The position numbers and the translations under genes are program-made. Below, piece after piece: positions 1-64,000 of a stretch of 64,000 bases of DNA (position 1 is the first letter of the stretch; each line of letters begins with the position of its first letter). The notes below the pieces were generated by a model. The model had not been told where the DNA came from. It saw only the letters and a list, made by a program, of their open reading frames with translations, and did not search any database. The stretch comes from Scenedesmus sp. ARA3 (lineage: Eukaryota > Chlorophyta > Chlorophyceae > Sphaeropleales > Scenedesmaceae), in assembly GCA_004335835.1 (NCBI GenBank), contig RWJK01001639.1, positions 37,226 to 101,225 of the forward strand. The letters are read 5' to 3'.

Positions 1-957
1 GGCAGCAGGGTGCAGCGCATGCTGCTGGCAGTGCTTGGGGACCTGGAGGCAGTGTGGAGGGACCAGCAGCTGCAGGCGCTGCTGCTGCAGCTGCCGCTGC
101 AAGCGGTGCAGCTGCTCCTGAGCTGCGACCAGCTGCGCGTTGCTTCGGAGGACACAGTGCTGTACACTGCAAGCCAGTATGTTGGGCAGCTGCCAGCTAG
201 TGAGCAGCCAGCAGCCAGGGAAGCGCTGGCCAAGCTTGTGCGTGCTCCGCACCTCTCGCGTAGCTCACTGGCCGGGCAGGCGCTGAGCAGCAGCTCCAAT
301 CTGCTGCTCAGCTGCTACAGCAAGCAGCTGCGGTCGCTTGTTCCGTACAAGCTGGTCGCGCCCGGCGACACTGTGTCAGACGAAGCCTTGAGAAGCATTA
401 CAGATGTGCCGTTTGCTTGGGGGCTCGGCCAGCGGCAGCTGCAGGCGATCGATGGCGTGCGGGTGGAGTGGCGGCTGCCAGTGGAGGAGCTAGCAGCAGC
501 TTGCAGGGAGAGCTTTGAAAATCACGAGGTGGTGACACTGGAAAGCCCCACCACAAGCGCCCCCTTAGCTGGCCGCACCTGGCAGCTGACAGTGGATTGC
601 ATGCAGGAGGTTGAGGGCGGCGTATCTGGGACAGTGGTTGGGGTGTTTGCAACGCTCAGCGAGCTGCTGCCGGACGATGTCCTGCACGTGTACAGCTGCA
701 CCTTGTCCTGCAATGGCAAGAGCATCGAGGTCACGTGCTCCGGTGTACAGGCTCCTGCCGGCCGTGGGCTCCCAAACTTCTTTGAGCTCCCGCCCATGTC
801 TGCTGGTGGCGGCTGGGATGAGGCGGCATGGGCTGCTGCAGGCCTGCCAGTGGCAGGGGAGCTGCTGCTGAGCCTGCACATGCACAATGGTGACGAGCAG
901 CAGCCTGGCAAGCGCGGCAGCAAAGCTGATGCCAGCAGTGAGGCCAGCCCGGCGTGA
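1..957 (+). CDS. BTB/BACK-family protein, 3' part only
   Basis: The reading frame is open from base 1 and ends at TGA 955-957, so the N-terminus with the BTB exon lies outside the window. The first ~100 residues match the BACK-like helical region of the three complete paralogs at 12.7-20.7 kb (shared motifs RVQRMLLAVLGDLEAV, LQALLLQLPL, ASEDTVLYTA). The C-terminal ~200 residues match their conserved tail (VEWRLPVEELAAACRESF, PPMSAGGGWDEAAWAAAGLPV). That tail looks like a beta-sandwich, perhaps TRAF/MATH-like, which is inference. Proteins of this layout usually act as Cullin-3 substrate adaptors, but no substrate can be read here. It differs from the paralogs by a ~20-residue Lys/Ser/Ala-rich C-terminal extension after the family's usual end (LSLHMHN) and by lying on the opposite strand. 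Confidence 0.8.
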   Translation, partial: GSRVQRMLLAVLGDLEAVWRDQQLQALLLQLPLQAVQLLLSCDQLRVASEDTVLYTASQYVGQLPASEQPAAREALAKLVRAPHLSRSSLAGQALSSSSNLLLSCYSKQLRSLVPYKLVAPGDTVSDEALRSITDVPFAWGLGQRQLQAIDGVRVEWRLPVEELAAACRESFENHEVVTLESPTTSAPLAGRTWQLTVDCMQEVEGGVSGTVVGVFATLSELLPDDVLHVYSCTLSCNGKSIEVTCSGVQAPAGRGLPNFFELPPMSAGGGWDEAAWAAAGLPVAGELLLSLHMHNGDEQQPGKRGSKADASSEASPA

Positions 958-2979
958 ACTCCTGCTGCATGCTGTTTGTGGCGCTGCAGCTGGAGACTGG
1001 ATGTGATGATTGACGGCATTGACCCACCATAGGGCGCGGCTGCAGCTCCATCATCAAGTAGCAGTTGGGAACTACTGTTTCTGATCGTCATCTTATGCAC
1101 TGCTGCATCTGACCTGGTGTACAGTGTCGTTGACCTGATCTGCGGCAGCCATTTGAGTGTGGTGGTTGTGCTAGCATCAACGCTGGAGCCTGCAGCTCAA
1201 GACTGTGGTGAACAATGCAATGCAGTGCTTGCACCTGGCAGGCTACCTAGTGATGGCTTATCTGGCCTGCTTTACCCGGACGAATGAGAATGAGGACGGA
1301 GACTGTGGCTTTCCGGCCAGCGTTTATTTTCGTGTTACACCGGCTCTTCCGACTCGAATTGCTCTGATGTCAATTGAGCTGTGATCGCACACAAGAGCTC
1401 ATTGCGATTTAAGACTTGGTCCCCCTTTATAGCTGAACTTTGAGGGCGCGAGGCGCAGGCGTTGGAGAGCGTCGTGGAGCAGTAACAGTCTCTGAACACG
1501 TCGAATCAGGCTAAATATGCTGCCGCGTAAACTATTCAGCAATGTGCTTCAGCAAATGTGCAAATTACGACGTCCAGTTCTGCCTCTTTGTCAGGGTCAA
1601 TGGCTTCTGGTGTTTTGGGGTGTGGGTTTTGACTTTGCCAGAGTTTTCAGGCAGGTGTTTCCCCATAGCACGTCACGATAAGATACTTCTCAATGTAACT
1701 AAAGGTAATGAAGTGCCTCGTAGGGGCTGGGAGGGGTGGATGGGTGGCCGGATGGCTTTACTCCAGGCAACAACTGTGACAGTAGCTCACTGAGCTAGTG
1801 CTGAGCACTTGCACCCATGCGTGCATGCAAATGGCGCGTGCCTCGCACACAAGCAAGGAAACGATCGTCCGGGATACGGAGTTGAGACTTTTCAATTTGC
1901 ATATGCTGCATTCCAGTACTTTTGTCTCTGCGGGCTGCAGCCAGCACCTGGCTGGCACCTGACAAGCTTATACCATCGCCGCAGAATTCTGCCAGCTGTC
2001 GATGCTCATAACAAAGAGTTTTGTAACTTATTGTGAAGACACCTTCTTTACAAGCTTCAGACAGCGTTGCTGCTTGTGAGGAACTTCACAATTGTGTCAC
2101 ACAGTCTGTGTATGACCTGTACCTGAAAGCATCGATGCCACCGCTGATCACGTACCACGCTCACTTTTGATTTGTTAGGGCTACATTGTACACGCCGTGC
2201 AGTCAGCTACATGCTTGATCACGCTTTTCTCTTACACCACTTTCCGCGTTCTGCACTTGTGAACCACCTGTATAGCGCCAATACGAGGCGTGAACGATTG
2301 AAGGTTCTTCGATCCATGCTGTAGGGGTGTCTGCTGTGATTTGATAGCTCTAGAGTGTGGTGGCAGGTGAGACAGTTGTGTACTGACAGCACAACACAGC
2401 AACTCTGCTCAATAGCTGCTTCATGCTGTATGGGCCAGCGTCGGGCCTTCGTGACGACGTAGAAGCAGCAAGATGATACTCAACTAGTGCATGGTGTGGT
2501 TGACAGCAGCTGTCCATGCATGCTCAAAGCCAACACATTTACCCCCCACACTGCTGACGCATCTCATTTGCGCCAAACTGCTTGCATTCCCGCAGCGGGG
2601 CACTTCAGCACTATCAAAGTATAAAGTGGTATGATATGCGTTGGTTGACGCTGTCCTGATGCTGGCCAGCGCTGCCCACACGCAGCAATGCAGGCAGCAA
2701 ACCTTGCTGCATCAGCGCTGCGGAAGCAGCACATCTTGCAGCTGGGAGCTGCAGAGATATAGCATGAGCTTGCAGCAAGTGTCAGCAGCAACAAGCAAGC
2801 GGCTACAAACAGGCGCAAACAGCTGCAGGGAGCGCTGAACAGAACACACACATAGCTCGGTGTGTTCTGCATGTCAGTGTAAACCCACAGCACACTGTAC
2901 AAATACTCCATCAAAGCCAGCACAAGCAACAGAGGCAGCAGAATCTTAGGCAACAGCAGCAGCAGCAGCAGCCGCCGCC
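958..2979. other. Intergenic region, 2 kb
   Basis: No open frame here shows family similarity or coding-like composition. The stretch should hold the 3' UTR of the BTB gene and the promoter and 5' UTR of the Vps39-like gene. CAG repeats begin only in the last ~40 bases, just before the start codon at 2980. Confidence 0.6.
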
Positions 2980-4444
2980 ATGCATTCAGACGCCACACGC
3001 GCAGCATTCACGCTGTCGCTGGTTCACCAGCGAAGAGATGCCCGCCGCATGACAGCAGTGGCAGTCCTGCAAGGAGGGTCTAGGGTTTTCCTGGGCTTGG
3101 ACAACGGGGTTCTGGAGGAGCACCGCTGCGTTCCTGCAAGCGCAGCTGGGGCGCTGCCTCCTGCTGTTGCAGCTGCAGCGGGCGGCATGCTGGTGTTGCG
3201 GCTGCTTGCAGAGAAGAAAGTGATTAGCAAGGCAGCAGTGGCGGCGATATGTCCGGTGGAGGCAGCAGCGCGGCTGGTGTGCATGTCGGATGAGGGTCAG
3301 GTGAGGAGCGCCATGTCGTTTAGGATTGCTTGGTGTGATCACAACAGCAGCGGTAACTGCGGTACAGCTGGGCACAGCACATGTGTAGAATATGCAGGCG
3401 CGACCTGCAACTGGGGTGTAGCTAAGGCCAGCAGGGTTTGTTAGGCATGAGGCAGGGAGTGCTGCGCACAAAGCAGCATGAAGCAGCTACGCGAAGTGCT
3501 GACATAGTTCAACTCTGTGTTTACGCAACGGAAGCAGTCAAACAAGCAGTGCCTGCAGAGCGCGCATACATACTAGTAGCAGCCTGGTGATAAGCAGCCC
3601 GGCATGTATAGCACACACTGCTGCTGCCCTCCCAACTGACACAACTCCACCGCCACGCACATCTGCTTCCGACCTCACTGCTCCAGGTGGCCCTAGTTTC
3701 CTTGGGAGGAGTTTGCAGTGGCACCACTGCCAGCAGCACGAGGTGCAGCCGCTCTTGCAGTGCAGCACACCTGCTGCTCACCAACAAACCCACCCTCCAA
3801 TCCTCTGACACAATGACCGTCTACTAACACATGCGCCTGCCTGCCATCTACCCTGCTTCATCTGCAATTGCAATTGCTGCAGGTGGCCCTGGTATCCTTG
3901 GAAGAGTTTGCAGTGGCGCCGCTGCCAGCTGCACGAGGTGCAGTTGCACTCGCAGTGCAGCACAGCGCAGGCCTCCCGGTGCTGCTGGCAGTTGCTGTGC
4001 GTGCAGGCAAGGGCCGCAGCAAGGTGCTGCTGTTCAACGTGCTACCAGGAGCGAACCTGAGCAGCCACCAGCCGGCAGTGCTGCTGGCACAGGTGTGAGC
4101 AGCAGTAGCAGCAGCTGCAGCGGCAGCAGCAGCAGCTGCAAGCTACAGAAGAAAGCTATGCTGGTCACCGACATTTGCAACTTAGCAACGCTCGCTTGTA
4201 TCTTATGCTGTGTGATCACTGCATGCAGCCACTTCCCTGAGATGCGTCGCTCACCACTGCAGTAGCCGCTCCAAGAGTATCCTGCCAAGAGTATCCTGCC
4301 AACTCACCACAGCTGTCCCACTTCTTTTTCGGCTGCTGTCTAGGTGCCAGTGCCTGAAAGAGTGCTGGGCCTTGCATGGGCAGGTTCTAGCAGTGTCTCG
4401 CCTGACATAATACTGTTAACCTCACCACAGCTTCTTCATCTCCT

Positions 4445-4478
<34 letters not shown>

Positions 4479-7400
4479 CAGGTACCAGTGCCCCAGGCAG
4501 TGCTGGGCCTCACCTGGGCCGGCTGGCTTTCACAGCAACACCAGGTTCGACATCATAATATAGCTTTCGTACATCTCGTTGATGTGTTGTGCTTGCTGCT
4601 GCTGCTGCTGCTCCTGCTTTTCAGGTGCCAGTGCCTGAGGCAGTGCTGGGCCTTGCATGGGCCGGCTCCTCGCTGCTGCTGGCAGTGCCAGGCGGCTACC
4701 AAGCCCTACACCCCACATCCCCACACCTGCCAACCCAGCAGCAGCAGCAGGCTGTAGGGTATCGGCTGGTGGTGCTGGCTGATCACCTGAGCAGTATACA
4801 GCCGCTGCTGGGCAGCATTCCTGAGCAGGGGCTGGGGCTGATGCTGTGGGAGGAGAGCATGGTGCTGGTGACAGACGCGTCAGGTGCGGTCATAAAAACG
4901 TGCTCCTGGCTTTCAAGAATGCCTCGTTGAGGCCCTTACAAGTGGCTGTAGTTGGCTGTGTCTGCTGTGGGAGGAGAGCATGGTACTGGTCACAGACGCG
5001 TCAGGTGGGGAGGCACCTTGGCTTGCAGCACAATGTTTGCGGTACTCTTGCCTCTTTTGCGCGTGTGTGAAAACGCGTGTGCACATGTCTGTGTCAGTTA
5101 ACTTGCTTTGTTTGATAGCTGTGGGAGGAGAGCATGGTGCTGGTGACAGACGCGTCAGGTGAGGAGGCTTCCTAGCTTGCAGGACAATGTTTCTGGTACC
5201 TCTTCACGCGCGCGTGGGTGCATGTGAACCTGCGCGTGTGTCTGTCGTCTTCTGTTGTCATGCTGTGGGAGGAGAGCATGGTGCGGGTCACGGACGCGTC
5301 AGGTGCAGGCTGTGTTGTGCAGGGTGCAGGCCGACTGACTTTGGCTTGGACCCAAAGCTCTGTTTCTTTTCAACTTGTCTGCATGCGCTGCAGGTGCCGC
5401 TGTGCGCGAGCCGCTGCAGCTGCCCATGCCGCCTATTGCACTGGCAGCAGCAGGCCTCTTTGTGGTGGCGCTCTGTGATGACGGCGTGCACGTGTTTGAC
5501 CACACGCGCGGCAGCCGGGAGGTGCAGCACATTGACTTTGCGCATGATGATGCGTATGTGCGGCTCTCTGGGCGGCTGCCTGCTGCTGCTGATGCCAGTG
5601 GGCGGTGCATTTGCCTGGCTACCAGCAGCCAGGTGCTGCGGCTGGAGCCGGTGGCAATAGAGCAGCAGGTGCGAAGTTTGTTTCAGTGCTGCTTCCTGTT
5701 TGAAATGTGTGACATTCACATCACAATGTTGCTGATGCCAGCGGGTGGTGTATTTGCCTGGCCCCAGCAGCCAGGTGCTGCGGCTGGAGCCAGTTGCAAT
5801 AGAGCAGCAGGTGCGGAGGTTTCCTGTTGCTGCTGCCTGTTTGAAATATGTTACTTAACAATGTGACAGATGCGAGTGCGCAATGTTTATGCCTGGCTAC
5901 CAGCAACCAGGTGCTGCGGCTGGAGCCTGTGGCAATAGAACAGCAGGTGCGCAGGTTTTTGGTGCTGTGGCTGCCAGTTCACAGCGAGGTGTGGCAGTGC
6001 CGCAAACGGCAGCGAACTGCAGTGCTGGAGCCAATCACATGTTCTTTCAGCGGCATCGCCTGGACATCTGCACGGTTCTGTTGTGTCATGTCATCTCACG
6101 CCATCCATGCAATCACAACATTCTGTTGTGATCCTTGCAGGTGCGCGAGCTGCTAAAGCGCAAGCGGTTTGACCAGGCGCTTGAGCTAATCCATAATACA
6201 GCAGCAGAGGCGGCAGCAGCAGGCAGCAGCTCCCGCTCGGCATCTCCTTACCAGCAGCAGCTATCACCTAGACTGCTAGAATCTCCACAGCTGCCAGGCA
6301 CGCTGGAATCTGGAGGCGTTACAGCAGCAGTGACGAGGCGTCCCGCGTGGCACCAGGTTGCGCTAGCTCAGGCTGCGCTGCTGCTGCTGCTGGAGTGCGA
6401 ATGGGCTGCTGGTCTAGCGCTGCTGGAGGAGCTCGATGTGGCAACCTGGCAGCCCTGCCAGCTGTTTGGGCTGTTTCCTGCCGTGACGGCCAGGTGCGTT
6501 ATGTAACGTGTTATGTAACAGTCATTGAATCAAGTGGGCTGCTGGCCTGGCGCTGCTGGAGGAGCTGGAGACGGCAGCGTGGCAGCCCTGCCAGCTGTTT
6601 GGGCTGTTCCCTGCAGTGACAGCCGGGTTCGTTGTTTAACATGTAATGTAACAGTCATTGGTGTGAAAGGGTTGTTGGTTGGGTGCTGCTGGAGGAGCTC
6701 GATGTGGCGACCTGGCAGCCCTGGCAGCTGTTAGGGCTGTTCCTGGCATTGCCGATACCATCAATTGCTATTACCCTGCTGACACTATTCAAGTGCTTAA
6801 TAGTGCTTTGTGCTGTGATGATTGTATCCATTGCTGCTGCGGCTGCTGCTGCTGCTGCCAGGTGGCTCCCCAGCGTGCCTGCAAGGTCCTACTGGGGCCT
6901 GCACGGCCAGCAGCTGCCGGAGCTGAGCCAGCTTGTGACAGACATGCTGGAGCTGCGAGCAGCAACAGCACCTGTGCTGCAGCAGCAGCAGCAGCAGCAT
7001 GAGTCACACTGGATGCCCTCACCACGCAGCACTCAGCAGCAGCAGCAGCACTCGCCAGGCAGCCGCAGCAGCAGCGGCCGCCACCCGCACCCAAGCAGCA
7101 GCGGCAGCAGCGGCAGCCTCAGCAGCGGCGGCTACAGCAGCACGGTAAATCCTACCGAGGTTCAGGGCTTAGTCCTAGCTGCCAAAACCGCGGTCGCAGG
7201 GTACCTGAGCAGGGCTCGTACCCGGCCGGGGGTGGTGCTGCTAGATGGGATCGACACGCTGCTACTGCAGCTGCTGTGTGATGTTGGGGATGCAGCAGGC
7301 GTTGAAATGCTGCTGTGTGGGGCTCATGCTGCTGTGGCTGCTGCTGCTGCTGCTGCGCTGAGGGCCACAGGGCGGTGGCATGGCCTTGCGCTGCTGCAGA

Positions 7401-7878
7401 TGAATGGGGGCCACCCAAAAGAGGCTCTGCAGACATGGCAGGTGCGTGTGTGTTTGCATGTGGTGCCATCTGTCGTGTGCACAATTTATGTGGGTGGTTG
7501 GCAGCAAAGGGGGCTTACACAGCAGTACATGCTGCTGATGCTGGGGGCAAATCTTACTGCAGGCTTCGAAGGCACCACACCGTACGGCGTGGATCTGTTC
7601 ACCATGAAGCTGGATGTTTAGATCAAAGTTTGAACATCACCCGTTGGCAGTCATTGACGTGCACCCTGTTTGCTCCATGTACCTGCTGTATGCTGCTGCT
7701 TTGTGCTGCTTCACACTTGCTGCAGGCTCTTGCAGCAGGGCAGCTCACAGAAAGCAGCAGCAGCAGCGGCGCAGTTGCAGATGCCGACGGCGATGCGGCA
7801 GCAGTAGCGGTGGCAGCAGCAGCAGCAGCCATGGCGGCTGGGCCTGAGGTGGTGCCCCTGCAGCTGCTGCTGGGCGAA

Positions 7879-7923
<45 letters not shown>

Positions 7924-8596
7924 GGTGGTGGCTTTCTGCGCTGGCTGTTGGTGACTGATGCTGCTGCCAGTTTGGCGGTGCTGGAGGCAAGGGGGGATTT
8001 GGAGCCGGCAGTGGTGCTGCAGCTTCTTGAAGGTGGGCTAGGGCTCTGTGTATGTGCCCTTCTGTGCTGAGCTGTGCTATGTTGTGCGAGGTGTGTGTTA
8101 TGTCTCTGCTTGTGAAGGCGTGGGCTGTGGAGTGCTGCAGCTGCTTGAAGGTGGGGGCTGCTGATGCAAAGCGTATGTGATGTCTTGTGTAGCATGTGTT
8201 GCGTGTTGTGTGTTTGATTTTGAAGGCATGGACCGTCACCCAACAGCAGACATAGCATAACGACTGCATGTATGGCTGTTCTTGAACCTGCTCTAGCTGC
8301 TCCTGCTGCGCTGCTGTGTGACACTGTTTCCTGCCGATGCTGCAGCCACCAATCAGCAGACCACTCTGCTCTCCTTTCTGCTGCGTGAGGATGCAGCAGG
8401 CAGCACCCAAATGATTGTGCATCTGCGGCTGCGCTTTTCTGTGCTGCTGTGCCGAATGTGCCCTGCAGAGGTGGCAGACATCGACCTGCGCTGGCAGTAC
8501 CTGTACCACCAAGTGCACCACAACAGCAGCAGCGCAGCACACCTGCACACACAGCTAGCAACAGTGCTGCTGGCAGCTCTGGCAGCACACATCGCA

Positions 8597-8632
<36 letters not shown>

Positions 8633-10730
8633 GTGAGCAGAGAGCAGCTAGCACAGATGGTGCACCAGCTGCCGATGTCCTTCACACCCAATGCAGCAGA
8701 TGCCAGCAGCGCTGCTGCTGCTGCTGCTGCTACTGGTGGTGGTGGTTTGGCATTCACCTTGTCAGGAGCTGCACATAGCAGCAGCTTGCAGCAGCGGCAA
8801 GGCAGCTGGCATAACCAGCAGCAGCTGCCCTCGCTGTTCAGCAGTGTTTCTGGCACTGCGCAGCACTCCAGGAGTGTCAGCCTGATAGGGGGTGGCATTC
8901 CATCTGCTTGCTTCTTTGCTGCATCTGTTGCTGACATAGCAAGGAGGAGCAGCAGGGAGCTGCACCCTGCTGCTGCTGCTGCTGCTGCTGCAGCTGGCAG
9001 CAGCAGCAGTGCAGCAGCTCCCAGACAGCAGCAGCAGCAGCAGCAGCAGCCGTACCGTGCATTCGAGCACCAGCAGCTGCGACAGCGGGGCAACTTAGGA
9101 GCCCTGGCTGGTGTGCCAGTGCTGCCTAAAACCCAAACCGTAGCACGCCAGGGTTCAGTTGCAGTGCAGGGTTTAGGCCAAGCCCTGCACAGCATGCCAG
9201 GGTTTGGGACACCGGCTGGAGGTCAGCAACAGGGCCTGCAAGGTCCCAGCAAGACCTTTAGCAACATAGCGCAGATGCTGCAGCAGCACCAGATGCGCAT
9301 GGCAAGTAGCACCGGCAATGCACAACAGCAGCAGCAGCAGCAGCAGCAGGCTGCTTTGGGCCACTTGCAACCTCAGCTGAGCTTAGGTCCTGTGTTTTCG
9401 CATGAACCACCGGCCTTGAGGGTTCTGCCTGGTGGTTTAGGGCCTTGGCCACTTGAGTCGCAGTTTGCAGACCAAGCGGATGAAGGAGAGGACGCAGGCA
9501 GAGGCAGCAGCAGCGCCGCCGCAGAAGCTGGAGCTAGCAGCAGCAGCAGCAGCAGCAATGATGCTGGTGTTGCAGGCCGGCCAGCGGCAGCTGCGACGGC
9601 GGCGGCGGCAGCAGCAGCAGCAGCGCATGACAAGGTGCTGCTGCTGCGCTGCCTGCTCGTGTACCACCTTCAGGCTTCCCTGCTGTATGATGCCAAGGTG
9701 GGTGCCCTGCTGTATGATGCCAAGGTGGGTGCCCTGCTGTAGCTCTTCCTTTCCTTGCTTCTATCCGGGTATATCTGTCCACTTTCATGTGTCACTGTTC
9801 AGGTCGCATCTTGCATGATGCAAGTATACCTTGTGATGAATCTTCTTCTGTCGTTTGCAAGCTGCGAGACTCGCTCAGTGGGTGGCTTGCAACCTAAAGC
9901 GCCGCACAAACAATTGCTGTCGCCCAGCAATGCGCAAAACGCAGTGGCAGCTGCCCCTCATTCACTCCAATCTGACTTCAACTTCTCCTCCGCTGCCTTG
10001 CAGGCTGTGATGTCTGCAGCACAGCCGCTGCCGCTGCACCCCGAGCAAGCCCTTCTGCACAGCAGACTGGGTGACCACCCTGCAGCACTGGCACTGCTGG
10101 CACTAGCCCCACCCCGCTTAGTTGAGGGAGCCATTGCATACTGCAGAGCCCTGGGCTCCCAGGAGGCCTGGCTCGCGCTTTTGGAGCTGTTCCTAAACCC
10201 TCCCAGGGTTCTGGCCGGCAGCGGCAACAGCGGCGGTTTAGGCCATGGCGGTTTAGGCGAAGCGGCAGCAGTAGAGCCGGATTATGCGTCCGCTTGTAGG
10301 GTTTTAAATGCAGAGGGAGCCAGTTTGAATCCTTTGAGGCTGCTGGCTGCGCTGCCGGCTGATATGCCGCTGCACCTGGCGGGGGAGCTGCTAGGGCAGG
10401 TGCTGAGTGGGCTGCAACACCGGCGGCGGCACGGCCAGGTTGTGAGGTGAGGGGTGGCAGCAGCAGGGATGCTGGGATTGATAGCAAGGGCCTTGACTCA
10501 AGCGGTGGTTTTTGTGCTGCTTTACAAACCCAGCAGCATTGTGCGGACTGCATGCAAAGCCGACGGATTTGCCCATGCTGCTGCTGCTGCTGCTGCTGCT
10601 GCTATGTTGCAGGTCCCTGTATTGTTTGCCGCCGGCTGGCAGCACATGCTGAGCTGGTGCAGCTGCAGCTGAACATTGTCAGGGTTGTCATGCAGAATGC
10701 CAATGGCATGCATAGCTGACGTTCTTGTGC

Positions 10731-10762
<32 letters not shown>

Positions 10763-11099
10763 CTGCAGGTCCCTGTACCGCTGCCGCCGCCTGGCAACAC
10801 ATGCAGAGCTGGTGCAGTTGCAGGCACAGCGTGTGTTCCACACAGAGGACACTGCCTGCAATGGCTGCGGTCGGCTCATAGGCAGCAAGGTGTTTTACCG
10901 CTACCCCTCTGGAGTGCTTGTCTGCGGGCGCTGCAGCGGAGCAGTTGCTGCCGCAGGCGCTGGTGCTGCAGGAACAGATGCAGCGAGAGTTGCGGGGCAG
11001 GGGTCTGGTGAAGGGGAGGCAGCACCAGCAGGGGCCGTGGCTGGGGCAGGGGTTGGAGGTTTCCAGGCGCAGCCGCAGCTGCAGGGCTTTTTGTACTGA
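2980..11099 (+). CDS. VPS39: Vps39/Vam6-family HOPS/CORVET subunit
   Basis: Predicted 1476-residue protein of the class C tethering complexes that drive late endosome-vacuole fusion. Exons: 2980-3300, 3883-4092, 4625-4883, 5394-5668, 6141-6493, 6862-7441, 7726-8032, 8346-9697, 10004-10446, 10769-11099; all phases agree and the total divides by three. Order: N-terminal CNH-type beta-propeller (exons 1-4), helical clathrin-repeat-like region (VRELLKRKRFDQALELIH; LHPEQALLHSRLGDHPAALALLAL), and a C-terminal Vps39 domain 2 zinc motif (CNGCGRLIGSKVFYRYPSGV, then LVCGRC). It is much longer than animal or plant Vps39 (roughly 850-1000 residues) because exons 6-8 carry long Ser/Gln/Ala tracts. The start has a strong context (GCCGCCGCC before ATG). 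The C-terminal motif fits Vps39 best; the related Vps3/TGFBRAP1 branch cannot be excluded. Confidence 0.85.
3687..3770 (+). repeat. Partial copy of Vps39 exon 2 with acceptor
   Basis: An acceptor (CTCCAG) followed by GTGGCCCTAGTTTCCTTGG nearly repeats the start of true exon 2 at 3883 and continues similar for ~80 bases, but with indels that break the frame. It lies upstream of the true exon, as an acceptor-side duplicate should. Confidence 0.75.
4339..4540 (+). repeat. Two extra copies of Vps39 exon 3 5' end
   Basis: Acceptor plus exon start (AG, then GTGCCAGTGCCTGAAAGAG and GTACCAGTGCCCCAGGCAG) occurs at 4344 and 4481, before the true exon at 4625 (GTGCCAGTGCCTGAGGCAG). The second and third units are preceded by CTG runs. 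Only the third continues into the rest of exon 3. Confidence 0.8.
4838..5303 (+). repeat. Four copies of Vps39 exon 3 3' end plus donor
   Basis: The segment coding LWEESMVLVTDASG followed by a GT donor occurs at about 4840-4883 (contiguous with exon 3), 4968-5006, 5118-5159 and 5259-5303. Spacing is about 130-150 bases and sequence identity is high. Any of the four donors would give the same phase, but only the first joins an open exon directly. Confidence 0.85.
5590..5953 (+). repeat. Three copies of Vps39 exon 4 3' end plus donor
   Basis: The segment coding roughly CLATSSQVLRLEPVAIEQQ, followed by a GTGCG donor, occurs at the end of true exon 4 (to 5668) and again at about 5733-5815 and 5870-5950. 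Confidence 0.85.
6400..6745 (+). repeat. Three copies of Vps39 exon 5 3' end
   Basis: The segment coding LLEELDVATWQPCQLFGLFP occurs at the end of exon 5 (to 6493) and again at about 6540-6628 and 6675-6745. The first two copies are followed by TAACA/TGTAA-rich intron sequence. Confidence 0.85.
7881..7922 (+). repeat. (CAG)14 tract coding poly-Ser
   Basis: Fourteen consecutive CAG/AGC units lie inside exon 7 of the Vps39-like gene and are read in the Ser frame. Similar but shorter tracts fill exons 6 and 8. Confidence 0.95.
10607..10672 (+). repeat. Extra copy of Vps39 exon 10 5' end
   Basis: A CTG run, acceptor and exon start (GTCCCTGTATTGTTTGCCGC) precede the true exon 10 at 10769, which begins GTCCCTGTACCGCTGCCGC after its own CTG run. 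The copy covers about 60 bases of the exon. Confidence 0.8.
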
Positions 11100-11540
11100 G
11101 TGGTGGGGCCTGTCTGCTGTGATTGATATGATGCAGCGCTTCTATCTGCATGCTGGCAGTGGCGTGCCTGCAACGTTGGCCACAGACAAAGGGCGGGAAA
11201 TGCATATGCTCGCTGCTCGGCGCACGCGTCATCATGTGGCCAGTTTAAGAACGCAACTGCTAAATATACTATGATTTGACGAGCTGGATATCAAAGATGA
11301 CTTTCGGACTCGCCGTCCTCGTACTGGGTAATCATGCTGACGCACATTATGCTGACACTGACATACTTCAGAGTCGCATCTGCAAATTTCAGTCTCCACA
11401 GGCCCAAACATCAACGTGCGTGCAGGCCTTTGCCAAGAAACATGGGAGTAACACCTGCCTGCTGCTGCTACAAAGCAGACGCACGATACGGCCTCACTGG
11501 TAAAAGTTCATTCGTCTCTGACAGAAGCAATGTGGCAGAA
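11100..11540. other. Intergenic region
   Basis: This is the 3' flank of the Vps39-like gene and 5' flank of the IPT/TIG gene. I see no conserved coding segment and no TGTAA motif. Confidence 0.5.
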
Positions 11541-12290
11541 ATGGCGATCACGCGGCTGAGTTTGCTCAGGGCCGCTTGCTGCTTGTTGTGGCTTCACTGT
11601 GTCACTGTCGCAGCTCAGCTCGCGATCAGCCGCTTTCAGCCAAATCGAGGTAGTATTGCTGGAGGCACGAAGTAAGTAAGAAAGCTTTGGCGCACTCCGT
11701 GGGCTCCCTGCCCTAGATCAGCTTCCGACAGTAGGCTTACTTTCCGAGCCATCATGCAGGCTAGAGCTCCAAGGAACTGGCTTCGGAAACGACATCCAAA
11801 TCAACATCGGACCTTTTGTTTGCGATGTGGACCTCGCGAGCATCACTTCCTTCAGCGTGAGCATTGGACCTGCTGCTGTGATCAGGCTGCACCTATCTTC
11901 AGGATCAGCACGCCAGGCTCACCATCGCAAACCGCAAAACCCCTTGGAATGCGTCTATAAACGATGATCTCGCGTTATTACGTTCGCAGGTGCACTGCTT
12001 CACGCGTGCAGCGCCTGATTTTGGCAGCTACAGCCTGACAGTGAGCAACCCCAGCACAGGAGAGTCATTCACAGTATGCTGCTTCAGTTTCCACAGGGAG
12101 ATGTCACCAAGTAAGTTTAGTTGTGACTGAGCTGAGATCTGTTGCAGATGGCGACAACAGCAACAGCAGCAGTAGCAGCAGAAGCAGCAGCAGGGGTGCT
12201 GCTTCTGCTGGCAGCAGCAGCAGCATCAACACAGCAGCACAGCATGCCTCGCTGCCGCCTTGTCCACCACCAAGATGCAGCAGCTGCTAA
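11541..12290 (+). CDS. Small secreted IPT/TIG-domain protein
   Basis: Four exons (11541-11671, 11760-11856, 11990-12110, 12148-12290) sum to 492 bases, 163 residues plus TAA. Residues ~1-24 are a clear signal peptide (basic start, then LLRAACCLLWLHCVTVAA). Residues ~26-115 form one IPT/TIG immunoglobulin-like fold: ISRFQPNRGSIAGGTK, then LELQGTGFGNDIQINIGPF, ending SYSLTVSNPSTGESF. A Ser-rich linker follows and the tail ends PPCPPPRCSSC. IPT/TIG domains occur in cell-surface and secreted proteins; the ligand is unknown. If the last donor (GTAAGT at 12111) is not used, translation stops at 12130 and gives 122 residues. It could be the surviving end of a larger multi-IPT gene. No published relative is recognised. 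Confidence 0.65.
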
Positions 12291-12710
12291 CGTGTGCGAC
12301 CCAACCATACATTTGTACATGTTATGTGCTGCTGACCCTGACATACCTCAGTGATTGGACATACTGCAGCCCTGAGGTCCATGCAAAGCAGCAGATCTGC
12401 GCTTTCGCAACAAACATGCTTCACATGTACAGTGGAGTAGTTGCACCAAGCAACCACCACGCCTAGGAGCCGATGACTGGCATGTCCTATAGCAGCACTG
12501 ACCACAGCACATGACTAACAGGCAGACACTCGTGGCCGCTGTGCAACATGCGCGCGGCTCAAGCCTGCAAGTGGCTGCCAGCAAGAGAACAGCAGGTCCA
12601 CAATCAGTATTCAAGGGTTGACGTGCATGCAGGTCAATCATTGCAAGCGTATGCAACATAATGCGTACTCACATAGCAAGAAGGGGCGCCGGGGCCCCCA
12701 GGACCAGCAA
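12291..12710. other. Intergenic region between convergent genes
   Basis: No coding segment is visible. The part near 12550-12590 resembles the 3' flank of the next BTB paralog around 15765 (TGCAAGTGGCNGCCAGCAA), so the paralogs were duplicated together with their 3' flanks. Confidence 0.5.
12630..12706. repeat. ~75-bp repeat shared with 62618-62696
   Basis: The blocks AGGTCAATCATTGCA, ATGCAACATAATGCGTACTC and ACATAGCAAGAAGGGGC, with a C-rich segment and GGACCAGCA, occur in the same order and strand near 62618-62696, about 50 kb away. The inner block ATGCAACATAATGCGTA also occurs near 14826. There is no coding capacity. Confidence 0.8.
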
Positions 12711-14667
12711 TCAGCCCACGCTGTGCATGGTCACGCTCAGCGCCAGCTCCCCTGACACTGGCAGGCCTGCAGCAGCCCATGCTGCCTCATCCCAGCCGCC
12801 ACCAGCAGACATGGGCGCAAGGCCAAAGAATTTGACGAATCCGCACCAACCTGGGCTCACAACCCCTTCCCCGTGCAATTTGTCGCTTGTGCTTGCGCCA
12901 GTCACAGTGCAGCACAATTCATGCATAACATCAGCCGGGGCACTGTGTGGCCCCACAAACAACCCTACGATGGAGCCCTTCACCCCATCACGCACTTCCT
13001 GATCGCATGTCAGGATCAACTGCCACGCCACGCCACCCATAGGAGGGGACTGAGAGGGACTGACAAGGTCTACCTTCCTGTTTCCTGCAAAGCTGTCCTT
13101 GCAGGCTTTCATCAACTGATCCAGTGGCAGCCGCCACTCCAGCCGCACGCCATCTGTTGCCTGCAGCTGCCGCATGCCTAACATCCAGGATTCAGGCACG
13201 TCTGGTATTCTTTGCAAGGCTGCTGCTGAAACAGGCCTGCCAGCTGTGACCAGCTTGTAAGATGCAAGCAGCTTCAATTGCCTGCTGTAGCAGCCGAGCA
13301 GCAGGGAAGGTGTGCTGCTGTGCGCCTGGCATGACAGTGCAAACCCTGAAAGGTGTGGCGCACGCACTAGTTGGGCCAGCACTGCTCTGGCTGCCTGCCG
13401 TCTGCTCATTTGCTGCGCTGCAACATACTGGGTCGCGGTGTACAGCACTGTGTCCTCTGACGCCATGCGCAGCTGGTCTGAGCTCAGCAGCAGCTGGTCT
13501 GAGCTCAGCAGCAGCTGCACAGCTGGTAGCGGCAGCTGCAGCAGCAGCGCCTGCAGCTGCTCGTCCCTCCACACTGCCTCCAGGTCCCCAAGCACTGCCA
13601 GCAGCATGCGCTGCACCCTGCTGCCTGTGTCTGCTGCGACTATGGCTGCGAGGTCGGTTAAGCTAGCAGCACAGCAGTTGGCATGCTGCAACACAGACAG
13701 CAGCAGCTGCTGCAGGCAAGCCGGCCACGCTGTTAGACTAGCCAGTGCGTCCAGTGCTGCTGTTGGCAGGCCCTGCTTTGCTACAGCTGCTGCTTGCAGC
13801 ATCTGCACTGCTTGAATTGCAGCTGCTGCTGCACCAATCTTGTCTGCCAACACTACTGCAGTGACCAGCTGTGCATGCTCTAGGCTGCTGAATGCATTCT
13901 GCACACAGTACAGCGCTGCAATGACAGCCTTTGCGGCTGGCAGCTGCTCCACACTGCCGATGGTCAGCTGCAGTTGAGGGCGGCTGCACGACACTGCTGC
14001 TGATTCACTGTAGTCGACCATGGTAGGCGCCCATACTGCTTCTGCCTGTGCAACACAACAGCAAGTTTGGGCGCGGTGAGCTCAGGCCCAGCATCTCGTT
14101 GTTGAAACAAAGGTCAACAGCACTGCAGCAACAACATATGCTCAATGCAAGCTGGCTCAACGAAATAAAGGCAGCCTGTATGGTGTGCTTGAAATTGTGA
14201 TGAAGCTCTTTGCTGCCTTCAACCGCCTGACTGCGTCAATCTCCAGCAGCATCCTTTGCACAACAGCAGCAGTGAAGCAGATCAAGCAGCAAAGCAGCAG
14301 CAAATGCTGCAGCACAGATGCGTCCCCATCAGCAGGTACAGCAGCGTACAGCATGCCAAACCTCGGCTGCAGTTTCCCGATTTACAGTAAGCCTCACCTG
14401 CGCTTTGAAGTAGTCGGTGCCAACCAGAGCAAGGCGATGGGCAGGGAACTTGGCCAACACCTTATCGCCTGCTTCTGCTGCGAGCTTTGCGCGCTTTGCT
14501 GCAGGCTCGTTTTCATCGTTTGTAGAGGCAACTAACTCTTCGTCATCCCCGAGGATCACCAGGTCTGCATCCGAAAACTTCTCTTGCATGAAGTAGTCTG
14601 CCAGGTGAGTGAGCTCCATTGCACCAACAGTGATGTATATCTGCTGTCGCCACTTACGTTTCATCAA
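12711..14667 (-). CDS. BTB-BACK protein A
   Basis: Two exons on the minus strand: 14398-14667 (BTB part, donor CAG/GTGAGG) and 12711-14045 (acceptor TTGCACAG), in phase, 534 residues if the first ATG is used. The ATG at 14619 aligns better with the starts of paralogs B and C (MELTHLADYF against MQLDHLDRYY), which would give 518. Exon 1 carries a BTB/POZ core (KFSDADLVI; FPAHRLALVGTDYFKAQ) interrupted by an acidic and basic insert (ENEPAAKRAKLAAEAGD) that may act as a nuclear signal. Exon 2 carries the BACK-like helices and the conserved C-terminal module (WRLPLDQLMKACKDSF; PMSAGGGWDEAAWAAAGLPV). BTB-BACK proteins are usually Cullin-3 adaptors. It has an in-frame duplication of LLLSSDQL not seen in B and C. 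Confidence 0.8.
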
Positions 14668-15828
14668 GCTTCACAGTACGGCATGTACTTGATAGTGTAG
14701 GCCCTGTTTTTCATCCAGGCATTAAGAGCAGGGTCAAACCTGTCAGCATGTAACAGTCTAACAAATTTTTAAATCTGACCTATAAAAAGAAAGTTGCCGA
14801 TTGCTTTCATTAAGCACAAGCATGATGCAACATAATGCGTAAGTGTTAATAACAGTGGCAGGCCATGTTATCCATGTTAACAATGAAACATCAAGGCCTG
14901 CCAGGCTGTCTCGGCGAAATGCTATTGAGTACGGCTACAATCTGCTAAGAGGATGGCAGACGGTACATCAGGCTGTAGAGTTCACTGCATGTGCCAAATG
15001 TTGAGTGTGCTGGCCTGGCCAGCCCAGAAGGCTGATGCTTGCAACTGCTGTACCTGCAATCCTGCTTGAGCAAACTACACGCCTCAAGCCCTTCTCTGAA
15101 GGCGACAGAGCCTGCAGGTTCCACCACTCTAGAGATATCTGCTTTCAGCTGGCAAACCCCAGCGCAAAGAAACTGTGCAGAAATGTGCCTGGCCACAGCC
15201 TAGACCCAAGCGGCCTTGACGCAACAGGCCTTGGTGTGCTACTCTTGGCAAGCACTGCTGCGTGACACCCTTATGTGCATGTTCCAGCACCTCATGCGGG
15301 AATTGTGCAACACTGATGTAGTTTACGGCCGAGAGAGGTCTGTCCGGTCGAGAGACTCTTACGGCCAATCATACTGCTGCATACATGCAAAAATGCAGTA
15401 AAACCTGATCGCACATGCATTGCCACAAGAACACAAACTCATGCCATGAATTTCAACTTAGGGCTCCGGCAACTGTGTGTGAAAAATGACCGCTGAAAAT
15501 ATGCCTTAAACAAGTGCAGCACCGTTCGCCGTGAAGATCACGTATTGATTTTCTGCCCTTAGTATATCTTGTCATGCTCAACGAAACAATGCATGCTTCT
15601 CCACAGCAACACATCTGCCGGTTTCTCTCACACAAATCCAGCAAGCGGCAGCCACCACTACACCGTCGTTCAGCACATGATCAATTTCTACAAGACATGC
15701 AGTGGCTGCCAGCTATCGCCAGCATGCACAAGCTTCTGGCCGCTGCCCAAAAGAACACGAAGCTTGATCCTGCAAGTGGCCGCCAGCAACTAAACAATAG
15801 CTCCAGAGCTGTTGTGAATCCACAACCA
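14668..15828. other. Intergenic region between BTB genes A and B
   Basis: No convincing coding frame. A short run around 15600-15790 is similar to the flank of gene A. The motif ATGCAACATAATGCGTA of the dispersed repeat occurs at about 14826. Confidence 0.5.
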
Positions 15829-15941
15829 GCCCACGCTGTGCATGTGCAAGCTTGTACAAGCTGAGCACCAGCTACCCTAACAATGACAGGCCTGCAGCTG
15901 CAGTACCAACGCTAGTGCTACACAACCTTCAATGGCCTCAG
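15829..15941 (-). repeat. Ghost copy of the BTB gene 3' end
   Basis: Just past the stop of gene B (minus sense), the sequence around 15829-15900 repeats the last codons of the family (CAGCCCACGCTGTGCATG, AAGCT, GCACCAGCT, GACAGGCCTGCAG) with decay, about 115 bases from the true end. It is not continuous with an open frame, so it looks like a degenerate terminal duplication. Confidence 0.75.
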
Positions 15942-17651
15942 TCAGCCCACGCTGTGCATGGCTAAGCTCAGCGCCAGCTCCCCTGTCACTGGCAGGCCTT
16001 TGGCAGCCCATGCTGCCTCATCCCAGCCGCCACCAGCAGACATGGGACCAACACTGAAGAAATCACTATACCCACGGCCATGTGTGGAGCCATCGCATGT
16101 TATGGGGCGGCGCTTCCTTATGCAGCGACATGCCACTGTGCCTGAAAACGCGCGGAACACATCGCGCGGCACCCCGCTGTTCTTCATGAACAGCCCTACC
16201 ACGACCCCTGTTACCCCCTTATGCGTCTGCATGCGGCACTGCACCTGCAGTTTCCACTCAACGCCACCCAGCGGTGGCGTGTGGGAGGTGCTGGTCAGGG
16301 TCACAGTCTTGTTTCCTGCAAAGCTCTCCCTGCAAGCAGCTGCTAGCTCCTCCACTGGCAGCCGCCACTGCAGCCGCACGCCGATTGTTGGCACCCACTG
16401 CCGAGCACCGCGGCCCCAGCTGTCCGGTGCTCCAGGCATTTCCGCGAGCACTTCTGCGGTGACACCGTCTCTCCCTGTCACGAGCTGGTATGAAACAAGC
16501 AGCTTCAGAGGTGCTGCGAGGGTGCTCAGCAGTAGATGCCGGCTGCTGCTGAGCGCCTGGATTGCCACTCCTGATCTTGTCAGGTGTGGCGCACGCACCA
16601 GCAGCGCCAAAGCATCCCTGGCTGCCTGCCTGCCCGACTGCAGCGCAGCAACGTACTGGGTTGCAGTGTACAGCACTGTGTCCTCTGACGCCACTCGCAA
16701 GTCATGTGAGCTCAGCAGCAGCTGCACAGCTGGTAGCGGCAGCTGCAGCAGCAGCGCCTGCAGCTGCTGGTCCTTCCACACTGCCTCCAGGTCCCCAAGC
16801 ACTGCCAGCAGCATGCGCTGCACCCTGCTGCCCCTGTCGGCTGCGAGGATGGCTGCTAGGTCTGTCAGGCTAGCATCGCAGCAGCTAGCGCGTCGTATCA
16901 CAGGCAGCAGCAGTGGCTGCAGGCAGGCTGGCCACAGCACGTGGCTCGCCAGAGCTTCCAGTGCTGCTGCTGACAGCTGCTGACCCTCTTCTGCTTGCTC
17001 TGCAGCAGTTTTCAGCGCATCCACTGCAAACTCAGCAACTCTTGGCGCGCCAAGCCTGTCTGCAATGAGAGCTGCATCCACCAGCTGCTGCTGCTGCAGG
17101 CTGCTGAGCGCGTCGCGCACGTTATACAGAGCTGCTATCACAGCCTCAGCAGCTGGCAGCTGTTCCTCGCTGTCAATAGGCAGAAACAGTTTAGCCCGGC
17201 TGCTGCCAGCTGCTGCTGCCGCATCACCAGGGCTGCTGTTGATATTGGCGGCCGCCCATGCTTGCTGCGCCTGCGGTGCAGTGACACAGCATTCTTTCGA
17301 CACAGGTAACCTGAGGTGGGCCAGCTGCTGCTTGCAGCGCAGGCTGTGTTGCAGGCGGTGTTGTACGGTGCCAAGGCCCGCCCTGATTTAATCCGTGCCC
17401 TGCATAACGGTTGTGCGCCTCACCTGAGTCTTGAAGTAGTCGGTTCTGAAAAGGACCAGGCGGTGAGCTGGGAACTGAGCCAACACTTCATCTCCTGCTG
17501 CTGCTAGCTCTGCTGCATGCCTGGCGCGCTTCGCCTGTCTCTCTTCGTCCTCATCCTCTTGCTCTAGCTCATGTCTGTGTAGTATAATCATCAAAGTCAC
17601 ATCTGAGAGCTCGTCCTGCCGGTAGTAGCGGTCCAAGTGATCCAGCTGCAT
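15942..17651 (-). CDS. BTB-BACK protein B
   Basis: Two exons: 17424-17651 (BTB part from MQLDHLDRYYRQDELSDVTL to FPAHRLVLFRTDYFKTQ) and 15942-17270 (acceptor GCACCGCAG before GCGCAGCAAGCATGGGC), 518 residues in one frame. An acidic stretch (LEQEDEDEERQAKRARHAAE) sits inside the BTB exon, as in the other copies. BACK-like helices and the C-terminal module (LQWRLPVEELAAACRESF; GPMSAGGGWDEAAWAAKGLP) follow. The family role is probably substrate recognition for Cullin-3 ligases, with no substrate deducible. Exon 2 is close to identical to gene C over long stretches, which points to recent duplication or gene conversion. Confidence 0.85.
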
Positions 17652-18861
17652 CAGTTGTGCTGCGCTCCACGCGGTGTGTTGCCAACTGAACCAGAAGTTG
17701 AGTAAAGGAGGTCAACTTTGGTGCCAGGCCCGTGTCCCTTGTCTAGCCTCAAAGCGATGCCAACACCACACTCACAGCAAAGCCCTACACTCCCGTGAGA
17801 CAATGCCGAACGCTCACAACACTTAATATTGCTTGTCATTCTTTCTGAAAGCGCAAACTACAGGGCTACAGGGAGCTCAGGCCGTGGCTGCCAGCCTGTG
17901 CACCAACCGGTCGTTTCGTCTTCTCAAGCACGTGACATGCCTGTCAGCCTAGGGTGAGTGAAGACGACTTCAACCTGCTCACTGCTGAGAGGATCAAGGG
18001 TTAGCCCATAAAACTCAAGTTGAGGGCGTGTTACAAACATTTAGTGTGTTGGCGAGAAGGCTGATACCTGCACATGCTTCCCACGCAAGCACTGCTGGCA
18101 CCTGTTGAATAGAGTCTTCTTGTAAGCCATACCTTGTCATCGGCATCGGCAACCGCGCCCCGTACGGAGCGGAAACTACNNNNNNNNNNNNNNNNNNNNN
18201 NNNNNNNNNNNNNNNNNNNNNNCCCCCTCACCGCCTTCACCAGGCAGCAGGTGGGGGTTACCCATACGGTTGGCTGCGTGCCTGGAAGGGCTGGTATGTA
18301 TGTAGCCAGCAATCGACTGGCACCTGTTGTGCTTTCTGGACAGCGTAGACGTCCCCTGCCATCCTAGAACATGCTTTCCAACACAACAGCACTGTCAAAA
18401 GCAAACCAGTAAGTGTGCTTGTCCAACAACAGGATGCAGCAGCTACTGTCATAGGAGATCAAGCAACTCTGTCACTCCAAAGACTCTACGTGTAAGACAG
18501 TGTGACTTCACTGTGTGACAGTTTGTGTTCAGGTGCAACCTTTCAAGATGAACACAGAGCAGCCTGCGGTTCCATTTGCAACAGCACATTTGGCATTCCT
18601 GCTACATACACACATATTGAAAAAAAACAGCTGGAACAACCGCTTCGATGTCAGTACCATACTAGGATGATTGTTGAGATCACATTTTTGAAGTATGCTG
18701 TGGATGCGTTGACTCCACAACATCAATCACAAGCGGAAGCACATAGCTGCAGTGCCAACACCTGCACAGCTCGAGCCTGAAGGTCTCACCCTGGAAATCA
18801 GCAACCAGGCCCGCTGCTAGTGGCCCAACAAGCCACTGTGCCCACTGTGGCACATTCACAA
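17652..18861. other. Intergenic region with assembly gap
   Basis: Lies upstream of BTB gene B and downstream of BTB gene C. Apart from the gap at 18180-18222 I see no feature; no frame here resembles a known protein. Confidence 0.5.
18180..18222. other. Assembly gap (43 N)
   Basis: A run of 43 unknown bases. Frames spanning it are not meaningful. Confidence 0.99.
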
Positions 18862-18973
18862 AGACCCACACTGTGCACGTGCAAGCTGAGCTGCAGCTCC
18901 CCTGACACTGGCAGGCCTACAGCTGCACTGCCGGGGCTAACACTACACAATTTTTGATGGCCGCAATCCTCAG
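18862..18973 (-). repeat. Ghost copy of the gene C 3' end
   Basis: The segment ACACTGTGCACGTGCAAGCT, then GAGCTGCAGCTCCCCTGACACTGGCAGGCC repeats in decayed form the true last codons at 18974-19035. In minus sense it still codes LPVSGELQLSLHVHSVG. As with gene B, it lies ~110 bases beyond the true stop. Confidence 0.8.
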
Positions 18974-20672
18974 TCAGCCCACGCTGTGCATGTGCAAGCT
19001 CAGCAGCAGCTCCCCAGCAGTTGGCAGGCCCTTGGCAGCCCACGCCGCCTCATCCCAGCCGCCAGCAGCAGACATCGTGCCTACCCTGAAGAAATTACTG
19101 GGCCCACACCCATTCACTGAGCCATCATCACATGTTGCTTTTCGACTTCTTGCGCCGCGGCACCCGAACGTAGCCGAAAACGCGCGGAAGATGTCATGCG
19201 GCGCCTCGCAACTCTCGGCAAGCAGCTCGATTCTGACCCCCGCCGCGCCGTTCCTAGGTTGATGCGGCTTGCAGCGCACCCCCAGCCTCCACGCAACGCC
19301 TCCTAACGGTGGAGTGCTTGCAGGGCTTGTCAGCCTCACCTGCTTGTTTCCTGCAAAGCTCTCCCTGCAGGCAGCTGCAAGCTGCTCCATTGGCAGCCGC
19401 CAGTACATGCGCACGCCGTCTGTCGCGACCAGCTGCCGAACACCACGGCCCCAGCAGTCTGGCGCTCCACGAGTTTGCGCCAGTGCGTCTGCTGTTACGC
19501 CGTTGCCGGGTACAATAAGCCTGTATGACACAAGCCGGCTTAACGGTGCAACGAGGCTGTTCATCAGCAGGTTGTGGCCAGAGCTGAGCACTTGGTTAGC
19601 CAATGCCGAGCGCGTCAGGTGTGGCGCACGCACCAGCAGCGCCAAAGCATCCCTGGCTGCCTGCCTGCCTGGCTGAAGGGCCTTAACATATTTTGATGCT
19701 GTATACAGAACTGTGTCCTCTGACGCCACACGCAAGTCATCTGAGCTCAGCAGCAGCTGCACAGCTGGCAGCGGCAGCTGCAGCAGCAGCGCCTGCAGCT
19801 GCTCGTCCCTCGACACTGCCTCCAGGTCCCCGAGCACTGCCAGCAGCATGCGCTGCACCCTGCTGCCCCTGTCTGCTGCGAGGATGGCTGCTAGGTCGGT
19901 CAAGCTAGAATTGCAGCAGCTAGCGTGTTGTATCACAGGCAGCAGCAGCGGCTGCAGGCAGACTGGCCAGAGTGCCTGGCTCGCCAGAGCTTCCAGTGCT
20001 GCTGCCGACAATTGCTGTCCCTCTTCTGCTTGCTCTGCAGCCGTTTTCAGTGCATCCACTGCAAACTCAGCAACTCTTGGAGCGCCAAGCCTGTCTGCAA
20101 CGAGAGCTGCATCCACCAGCTGCTGCTGCTGTAAGCTGCTGAGCGCATCGCGCACATTATACAGCGCTGCTATCACAGCCTCTGCTGCTGGCAGCTGCTC
20201 TTCGCTGTCAATAGGCAGATGCAACTTGGGCCGGCTGCTGCCGGCTGCTGCATCACAGCCAGGACTACTGCTGTTTGCATCAGCGGCTGCCCATGCTTGC
20301 TGCGCCTGTAGTGCAGTGACACAGCGCAAGGTTGAGGCAGGGCAGCTGCTGCAGATCAGACTGTTTTGTGTACGTGCCAAGGACAGGCCTAAATCAGTCC
20401 GTGGCCTGCATAACGCTTGTGTGTCTCACCTGAGTCTTGAAGTAGTCGGTTCCGAACAGGACCAGGCGATGAGCTGGGAACTGAGCCAACACCTGGTCAT
20501 CTCCTACTTCTGCTAGCTCTGCTGCATGCCTGGCGCGCTTCGCAGGTCTCTCCGTGTCCTCATCTTCTTGCTCAACTTCTTGCTGAGGCTCAGGTTTGTG
20601 CAATTTTATCATCAACGTGACATCGGAGAGCTCTTCTTGCCTGTAGTAGCGGTCCAAGTGATCCAGCTGCAT
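18974..20672 (-). CDS. BTB-BACK protein C
   Basis: Two exons: 20430-20672 (BTB part from MQLDHLDRYYRQEELSDVTL) and 18974-20305 (acceptor CACTACAG before GCGCAGCAAGCATGGGC), 524 residues in one frame. The BTB exon holds an acidic/basic insert (EVEQEDEDTERPAKRARHAA). Exon 2 is near-identical to gene B in the BACK region (PIDSEEQLPAAEAVIAALYN; RVQRMLLAVLGDLEAVSRD) but diverges in the C-terminal module (TMSAAGGWDEAAWAAKGLP). Divergence is concentrated in the C-terminal third, which is where a substrate-binding module would lie. Its start faces the VWA gene 371 bases away. Confidence 0.85.
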
Positions 20673-21043
20673 GAGTGAGCTTGTACTGCTTTGAACGCGG
20701 TGTGTTTCAAAACATGGTTCTGAACACAGGAAACAGGGACGTGACCAGGGCTCGTGTTCCTTGTCAGCCTGATGGCGATGCCAACACCACACTAACAGCA
20801 AAGCCCTACGCTGCCTAAAGAAAGCGTCGGACAATGCCGTATGCCCAAAACACCACCTGCATCGAGATTTTATCACATACCTTTGAATGCGTCAAGGCTG
20901 AACAGCTGACTGACCACGATCTGCTCACTTGGCCAGTGGCTTTTGCTCCCTTTGTCACACTGCTGTTGCAAGCACCTATGGCTGGCATACTGGACACCTG
21001 AACCGTTTGTTCAAGTAGTTAGAATTGTAGGTCAGCTGTCAGC
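20673..21043. promoter_or_regulatory. Shared divergent promoter region
   Basis: A 371-base spacer between the start codons of BTB gene C (minus) and the VWA gene (plus). Both promoters and 5' UTRs must lie here or in unseen 5' exons. No clear TATA box is seen. Confidence 0.4.
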
Positions 21044-24000
21044 ATGCTCGTGCGGTGTGGGCAGGGTCGCCCAAGCAGTGCAGTGCAGCAGCGGCAGCGG
21101 CAGCAGCAGCTGTCAAGGCCATGCAGGCCACGCTTGTTGTTGCCAAGGCCAGTGAGGAATTCCAGGGCTGCTGGCAGCCGCAGATCCTTGCTAGTGAGGG
21201 CGAACTATGACAACTTTAATACGGAGTGAGTGCACGGCTGGCACTCAACCTGCTGCAGCTGCACACAATGTTCACATCAGCACCACATCACTCAGAGTAG
21301 TTGTATCAGCACCTGGGGCCTGGCAGCAACGCTGAAGCTTGGAACCATCCATACTTCACAGGCGTTGCAGCAGCAACAGCTACCACTGTGTGCACACGTA
21401 GGTTGCGGCGTCACAGCAACTGCCCATGCACCACTTGACAGCTGCACCACTTGACAGCTGCACCACTTGAGACCAACTCTCTGTAACTGCTGCTGCTGCT
21501 GCTGCTGGTGTAAACTCATGTTCAACTCATGTGTGACCCATGTTTGACCCGTGATTCCTGCAGCCTGCTGGGTCCACATTTCCACAACCGTGCCCGCATC
21601 AGTGAGGATGTCATGCAGTCGCTCATGGAGCTGCCGGGCACGACTGGCATTGCAGAGCTGCGGCAGCGAGCAGAGGACCTCACCACCTGGAAGATCAGCC
21701 TGCAAAGAGGGTGGGTACATCAATGCATGAGTTGAAACCTACGTAAGCACCTGGCCAATGTGCTTGGGTCGGTGTGTGTTGCTTGTGGTGCCGGGCAGCA
21801 CAAGGAGCTGTGTGTAGGCAGTGTGCAAACAGCAGCAGCAGCAGCGGCAGCAGCAGCAGCAGCCAGTCATTGATAGTCATGCAGTCGCTCATGGAGCTGC
21901 CAGGCACCACCGGCATTGCAGATCTGCGGCAGCGAGCAGAGGACCTCACCATCTGGAAGATCAGCCTGCAGCGAGGGTATGTTCCTTTTGTTTGCAGTAT
22001 GGCTCTTTTCAGTTTTAAGCAGTATGCTTGAGCTTGGGTGTCAAAGTGTTGCCTGGCACTGCCTGCACAAGCAACTTGCTGTGTGCTGCTTGGGTTTTTT
22101 TGACAAGGAGCAGCTGCCAGCGGCATGGAGCTGCCTGCAGGCAGCATGCAGCAACGGCAGCTGTCATATGATTAGTCATTGATGACTGGCAGCTGTCCCT
22201 GGCGTGCTAGTGTGGCACGCAAGTGCACACATTTGCTTGAGACTCGGGTGTGTGCTGCATTGCTGCTGCTGCTGCTGCTGCTGCTGCCTGCAGGGTGCTC
22301 CCTGAGCCTGAGCAGGTCAACTGGCCAGTAGAGCCCTTCAAGACAAAGTTCATCGTGAGCCATTAGCAGCAAGCACGGCAGCAGCAGCAGCAGCAGCAGC
22401 AACACCAGCATTGATAAGGAGTAGCTGGTCCACGGTGTTGGGAAGGCAGCATGAACGCTAGCAACAGCGACATTGGCAACAGCACGCTCTTGCTGCAACT
22501 CTACCCAACTGTACTGCCAGCCGTATTGCCACGCCGAGCAGCAGCAGCGGCAGCAGGGGCAGTTGCGGATGGCACAATGCTGAAAATAGTCACCAGGTGC
22601 CTTCAACGGCTCCTCAACACACAGAGAATCCGTGCTGTGCTGGCCTGCAGGACGCGCTGCGTGCGCTGGAGATGCCCCGCTTCACGCGGCGCTACCCGGT
22701 GGTGCTGGAGACGCTCATGAAGCAGATGCTGGCCATGGTGCATGTGAGTGATGGTGGAATGTTCTGATCGCAGGGCGTTGTGCAAGCAGGCTGCGTGTGT
22801 AGCGAATCAAGCCAGTGATGCAGGAGACCCTGATGAGGCAGATGCTGGCATTGGTGCACGTGTGGGCAGCATCTCTTGTGTGAGCTGGCGTGTGGCTGGC
22901 ACACCTCATGCTGTTGGGCCATAGTCGTCTGCTTAACAGGATTGGGCCAAGCAGCGTGCACAGTTGCGCATGTGTGCCATGTCACGCTTTTGCAACTCGT
23001 CATGTATCTTGCAGGATTTTGAGCTGAAGCTGCTGGAAGCTGAGGCCAAGCAGAAGCAGCAGCAGCGCCCGCCTCCGCAGCAGCAGGCGCAGCCGTCGCA
23101 GCAGGGCCAGCAGCAGGATGAGCCTGGGGACCAGGACCAGGAGCAGCAGGGGGAGGAGGGGCAGGAGGGAGGCGCGGAGCAGAGCCAGGAGCTAACGCAA
23201 GAGATGCTGGAAGAGGTGCGCAGTACAAGAGTGCTGACTAGTTTGACTGGTTTGACCTGTTTGACCAGTTTGACCGACAGAAAGATGGACGGGTTACTTC
23301 AGTGTGTTCTTGTAACATACACTGCGCTACATCCTCAAGGAGCAATGGAAGAATGAGAGGAGCAGTGGATTAGCAGGTGGGCATTTTGATGTTGAGGAGC
23401 AGTAGGAGGCTGGGGACCAGCACCAGGAGGGGCAGGAAGGAGGGGCGGAGCACAGCCGGGAGTTGACACAGGAGAGATGCTGGAAGAGGTGCGTGGTTCG
23501 AACCCTCAGACCAACATAAGAAGAAGTGTTGCATTATTAAGTGTTCTACAGGGGCGGAGCGAGCCAGCCTGCTGTTGCTGCTGTGGCTGGCTCTCAGAGC
23601 CGTGCAGGCTGCACCCGGCACTGAAGGACTCCAAGACCTAGCAGGGCCAGCAGGGGCGCCTGTCACCTCACATGTGCTGCTGCTGCTGCTGCCGCCGCTG
23701 CTGCTGCTGCCGCCGCCGCCGCTGCTGCTGCTGCTGCTGCACTTGCACCTGCATCAGGCGCTGAAGGACTCCATGAACCAGCAGGGGCAGCAGGGGCAGC
23801 AGGGCGGCAAGCAGATCCAGATCGGGCTGGAGGAGATGGAGGGCAAGCAGGCCGGCAAGGGAGAGTGAGTCGATGAGTTGTTGCTAGCCCCATAGATCTC
23901 TTGTCAGAACCAGACAGCACATGTAACGCTGACAGCTAGATACATCCCTGCTGGAGGAGATGGAGGGCAAGCAGGCTGGCAAGGGAGAGTGAGTGGCGTA

Positions 24001-27000
24001 GTTGCTGCTAATCCTGTGGCTCGTCAGCAACAGACAGCACCCTGACAGTCAGATGCATTACTCAGCTCCTCACTCAGCGGATGCACCTGTCTCAGCAGGT
24101 GTACTAGGCACTCGATATCTGTTGCTAATGTCATGTGAGCATGCTGGCTGATACTTGTGCTGCGTCTCATCGTGACGGCTGACTCCGTCAGTAACATCAT
24201 GCCACATCAGCGTGTTTTGGCTGGTCTGCTGTTGCTGCTCAAGTCACGTAGTGAGCAGTTTCACCAGCGCATGGCTGTGCTGTGTATAAGTCCATTTGAT
24301 TCCGTTGTTGTTTCACCGTGTCTCCATTCCCACTGTCATTGTTACTGACACCACCACGCAGTGAGCAGACCAATGAGGAGGCTGACGAGGCGTTGTGTCC
24401 CTTGCTTGTGTGTTTGCTCACTCTGTTATCATCCTGATGTCCTTGTGTTGCTGCTGCTGCTGCTTGTGTGACTCAGTGAGCAGACCAATGAGGAGGCTGA
24501 TGAGGCGCTGGCCCAGGAGATTGAGAAGGCTGCTGAGCAGATTGTGAGCGCATTTGAGCAGGGCATGCAGGAGGTGATGGAGAACCTGGAGAAGGCGCAG
24601 CTGGCCTTCGATGACCTGTCAGGTGGGACGTTGTGCTGTGTGCTGTGGTGTGTGCCGTGCTGTGTGCTGTGTGCCGTGCTGTGGTATGTGCTGTGTTCGT
24701 GCTGTGTGCCGTGCTGTGCGCTGTGTGCCGTGCTGTGTGTTGTGGTGTGTGCCGTGAGCTGTGTGCTGTGTGTTGCGCTGAGAACCCAGGGAAGGCGCAG
24801 CTCGTCTTTGACAACTGCTCAGGTGGGTTGGGGTGCTGTTTGCTGTGTGCTGTATGACGCGTGCTGTGCTTTGCTGTTTGCTGTGCTGTGTGCTGTGTGC
24901 TGTGCTCAGAACCTTTAGAAGGCGCAGCTGGCTTCGACGACCTCTCAGGTGCGGGCGGTGTGACTGATGTTGTTGCTGCTGTGCTGGCTTGTTGCAGTGA
25001 TGTGTAGCTTGCTCGGTGTCTCCTCAGACTTACAGCTGCAACAGCGGGGCTGCACTGCATGCGCATCTCAAGTATCCACTATCACTGCACATGTGCTGCT
25101 GCAGAGCTGCTGGAGGGAGACGAGGGCTTTGTGCTCAGCCAGGGCACCTGGCAGCGTGACGGCTGCTCGACATCCCTGCACTCCACCACCTGACACCTTT
25201 GTACTGCTTACACATAATTTATACATGCAGAGCTGCTGGAGGGTGAAAAGGGCTGTGCGCTGAGCCAGGGCTGGCTGATCGTTTTCTGGCCCTCAACATA
25301 TCTGCAGTGTGCCATGTGACAAGCGCTTTACTGCTGCCGTAACCATGCTGCTGCAGAGCTGCTTTAAGGAGAGGAGGGCTTTGCGCTGAGGCAAGGCACC
25401 TGGCAGCGTGACGGCTGGCGTGAGCTGGACGACCTGCCTTGTTCAACTGATCCGCTGTCTGTCATTGCTGCACCTGTGCTGTTGCAGAGCTGCTGGAGGG
25501 TGAAGAAGGCTTTGCGCTCAGCCAGGGCACCTGGCAGCGTGACGGCTGGCGTGAGCTGGACGACCTGCGCAAGAAGCTTGAAAACCTCAAGGAGTTGCGG
25601 GAGCTGGTGCGCAGCCTGGGCAGAAGTGGCGGCAAGGGCCCGCTGCGCAAGGCACCTGAGGAGGTAGGCGCGGCTGTACTGTTGTGTGTTTGTTGCTTTC
25701 TGAAGCACCACACCAGATGCGATGTTTGCCAGATGGCAGCGTGTGTCAGGAGTCTTTGGCTTTGGGCTGTGTTTTGACCGGCTCAAGCCGCCTTCAGATG
25801 CCGCCAGGGAAGTGCTGAGTAGATACAATTGAAGGAGCTGCGGGAGGTTTGTTTGTTGCTTGCTGAAGCAAACGAGGGGCTAGGTGATTTGCCGGACGAT
25901 AGTATGTGTCACGATGGTCTGGTTTTGGAATGTGTGTCAACTGGCGCATGCTGGTGTTGAGTCGGCGCCAGGATGGTGCCAAGTTGGGACTGCTGAAGGA
26001 GCTGCGGGAGCTGGTGCGCAGCTTAGCAAGGAGCGGCGGCTAGGGCCCACTGCGCAGGGCACCCGAGGAGGTAGGCGCGGTCGCAGTACAGTAAGTGCTT
26101 TTCATTTATTATAATTTCTTTCTGAAGCACTGCGAAGGGCTGGGGGGCTTATGTCAGGAGGCCTAGGTTTTGGGCTGTGTGTTAACCAGCGCATGCTGGT
26201 CTTGAGATGGCGCTAACTTTGAACTAATGCACCTATGTGCTGACTTTGCTCCCTCTGCTGTCCTCCGCTGGGATTTGTGATGCACATGACGTGCTGCTGT
26301 TGCTGCGGTTGCTGCTGCAGCTCGAGTCGACCAGGCACCCGCCCGGCGTCGTGCGCTCCCCGCTGCAACCTGAAGAAGTCAGGGGCCTGGCTCGCAGCGG
26401 GGACCTGTCACGCATGCTGCCCAGCGAGATGGCGCTGCTGGCACATGGCTGGCCTCGCAAAGTCAAGGTGCCTGCAGCAGGGCAGGATGCAGCAGCAGCA
26501 GCAGCAGCAGTGGGGCAAGCTGGCGGTGGTGTGGCTACAGCCAGCACTGAGGATGCGCAGTTGATTGAGGAGGAGTACTTTCTGCCAGGTGGGGGTGTGA
26601 GCGATATCTTGTGGTATCTTTTGCTGTGCACAACAGCAGGGTCAGCGCTGTCTGCGAAACTGAGCGCCCGCTGATTGCCTTGTTGCATCGCTCGTGCTTT
26701 CACGCTGCTTTTCGTTGTATGTACTCGCTGCCCAGCATCCTATCGGAGCATGTGCTCCATGTGACTTCCCCTTGCTGTCTGCATACAGGCATGCATGCTG
26801 CATGCTGTACTGGCTTGCGGGCCTCATCTGCTGCAAGCTTCGTATGCTGTGTCTGTCTTGTGTCCCTCTGGCTGCAGGTGCGCATGCTGCGCGCATGCTG
26901 CACCGCGTGCGACGTGCGGAGCGCATGCTGCTGAGCTACGAGCGCTGCGGCTGGCTTGATGACACGCCCAGCAGGCTCACGGGGCGGCAGGTGGGTGGGG

Positions 27001-28442
27001 CTGTGCGGTCTCGTCGGACATGTTGATTCCGTGTGTGTTCAACAGCGTGAGTGTAAAAAGGGTGTGGACATGCAGGTCGGGGCCTTGATCTCTTGATTGG
27101 CAGCGTGGCATGGAAACATCAGCTAGTTTGTTTGTCCACTGAGCTGCACGACATTTTGGGTTCTTTGATACCATACCCCGATTCTCGATCATCCCTGCTG
27201 CTGCTGCTTGCAGGAGATCCGCCCTGCAGCAGAAATGGGTCCAATCATCCTGTGTCTTGACACCAGCGGCAGCATGCGGGGTGCGCGTGAGTTGGTTGCA
27301 AAAGCGCTTGCGCTGGAGTGCATGCGTGGCGCGCACCGGCAGCAGCGGCCGTGCTACTTGTACGCATTCAGCGGGCCAGGTGGGTTGCAGGCAGGGGAGT
27401 GGATGAAGGACGAGACGATGTGAAGTTGCCGGCGAGATCACATGGCTTGTTTTGACTGGGGTGCAGGAGCTGGAGCTGTCACTTGACCTGCCCAGCGTGG
27501 ACAAGCCTTTCGCTACACCAGGCTGATGTGATCGGCTTTGTAGCATGCACGACTGTTGTGTGATGCCATGTACTCCACATGCTGGAATCCCTGCTTCAGT
27601 GCGGCGCAGGGCTGATGATCATGTTGCAATGGCTAAGCTGCTGACACTTTGTTGATGCTGGTGCCGCGCTGGCAATGAAAGCACACCCAGACCAAGTCAA
27701 GGAGCTGCAGCTGTCGGTGGACTTTCGGCCTGGACAAGTTTTCATCACATCTGATCGAACTTTAAGCTTTGAACTTTGACGTGTTGCTGCTGCGTTGCAC
27801 TACTGCTTACTGCTTACTGCTTGCAGACCAAGTGCAGGAGCTGGAGCTGTCTGTTGACCTGCCCAGCCTTGAGAAGCTGCTGGAGTTCCTCAGCTGCTCC
27901 TTCCAAGGGGGTACTGACGTGGACAAGCCGCTGCAGCTGAGCTTGGAGCGGCTCCAGAAGGACGAGTGGGCCAAGGTGAGGAGAATGGATTTGATGGCTG
28001 TTAGTAACAGCTGATAACTTTTTGAATTGGGTTTTCTGAAATGTGGGGTGGGGCGGCACGGACGTGGACAAGCCGCTGCAGCTCAGCCTGGAGCGGCTGC
28101 AGAAGGACGAGTGGGCAAAGGTGAGGGGGTTGTTACATTGTCAGTAACATTGTGAGGCGGTGGCGTGAGTTCGATGTGCAGTCATGCAGCTGTGCAGTGC
28201 AGGCGCTGCTGTCTGCTGCACAGCAGACGCGGCTGTGCATGCGCACCGCAGCTGCTTGTATATCAACCAACTGAACGATTGCGTGCACCGCTGCTGCTGC
28301 TGTCGCTGCATGCATCAGGCGGACATCCTCATGATTACTGACGGACAGATTGCACCACCAAATGAGAAGCTGCTGGCCGACATTGCTGCTGCTCATGACG
28401 AGCCAGCCGGATCTGATGTGTCACCGCTCCCACTTCCTCCTC

Positions 28443-28488
<46 letters not shown>

Positions 28489-28726
28489 GGCTGCTGCTGC
28501 CGCTGCATGCATGCAGGCGGACATCCTCATGGTGACTGATGGCGAGATTGCACCACCAAATGAGAAGCTGCTAGCTGACATTGCTGCTGCTCATGATGAG
28601 CTGGGCCTAGAAGTGCACGGGCTGCTGGTCAGCAGCCAAGTCAGTGACAGCATGGAGAAGCTGTGCACACACCTGCACGTGTTCAAGTCCTGGAGCGCTG
28701 TGGGCGCCGAGAGCTGGATGTACTGA
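21044..28726 (+). CDS. ViaA/CoxE-like VWA-domain protein, probably plastid
   Basis: Thirteen exons (21044-21225, 21564-21710, 22294-22354, 22651-22743, 23015-23215, 23758-23864, 24477-24622, 25488-25663, 26321-26588, 26878-26990, 27214-27379, 27827-27975, 28517-28726) give 672 residues in one frame. The Arg/Gln/Ser-rich N-terminus ending SLLVRANYDNF looks like a chloroplast transit peptide. A long helical, Gln-rich middle follows (ELRELVRSLGRSGGKGPLR). The C-terminal VWA domain keeps a MIDAS site: DTSGSM, the threonine of GGTD, and VTDGEIAPPNE; the end is WSAVGAESWMY. Bacterial ViaA works with the MoxR-type AAA+ ATPase RavA; an equivalent plastid partner is inferred only. No AAA+ gene is in the window. 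The introns are full of exon fragments. Confidence 0.8.
21868..21982 (+). repeat. Copy of VWA exon 2 3' part
   Basis: About 110 bases coding VMQSLMELPGTTGIADLRQR and the following residues repeat the end of exon 2 (to 21710) downstream of it, including an exon end GAGG and a GT. Six or so substitutions separate the copies. Confidence 0.85.
22797..22865 (+). repeat. Decayed copy of VWA exon 4 3' end
   Basis: GAGACCCTGATGAGGCAGATG and the bases around it (22800-22862) copy the end of exon 4 (coding LETLMKQMLAMVH, to 22743). Confidence 0.75.
23945..23998 (+). repeat. Copy of VWA exon 6 3' end plus donor
   Basis: The segment coding LEEMEGKQAGKGE with donor GTGAGT (exon 6 end at 23864) recurs at 23953-23994. 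Confidence 0.85.
24354..24402 (+). repeat. Copy of VWA exon 7 5' end
   Basis: An acceptor CACGCAG and TGAGCAGACCAATGAGGAGG at 24360 precede the true exon 7 start at 24477 (ACTCAG, TGAGCAGACCAATGAGGAGG). Confidence 0.85.
24636..24960 (+). repeat. TGTGCTG/TGTGCCG tract and exon 7 end copies
   Basis: Intron 7 begins with about 140 bases of irregular TGTGCTGTG/TGTGCCGTG repeats, resumed at 24835-24905. It also holds two decayed copies of the exon 7 end (GAAGGCGCAGCTNGNCTTNGA..CTCAGGTG) at about 24782-24826 and 24908-24955. Confidence 0.75.
25090..25440 (+). repeat. Three copies of VWA exon 8 5' end
   Basis: Acceptor plus AGCTGCTGGAGGGNGA occurs at about 25103, 25230 and 25355 before the true exon 8 at 25488. 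The third extends to the segment coding WRELDDL. All carry frame-breaking changes. Confidence 0.85.
25985..26080 (+). repeat. Copy of VWA exon 8 3' end plus donor
   Basis: The segment coding ELRELVRSL..GP.R.APEE with donor GTAGGC (true end 25663) recurs at about 25990-26072, now with an in-frame TAG. Confidence 0.8.
28054..28122 (+). repeat. Copy of VWA exon 12 3' end plus donor
   Basis: The segment coding GGTDVDKPLQLSLERLQKDE with the AAG/GTGAG donor (true end 27975) recurs here almost unchanged. Decayed copies of the exon 12 start lie upstream at about 27464-27512 and 27690-27740. Confidence 0.85.
28314..28415 (+). repeat. Copy of VWA exon 13 5' end
   Basis: Acceptor plus the segment coding ADILMITDGQIAPPNEKLL sits ~200 bases before true exon 13 (28517, ADILMVTDGEIAPPNEKLL). 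A long CTG run separates them. The copy would replace MIDAS-proximal residues if used. Confidence 0.85.
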
Positions 28727-29574
28727 AGTAGCTGCGCTGCGGCAGCGCAGCTCCTTCGCTGTTGGACAGTTGCTTGCAAGCCCAACGTTGTCTGAGTCAA
28801 AGACACCACATTTTTCATGCTGGTGGCGGTTAGTGTTGACAAGAGGAAGTGCGGCTGGGGTTGCTGGAGCTGCTGCACCACGCCAGCGCAGGCGAGCCAC
28901 TGGCATATCAGCCATGCGCTGAGTGCAGCTGTACAGCAGCTGCAGGCTTGCGTTTTTCCGCAGCTGTTGCGCCGGAGGGAGCTTGCATTGCCGGTGTGTT
29001 GTCACTGCAAAGTGGCTGCATGGCTCTGCTGGCGACTGACGAGAGCTGTGACATGGTTTGGCACAAAGCCATGAGCACATACGTTGGCACTGTAGCAGTG
29101 TCTTGCCTGGTGTACAGCACAGGCAACCTTGGAGTGTTTGCCATGTGTGCTGGTGGTGATGAATATCACTGCTTGTGCACAGCAATATCGTCAATCGTCA
29201 CATTCATTTGCACAGCAATGCGTTGTTGCTGCGTTTGTAGCAAAGCATACAGGAAGTGTGGCTTGCTCCTGTACTGGGCACTGTCCTGCCTGTAGTGCGC
29301 ACCACCTACCGGTGCAGCAGCCCCTGCTTGGTTTGATATCGTTGCAATCAGCATTTCTTGAGCATAATCACAGGCGCTAACTATCGCACAGGTTTTGAAA
29401 ATTGCTCGGCAGGTTTAGCTTCTGGTTTGGCGGCCTGGCGTTCCTATCCCCAGGTGCCGGACGGTGCTGGTAACCACATTGATCTGCTGTTTTCGTCAAG
29501 TCTAATACGCTACTGTCAGCCGAGTAGTGCTTCAAAGTAGTTTCACACAGAGCCTGTTGGCAGCTGGGGCCAAC
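28727..29574. other. Intergenic region between VWA gene and eIF3l
   Basis: Open frames here (for example 28849-29295) have Cys-rich, low-quality composition and no recognisable family. I take the region as 3' UTR of the VWA gene and promoter of eIF3l. Confidence 0.5.
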
Positions 29575-30185
29575 ATGGCGTTCAGGGACTATGATCCATA
29601 CGAGAGGGACTATGGCATAGTTCCAGACATCGTTAAGCAGTTCGTGGTCTACCTGTACAGGCACATCAGGTCAGCAGCAGCGTAGAAGTGCCAGTCACGG
29701 CAGCACAGGCCGCTCTGGATCTGCATTACAGCTTCACCTTATACTATGCCAACATCTGGCAGCTGCTGAGATTCAGTGCGGGCTTGGCACTGGTGCACAG
29801 GCAGTGGCTGCTCGTTGATGGCAGTGGGCGGGACAGGCACACAGGCAGGGTGTGCGCATCGATCCATCATCACGAACGTAACACAACATTTGATTGTAAT
29901 CTTCAGGGAGCGCAATATCCCTGAGATCGAGTCTATGTACGAGGTGTCTTTCCCCAAGCTCAGTGACAGATACTTCAAGCAGGGCCCCTGGCCTCCAGTA
30001 GATGCCATCTCAGACCTAGTAGACCAGGACCACGTGTTCTGCCTGCTGTACAAGGTAAGAGGGCAGCAGCAGCAGCAGCAGGCTGGGCTGGCTACCGCAG
30101 TGTGGAGCAGTGCACAGCAGCAGCGGCAGTAGCAGCAGCATGGAGGCTGGCTACAGCAGCGCGGAGCAGTGCACAGGAGCAGCAG

Positions 30186-30221
<36 letters not shown>

Positions 30222-33200
30222 TAGCAGCATGCGGGGCTGGCCACAGCAGTGCAAAGCAGTGCACAGCGGCGGCGGCGGCAGCAGCAGCAGCAGCCTCAGC
30301 ATGTGGGGCTGGCTGCACCAGCCGAGAGCAGTGCACAGCAGAGCAAGCAGCAGCATGCTGGTTTTGCTACAGCAGTGTGAAGCAGTGCACAGCAAAGCAA
30401 AACAAGCAACTGCAGCAGCACCAGCACCAGCAGGAGCTGCTGGGTGGCACCCCATTTTATTTATCTTACTATCACCTCAGCAGGGTTAGCTGAAGTGTAG
30501 CAGTGACACTTCAGCGGCACTGCAAGCATTTCAGTGGCCAGCTGTAGCAGCAGCAGCCTGCACACCGCCGCTTGTTTTTGGCAGTAGCACACTAGCAGCA
30601 CACAGCCGAGCAGGTGGACGTTGCTCTATGCAGACCACCATGCCTGTGTGTCTGCATGCCAATGCCGAACTGTATGCCCACACATATGATTGCTCATGCT
30701 TACATCGCATGCAACGGACCGTGCGCTGCGCTGCATGTGTGCTGCTGTCCTGCAGGAGCTGTACTTCCGGCACCTGTACGCCAAGACGCAGCCATCACTG
30801 CGTGCCCGCTGCGAGAGCTGGGACAACTACTGCGACCTGTTCGGCGTCATCCTGCACGGTGCGCAGCAGCAGCAGCATATGCAGCCGTAGCATCAGCAGC
30901 AGCAGCAGTGGAATGGAGCAGCAGCCCCAGCAACAGGGGTGCAAAACGGTGTTGGCCTAGAGGACGCAGTGGAGCATCAGCAGTTGGCGGCTGCAGCAGC
31001 AGCCCCAGATGGCACCAGCTGGCAATGCTGGTGCAGCACCCAAAAAGCACAGCACAGCTGCTGCATGTGCAGGAGCAGCTGCGGCAGCAGCAGTGGAGGC
31101 AATAGTAGCATGACAACTGATACTCTGCTGGAACAGCAACCCAAGCCTAGCTTGCAATGTAATGCACGTGGCAGGCAATCGGCACTCACTTTGGCTCCAT
31201 GTGTCGTTTGCAGCTGCTGACATTCTTTTATAGGAAACAGATGTAATTGCTGCTGCTGCTGCTGCGTCCACAGGCAACGTGAACATGCTGCTGCCCAACA
31301 GCTGGCTGTGGGCCATGGTGGACGAGTTCCTGTACCAGTTCCAGAGCTTTGCGCAGTACCGCACCAAGCTGGCAGGCAAGAGCGCGGAGGAGATCGAGCT
31401 GCTCAAGAAGTGCGACAAGGTGGGCTCTTATTAGGGTTCAGTTGTAATTGGGTATTGCCCGGGTTCAATGTCACTGCGGTTACATGTCACAGTTCAGATG
31501 TGGTGGCTGGCAAGCGCGCAGAGGAGATTGAGCTGCTGAAGAAGTGCGACAAGGTGCGGCTGAGTTATGGTTTATGAAACGGTAGTGTCGATGACCAGAG
31601 CCCAACGACAGGGTGTGGATCAGGACGCAGGGAGCCGTGTGTGTTTCTGGCAACGACATCTGGCAGTTGATTACGTGGTAGGCGCACCTTCATATCACTG
31701 ATGCGGTTGCTGCTGCTGCTGCTGCTGGGTTTGCAGGTGTGGAACATCCTGGACGTGCTCAACGTGCTGCAGGCGCTGATCGACAAGAGCGGCATCGTGG
31801 CTGAGCTGTCGCGTGACGGTGGCGCTGAGCTGGCAGCGCACGACGGCTACATCCCGGGGCAGAGCAACGTGCTGCGCATGCTGGGCTACTTCAGCCTGGT
31901 CGGGCAGCTGCGGGTGAGCGTTATGCAACATGTTACAGTATGTTACTTTGTGACCCGTAAGCGTCATGTACCCAATCATGCAGGAGACGCTGCAGCTCTC
32001 CAGCAGGGTGCTCTGCTTGGTTGGCCATCACTAGGTGCAGTGCCGGATCGGGGACTACAGCACACGCCCGCAGCCTTTGTACCCATTTGGTACGCCGTCA
32101 CTCATTAGTAACATCTGTCTTTGCCGTTTCTGTAGGTGCACTGCCTGATTGGCGACTACAGCACGGGCCTGCAGAGCCTGTTCCCGCTCAACCTGTTTGA
32201 GCGCGGCAAGCTGTACACGCAGCTGCTGTCGGGCTGCCACATCACGCTCTTCTACTACTCCAGCTTTGCCTACCTCATGCTGCAGCGCTACACGGACGCC
32301 GGCAGGTGCGGATACAACAGATTAGCTTTGACTCGTCATGCTTTGAACCAAGCACGGCACCATCATCTGTCTTGGGGTTGCAATATTACATCCAATATCT
32401 CCTGAAGAAGTTGTATGTATGTATGGCACAAAGAGCAGAAGGACATGCTAGCTGGAAGTGATGCCCATGAAATCACACAATGCTTTGTCCCGAAAGTCAC
32501 TCAGTGGCCCATGTGGGAACTTTTACGCTGATCCAGGACATTCAAGGGGGCTTTCTTTCCGTAAGCAGCGCGCTGCAGCTCGCAATGGTCTATATTATAC
32601 AAGTGCATCGCTTTGGTGCTGCTGTGTGCCTCCAAGCATCATCATCATGTTTCAATGCTGCGCGTGCATCATGCTTACTGCAGCACATCAGTGGTCAGCA
32701 CTATGCCAGGATGTGATGCCCATGAAATCACACAATGCTTTGTCCCGAAAGCTGTCAAGGCTCATGTGGGAACTTAAACGCTGATCCCGGCTTAGTCAGA
32801 TGTTTTGTTGCATCTAGCGATGCTGTATCCGCAGTTGGCAAACAAGGTTTGCCACCTACCTTGAAAGAATCCAGCCCTGCTTTGAGCAGTGCAGGCTCTT
32901 TCACAATCGGTGGCAAAAGTGTTTTTCCAAATGCTGCAGTGTGCATCCCTCTGGCTGCTATACTGGGAGGTGATGCTCATGAAATCACACAATGCTTTGT
33001 CCCGAAAGCCTCCATGGCCCATGTGGGAACTTTTACGCTGATCCCTGCTCGAGCGCCCTTTAAGCATCCAGCCCTTTGGTACCATCAATCTCTTTCCACC
33101 CCTGCATTGCTGTTGGTTCTTCCCTTACTCATTGCACACGCAAGCCCATCCGTTCATCTCGCGATCGTCCTGTCATACATCCATTGTGTGAAGCAGCCCA

Positions 33201-35902
33201 CCACGCTCCGGCCTCGTCTCATATTACTGTCCACATAACGCACACAACACATATGTGCCACCCCCGCAGGTGCCTCAACGCCATCCTGTCGTACATCCAC
33301 CGCGTGAAGCAGCTGCACGCGCGCAACGCAGCCTACGACCAGATCCTCAAGAAGAACGAGCAGATGTACGCGCTGCTGGCGCTGGTGGTGGGGCTGTGCC
33401 CTGCAGTGCAGTCCACGCTGGACGAGCACGTGCTGGTTGCACTCAAGGACAAGTTTGGGGAGAAGCTGCAGGTAAATAACTGTTATGACATGTTATTGTT
33501 ATGTTGTGGGTGGGTGGTGTTACGCCAGTGGTGGGGCTGTGCCCCGCAGTGCAGTCCACGCTGGACGAGCACGTGCTTGTTGCACTGAAGGACAAGTTTG
33601 GGGAGAAGCTGCAGGTGAACAACTGTTATGATATGTTATTGTTATGTTATCAACTGTTATTTTTGTGGGTTGGTGGTGTTACGTTGTTGGTGGTGGGGCT
33701 GCGCCTGCAGTGCAGGCCACGCTGGACGAGCACGTGCTGGTTGCACTCAAGGACAAGTTTGGGGAGAAGCTGCAGGTGAAACAATGTGTTACAACATTGT
33801 GCCATGATGTTACCCTTTGGTTGTTGATGGAGCGACCATCGCTGTGGTTTGCCATGCAGTGGCCTTTTGTTTGTCAGGTGGCGTCAGTTGGCATAGGATG
33901 GGTGTGAAGCTGTTAGCGTCCGCGCTGCAGTGCGTTCTGCTGCTGGGAAGTGATGCCTTGAAATCACACAATGCTTTGTCCCGAAAGTCGTTCAACGGCC
34001 CATGTGGGAATTTTTACGCTGATCCCAGCAGTACATAGCCTGTGATCTGCATGCTGGTCGTAATGCTTTCATTTTTAGACCTACCGAACACTGGAAGCAT
34101 CTCGTGCATCTCCCATCTGTTCTGCTGCATGCATGCTGTCTTGCAGCTTCTGTTTACGGCGACCAAGATCCACTGGTTCCGCAAGGCTTCGCTTGCCTTC
34201 CTTACCCTGTCTTATGTGTCACCCTTCCCATCATTTCTGGCCTGTGCCTGCAGCGCATGTTCCGTGGCGACGAGGGCCCGTTTGACGAGGCCTTCATGTT
34301 CGGCTGCATGCTCACCTCTTGTTGCCTGCTGTCCGAATGCCTGCTGCTTTGCAGCGCATGTTCCGCGGCGATGAGGGCCTGTTCGATGAGGCTTTCATGT
34401 ACGGCTGCCCCAAGTTCATCACAGCAGCACCACCAGCCTATGACAACCCCTCAGCAGCAGGCCCACAGGAGGTGAGCACTGAGGCACAGGAAGGGATGGA
34501 CTGCAGCATGCACTGCCTTCAAACAGCTCAGATAGATGCAGTTGTAGGCATTAGCATGCACACGCCAGCATACGACAACCCCTCAGCAGCAGGCCCGCAG
34601 GAGGTGAGCACTGAGGCTTCAGCAGCAGGGCTGCAGTGCAGTGAGAGCTGCATAAGAGGGTGAACAGCTGTACGAATGGCACACCTAGTCATGTGCTTAA
34701 TGCACAGTCACCGCTTGGGCAACATGTAGCAAAAGCACTGATTAACAACACAAGCAGGCAGCGACAAGGATACTGTTTTTGTCTTTGTGGAACAGAAAGG
34801 CAGCACGGATTCGCGCCAGCCATCCCTGCAGATACACCCTGTTTACTGCTGCAGCCTGCTGCATCGCGGCGGATCCGACATATATGCTGATGTATCTATG
34901 TGTCGCCGTTTGACTCGCTGCACTGGCAGGCCTACCTGCGCCAGCACAGCCTGTTTCCAGCACCTCCCCAAGTCATCGGTTACTCCTTTACTGTTTAAAA
35001 TTGTGTTTTGCGATGTTGCTGTCGCGCTCTCCTGCAGGCGTACCTGCGCCAGCGCAGCCTGTTCCTGCGCCAGGTGGGCGGCGTGTCGCGGCTGCCGCTG
35101 CTGAAGCAGTACCTGCTGCTGTACAGCAGCATCAGCCTGCCCAAGCTGGCGGGGCTGCTGGAGACAGACGAGGCCACGCTGCGCACTGCACTGGCCTGCC
35201 TCAAGAAGTCCAACTACTGGTGCGTCGCATGGGTTCGTTTAAATGTTTTTGAGCTTTTCAGGATGTTGTTATTCACAGCTGACAAGCCCGCGCTGCGTCA
35301 TGAGTCCTCCACTGCTGGTGGTGTTGCATGAATGAGCAGCCCGTTCAGACACAACTGGATTTACGCCCTTCTGTCTGCCTGCCGTCATGCTTTTGTTTCC
35401 TTGCTTGCTGCTTCATTCCGCAGCCTGCAGTGGGATGGTGGCCGCGACATGACCAGCGGCAGCTTCACCTCAACAGCAGACATCGACTTCTACATTGACG
35501 TGGACACAGCAACGGGAGCAGAGCTGGTCATGCTCAGCGACAACATCACCACGCGCCACCAGGTGCGCTGCCGCTGCTGCTGCTGCTGCTGCTTCTGTGT
35601 TGGTATGCTTGCCTGCTTTGTAAGCCCTTAAATGCTGTTCAAACCAATAAACCAGCACTCCTGTGTTGCAAGAGGTCAGGTTTGTTGATCCAATCGGTCA
35701 TCATCCTTTGCATCAGCCCATGCTGGTTGATAAGTCATCGGATCTGCGGTTGCAGTGAGCACTCGTGTCTCCCCTGCATGCGCTGCTGCTGCTGCTGCAG
35801 GCTGAGCTGCTGAGCCGGCACATTGTCAAGTTTGAGGCGATTGTGCGGGACCTGGAGGCGCCGCCAGTGGCAGCAGCAGCACCAGCGCAGGCCGCATACT
35901 GA
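29575..35902 (+). CDS. EIF3L: eIF3 subunit L
   Basis: Cytosolic translation initiation factor 3 subunit L, 526 residues from eleven exons: 29575-29669, 29907-30054, 30756-30858, 31274-31419, 31737-31913, 32136-32305, 33270-33471, 34355-34471, 35038-35219, 35424-35562, 35801-35902. All phases agree. Family landmarks are the start (MAFRDYDPYERDYGIVPDIV), WNILDVLNVLQALID, GRCLNAILSYIHRVKQLHAR, the PCI-type C-terminal region (LPLLKQYLLLYSSISLPKLA) and DIDFYIDVDTATGAELVMLSD. Length is close to animal eIF3L (about 560). It joins eIF3e/k-type PCI subunits in the eIF3 scaffold. Introns 6 and 7 host four snoRNA-like elements. Introns 4, 7 and 8 carry copies of neighbouring exon ends. Confidence 0.95.
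31497..31556 (+). repeat. Copy of eIF3l exon 4 3' end plus donor
   Basis: The segment coding GK.AEEIELLKKCDK with GTG donor (true end 31419) recurs downstream at about 31504-31554. Confidence 0.85.
32452..32536 (+). ncRNA. Box C/D snoRNA-like element, copy 1
   Basis: In eIF3l intron 6. C box GTGATGC at 32458-32464 (UGAUG core intact, last base C not A), D box CTGA at 32528-32531. CTGGA (32452-32456) pairs with TCCAG (32532-32536) to close the ends. The interior blocks ATGAAATCACACAATGC, TTTGTCCCGAAAG and CCCATGTGGGAACTTTTACG are shared by the other copies. Intronic C/D snoRNAs in translation genes are common in plants and algae. The target is not assigned. Confidence 0.7.
32706..32790 (+). 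ncRNA. Box C/D snoRNA-like element, copy 2
   Basis: In eIF3l intron 6. C box GTGATGC at 32713-32719, D box CTGA at 32781-32784. CCAGGA (32706-32711) pairs with TCCCGG (32785-32790) with one mismatch. The block before box D reads GGGAACTTAAACG, unlike TTTTACG in copies 1, 3 and 4, so its guide may differ. Confidence 0.65.
32965..33045 (+). ncRNA. Box C/D snoRNA-like element, copy 3
   Basis: In eIF3l intron 6. C box GTGATGC at 32970-32976, D box CTGA at 33038-33041, closing pair GGGA (32965-32968) with TCCC (33042-33045). The interior is nearly identical to copy 1 except the variable spacer after CCGAAAG. Confidence 0.65.
33528..33779 (+). repeat. Two copies of eIF3l exon 7 3' end plus donor
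   Basis: The segment coding QSTLDEHVLVALKDKFGEKLQ with a GTGAA donor occurs at 33548-33615 and 33713-33776, after the true end at 33471. Each copy is followed by TGTTAT/TAACA-rich sequence. Confidence 0.9.
33940..34031 (+). ncRNA. Box C/D snoRNA-like element, copy 4
   Basis: In eIF3l intron 7. C box GTGATGC at 33950-33956, D box CTGA at 34019-34022. A perfect nine-base closing stem joins CTGCTGGGA (33940-33948) with TCCCAGCAG (34023-34031). This is the best-formed member of the family. Confidence 0.75.
34249..34312 (+). repeat. Copy of eIF3l exon 8 5' end
   Basis: Acceptor plus the segment coding RMFRGDEGPFDEAFMFGC precedes true exon 8 (34355, RMFRGDEGLFDEAFMYGC) by 101 bases and is open for the 20 or so residues shared. 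This could act as a mutually exclusive exon only if a donor follows; none is obvious. Confidence 0.85.
34558..34965 (+). repeat. Copies of eIF3l exon 8 end and exon 9 start
   Basis: The exon 8 end plus donor (coding AYDNPSAAGPQE, then GTGAGC; true end 34471) recurs at 34566-34604. An acceptor-side copy of exon 9 (GGCAG, then GCCTACCTGCGCCAGCACAG) lies at 34928-34962, before the true exon at 35038. Confidence 0.85.
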
Positions 35903-37193
35903 GCAGCCAGCTGAGCAATCAGTGCTTTCAATTGCAGTCGCAGCACTAGCCCAGGCTGCACACTGAGCGGGCAGCAGCAGGGATGGTAGCCGCGGCAGCA
36001 GTAGCTGCGATGGCAGCAGCAGTGGCGGCAGCAGCTGCAGGAGGCGGCACTGCAGCGTGCTGCAGCGGTTTGTAACACTCTAGGTTGCAACAGCAGTAGC
36101 AGCGAAGGGCAGCAGCAACCGCAGCAGTGTAAGCGGCAGCTGCTGGCATTTGACTTGCATGGTGCTGAGCGATTGTCAGTTCGCATGCTTCAGTTCATGC
36201 TGCCAGCTTGAACGTCGAGTGTGATTGTGTTTGCGGGCAGCAGGCATTGTGTGTGGGACGCAGTACAGGTGGAGCAGAAGCAGGTTGTTATGTTGTCGAG
36301 GAAGGCTTTTACAGTGCACGTGGCTTTTACAGTGCACGTGGCTCAGCGTTGTCAGTCGCAGGGCATGCCCAACAGCAGCAGGACATGCAGCAGCAGGGCG
36401 TGGTCTTCCTTGTGTGATACACACCATGATGTGTCAGGGGATGAGTGTAAACGGTTCCTGATGTCCACAGAATCAAGGTAATCACATACGTTTTCTCAGA
36501 TGGCAGGGAGGCAATCGTGTTGCCTGTGTAACCGCTACGGATGTGAGTCATATGTGACAGGCTTTTGGTACCGGCTCATGCAGCGCACGTGCCTTCTTGG
36601 AGGTGGAATATTCAGGCGACAGCTGGCGAGCGTTTTAAACAAAATGCCCAGTCACGCTTATGTTGCATTGTGCATGTGCTTGTAATGAATGGAACCCGCG
36701 ACTTTCTTCAAGAAGTATAAAGTTATAAGGCCAGCCTGCAGCTGAGCCCTGGGCCTTCATGGAGGCCAGCACTGCAGGCTGCAGTGCCGCCTTGAGCTGG
36801 AGCTGCGCCACTGTGGGAAAAACGATGGGACAGCGGCAATTACTTTCGGATGCTGTCTCTGCTCATACTCTTCACACCTCAAGTCTGAACTGGATGTTCA
36901 CTTCATGTTCATGTTTATGGCAACCCATACAACACTTCTGTCGCGGCTGAGAGCCAAGATGCCAACAGTGCTGTTACAAAAGCAACAAATGCCTCCGTCC
37001 ACTTCAGTGCAGCACACCCTTCTTGACGCCTCAGGGCCTGCTACCTACGGCGCATGCTGCCTGCACTGGGCCGCCAAGAGCGCAGCAACAACGCAATGCA
37101 ACTCGCTAAATCGCTTCCCAAAACTCCCTCCAGACCGTGGGCAGCAACATTGGTAAAGCTGCAGTCATCCAGATAGATTCTGATCAAGCACCT

Positions 37194-37232
<39 letters not shown>

Positions 37233-37614
37233 CAGCCAGAAACACAGAACCGGAGGTGTCGTCCTCAAAAGCGCCACAATAAGTCAAGACGTTGCAACTT
37301 TTGCAACAGCACCCACTACATGTGATCATAGAAGCAAACCACACCACACAGTAATACTTTTGAGCTGCCAGAGTCCAGGCTCACCTAATGCAGCTGGTTG
37401 CCTGTGTAGTTGCTGTGTGCGCCACAAGCGTGCCAACACCCGATGTGGTGCTGCTTCGTCGCCGCACGGCACCGCTGCTGCTGCTGCTGCCTGGCTGCAG
37501 CTGCTGCTGTTCATGCTGCATATGTCTGTGACAACAACGCTGCAACTGGGACCGACTGGCCACCTGGCTGAACCTGCTGCCGCTGCGACAGCAGCTGCGC
37601 TCGCATTCTATCGT
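35903..37614. other. Intergenic region between convergent genes
   Basis: The 3' flanks of eIF3l and the MYND gene. It contains CAG-rich stretches and a perfect two-copy repeat GGCTTTTACAGTGCACGT at 36304-36340. No coding frame is supported. Confidence 0.5.
36071..36075 (+). terminator. TGTAA poly(A) signal candidate of eIF3l
   Basis: TGTAA, the usual green-algal polyadenylation signal, lies 169 bases after the eIF3l stop, the first one downstream. Confidence 0.4.
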
Positions 37615-37871
37615 TCAGCGCTCAACCCTCATCCCGCATGCTGCCATGCGCCTGCAGCCCTTCTTGTGGTTCCTCCAGCCAGCAGCCTGGCAGGCAGCGC
37701 TGCAGTAGCGGCAGCCGCACCCCGCACACACGTGGCGCGCGGCTGCCGCCTCCGACACACCACGCAGCTCTGCGCACCCGGGGTTGTTGCATACCACAGG
37801 CAGCGGCGCAACAGCTGTCAGCGCTTTGCTGCGAGACAGCGCATCCTCATACAGCTCCTGCAGGCGCTGTG

Positions 37872-37920
<49 letters not shown>

Positions 37921-38094
37921 TGCTGTTGCTGCTGCCGGTTGTTGTGCAGGGGTGGCAGCGGCCGCCTTATCTGCCTCAACACTGCCCTTGAGCACAGGAA
38001 TGACAAGTCCGCTCCACTGCATGTGATCAGCAGCTGCAGCCGCCAGCTTGCGCGACTCATGCAGCCGCAGCAGGTGGCGCCACCGCACAGCTTG

Positions 38095-38139
<45 letters not shown>

Positions 38140-38415
38140 ACGTCCCAGCAGCGCATCAGGTGCCGATTGGACTGTGGGGGCTGCTGGTGCTGCTGCTGCT
38201 GCTGCTGCTGCTGCTGCGGGGCCAGCGTCCTTGTCAGCTGCTGGTGGCTGATCCTGCAGCTGCTGCACAATGAGCCATAACTCGAAGATCAGCGGAGCAC
38301 CCAGCTGCAAGTATGCCCGCGTGATGCCACCTGCCGCTGCCCCTGCAGCACGCAAGCCTGGAAGGAACCTGATAATCAGCACTGCAAGGAACACAGCGCT
38401 TGCTTTGGCCTGCTG

Positions 38416-38453
<38 letters not shown>

Positions 38454-39988
38454 TGCTGCCGCTGCTGCTGCAGCTGTGAGCCATTCGTTTCGTTGCTGCC
38501 TTCAATGCAGTGACCACGCTCTGCAGGAAGTTGATCACACTGGCAGGCCACACCCCACTGACATTTTTAGCAGATGCTGCGCTGATCACGTCGTTGCACT
38601 GCGCGCCAGGTGCTGTCCACAGCTTCAGTGTACTGCACAGCGCAGAGGCTAATGCTGCTGTTGCTGCTGAGTCGTCCAGCAGATCTGCCAGTCCTTTAGT
38701 GCCGATCTTGGCTGCTGCATGTGTCACTAGTGACACAAGGCTTATAGCAGTGACTGCATCGAGCTGCCCTGACCTCGCGCAGATGTCCAGGAACTGGAAC
38801 AAGGGCACTGGGTGCTTGCGTGCCAACTGGCTGACGAACAGATCTCTTTGGGTGGCAAAGGCGTCTGTTTTGTCATCTGTGTAATGTGGAAACACCACAG
38901 CAGGGAGGTGCAGGAGCCAACTGTGAATCTACGACCAGCTACTGAGTTGTGCATCTGCTGTTTGAGGCAGGTCCAGCTACAGCAGGCAGTCAACAGCTGC
39001 ACAGTCAGATATGAATGCATTGTGCAAGGGCTGCATTGCTGACGAGTGCCACAGGGTGCTCGCTGACTGGTGCTAAGATGCCAATTATGCATGGCATCTG
39101 ACAGAGGAAGCATCAAACCCTGTCACAGTTTTGAACGAGTGTCATGCAAAGCAACACCACGACCGTCAATGTCTGTATATGACAGCTGCAAAATGTGTTC
39201 GGCCTATGTGTTCATCCCGTTGTGGCTCATATCATCAAAGATGGTGCCAGGAACCACATGTAACTATCCTCCCTCAAAACAGATAAGCCACCCACCCGAA
39301 GGTGCCCGCAGCACAGCCAGCAGCTCGCGTGCTGTCACTCCGTCTGTCAGCTGCAGCTGGCTGTCCAGGCTGCCGCAGTGCACAGCCAGCGTCATCGCTT
39401 GCAGCAGCACCAGCCCCCCACCCTGCTGCAGCAGCTGCATCGGCTGCTGCCACTGCCCACGCGCCCAGACTTGGGACATCTGCGCCTGCAGCAGCTGGCA
39501 GCACCTGGAGATGAGGATCTCTGCTGGCATCAGCTGCGTGCGTGCCTGCTGCAGAGAGGCAGCAGCCTGTCCTGTTATTGACTCTGCAGCTGCCTGCAGC
39601 AAGGCCTGCTGCTCAGCTGGCAGCAGCAGATACTGCCGCTGCCATTCCCCAGCTGCCCGCAGCAGCAGCTCCGCTGTCAGCTGCAGCGCTGCGGCAGACA
39701 GCACAAGCGAGTTGCTGCTGCTGCTGCTGCTGCTGGTGCAGCAGCTGCATTGTGTGTGCCCCTCCACATGCAGCAGCAGCAGTGAGGCCATTGCTTGTGC
39801 TGAACGGAACAGCAAACCGCACTGCCTCTCAGGGTATTCGGCATACTCCTCACTAGCCTGTGCAACGGCTTCAGCTTGCGCCTCTAACATGACTGTTGAC
39901 GGCAGCAGCTGCTGCCCAGCCTGCGGGTCAGGCAGCAGCAGCAGGTCGCCACGCATGCGCCTGCCTAGCTGCTGCGACAGCCGTCGCC

Positions 39989-40031
<43 letters not shown>

Positions 40032-40215
40032 TATCTGCAAGCAGCGCAATGCAAGAAGCTGCAGTGTAGCTTCTGCTATGGCTGCATTCAACGCGAATGC
40101 GCTGCAATCGACGCCTTTGTAGACGCGCATGGATGCTGCAACACCGACCAGGCCATCTGCAAGCGAGGTGATGTCATCCGCGATCACGCGAAGATACTTG
40201 TGACTACCTGCATCA

Positions 40216-40254
<39 letters not shown>

Positions 40255-41029
40255 CTGGCGCTTCTACCCCTGCCGCTGCTGCTGCTGCTGTTCATCCGGT
40301 GGATAGACACTGCTGCACCTGCCACGTTGCCGCCCGGCAGAGCTTGCATCAGGCCTGCACCCACTGCATAATTCAGCAGCTGCCGCAGCAGCTCAGCTGT
40401 CCATGGCCAGTCCATGCCAGCATGGCTGGCCCAGCTGTCGCTTGTAACAATGGCTGCCGTGGATCTGCACAGCCTGACCACTGCAAACATGCTGCTGCCT
40501 TCCAGCGGCTGCCCAGCTACTGCAAGCAGCGTTGTGGACTGCCAAAGGAAGTCAGGCAGCTCCTGCGGCAGGTCTGCAGCAGAAACGCATGCAGTGGCAG
40601 CAGTGGTGGTATGCTGCAACAGGTAGTGTATCAGCCCAGCGGACCTTTGACAGTGGCCAAGCAGTTGGTGCGCACTGAAACACAGTGTCGTGTAGCCAAA
40701 GAGTCTGCATTGTCTCATCTTCTCTTTCATGTGCAGATCAGCGACAAGTCAAACATAGCAGTACATACTGTGCATGCCCTCAGTCGTAGTGAGTTGTTTC
40801 TCCTTGCGGCAGTTGAAGAAGTCACCCTGCTTCACTCCACAGCAAAGGCTGCGTAACGTTGCCGTGGTCGCATCAACCTGTTGCTAGCAGCCAGCAGAAT
40901 GCTCACATGCACCGTATGCGCATCGCGCTGGAGACAGCAGTCACAGGATGAGCTGTAATGCTTTAACGCTCACAGGCCGGTGGTCAAACATCGTAGCTCA
41001 CCAGCATTGACCAGCCCACAGGCTGCTGG

Positions 41030-41064
<35 letters not shown>

Positions 41065-41114
41065 AAACATCCTAGCTCACCAGCATTGACCAGCTCACAG
41101 GCTGCTGGTGCTGG

Positions 41115-41146
<32 letters not shown>

Positions 41147-42365
41147 AAACATCGTAGCTCACCAGCATTGACCAGCTCCTCTGCAGCTTGCACCCACAGC
41201 TTGGCATTGCTGCAGCGCTGCGACACCAGCTGCAGTAAGGCGCCCAGTGCTGCACGCAGCACAGATCAGAGAGCACACAGCACAGATCAGGTCAGATCAG
41301 ATCAGATCAGAGAGCACACAGCACTCAGCACAGATTAGAGAGCACACACAGCACAGCAGCGCCAGCATCAGTCGACGGCTCTATCAGCAGAGCGCAGCAT
41401 GCAATGTCCAGGGCAGCAACGGACGAGGCTCCAAGCATCAGCAGTCAGCAGCAGGTTTGTGTGCAAGCGATGCTCTAAAGATGCATGCACTGCCGTGGCA
41501 GCAGGTGTGTCAAGCATCCTGGAGCTAATCAACTGCTGCAGCGGGCACTGCCCACTGGTCGTGTATGCTGCGTGCTGGTCACAGCCCGTGTTGAATGCTT
41601 CTGCTCGCTTCTCATGCCTACTGCTGCTGGTGAACAAGCAACGGCCGCTGTCAGCTGATAACACACTGCCGCTGCTGCTGCTGCTGCTGCTGCTGTCCCT
41701 GCGCACCTTGGCTGCATGCTAGCCACAGCGCGCCATAGCCCACGCTGTGTGCAAAACCCGGCTGCTGTGCTGCCTGTTCATGCAGGTGCAGCAGCTTTGG
41801 CCGCTGCTACAGCCACACCAGCAGCCGGGCAAGCGTTGACACTCCCCGCGCAGCAAGCACAGCTTGCAGGAACTGCTCTGTTTGCCCAGCAGTCTCCTCT
41901 CCCTGTATGTCAAGCACCTCATCTACACAAAGCTTGAGCACCGCAACCTCGCCGCTTGTTTGCTTGAATACTGCTGCTTGTTTTGAAGTGATGCGGTCTG
42001 ATGGTGGCCGCTGCAGCAGCTTGACTTGTGCTGACTGCTTCCAGAAGCGGCTCAGGAGCGACGCTGCAGCAGCACCATTTCTGTACAGCTGCGTATAAAC
42101 GCAGAACACAGCAACGGTTGATTATCACTATGCACGGTTCAATGCGCTTCACGAGGCGCCACAGCAATATGCTACTGCTACCACTGCTACTGCTCAGGCT
42201 GCTGCTGTCAGATTGTGGTTGAATGTCAGGCATTGCGCTAGCTAGTCGTGCATAGAAACCCGCAATGTTCCGCCCGTGAGCTATCTTTACCTCAGCAAAC
42301 AGCTCGGAAACGGGCAGGCGCCCTGCATCATACTCCACCAACAAGTGTTCCAGATGGCTATCCAT
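37615..42365 (-). CDS. Large MYND zinc-finger protein
   Basis: Minus-strand, multi-exon. Well-supported exons: 42136-42365 (start, MDSHLEHLLVEYDAGRLPVS), 41819-42080 (QFLQAVLAARGVSTLARLL), 39296-40674 and 37615-38876 (all with matching phase at their shared junctions). An exon ending near 41161 (LGALLQLVSQRCSNAKLWVQ) and one in 41390-41700 are likely but unplaced. The C-terminal ~50 residues are a MYND finger (CNNPGC, then HVCAGCGCRYCSAACQAAGW, then HKKGC), a zinc-binding protein-interaction module. Upstream is a long helical, repeat-like region (LLRQLLNYAVGAGLMQAL; FLDICARSGQLDAVTAISLV) broken by poly-Ser, poly-Gln and poly-Ala tracts from CAG/CTG expansion. Function unknown; probably a scaffold or regulator. 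Similar MYND proteins form big families in green algae. Confidence 0.65.
37875..37920. repeat. (CAG)15 tract in MYND gene
   Basis: About 15 CAG units, read on the minus strand as CTG/GCT and coding poly-Ala between ~A-rich segments about 100 residues before the C-terminus. Confidence 0.95.
40975..41170 (-). repeat. Three copies of a MYND exon end plus donor
   Basis: The plus-strand unit GGTCAAACATCGTAGCTCACC, AGCATTGACCAG recurs at 40980, 41062 and 41143, separated by CTG runs. In minus sense each holds GAGCTGGTCAATGCTG followed by donor GTGAGC. The unit at 41143-41175 is continuous with the putative exon at 41161-41260; the other two lie downstream in gene sense. Confidence 0.8.
41262..41357. 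repeat. AGAGAGCACACAGCACAGATC short tandem repeat
   Basis: Irregular tandem units of CAGCACAGATCAG and AGAGAGCACACAGCAC, with a (AGATC)n core at 41289-41310, sit in an intron of the MYND gene. Confidence 0.8.
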
Positions 42366-43585
42366 GGCGATGTCAGCCCGCTGACTTACTTCGCTGTCAG
42401 ATCATCGTTTAAATCTCAGTTTATTCAGCAATTGCTCCCTGACGCAGTTGCTGAGAATGCGGAGATTGCTACAGGTGTGTTCCCATGTGCTCCCTTGTGC
42501 TTCTACTCAACATACATTGCACGAATGTGATCTGCGACAAAGTTGCAGAACCGCTCTCGAAATAGCATGCTGTTGTACCAAGCTTTTTCTGAACTGCGAT
42601 GACCTACAAGAACAAGCACAAGCTATTGAGCGGGTTCTGACACGGCCAGTGACACCGCTCAGGGTTTAACCCACTCTCAACTGCCAACTCTGCCTTTGAC
42701 CTGAGCCTCATTGCAGCTTCGCTACATAGCCGAACATCATGCTGAACAACCAAGCTTGGCGGGCGTAAAGGGCCACCAGCAGACAGTCGAGTACGTCATT
42801 GGCCGAACCCTATAATACTGTTATTGTGGCGATCACAGCCAGCGCTGCTGTGCTGGCATCATGCTGACATGATGTCAGTGGTTGATTGCAGTGCAGCTGA
42901 GCGGCTAGCAGCTGCAGTTCCGTTGTGCATGTCCGTGCAAGCAGCCACAGGGCTTTGCGTCCCTGCCCGTCACATTACATACCCACCTTGCCGCTGCTTT
43001 GCCACATGGCAACGTCAGTGCCTTGACGTCAGTGGCCGCCACTTATGGCATAAGTGTGGTGATGGGACACAACACAGCAAAACTCTCCCTTTACGACTAC
43101 GTGCAAGCACGCACATGCACACACAGTGTGCACAGGCAGAGCAGCCGCTGCTCAGTGCGGCACCAGCGCAACTGTGCGCTCCCGCAGATGCATCAGCAAC
43201 TCGATGAAGCAGAACAGCCCTCGAAACCACCAAGCCGGTGCAATTGAACTGTTCAAAGCCCCCATTTGGAAAAAGAATGGTACTTCTGCGGCAGCCTTAG
43301 CAACAGCCTGCTCTTGCTGGTGGCCCGGGTCATGCCTCCTGTATTGCCCACAACACATATTCTGTTGATAGCCCACCTACGCATTATACTACATGACACA
43401 CACGCCCTAAGCCGCCAGCAGTGCTTGCAGGCATTGAGCGGCACATATCAACGAACCAGCTGCTGCACATATACCGCCAACCTGCCCTGCCTGGTGCTTT
43501 CACTACAAACTAGCTCCCGCAGTGCCTACGCCAGCTGCTGCACAGCGCCAGCACTGCAGCGCATTGCAATGCTGCTGCCACCGCC

Positions 43586-43619
<34 letters not shown>

Positions 43620-44081
43620 AGCTCCTGCCCCTGCTGGGTGTCCTGCCCCAGGCTTTTACTGCTGCCTGCAGTGCAGTGGCCGTGGCCAGGGTGCCGAGGG
43701 CCAGTGTGCTCCAAGACGGCAGTGCTGCTGCTGCTGCAGAGGCCTGCTGCTGAGCTGCCGGGTGCCTGCAGGAAAAGCAGCAGGTGGCCGTCAGCAGCCA
43801 AACAAGCAGCAGGCTTGCTGCATGTGCGCATATCCTACTACAACTTTGCAAAGGCTGACATGCTGTGTGGGGTGCTGCAGGCCATACACCAGCACGAGCT
43901 CTGCCTCAAATGGTACGTGACAGGCTTGCAGGGACGGTTACAGTCACCTCCTGCAAACCCGGCGTCAAGTATCCGCCTCCATATGTTGCCGTGCAGCCTT
44001 CTGGCAGGAGCAGCCGTGCCTGTGCACCACCTCAGCTGCTGTGACAATTTGTTACCTTAGCCAGCAGCTGCAGCTACTCAC
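42366..44081. other. Unresolved region with coding-like segments
   Basis: Between the divergently placed start of the MYND gene and the 3' end of FolD. Plus-strand pieces look coding: MAIHGDVSPLTYFAVRSS (from ATG 42354, overlapping the MYND start by 12 bases), LRYIAEHHAEQPSLAGVKGH (~42720-42790), HLAAALPHGNVSALTSVAAT (~42980-43090) and HVRISYYNFAKADMLCGVLQ (~43820-43880). I could not join them into one gene or name a family. This may be a small unknown gene or a relic. The TTACA at 43938-43942 (TGTAA on the minus strand) may be the FolD poly(A) signal. Confidence 0.35.
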
Positions 44082-46742
44082 TCACGTGCAGGTGCCGTCA
44101 AAAAACCGCGCAGCGCTGTTCACTGTGTTCTTCAGCAGCATGGCAATCGTCATGGGCCCCACTCCTCCAGGCACTGGCGTGATGGCTGCTGCATTTTCTT
44201 TGCACTCCTCGAATGCGCAATCGCCCACCAGCCGGTATCCGGCCTTCTTTGTGGCGTCATCCACTGGGTTGGTGCCGACATCAATGACAACTGCTCCCGG
44301 CTTGATCCAGGATCCCTGCAGGCAAGGATATGAAGATAATGTGTCCAAAACACGTGACGGCACGTGAGTCAAGAAATGCTAAGAAGCTACCGCACATGCT
44401 CTGCAGCTGTTGTGGCGTCATCCACTGGGTTGGTGCCCACATCAATGACAACGGCACCTGGCTTGATCCAGGGTCCCTGCAGGCAAAGGCAAGAAGAAGA
44501 CAATGTGTTGCACAACACGTGACGGCACATGAATTAGGACATGTCAAGAAGCTACCGCACATGCCCTGCAGCTGTTGATGCACCATCCACTGGGTTGGTG
44601 CCAACGTTGATGACAACTGCTCCTGGCTTGATCCAGCAGCCCTGCGGGCGAGAAGTGCAATACATGGCAACACACGTAAGCAATCCCCCACTGGGTTGGT
44701 GCCCACATCGCTGACAACTGCTCCCGGCTTGAATCAGGAACCCTGCAGGAGCGACGTATTCACACGCGGCAGCATATGCTGTCTACAACAGCAGGCATTG
44801 CACCTATATTCATATGGTGTGGCGCCTGCTGCACATCTCAATGCTGATGGCAGTAGGATCACGCCACTCACTCTTTGCACACATACACACACTCTTGCTA
44901 ACACTGCAGCAGTAGCAGCAGCAGCAGCCCACCTTGATCATCTCTGCCTGGCCAGCTGCCGCAATTACAATGTCCGCCTCCCGCACCACCTGCTCCATGT
45001 TCTGCGTGGCGCTGTGGCACAGGGTGACCGTCGCGTTGCGCTTGATCAGCAGCAGCGCGACAGGCATGCCCACAATGTTGCTGCGGCCGATGACTGCTGC
45101 GCGGCGCCCGGAGATTTGGGTGTTGGTGCGGTCAAGCAGCTCGATGCAGCCCAGCGGCGTGCAGGGCACAAACAGCGGCTCGCGGCCCTGCAAAAAGTGC
45201 AGGCAAGATGCTTGTCAACACTAGGCAGTCATCGGCAGAATCGGCAAGACTTGTTGTGATCTAGCTTGGTGCCAAGGCCGGCATGAGCTGCCAGCTGACG
45301 TTGCCAGCACATCACTGTCTGGGTATCATACAGGTGTGTGTATATGCCGGTCCATGAATGTTATGCAACATGTTACATGACAATTGGTACCGTGTCTGCC
45401 TGTTAGACGCACAGTCATGCACAGCTGGCCCATGTTGAGCGGGTAGAAGCCGTCCACGTCCTTGTCCACTAAGATGTTATGTAACATGTTACATGACATT
45501 TCAAACCATGTCTGCCTGTCACGCGCACCTTCATGCAGAGTCGCCCCATGTTGAGTGGGTGGAAGCCGTCCACGTCCTTGTCCACTGAGATGTCGTGTAA
45601 CATGTTACATGACAGATCAACCATGTCTGCCTGTCACGCGCACCTTCATGCAGAGCCGCCCCAAGTTGAGCAGGTGGAAGCCGTCCACGTTCTTGTTCAT
45701 TGAGAAGTTCAGTAACATGTTACATGACATTTGAAACCATGTCTGCCTGTTGAACGCACCTTCATGCACAGCCGCCCCATGTTGAGCGGGTGGAAGCCGT
45801 CCACGTCCTTGTCCACGCTGATTGCTGCCAGCACCAGCTGCTCATCAATGTGCTTGGGCAGCTGCACAACATATCAGCATACATCGTGCCGTTCAAGTAG
45901 ATGTATCCAGTGATTATGAACAGCAAATGTACGCTGATTGCCGCCAGCACCAGCTGCTCATCAATGTGCTTGGGCAGCTGCACAATGCATGCAGTGGCAG
46001 ACAGTGTCAATGCAGAGGTAAAGGGTTGGTGCTGAGTTGTGCCAGCCTTGGTAAACAGCAAGTGTGCACACCACTGAACCTGGGTACGCTGCAGAAAGGC
46101 TTGCGCTGCGAGAGCTGAATGCACAAAGTCTAACAATTGCCGCCCTGCACCCACACAATGTGTTTTTTGATGTGGTTTCTGCGACAGCTTATTTCTGTCT
46201 CCTTGCCTGTACAGCTGCTGCACCACTGGCACGGCTCCGTCTGCTGGCCTGCAGCGCCCCAACAGCCTCACTCACCGGCAGCTGCACCAGGATGCCATGC
46301 ACATTGGGGTCTGCATTGAGCTGCGCTACAGTGTCCAGCACCTCCTGCTGCGTTGCTGTCTCCGGCAGGTCTGCTCCAAAAGAGGCAATGCCAACTTCCT
46401 CGCATGCCTTTTTCTTCATGCGCACATAGGTTTGTGAGTCTTTGCGCTCTCCAACGATCACAACAGCTAGACCAGGAGCCTGCATTGGTGAAGAATGATT
46501 GATGTTCAAGCAGTCATGCTATCAAAGATTGTGAATGTTTCCAGGAGCTGTGCAGGAAGGCAGTACCCGCTGCTGCTGGTGGTGGTGCTGCTGCTGCTGG
46601 TGATGGTAGTGCTGGGGCGCACCTTGCCATGCTTCTCCTTCAGCAGATTGACTGTGGCTGCCACCTCTGCACGTATCTGGGCTGCTACTGCCTTGCCATC
46701 TAGGATCTTGTCGCTCACGAATGGCGTGCTGCTGTCTGCCAT
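44082..46742 (-). CDS. FOLD: FolD: methylene-THF dehydrogenase/cyclohydrolase
   Basis: Bifunctional one-carbon enzyme converting 5,10-methylene-THF to 10-formyl-THF with NADP. Five exons (46623-46742, 46276-46479, 45760-45861, 44933-45187, 44082-44315) total 304 residues, the usual FolD length. Visible active-site landmarks: the conserved YxxxK ([16 protein letters not shown]), [29 protein letters not shown], the Rossmann segment [14 protein letters not shown] and [15 protein letters not shown]. No transit peptide is evident (start [16 protein letters not shown]), so the protein is likely cytosolic. Introns 3 and 4 carry several copies of exon 3 and exon 5 ends. It is divergent from CCDC40, with 359 bases between starts. 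Confidence 0.95.
44400..44750 (-). repeat. Three copies of FolD exon 5 5' end
   Basis: In minus sense each copy has an acceptor CTGCAG and the segment coding [20 protein letters not shown] or variants. They lie at about 44407-44482, 44577-44642 and 44688-44745, upstream (gene sense) of true exon 5 at 44315. The variants keep several conserved residues but lose the frame or end early. Confidence 0.9.
45355..45735 (-). repeat. Three copies of FolD exon 3 3' end plus donor
   Basis: The segment coding [19 protein letters not shown] with its donor recurs at about 45415-45470, 45530-45590 and 45650-45705, period ~118 bases, downstream (gene sense) of true exon 3. Each unit also holds a palindromic ATGTAACATGTTACAT-like motif (45357, 45474, 45596, 45711). 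Confidence 0.9.
45928..45985 (-). repeat. Copy of FolD exon 3 5' end
   Basis: GCTGATTGCCGCCAGCACCA, GCTGCTCATCAATGTGCTTG and the acceptor GTGCAG copy the start of true exon 3 (45820-45866), coding [15 protein letters not shown]. It lies upstream in gene sense. Confidence 0.9.
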
Positions 46743-47101
46743 GGTCGTGCTGGTGAGTTAGTGGCGGTGAAGCGGGTGGTTAAGCTTGCCAGACAACATA
46801 TGTTTGAACATTCAAACGAGGTGGTCATATTAGCACGTAAAAGTGGCTTTTGCACTGAATTGCTCCGACGTAATCGATTGAAGTGTTACTAGGGCTCTGC
46901 TGTGCACTTCGTCGAGTAGGCTGCACGCCCAGAGCTCTCAAAGGATAAATGCAAACGACTAAATCTGAACGTAGCATGTTATCGGCAATTGAGCAGGTGC
47001 TAGCAGCAGATGAGTTTGAACGAAACAGTCAACAAGTACATCTCTTGAAGTCTTCGTGTTCCGCACATCTGCCTGCCCCAGCGTAGACAAGTTTTATTGC
47101 G
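46743..47101. promoter_or_regulatory. FolD/CCDC40 divergent promoter region
   Basis: A 359-base spacer separates the start codons of FolD (minus) and CCDC40 (plus). It is A+T-richer than the flanks (AAAGGATAAATGCAAACGAC). No single TATA box is certain. Confidence 0.45.
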
Positions 47102-50100
47102 ATGGACGATACAGAGCAGCAGGACCCGCTGCAACAGGAGCAGGACGAGCAGGAGATTTCTGCTCCCAACCCAGCCCTGATGGCAATGGACCCAGACCAC
47201 CCCATGCTGCAGCGCGCACAGCAGGCGCTGGCAAGGCAGCTGAATGCTAAGCGCATGCGTGTAGAAGGGGAGCTTCGCGAGAAACAGACAGCCTTGACGG
47301 TGGGTGTGCCACATGTACTGCACATGCCATCCTGCCATGCTGTTAGACTACTCCCAGGCTGCATGTGCTGCTGTTCCTAGGCCATGGGCTAGAGTCTTAC
47401 CTTGAAAACGGAAGTACCCCATGCCTGCTATCTGACATGCCTTGTCCTGGACTCGACTCTGCAGAGGGCTAAAAAGCAGCGTGAGGATGTTGGTGTGGAG
47501 CTGTATGGCTTCCAGCAGAACCTGGCCAAGCTGCAGATGTCTCTGGAGAAGGCACAGGAAAACTATCAAGCCCTCAGCTCCATGCGTGTTCAGGTGGGTG
47601 GCTTCACTGTCCCAGCAACCAAAGTGCAGATGCATCTGGTCACCACAGTCATGCTGTGCATTGCATGCATCTTCCCTGCAGCAGCAGAAGCAATGACACC
47701 GCCTGTGTACTGTCTGTAGTTGCTCTAAGGTTGTTACCTGTGACGTAGCAGCAGCTGCGCATGGCTGACGGTGGTTTGTTTTGTTGCATCCTGCAGGCCG
47801 AGCAGGAGCTTGGGCAGCTGCGCGGCAACTTGCAGGACCAGCAGTCGCTCACAAAGCAGGAAGCGCGGCGGGTGAGCAGCAGCTGTCAATTTTCAGCAAG
47901 CTGCCGCATGGTGCTAGTTGTTGGCGGCTATCCAGCAGCAACTTGATTCAGCTAGGGCAAGCAACGGCTGTCGGCGTTGCGCAATAAGAACTCTGCCTAT
48001 TCATCTTGAGCACAGGCCATATGTATGACAGCAGCTGCAGCAACAAAGTGTGGCATCTCGCTTATTTTTTCACCTTCAATTTGCATCAATGCCTGTCCTT
48101 CAAATGCGAACAGGCTGAAGCAGTACAGCGTGAGCTGGACCGCCTAGGGTCCACTCTAAGGCAGATAGAGGCCTACAATGACTCGATGAAGAGTGAGATA
48201 GCAGTGACAAGGCGCGCAGCATACACAGCAGAGGAGGCCATGCAGAAGCTTGAGAAGGAGAAGCAGCACCAGGACTACATAATCGACGACATGCAGGTAG
48301 GTGCCGCTGCAGAACAGACATGTGTACAGACATGTCGGGCCGTGACCTGCTGCACAGATGATATTGTGTGTCAAACATTGCGAGCAACTGGTGCTAGAGG
48401 ACCAGCATTGCATATCACATGCAGGACACGCATGCATGTCAGCAGTACCGACCATGCATGTCTGCCAGCACGTGCCTGCAGTGCATGGCGCTGAAAGGAT
48501 ATGCGCATGCATTTCTGTTGCATTGATGCGTGCAGGAAAACATCAAGTCCTTGCAGCAGCAGTCGGCCCTGTACACAGCACAGCTGACAGCTCAGCAGCG
48601 TGAGACGCGTGCAGCCAAGGAGACTCTTGCAGAGGCTGAGCGCGAGATGGAGGGCGTACACTTTGAGAAGAAGCAGCTGCTGGCACAGTGGAAAGGCAGC
48701 CTGAACGCAATCCAGCGGTGAGCAGCAGCTCTAAAGCGCCATGTCTCCTGCTGGTCCAAGTTGGGCCTTGTCCGCTGCAAGTTGTGCTTGCAAGCAATAC
48801 TGTATGCTGCAGGAAAGAGGTTCGGCATGTGTAATATCTGATTTGTGTGCTGTGACTGGCTGCCAACTGCTGCAGGCGTGATGAGGCACTGGCAGCCATT
48901 CAGGACTCCATCCGCGCCCAGCAGCAGCAGGAGCTTGCCATAGACACTGAGATCCAGGGGTACAAGAAGGACATCAACAAGGAGCAGGTCAGCATTGTTT
49001 ATCAAGAATTTGCTTACAGGATCCAAGCAGCTGCCAAGGTCAAAGCTGCAGTATACGAGCATGACAGCAAGCCGCTGCAGCCATGTACACAAACAAACAG
49101 CTGCAGAGCATGTGTTATCGCAGTGGCTGATTAAATCTCTACCACATCCTGTGTTGCTGACCACGACTCTGCTGGTCTTGGCTGCTGCAACCCTGGCTGC
49201 CACTGCCGCCCACCTGCAGATCAAGAATGAGCAGCTCAGCGGCATTGTGCGCAAGGTGCAGGGCGAGAGCGAGTATGTGCTGAAGCAGGCAGCTGCATCT
49301 GTTGAGAAGCAGGAGCGGCTGGCTGCCCAGCTGGCCAAGCTCAGCAAGAGCCTGGAGCAGACTGAGGAGCGGATCAGGCGCAGCTTGATGGAGGGCAAGG
49401 TGGGCTGCAGCCTTACGGGTTGTGATGACAGTATGAGGCGGCAGTGGCTGTGAACAACCCTGAATGTTTACTGCATCAGCTGACTGCCTGCAGAGGCTGG
49501 TGTGCTTACTACCAACCTCACCTCGGTGCATTGTGACGACGTGCTGCCAGCCCAACAATGCTTTCTCATGACTTCTGACTCTGAAGGTGTGCTACTTTGT
49601 GGGGTTCTCCTGCAGGCTGTGACCTCTGAGGCAGAGTCTGTGGAGCGCGCCACGCAGCGCGTGTTTGCTGAGCTGCGTGCACTGGAGTCTGACATGCTGC
49701 ACACGCTCAGCGAGCAGACCAGCGCGGAGAAGAGCAGCTCCAAGACGGCAGCAGACATCCGCGCGCTGCGCGCTGCATCTGAAGCAGAGGAGCTGCGCAT
49801 TGCAGGTGTGTTCAAGGGTGGCGGCTTCTGCTGTTGCTATTGCTGTTGTATGCTTCGTGTGCCTTGCTGGTCACCACCAGTATGCAGAATGGGTGCTTGA
49901 AGAATGGCACCTGGTGTTGCCTGCTGACGCCTCAGCGTGCCGTATGCCGTGATTATGTAACATGCAGAGGTCCAGAATGAGCTGGCGCGGCTGGGCGTGG
50001 ATGTGCTCAACACGCAGGGCCACAACGAGAGGCTGCAGCAGGCCCTGGACATGCTGGACGGCGAGCTGAAGGACAAGGTGCGAGCTGTGATGAGGCAACT

Positions 50101-53058
50101 GCTTGCACAATCTCGGGGGGTTCATCGCTGTTCATGAGCTGCTGTACGTGTTTATATTTCTGCATGTAAATGCATGGAGAGTCAAGGCAATTGTTGATGG
50201 TCGACAAAACGAGGGTTGCAAGATCGCATGGTTGCTTGCAGAAGCACGGGTTGTTGCAGTAGCATGGGAGTTGGCGGCAAAACATGCTGATGGATAACCT
50301 GCTGCTGCTGCTGCCGCAGGATGCCTCCATCGCCAAGTACGAAGTGGAGCTGAAGCGGCGCACTGATGAGATTGAGCGCAAGACGCGCGAGACGGATGCA
50401 CTCAACAGGAAGCTGGAGAAGCTACTGGCTGCACAGCCAGGTGAGCGCATGTGCTGGGGAAGCTTGCATCACCCAGTTGTAGGGAAGCAGCACTCGTGCG
50501 CATGCACCACTCCACCAGACAGCATAGCCCCACACATCCTGCTCTGCATACTGCTGCTGCCGCTGCCGGCTGTTGTGGCTGCAGAGGCCATCAACACTGG
50601 GCCGCTTGAGGCCACCATCCACAACCTGGGCAAGGACATTGAGGCCAAGGGCCGCGAGGGCTTGGAGCTGCAGCGGCGCTGGATCAACAGGCAGACAGAG
50701 CTGGTGGCGCTGCAGGTGCATGCAGCTGCATGACCATGCATGCATATGGCAAGTGTGCTTCAGCGGGCTGGCACGTGCTGGCGTTTTGGCTGTTGCTTTG
50801 TTGTGAGCAGCCGACATCGGCCAAACTTGTTACGAAAACATTGTTTTTTTTTCTGTACATAGTCTCAGCACGTCGAACAATCTTGCCTGCCTGTTGGCGT
50901 GCTGCTGTGTGCTTCAGGCTGAGAACAACACGCTCACAGAGGCGCTGGCGCGCCACAAGGCCGAAGTAACAGTCCTGACGCAGAAGCGCAGCAGGGCAGA
51001 GCGCGCGCTGGCAGGCCAGCTCAAGGAGGCCAAGGCGCTGCGCACGGCAGCAGCGCGGCTGCAGGTGGACCTGGGGCGCGTGAACGCGCTGATCGCGCAG
51101 CACGCGGGGCTCAAGGCGCTGCTGCAGGAGGAGCAGCTGCAGCTGGAGGTGAGCTGGCGGTCATGTGATTGAGGTTGCAGCACTTTAGTGTAGAGTGGTG
51201 CAGGCTGCGGGGAGCTGCCCCCTTTGATGGGTTGGCGGAGCTGCTGCAGGAGGAGCAGCTGCAGCTGGAGGTGAGCTGGCGGTGCGGCAGTGCAGCGAGA
51301 AGAAGTTCACAGCAGTCTGCAGGGCCTTTCAATGCAGGCATCATCACGATTGCGGGAAGCACATTGCAGTGTCATGCCATGCATTGACGCCTGACATTCC
51401 CAGCACATGACTCACCCTGTTTATCGCTTGGCCAAACCGCAGGGCCGTGCGCTGTGTGAGCTGCGCAGCCTGGAGGAGACGTCTGCGGCGCTGTCCAGCG
51501 CCATCCAGGAGGGGCAGCTGGCCAAGCAGCAGCTGCTGGACGACATGGTGGAGGCGGAGCGCCAGATCATGCTGGCGGAGCGCAAGATCCAGCTGGAGAA
51601 GGAGATGCAGGCGCGGCCTGGTTGGCAGCACTCTCTTAGCCATGCGAGCCTTGGTACATGCAGCGCAGCAAGGAATGAGGCAGGATCAGTTCTCGGCGCT
51701 GCAGTGTTGGGGCTTGCATACAGGACCAACCGCAACACCGTTGTCAAATATGTTTTTTTCTGCTGCTTGTGGCTGCTGCAGGAGATGCTGGACCCCACAG
51801 TCGGCGAGGGTGTTGTGGCGGCCATGAAGCGCGAGGTGCACCGCATGGAGCTGCGGCATGCGGAGCTGCTGCGCACACAGGAGCGCCTCATGCAGGTGGG
51901 GCAGCAGCAGCTGTTGCAGCTGGCTCTGCTCTAGTGATGCATCTGCTGTGTTTGGCATCAGCACCTATGCCTGCATGCCCATAAAGGCTGGGTCACCTGC
52001 CAGCTGAAGCTTTTGGTGGCTTTGTGAGACATGCGCGTGGTTGGTTGAAGCCCCTAGTACTTACAAGTGCTGCTGTCCTGACCAACAGGAGCTTGAGAAG
52101 GCCCTCAGCAAGCATGAGATCATCGGAGTGAAGGCCCTGGCCCAGAAGACCAAGGCCAGCCCCAGCAGCAGCAGCAGCGGCAGCCCAGGGCGCAACTCCC
52201 CAGCTGCCCGCAGCTCCACATGCAGCAGCCCAGGCGGTAGCAGCAGCAGCAGCACCTCCAGCAGGGCCATTTCGGAGTTCAAGCGGGGCATAAGAGAGAC
52301 TGAGGCCGAGGCAGCAGCAACGCAGCAGCGGCTGCAGCAGCTGCGGGACAGCAAGGCGCAGCTGGAGGCGGCGACAGGCGGCGCTGCTGCTGCGTGGCGG
52401 CAGCTGGAGCAGGAGCAGGCGCAGCTGCGGGAAGAGACGGCGCAGACGCAGGCAGACAGGTGGGTGTTGCAGGCATCCTGCAAAGGTGGCTGGAACAAGC
52501 AGCATCAACAGGACAAGCGGAGTACAGATGTGGATGTGGGACGCCCTGGTTTGCTACTGTGAAGACCGGTTGAAATGTCGTTGATGTACATCATCCTCCA
52601 CATAGCGCACTGTTAATTGCTGTTACAGCAGCTATTGCAGTTGCTGCTGCGGCTGTCTACAAAACCATAGGTGATCAACTGACCTGTCACGTGCGGCATC
52701 CTGGCTGTGTTGCATTATTTGCAGGCACAAACTGCTGCTGGCAACAAGCCAGCTGCAGCGCATTGCCAAGGGCCTGGAAGATGCAGCAGCTGGGCGCTAC
52801 AAGAGGCAGATAGACCCCAGCACCGCAGCGCAACAGCAGCAAGGCAGCAGTGCAGAAGCAGCCAGCAGCAGCGCCCAGGTGCAAGCTGCTCTGGCAAAAG
52901 CAGCAGACAGGCAGTCACAGCTAGTAGCTGTGTTGCAGCAACTGCGGCACCAAGCGCCAGAGCTGCAGGAGCAGCTTGAGGGGGTGCTGGCACACGCAGC
53001 AGCAGCTGAGGTGTGGCTGGGAAGCGAAGGAAGTGCAGCTGCTGTCACTGCGCATTGA
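47102..53058 (+). CDS. CCDC40: CCDC40/FAP172 axonemal ruler coiled coil
   Basis: Sixteen exons (47102-47299, 47465-47593, 47797-47871, 48114-48296, 48536-48717, 48876-48987, 49220-49399, 49616-49805, 49968-50077, 50320-50440, 50585-50715, 50918-51148, 51443-51610, 51782-51895, 52089-52459, 52725-53058) give 942 residues in one frame. It is coiled coil almost throughout. The N-terminal signature fits the CCDC40 family: MDPDHPMLQRAQQALARQL, then EDVGVELYGFQQNLAKLQM. CCDC40 pairs with CCDC39 to form the 96-nm ruler that sets radial spoke and inner dynein arm spacing on axonemal doublets. A Ser-rich insert (TKASPSSSSSGSPGRNSPAA) sits in exon 15. Exon 13 appears to end at a GC donor (CAG/GCGCGG). 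The family is certain enough; Chlamydomonas FAP172 is the expected ortholog. Confidence 0.85.
51219..51277 (+). repeat. Copy of CCDC40 exon 12 3' end plus donor
   Basis: GCTGCTGCAGGAGGAGCAGC, TGCAGCTGGAG and donor GTGAGCTGGCGG occur at the exon 12 end (51117-51160) and again at 51238-51281, about 121 bases later. Confidence 0.9.
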
Positions 53059-54411
53059 CCAGATATTGTGGAATGTACAAGATTTATTCCTTGAGCAGGC
53101 TCAGTCCTGGGTTTACTCCTGCTTTCACAGCTCAGCTTCGGATGACACGTGGGTAGCACCGGCATAACACATGACATGCCACTCGTATGTTGACAGAGTG
53201 AGTGCCGCAATCCAAATGGCATTTGGACACATGCAAGCTTCATGTGCTAAAATTACTGCAACACAATTGAGACCATGTCTTCTGTGCATCTGCACTGCTC
53301 AGCAGTTGCGGTGCAAACACTTGGTGATAAGAAAGTGCAGGCAGCATGCTGCGCAGCAGCCATGCAGAAGTACATTGATGCTATGTAACTAGTCACACAG
53401 GTGTACATGTTTGCACTGCAGCTGTGTGTACACATGTGTGCCTCGCATGCTGAGGTATAGCTGAGACTGCCGAGACCAAGGTCTGTTACGTGTGCCTCGC
53501 ATGCTGAGGTTCAGCTGAGTGCGCCGGAGAGAGAGAGAGGAGGGGCGCGACAGAGGTCTGTTACAGGGGCTCAAAGTAGAAATGGGTCTTCTGTTACAGG
53601 GGTGGGGAAGCTAACACCCTAGAGTGAGTCACTTGCCCCACTGAGAGAGGTCCCACTTACTGATGTCCGTATGTTACATGCAATATAGGGCCACACCCCG
53701 ACCTGTGTAGCATGTCTCCAGCTGCACGTCCGACGACGGTGTTCGCTCACAGGTCCCCACCCTCAGGGTTCACACCCAGAGGACCAGGCTGGCCAGAGCA
53801 ACATCCTCCCGGATGCGCAAAAAGCTTCGGAGATTTAGGTTCGAATCCTGGAATGAACCGCCCGTGGCTGGGCAGAAAAACTTGTTGCATGTGCAGATCC
53901 TTGCAGATATTGCTGCAGGAGTGCTGCTGGTGCTGGTGCTGTGTAATCAAAATACGGCAAAGAATTTTAAAGTCATGATTTCAGCGATGCACGAAAGCGG
54001 CTCTGCCGACGGAAGCCCAAAATGCCACCACTGCAGCCAGCGACGCGACACATTCCAAGGATTGTCGAGCACGTGCGCCATCAAGGGCACAGCAGCAACA
54101 TCAATCACATGCACATATTCAGCTTGTCACTGCTCCGTTCAACAGCGGAGCTGGGCAAAACGCGGGTAGGAGGTGAAACGCCAACGGATGGGGTTTGCCT
54201 TGATTCGTCTTAACCTGCAGCTGCATGCATTATGACCTGACACGTTTACAGGTTTTGTTTACTTGCAAGTCATAGTTCGGATTCATCGGCACGGAGTAAA
54301 TGCGCCAACGTGTGCTGATGGCGCCACGTAGGGCGAATGTGGTGCGTTAGTCTTCATCGTTAAAGCTTTAATGCAACCATCTAGAGTCTTCAATTCTATT
54401 AATGATTTTTG
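53059..54411. other. Intergenic region, CCDC40 to FMO
   Basis: Contains a TGTAA at 53384-53388 (possible CCDC40 poly(A) signal), two copies of GTGTGCCTCGCATGCTGAGG at about 53438 and 53490, a short GA run at 53527, and the possible tRNA-derived element listed separately. A 5' exon of the FMO may lie in its last few hundred bases. Confidence 0.5.
53745..53890 (+). repeat. Possible tRNA-derived (SINE-like) element
   Basis: A perfect pol III B-box-like GGTTCGAATCC lies at 53839-53849, with TGGCCAGAGCAACATCC about 50 bases before it as a poor A-box. The segment folds poorly as a tRNA (no acceptor or anticodon arm). No second copy is in the window. Confidence 0.25.
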
Positions 54412-57392
54412 TCAGGCCCAGCAGCAGCGGCACGACGCAGGGTGGAGCAGGAAGCGGCAGCAGCAGCACTGGTCAGCAGTACTACTGCTGAGCAAGGCAG
54501 CAGTAGCAGCAGCAGATACAATTCACCATATTGCTGCAATTGGTTGCAACATGCGTTGCTATCTGCTCACATGTCTCTCTCTAAAACGCTGTTATATCTA
54601 AAGCCTGCCCTGCAATCCATGCATGCGCGCAGCATGCATGAACAGCAACAATGCTTGCCATGCCCCAACCCAATTCGCGTCCTTTCCTCAACACATAGTG
54701 CTGCCCATCTTGCAACACATGCTACACCAACCACATGCGTGTGCGCTTTGCAATTGGCCTCATGCACTGCAGGCTGTCATCGGAGCAGGCCCGGCAGGCC
54801 TTGCTGTAGCACAGCAGCTGCTGCAGGAGGGCCATACTGTGGTGCTGTTTGAATCAGGGCCTGCATTGGGAGGGGCATGGGCCTTTGACAGCAGCACAGA
54901 CAGCGACCCATTGGGACTAGACCCATCCAGGGTCAAAGTGCACAGCAGCATGTGAGTGTCACTCACAACAGCAGTGCGGCTGGTGCATGTAGTGGTAGAC
55001 AGCTGCAGTGGGTGGGGCCTGGGCATTTGACAGCAGCATTGACAACGACCCATTGGGACTAGACCCTGCAAGGGTCAAAGTGCACAGCAGCATGTGAGTG
55101 TTATGGCAGTGGATTGCCTTGTACAGCATATGTGCGGCGGGGGCATGTAGTGGTAAACGGCTGCACTGGGAGGGGCCTGGGCCTTTGACAGCAGCAGTGA
55201 CAGCGACCCATTGGGACTGGACCCTGCAAGGGTCAAGGTGCACAGCAGCATGTGAGTGCCATTCACAGCAGCAGTGCGGCTGATGCATGCAGTGGTAACC
55301 AGCTGCAGTGGGTGGGGCCTGGGCCTGTGACAGCAGCAGTGACAGCGGCCCTTCAGGGCTGGACCCTGAAAGGGTCAAAGTGCACAGCAGCATGTGAGTG
55401 CCTCTCACAGCAGCACTGCGGCTCGTGCATGTAATGGTAATAGCTGCAGTGGGTGGGCCCTGGGCCTTTGACAGCAGCACTGACAGTGACCCAGTGGGAC
55501 CAGACCCTGCAAGGGCCAAAGTGCACAGCAGCATGTGAGTGCCACTCACATCAGCAGTGCGGCTGGTGCATGCAGTGGTTATTAGCTGCAGTGGGTGGGG
55601 CCTGGGCCTTTGACAGCAGCACTGACGACGACCCATTGGGGCTGGACCCTGTAAGCGCCAAAGTGCACAGCAGCATGTGAGTGTTATGGCGGTGGATTGC
55701 CTTTTACAACATGTGTGCGGCGGGGACATGCAGTGGTAGACAGCAGCAGTGGGTGGGGCCTGGGCCTTAAAAGGCTGCTGTCAAAATTGACAGCAGCACT
55801 GACAGCGGCCCATTGGGACTAGACCCTGCAAGGGTCAAAGTGCACAGCAGCATGTGAGTGTTACGGCAGTGGATTGCCTTTTACAGCATGTGTGCGGCGG
55901 GGGCATGTGGTGGTAAATAGCTGCAGTGGGAGGGGCGTGGGCCTTTGGCAGCAGCAGTGACAACGACCGATTGGGACTAGACCCTGCAAGGGTCAAGGTG
56001 CAGAGCAGCATGTGAATGGTATGGCAGTGGATTGCATTTTATAGCGTATGTGCGGCTGGTGCATGCAGTTGTAATAAGCTGCTGTGGGTGGGGCCTGGGC
56101 CTTTGACAGCAGCAGTGACAGCGGCCCTCTGGGGCTAGACCCTGCAAGGGCCAAAGTGCGCAGCAGCATGTGAGTGCTATGGCAGTCAGCTGTGCTTGTG
56201 CATGGCTGTTATGTGCAGCAGTGGATGCAGGCAGCTGTATGTGTATGTGTTAGTTGCGGAGTTTAAGCACTCAGCAGCATCCCAACACTATGGCAGTCGC
56301 ACCATGTATGTGGATGGTGTGAGCGGCAGCTGCATACAGGCAGCTGCACATGTACACGCGATTCGCATCAACTGTACACCGGCATGCGAGATTGCAGGTG
56401 CACTGTGTGCATGTACATAAGGGCGTTGTGTTTGATGCTGTGCAGGTATGCCTCATTGCGCACCAACCTGCCCCGAGCGCTGATGACGTTCATCGACTTC
56501 CCCTTTATCCCAGCAGCAACGGCGGGGCGCTCAGCAGACCCCCGCATGTACCCGCTGCACACAGAGGTGCGAATTTGGACATTCAATCCTATGGTGCTGC
56601 ATGTGTCTGTTTGAGGTGGCATCTGTGTGGCTAGTTGCACGTCTTGCAAGTCATGTGGGAGCTCGACTGACCCCCGTATGTACCCGCTGAACACTGAGGT
56701 GGGCATGCATGGCCACCTACGGTGCGAATGCAGGTGTGCCATGTCTGTTGGCATGTCTTGTTGCCTTTATATGAGGAATGTGGCTGTGCCTGCATGCAAT
56801 GCACACTGGGGTAAGGTACGCACCAAATGCTCATTGAGCCATTTGGGTGAGGTATGCACAGCCCGCATGTACCCACTGCACACTGAGGTGGGCATGCATG
56901 GCCACATAAGGGGCAATTGCAAGATCAACTTGTCTTTTCGCGTGTCATGTTGCCCTGTTTGTGAGTTATGCGGCTGTGCACTGAGGTGGGCATGCATGGC
57001 CTTGACATACGGCGTGTGTCTGTGTGCCATGTAATTGTGCATGTCTGGAGCTAGCCCGTTGCAACTTTTGCAAGCCACGTGGCTGCTGCTGCTGCTGCTA
57101 CTGCGATGCGTGCTTTGACAGCTGCTGCAATCAGCACATGCAGGTTCAGCTGAGTAGTAAGCAACGCTACTAAGGGCCACCCATGTGTCCTGCTGCAGGT
57201 GCTGGCGTACCTGCAGGCCTTTGCAGAAACCTTTGACCTGAACAGACACATCCAGCTCAACACAACGGTGATGCGCATCGACCCAATGCTAGCCCAGCCA
57301 GCAGCAGCAACAGCTGCAGCAGCGTGTGTCACACAACACGGAGAAGCTTGCTGCACACCATGCATGGCAGGTGCTGGGTTCTCTGCTGGAAA

Positions 57393-57427
<35 letters not shown>

Positions 57428-59741
57428 TCTTCCCCTTGGCGCCGGGGCAGGAAGTGAAGTGGAGGGTAGTGATACAGAGCAGCATAGCCAGCAGCAGCTG
57501 CAGCAGCCAAGGTGGTAGCGTGCCGTCAGCAGCTGCTGGCACACATGAAAGCACCGCCACGCAATCAATGCAGGTACAGCGGCAGGAGCAGCAGCAGGAG
57601 CAGCAGCAGGATCAGCAGCAAGAACAGCAGCGAATACAGCAGCAGCAGCAGCAGCAGGAGTGGCTGTTTGATGCAGTGGCTATCTGTGTGGGCATCTTCA
57701 GTGAACCAAACCTGCCTCAGGTCAGTCAATGCAGGCGTCCCTGTACAATTGCGTCCCATTACACTCAAAGTGGTGCTGTTTCTGCTGCAAGTCTGCAATG
57801 CTTGCAAAGTTGTGGCTGCTGCAGCGCATAACATGTTAGTATCCTTGCACTGCAACACACTGCACTGCATTACTCTGCTCCAGCTGGTGTGCTGAACTTG
57901 CTGGGGTACAGCTGCACAGCCACAAGCTGTGCTGAAGTAAGCAGCAGGTGCTGTTTCAAGCAGCCAGCCAACTCACTGATCAAATGCCTACATTTGCTTC
58001 TGCAGGTGCCTGGCATGGCCGGCTGGGCTGGTTTTTGCAGCTGCACAGCCACAAGCTGTTTCAAAGTAGGGTTATTCACCAACCAACAGCAACCAACGAC
58101 CTCCTTACTCTGTGACCTCTGCTTGGTTCTGCAGGTGCCTGGCATGGGCGGCTGGTCCGGCCTGCAGCTGCACAGCCACAAGCTGTGCTGTCCCAAACTA
58201 GGGTGCTAAACACCATTTCAAGCAGCCAACCAGCCACCTCCTTACTTCCGTAACCTGTCCTATGTTCTGCAGGTGCCTGGCATGGCCAGCTGGCCTGGCC
58301 TGCAGCTGCACAGCCACAAGCTATGCTAAAGTGCAGTTGCACGCAACCGTCTCAGTAACTTTGATGCATACGTATTGTTCAAATTTTGCTTGTTTGCAGG
58401 TGCCTGGCATGGCCGGCTGGCCCGGGCTGCAGCTGCACAGCCACAACTACCGCAGCCCCGAGGCCTTTAAGGGGCAGCGCGTGATGGTGGTGGGCGCGTC
58501 ATTCTCAGGTGACAGGCGTGTGAGGAGTTGTGCATTCGAGGCTTCATGACGCGCATGTTCTGTGTGATGCAACCCTGAAACCAGTGTGTTGCAGCACTCC
58601 CGACACTCAGCACCAGATGTTTGCATGCAGGCTGTGCATGCTCCAGAGATATATGGTGCCGTCAGCTGTACCTCAGGTCTCAGAGTATTGAATAAAACCG
58701 ATTTCGTGTGGACTGGCTGAACAGCTGCTGCCCATTGCTGCAGGCGAGGAGATCGCACGTGCAATTGCCTCACATACGCAGCAGGTGTACCACTGCGCAC
58801 GCACCTTCACAGGCCCCGGCACAGCTAGAGAGCAACCAGCAGCACAACCAGGCAACAGCAGCAGCAGCAGCAGCAGTGGCCTGGTACATCAATTTGCACT
58901 TAGTCCAGAGCAAGAGAAGCTGTGCCAGCAACATCAGCTCGGCTGCCAACATTCAAGCACACTGCTCTCCACGCTGCAGCAGCAAGAAGAACAAGACTCA
59001 TGTGGCCAAGCAGCAGCAGCAGCAGCAGCAGCAGGGGTGCCGCCAGCTTCCGAGCCCCGCAGCAACATGCAGCGGCTGCCGATGCTGCAGCAGCTGCTGC
59101 CTGACGGGTCAGCTGTGCTGCAAGATGGGCAGGTGCTGCGGGGGCTTGATGCTATTGTGTACTGCACCGGCTACAGGCACACATATCCTTGGCTGGAGCA
59201 TCTGGGCCTTGTTGAGACAAGTGAGTGTGGTGCGATTGCTGTACATGGGCAGTGATTTGAGCCTTAGGATATGCCTGCTGCCTGGATGCTGTTGTGTACT
59301 GCACCGGCTGCAGGCACACCTATCCTTGGCTGGAGCATCTGGGCCTGGTTGAAACAAGTGAGTGTGGTACATTTGCTGTACATGAGCAGTGTTTTGCGCC
59401 TTAGATATACCTGCTGCCTGGATGCTAGCGTGTACTGCACTGGCTACAAGCACACCTATCTTTGGCTGGAGCATCTGGGCCTTTTTGAGACAAGTGAGTG
59501 GAGTACGCTTGTTGCACATGGGCAGTGTATTGCGCCTTCGGGCATGCCTGCTACCTGCCGCACTTGTTTTCTGCTGTAGTTGCTGCTGTTGTGAGCAACA
59601 GTCTGTGCTTTTGCTTGTCAGGCAATGTTGACTCTCACGTGCTGCTGCTGTATCCGCACACCTTTTGCTTCAGGCTGTTGGTCTAGTCCCAGTCACACAT
59701 GTATAAGCCAACAACCGCTGCTGCTGCTGTTGCTGCTGTTT

Positions 59742-59775
<34 letters not shown>

Positions 59776-61649
59776 CGCAGGCGACTGCCATGTGCGGCCG
59801 CTGTTTCAGCACATGTTTGTGCCGACAGTCGGACCCAGCCTGTCTTTTATAGGCCTGCCGTGGCGCTGCGGAAAGATGCCTCAGTTCCAACTGCAGGGGC
59901 AGCTGCTGTACACACATATGACTCTCCAGGTGGCTCGTTTAGTCCCAAAATACAATCTGCAAGCCTGACACACTTCCGTGCACTAAACCACAGCCGCCAC
60001 CGCCGCCGATGCTGCTGCTGCTGCTGTGTCCTGCTTGCGCAGGTGATTGCCATGTGTGCCCGCTGTTCCAGCACATGTTTGTGCCGTCAGTGGGGCCCAG
60101 CTTGTCTTTCATAGGCCTGCCGTGGCGCTGCGCAAAGATGCCTCAGTTCCAACTGCAGGGGCAGCTGCTGGCACGGCTGCTATCAGGCAGGGCATGCCTG
60201 CCTTCTGCTCAGCAGATGATGCAGGTGAGCCATGAAATGACGTGCTTCTGCAGTGTGGCTTGGCACTGCATCTGAACTGGCCAGCAATGGTTGCGGTACC
60301 ACCTGTATTGCATGTGTGGCTGCTGCTGGTGGGTCGACAGCTCATCGGGCAGTTGAGGAGAAGATGGTACTGTTTGCCTCAGTGCCAGTATAGCCAGCTG
60401 CAGGGGCAGCTGCTGGCACGGCTGCTATCAGGCAGCGCGCAGCTGCCTTCTGTGCAGCAGATGATGCAGGTGAGACTGCTGCTATGCCATGTGATGTAGC
60501 GTTGCATGCCGTTGTGTGAGGGTTCAGAGCTATTATGGTGTTGTGCCATTTCAGACTGTGTGTGCAGTTGCCGCTGATGGCTTGGCAGATTATCGGGCAG
60601 TTGAGGCGATGACAGCAATAGCTTGCCTGAGTTCCAGCTGCAGGGGCAGCTGCTGGCACGACTGCTGTCTGGCAGGGCACAGCTGCCACCAGCACAGCTC
60701 ATGTTGCAGGTGAGAGTGCATTTGAACATATACCTTGTAGCAAGCCCGGCTCTGTCAAAGTTGTGTAGATAAGGACGATTCTAAGCATGGTAAAAGCATA
60801 ACTGCGCACCTTCAAGCAACGCTGTGTGTACAGCCGGGCGTGGCAGCACGTTATCCTTGCTTGGTGGGGTCAAAGGTCCTGCTGCAGGGGCGGCTGCTGG
60901 CACGGCTGCTCTCCGGCAGGGCATGCCTGCCTTCAGCACAGCAGATGATGCAGGTAAGAGTGCATTTGAATACACTGTGTACCAAGCCCGGCTCTGTGTA
61001 ACGGTGTGTGACAACTGCGGCAGCATCTTTGCTTTGCTTGGCATGCCTGCCCCCAGCGCAGCAGATGATGCAGGTGGGGATGAGGGATGAATTGCCTGCC
61101 ATTGCATGACAGATTGACGGCCTCATGCTCACTACATTGCATAAATGCGTAGAGCTGGCTGCCGCCGGCGACTTCGCACAGCAACAAACAACTTCAAGCC
61201 AAGTTGGCTTGAGCAGCTCAGAGTACAATCAATCACTCTACATAACTAAGCCTGTGTGTGTACATGTGTGTGTACTTATGTACTGCCACCCGCTGGCCTG
61301 CCGCAGGCGCAGCAGCAAGCTTTTGAAGTCATGGCAGCAGCCGGCATCCCTCGCCGCTACTCGCACTGCATGGCAAAATTCATGCCTCAGGATGAATGGG
61401 CTTATGCTGAGGCGCTGTGCCGCCTAGCAGCAGGTGATACAGAGGACCAGCAGCAGCAGCAGCGGCGGCAGCAGCAGCAGCAGCAGCAGCAGTGCCAGCA
61501 TGCCGGGGTAGGTGGCAGCAGCCTCAGCTGCGGCTGCAATGGCGCACACAGTAGTGTGCAGTCTGAGACAGCCTACGGGCTGCCAGCAGCAGATGCGCAG
61601 CATGCAGACCTCCTTCGGGACTTGCAACAAGGTGATGCAGCAGTAGGAA

Positions 61650-61691
<42 letters not shown>

Positions 61692-62301
61692 GTGGTATGC
61701 TGGTGATGCCTTGGTGGCTGCGGGCGCTGGCTGCTGAAGTGGCGGGTGACATCCTCAGCAGGCCAGACAGCTTCAGGTGAGGCAGTGTGTTGTTGGCTGT
61801 TGGGTGCCACCTTGACAACGTCATACACATTCAGAAGCTACAAGAGTAACCTCGCCCATTGAGGAGCCAATGACAACGTCATGCGCAGTGTGCCAGGCGT
61901 ACTTTGCACTGCACACCTGATGCTGCGGCAGATGCACTGCGCATACATGCAATGCGCATCAGTGGGTCGTGTATTTAGTACCCAACAGTTGACGGTTGGC
62001 ACCACCCGTGATTGAAGTTGAGATGACTGTTGACTCTGCTCAGGCGTGCTGCGCTCCTGCTGCTGTTGACCTCTGTCAGCAAAGCCTGGCTGCCAAAGCC
62101 ACGATCATCAGACGATGCTTTATACAGGCAGCTGCCCAGGCGTTTGACAGCACATTGGCGCTACCTGCCTGCCTGTCTGTCTGCAGGGACAGCTGGAGCG
62201 ATGCTGTTGAGCAGCGCATGCAGCAGGCGGACCGAGAGATGGCATACTTGTGGCATGAATTGTGCAGTGCTGTTCCAGCCCTCGAGGGAGCCACAGAGTA
62301 G
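54412..62301 (+). CDS. Flavin-containing monooxygenase (5' end unresolved)
   Basis: Class B FAD/NADPH monooxygenase that would oxygenate nucleophilic N or S atoms. Exons 54773-54951, 56446-56566, 57199-57720, 58400-58508, 58744-59220, 60043-60224, 61307-61776, 62187-62301 add 724 residues in one frame; a first exon ending ARRR at 54441 probably precedes, but its start codon was not found. FAD site VIGAGPAGLAVAQQL, substrate loop VHSSMYASLRTNLPR, FMO-type segment GLQLHSHNYRSPEAFKGQ, NADPH site VMVVGASFSGEEIA, C-terminal LDAIVYCTGYRHTYPWLEHL. It is longer than plant FMOs (about 450-530) because of Gln/Ser tracts in exons 57199-57720, 58744-59220 and 61307-61776. The substrate is unknown. It is the gene richest in junction repeats. 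Confidence 0.85.
54885..56175 (+). repeat. Nine-unit array of an FMO exon end plus donor
   Basis: The segment coding GGAWAFDSSTDSDPLGLDP.RVKVHSSM plus donor GTGAGTG occurs once as the real exon end (to 54951) and eight more times, starting near 55008, 55168, 55313, 55450, 55592, 55751, 55927 and 56087. Periods are about 137-175 bases; unit 7 has a ~20-base insertion. Units are highly similar and many stay open through the coding part. Confidence 0.95.
56655..57005 (+). repeat. Three copies of the next FMO exon end
   Basis: The segment coding DPRMYPLHTEV with donor GTGGGCATGCATGG (true end 56566) recurs at about 56668-56700, 56860-56890 and, shortened, 56970-56990. Confidence 0.85.
58004..58330 (+). 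repeat. Three acceptor-side copies of an FMO exon
   Basis: TGCAG followed by the segment coding VPGMAGW.GLQLHSHK occurs at 58006, 58134 and 58272, before the true exon at 58400. Copies are about 130 bases apart. A decayed fourth (GCTGCACAGCCACAAGCTG) is at 57909. Confidence 0.9.
59268..59515 (+). repeat. Two donor-side copies of an FMO exon end
   Basis: The segment coding DA.VYCTGY.HTYPWLEHLGL plus donor AAGTGAGTG (true end 59220) recurs at about 59284-59357 and 59424-59495. Confidence 0.9.
59735..59930 (+). repeat. Acceptor-side near-full copy of FMO exon 60043
   Basis: After a long CTG run, an acceptor (TTCGCAG) and the segment coding DCHVRPLFQHMFVPTVGPSL through PWRCGKMPQFQLQGQLL copy ~140 of the 182 bases of the true exon. 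The frame stays open for most of that. It lacks the original donor end. Confidence 0.9.
60390..61078 (+). repeat. Four copies of FMO exon 60043 3' end
   Basis: The segment coding LQGQLLARLLSGRACLPSAQ, then QMMQ with GTGAG donor (true end 60224) recurs at about 60399-60470, 60638-60712, 60885-60955 and, shorter, 61046-61073. Confidence 0.9.
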
Positions 62302-63827
62302 GCTGCACATTTTTGTGGATAGTCATCATCATCACTACTGCCAGGCATGCCAGAGTATAGCTTGAGCAGCTGCTTTTGCACAGAGAATGCTCCTTGTGAA
62401 AGTGGTAACACACAGGCCTTGGCCAGTTACCATCATAGTTGGTGTGAGCGCTGCCCCGAGTGCTGCATGCTGAAGGCAACATGTTGGCTCGGCTCTACTA
62501 AAAAAGAATGGTGCCCGTTTTTGCAAGCCCCATACGTGGGGAGGTCACAACATCGTCAAGGCAGATGCATGAAGCTGGTTGGTCGGCTGCAGAATAAGAT
62601 TGGCACAACGTGCAAGCAGGTCAATCACTGCAGGTCAATCATTGCATGCAACATAATGCGTACTCACATAGCAAGAAGGGGCCCCCCAGGACCAGCATGG
62701 CTACTTCAACTTCCATGTTGTGGTGCTGCTGCAGCTACGTATTGTCCCAAACACGTCGTCTGGAGAACATGTTACACATTTTGGAAGTTACACCTGTTAC
62801 TCCCCCACCTATCCACCAAGTCACACCCGGTGGGCCAGCCCGTACTCGACACGTCAGTGAGAAAACGTAGAGTTTCAACAAAGCATATTAAGTGTAGCTA
62901 ACCCGCCACTCAGCTGCAGTATCAATGACGCAGCAGCTGTGCTGCTACTGTCTGTTGCGGCTGTTGCTACCCTCTGCACTTCAGCCACTTGCGCCTCCTG
63001 ATGTTGTACTGGCCTCGCCAACGCTGATATCGTTGCCAGTGGTTGTCGTCATCTGCAGCAGGCAGGCGAGCAGCAGCAAGAGGGCACGGGAACGTCAAAA
63101 AGCAGCAGCACCAGCCGTATCTGCGCAGCACAATGTCAGCTCCCCGCCGACTCATAGCTGCACAGCAACCACCTCATCAGGTCAGCTGCAGCTGCTGCTG
63201 AATGCCACCAGCAAACTTTGCAGCCCATGCAATGCTGCATAAGCACTCTAGGCATGTCAGCTGTTGATGAGCTGGTTTGGTGGCGTCCACATGCAAAGTT
63301 CATGTGAAGTTCATGTGCAAAAAACATGTGCTCATGTACTGCAACCTGGCTAGCAGCGCATAGCAAACAGAAGCAGCTGACATTTGCTGTCATCAGTGCG
63401 AAACTTCCTTCATGTGCACTCCTGGAAGCGTTACGAGCTGGTGGTTGCCAGCATAAGTCTGACAAGCATTGCTGCATGCACTGCAGGTGTTGCAATCAAG
63501 CAAAAGATCTCGCAACACTATTCTCTGGTGCACAGCTGCTAGTCCCGCTAGCGACTGCTCTGCAACTAGGCATTTGGCCGCTCACCTGACATGCACATCC
63601 GCCATGCGCCTCCGCAGGATGCTCATCTTGAGTGCTGCTGCAATGATGCAGCTGCTGCCGGCAGTGCTGCTGGCGCAGCTGCCTTCCTAAATCCAACAAA
63701 TGCCTGAAAGGAGAGCGTGGTTCCTGCACCTGCAAGGCTGATGTTTTGCGCGCACAGCTACATGTGCACAGGCTGAATGGCCGCAGCTGCTGCCATGGTG
63801 CACCTACAGCAACCCTAGCAGGCTGAG
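62302..63827. other. 3' flank of FMO; no gene supported
   Basis: Holds the second copy of the ~75-bp repeat at 62618-62696. The plus-strand frame 62925-63242 (105 codons, from ATG) has no family resemblance and no splice context, so I do not call it. Confidence 0.5.
62618..62696. repeat. ~75-bp repeat shared with 12630-12706
   Basis: AGGTCAATCATTGCATGCAA, CATAATGCGTACTCACATAG and CAAGAAGGGGC with CCCAGGACCAGCA match the other copy in the same strand. The first 12 or so bases (AGGTCAATCA) are also tandemly repeated here. Confidence 0.85.
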
Positions 63828-63995
63828 ATGGATCTGACACTGCAGCTGCCTCAGTGCCAGGCTCGCACTGGCGTTGTCACTTCCTCCAGTCGTGCAATTG
63901 CTGCTGCTACATCTTCAGCTGCAGGCCCTGCTGCTGCTACATCTTCAGCTGCAGGCCCTGCAGCAGCTGCTGCATCACCATGGCTGGCGCCCTGA
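63828..63995 (+). CDS. Hypothetical Ala-rich short ORF
   Basis: ATG at 63828 to TGA at 63993-63995, 55 codons (MDLTLQLPQCQARTG start), with a perfectly repeated 24-base unit coding ATSSAAGPAA twice. The minus strand is also open over 63851-64000 (ending LEEVTTPVRAWH) and could be the end of a gene entering from the right. Neither strand can be preferred. Confidence 0.2.
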   Translation: MDLTLQLPQCQARTGVVTSSSRAIAAATSSAAGPAAATSSAAGPAAAAASPWLAP

Positions 63996-64000
63996 CCTGC

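Follow-up and report, generated by a model that had tools for sequence, protein, structure and literature searches.

The window analysed here is a stretch of 64,000 nucleotides, a 64-kb part of a 127-kb contig that belongs to a draft assembly of 87.3 Mb in 1567 contigs. The genes considered in it are those for VWA, eIF3l, FMO, FolD, CCDC40, MYND and a putative Vps39. The VWA product is identical in 635 of 636 residues to the public protein record OEZ85_005847 of T. obliquus, and the best protein match of the eIF3l gene also comes from this species, so we take the source to be Tetradesmus obliquus, or else a strain very close to it. The features that concern us are partial copies of exon edges within the adjacent introns, and they are collected in Table 1.

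The exons of the VWA gene were fixed by spliced alignment to the proteins P0241/P0242, and those of the eIF3l gene likewise with P0001/P0002. For FolD and CCDC40, they come from proteins that we drafted ourselves, both of which match solved homologues (4a26 for FolD, E 2e-98; Chlamydomonas FAP172, 7ju4, for CCDC40, E 2.8e-209). The FMO exons derive from P0148/P0135, with several boundaries placed by hand. These five checked genes contain 45 introns and 90 junctions. A sixth, on contig C1396, had its exons checked against P0129, a T. obliquus protein. Repeats were also found in Vps39 and MYND, whose exons are not protein-checked and which were excluded from all junction counts. Our HMM gene finder, which over-predicts because the copies resemble exons, recovered only 0.53 of the FMO exon bases; its predicted exons in 20 other loci, where the frames are less certain, were used solely for a count of codon positions. 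Beyond the window, the analysis covers a sample of other contigs.

Table 1. Exon-edge copies and tandem arrays in the window (feature, positions, strand, remarks)
FMO exon 1 (from first aligned base)	54773..54951	+	its 3' 91 bases and donor are the source of the following array
FMO intron 1, array of 8 downstream copies of exon 1 3' edge with donor	54952..56240	+	junctions 55094, 55252, 55394, 55535, 55677, 55854, 56012; an eighth, seen by eye, at 56170; spaced 142-177 bp apart
FMO intron 2, copies of exon 2 3' edge	56567..57046	+	first at 56657-56701, donor 56699
FMO intron 3, 3 upstream copies of exon 4 5' edge with acceptor	57901..58399	+	58006, 58135, 58273
FMO intron 5, 2 downstream copies of exon 5 3' edge	59221..59557	+	59358, 59494; period 137
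FMO intron 5, upstream copy of exon 6 5' edge	59743..59908	+	acceptor 59781
FMO intron 6, downstream copies of exon 6 3' edge	60393..61075	+	60470, 60710; more relics near 60956, 61073 by eye
eIF3l intron 6, 2 downstream copies of exon 6 3' edge	33472..33797	+	33615, 33776; public model P0001 has the first (33555-33614) as an exon
eIF3l, upstream copy of exon 7 5' edge	34249..34307	+	acceptor 34254
eIF3l, downstream copy of exon 7 3' edge	34553..34641	+	donor 34604
eIF3l, downstream copy of exon 3 3' edge	31504..31561	+	donor 31554
eIF3l, upstream copy of exon 5 5' edge	32032..32073	+	acceptor 32035
eIF3l, upstream copy of exon 8 5' edge	34926..34955	+	acceptor 34930
FolD intron 3, 3 downstream copies of exon 3 3' edge	45350..45759	-	45643, 45528, 45412; period about 116
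FolD intron 2, upstream copy of exon 3 5' edge	45931..45985	-	98% identical
FolD intron 4, upstream copies of exon 5 5' edge	44410..44757	-	44641, 44476; third near 44739 by eye
VWA, downstream copy of exon 2 3' edge	21876..21978	+	93%
VWA, downstream copy of exon 4 3' edge	22812..22862	+	
VWA, downstream copy of exon 5 3' edge	23425..23493	+	
VWA, upstream copy of exon 6 5' edge	23609..23657	+	
VWA, downstream copy of exon 6 3' edge	23950..24040	+	
VWA, upstream copy of exon 7 5' edge	24356..24395	+	
VWA intron 7, copies of exon 7 3' edge (24823, 24949), then of exon 8 5' edge (25105, 25231, 25357)	24623..25487	+	repeat blocks fill most of the intron
VWA, downstream copy of exon 8 3' edge	25993..26213	+	26071
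VWA, upstream copy of exon 12 5' edge	27461..27506	+	block begins 5 nt within exon
VWA, downstream copy of exon 12 3' edge	28052..28126	+	91%
VWA, upstream copy of exon 13 5' edge	28290..28403	+	acceptor 28319
CCDC40, downstream copy of 3' edge of exon 50918-51148	51237..51283	+	98%
Putative Vps39 gene, two tandem arrays, periods 136 and 133	5591..6743	+	exons not protein-checked

Polarity of the exon-edge copies

In the five window genes and the C1396 gene taken together, the neighbouring intron contains a copy for 34 of 110 exon edges. The copies follow a simple rule, according to which those of exon 3' edges lie downstream of the exon and those of exon 5' edges lie upstream. Counted as blocks, the five genes give 28 exon-edge/direction cases (VWA 12, eIF3l 6, FMO 6, FolD 3, CCDC40 1), each block holding 26-128 exonic bases. 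All 16 downstream blocks touch the exon 3' edge and 11 of the 12 upstream blocks touch the 5' edge, the twelfth beginning 5 nt within the exon, and this count contains no exon-exon repeat.

Anchoring the copies at the 90 junctions of the same genes gives 22 donor copies downstream and 1 upstream, together with 10 acceptor copies upstream and 1 downstream. The splice dinucleotide, GT or AG, is retained in 33 of these 34. Both polarity exceptions sit in one array, at FolD exon 3, and we read them as a slip by one register (115-116 bp) of a single alignment across that exon. The first-pass annotation, which described partial exon copies carrying their donor or acceptor, with a strict polarity on both strands, was thus accurate for the checked genes, and its estimate of over 40 relic units agrees well with our own list (47 copies in the five genes, partly by eye).

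The same order can be seen with no recourse to exon annotation. At the ends of repeat blocks, the donor motif stands 20 times on the right and 4 times on the left (interior control 8.0), and in the reverse sense 8 times on the left and once on the right (control 4.3), which makes 28 occurrences at the expected end and 5 at the opposite one. The acceptor motif GCAG gives 8 on the left and 17 on the right in the forward sense (control 11.7), opposite to what acceptors alone should give, and 8 on the left and 16 on the right in the reverse sense (control 8.0); since many exons in this DNA finish with CAG ahead of the donor, we give these figures no weight.

This one-sided copying is real, orderly and widespread, and it is also directly seen beyond the window. 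All 6 cases in the C1396 gene obey the polarity. In the chaperonin family, 25 pairs of overlapping exon matches were found on 4 of 12 contigs and none on the other 8. Twelve of them share a 3' end with the longer match upstream, and ten share a 5' end with the longer match downstream; the real exon is judged here from length alone, and several of these 22 pairs of the expected classes are also copy-copy pairs. The remaining 3, with a common 3' end and the longer match downstream, are read as copy-copy, and none of the 25 has the longer exon upstream and a common 5' end. Inspection by eye of genes for class I tRNA synthetases added, on 2 of 8 contigs, five more pairs of the expected kind. The first-pass annotation spoke of a genome-wide habit. 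The spread to other contigs supports this as far as our sample goes, but the copies are uneven among genes and contigs: besides the chaperonin contigs with no pair, CCDC40 has a copy at just 1 of 26 edges, and a second paralog, on contig C350, shows no clear copy among the P0133 protein matches in its own gene.

Orientation and spacing of the repeats

In a self-comparison of the window, near repeats (spacing below 1500 bp) are direct in 57 cases and inverted in none. In 20 stretches of other contigs (187.5 kb, including 8.9 kb of N), the corresponding figures are 93 and 5, while 25-mer block shuffles of these loci leave 2 direct and 1 inverted; some of the near repeats counted in these comparisons are CAG-rich. 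The spacing is also regular. Once 7 of 206 pairs had been removed as low-complexity repeats, 199 pairs were left, of which 165 have an offset below 400 bp; 76 of the latter are spaced by 100-169 and another 50 by 200-289. The peak is therefore at 100-170 bp, and the distance from real edge to copy lies in this range in 22 of 34 cases in the six checked genes. Among the 19 tandem arrays with a period of at least 100 bp, 17 have periods within 111-185 (9 of the 19 at 120-139), and the other two, 231 and 281, are about double.

Direct orientation, closeness and regular spacing are what characterises head-to-tail duplication, and all three are observed here, in keeping with the earlier proposal of tandem duplication across junctions. 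We consider that recurrent short head-to-tail duplication, sorted afterwards by selection, is probably what best accounts for both the copies and their polarity. T. obliquus would gain short head-to-tail duplications, typically of 100-170 bp per unit. Those falling within an exon or carrying a whole exon would disrupt the protein and be lost; those lying in an intron or over one junction would be retained, the latter being tolerated because a splice site beside the intact rest of the exon still yields the old mRNA. A duplication crossing a donor would leave a copy of the exon 3' edge with its donor farther down the intron, and one crossing an acceptor would leave a copy of the 5' edge with its acceptor farther up. 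Only the first donor would stay joined to the remaining exon, with the mirror image for acceptors, so that the outermost sites would be the ones used. Unequal exchange between copies may then lengthen the arrays. Introns would thereby grow and fill with spare splice sites, most of which would decay and some of which would be used at times. As for the event at the DNA level, it might be, for instance, break repair by staggered-end fill-in or replication slippage; PMC8355091, as far as its account is available, concerns small tandem duplications at DNA breaks whose ends are complementary, a possible cause of short head-to-tail copies such as these.

Decay of the copies and their possible use in splicing

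The alternative that fares best is that many of the copies are working alternative exons, spliced into some transcripts, whose coding sense and splice sites are maintained as the spacers between them drift. We regard it as rather unlikely, and the evidence that bears on it lies in the way the copies decay. Across all nine multi-copy arrays, copies are more alike on their exon sides (1644/1919 positions identical, 0.857) than on their intron sides (1106/1692, 0.654), as would be expected of working exons. Intron-side homology is significant in 35 of 51 comparisons and not significant in the other 16 despite exon-side homology, which in several of these reaches 91-98%. Moreover, eleven families end 2-7 nt beyond the real splice site when their ends are read against the exon table. 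Such frequent ends of homology at splice sites suit working exons as well, and one-sided homology counts against plain tandem duplication, since simple tandem units should match on both sides. On the other hand, arrays that align end to end decay equally on both sides. Intron homology is significant in 12 of the 18 copy-copy pairs, and in the 8 of 18 whose intron sides align over at least 53 bases, a choice that favours well-aligned introns, 383/447 intronic and 411/469 exonic positions are identical; within this choice, such equal decay is free decay.

The codon positions speak in favour of use as well. Real exons and their copies differ 36, 24 and 112 times at positions 1, 2 and 3 (570, 570 and 567 sites). 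The ratio of differences at positions 1 and 2 to those at position 3 is thus 0.27 (95% CI 0.20-0.33), whereas a copy that decays freely from a fully constrained exon could not fall under 0.5. With the sixth gene, on C1396, the totals are 53, 36 and 148 and the ratio is 0.30. A wider set built on the HMM-predicted exons (75 of 96 families, the 21 with fewer than 24 exonic columns being dropped), some of whose families may be true protein repeats, gives 149, 130 and 386. Changes found in the copy only are likewise uneven (19, 20 and 36; p 0.024), but in families of at least 3 copies they are nearly even (10:12:15). Base composition does not produce the third-position excess, as intronic per-base rates, taken from alignable stretches only, predict 0.164, 0.177 and 0.159 at positions 1-3. 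Gene conversion as the cause of copy conservation was rejected by argument only, since it should lower the differences at all codon positions alike and so could not produce the excess at the third. The pattern suggests that part of the copies may be under protein-level selection now, or may have been for part of their life. The first-pass annotation mentioned neither this partly protein-constrained look, nor the intron-side gaps in 16 of 51 comparisons, nor the spacing peak at 100-170 bp.

The splice sites themselves are well kept. In the listed copies, GT is retained in 29/29 donors and AG in 16/18 acceptors, and copies with a retained site have a mean splice-site score of 5.8, against 6.7 for real sites. 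The copies are likely to act as splice decoys. One of them stands as an exon in a public gene model: the 20 extra residues of the eIF3l model P0001 match the copy at 33555-33614 (acceptor GTGCAG, donor GTGAAC) and are missing from all four related-alga proteins compared (P0002-P0005). Either this copy would be in use or the gene prediction may have been misled by it. Against a general use as exons, the public VWA model P0241 contains none of the VWA copies, and at least one copy, near 25357, has an in-frame stop. In-frame cassette exons were considered and rejected, as the best partner site keeps the frame in just 17 of 47 copies, equal to chance. Nor do the copies resemble mutually exclusive or cassette exon duplicates, being partial and not complete exons with two sites. 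Judging from the ortholog proteins, normal splicing appears to be left intact. For one gene of this species, under its synonym Scenedesmus acutus, alternative and retained-intron transcripts have been described (PMC12899622), and the available part of that account does not mention exon copies.

Taken to its furthest, this alternative would give the alga a large hidden stock of exon-edge copies, spliced in often enough for protein-level selection, and a self-renewing source of alternative exons fed by nucleosome-sized, junction-favouring tandem duplication. We think this improbable, and the link to the nucleosome is our own suggestion from unit length alone. Recurrent duplication followed by selection, with occasional use of some copies, is the reading that we retain.

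Junction placement, other origins and intron growth

Duplication and selection do not require that junctions be targeted, since tandem order and the loss of exon-breaking duplications must by themselves give a strict polarity. It may nevertheless be asked whether the copying process prefers exon edges, with breakpoints at splice motifs, for example through short shared CAG/GTGAG or through a mechanism coupled to transcription or splicing. A loose count would favour this, as 27 of 28 families contain exon sequence and span a real splice site or end at most 7 nt from it, and random placement of units of the observed size would give 44% if introns had their present length and 60-68% if the ancestral introns were shorter. 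Blocks that are 90-98% identical and end just beyond the splice site point in the same direction. However, in a strict random-shift test requiring 8 bp or more on either side of the real junction, 16 of 28 families span it against 13.9 expected (P 0.24), and homology does extend into the intron in most comparisons, as given above. The looser excess may reflect a mutational preference, or the fact that exon-bearing copies remain recognisable for longer than intron-only ones because their parent exon is constrained. With no excess in the strict test and a looser one open to this detection bias, we rejected junction targeting, and a preference for exon edges seems to us quite unlikely. The first-pass annotation had made both the polarity and a raised rate of duplicates at junctions the measure of its proposal; the polarity is present, but the strict excess is not.

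An artefact of assembly or collapsed haplotypes is very improbable. The assembly is admittedly a draft in many contigs, but the blocks differ by about 2-30%, the copies within an array differ from one another, direct repeats greatly outnumber inverted ones, and the extra exon of P0001 places one copy in a public T. obliquus record, which may derive from the same or another assembly. That the repeats travel with a mobile element or introner is scarcely credible: repeats of similar length do occur in many introns, but the exon-edge families of the checked genes come from the adjoining exon, and the one intron-only element tested, of 89 bp, has at least 4 genome matches, all of them in one gene among those listed.

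We thus return to short duplications sorted by selection, and to their effect on introns. In the five checked genes, near direct repeats make up 37% of intron bases; in internal exons, they make up 31% of the bases at most 20 nt from an edge and 7% of those more than 60 nt inside. The suggestion that duplication is a route of intron growth is hence supported for a share of the intronic sequence. According to the available part of PMC5966456, introns have a mean length of 462 bp in T. obliquus, 230 in Raphidocelis, 302 in Monoraphidium, 284 in Chromochloris and 270 bp in Chlamydomonas, and it is plausible that duplications are the cause of the longer introns of T. obliquus.

Tandem duplication is well known as a source of new introns (PMC4974935, PMC2891723). 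As far as these accounts are available, the cases of the potato RdRp (PMC4974935), where an intron-exon structure was copied, and of Drosophila (PMC2891723) likewise rest on short intragenic tandem duplication that passes on splice signals. There, however, a new intron arises, classically from an exonic AGGT, whereas the partial exon copies seen here lie in existing introns and are missing from the ortholog proteins. In the classical case the duplicated segment is exonic; the present copies are intronic and reach an existing junction, and the block count in the five checked genes has no exon-exon repeat, as noted above. Frequent duplication of gene segments with their splice sites, known from work cited in PMC4974935, is a further parallel, but what we observe concerns single junctions; their polarity is fixed, and the unit is often close to 135 bp. 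Direct repeats near intron borders (PMC11782384) are also placed at intron-exon borders, but those are described, in the accessible text, as 4-30 bp long and as insertion footprints, while ours are longer copies of exon edges, of which several often follow one another. Tandem alternative splice sites (PMC8055015, in its available part) similarly set extra donors or acceptors close to the real one; the extra sites here are putative, lie about 100 or more bases away and are found inside duplicated exon edges. In the open-access literature, which leaves most subscription journals outside and was judged mostly by titles and the beginnings of abstracts, we recognised no account of such junction copying in green algae. 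What sets the present case apart is that existing junctions are copied, giving longer introns with spare sites and not new introns, that the copies are dense in several genes and that the unit size is narrow. Three points deserve the attention of specialists: the preferred unit size, the homology that ends abruptly at splice sites and the signal in the codon positions.

The growth of introns is mostly ascribed to transposons and slow drift. In practical terms, the copies are a hazard for gene models, which can mistake them for exons, as P0001 may have done. They also provide a natural test of how the spliceosome chooses the right site among many near-perfect copies. Should the phenomenon hold across the genome, short tandem duplication would rank among the main routes by which introns grow in this alga, where they are, on average, well above the 230-302 bp of four other green algae.

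Spacing of the copies

The spacing between a real exon edge and its copy was considered modulo 3 for 34 cases, using the nearest copies only and a list of spacings entered by hand. These cases come from the window and from L029, a locus on another contig of the same assembly. Division by 3 leaves a remainder of 2 in 20 of them, of 1 in 8 and of 0 in the other 6. This surplus of remainder 2 may be due to chance.

Repeats within introns and outside the copied exon edges

A DNA search of the genome with the 89-bp intron-only repeat of eIF3l gave four matches, to be taken as a lower bound, and all of them are the copies found in the introns of this gene. Tandem repeats are sparse in the three putative BTB-like genes and in the fragment that lies in the opposite orientation at the start of the window. 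Long CAG/CTG runs are numerous (window 7880-8631, 37874-40290 and others), and in several cases the run lies within a long open frame and reads as poly-Q, poly-A or poly-S. On other contigs, the exons at the four dense clusters are solely predictions of our simple HMM gene finder.

Repeats and related genes in the window and on other contigs
Feature	Location	Position	Strand
89-bp intron-only repeat, four copies	eIF3l introns 5 and 6	window 32446, 32704, 32963, 33943	
Three related long-open-frame genes, putative BTB-like	window	12708-20853	-
Fragment in the opposite orientation	window start	1-886	+
Dense cluster, near direct repeats	L024	about 2-4.5 kb	
Dense cluster, near direct repeats	L011	about 1.5-4 kb	
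Dense cluster, near direct repeats	L012	about 5.5-7.8 kb	
Dense cluster, near direct repeats	L027	about 8.4-10 kb	

Transcripts and gene models

Two transcript-derived VWA records whose species is not given, P0323 and P0352, end directly past exon 6 or exon 5, and they look as if the donor had been read through. Here, each of the two donors is also present as a copy farther downstream. In eIF3l, the intronic copy at window 33555-33614 corresponds to an additional 20-residue exon in the public T. obliquus protein model (P0001), and other T. obliquus models may likewise contain intronic copies as exons.
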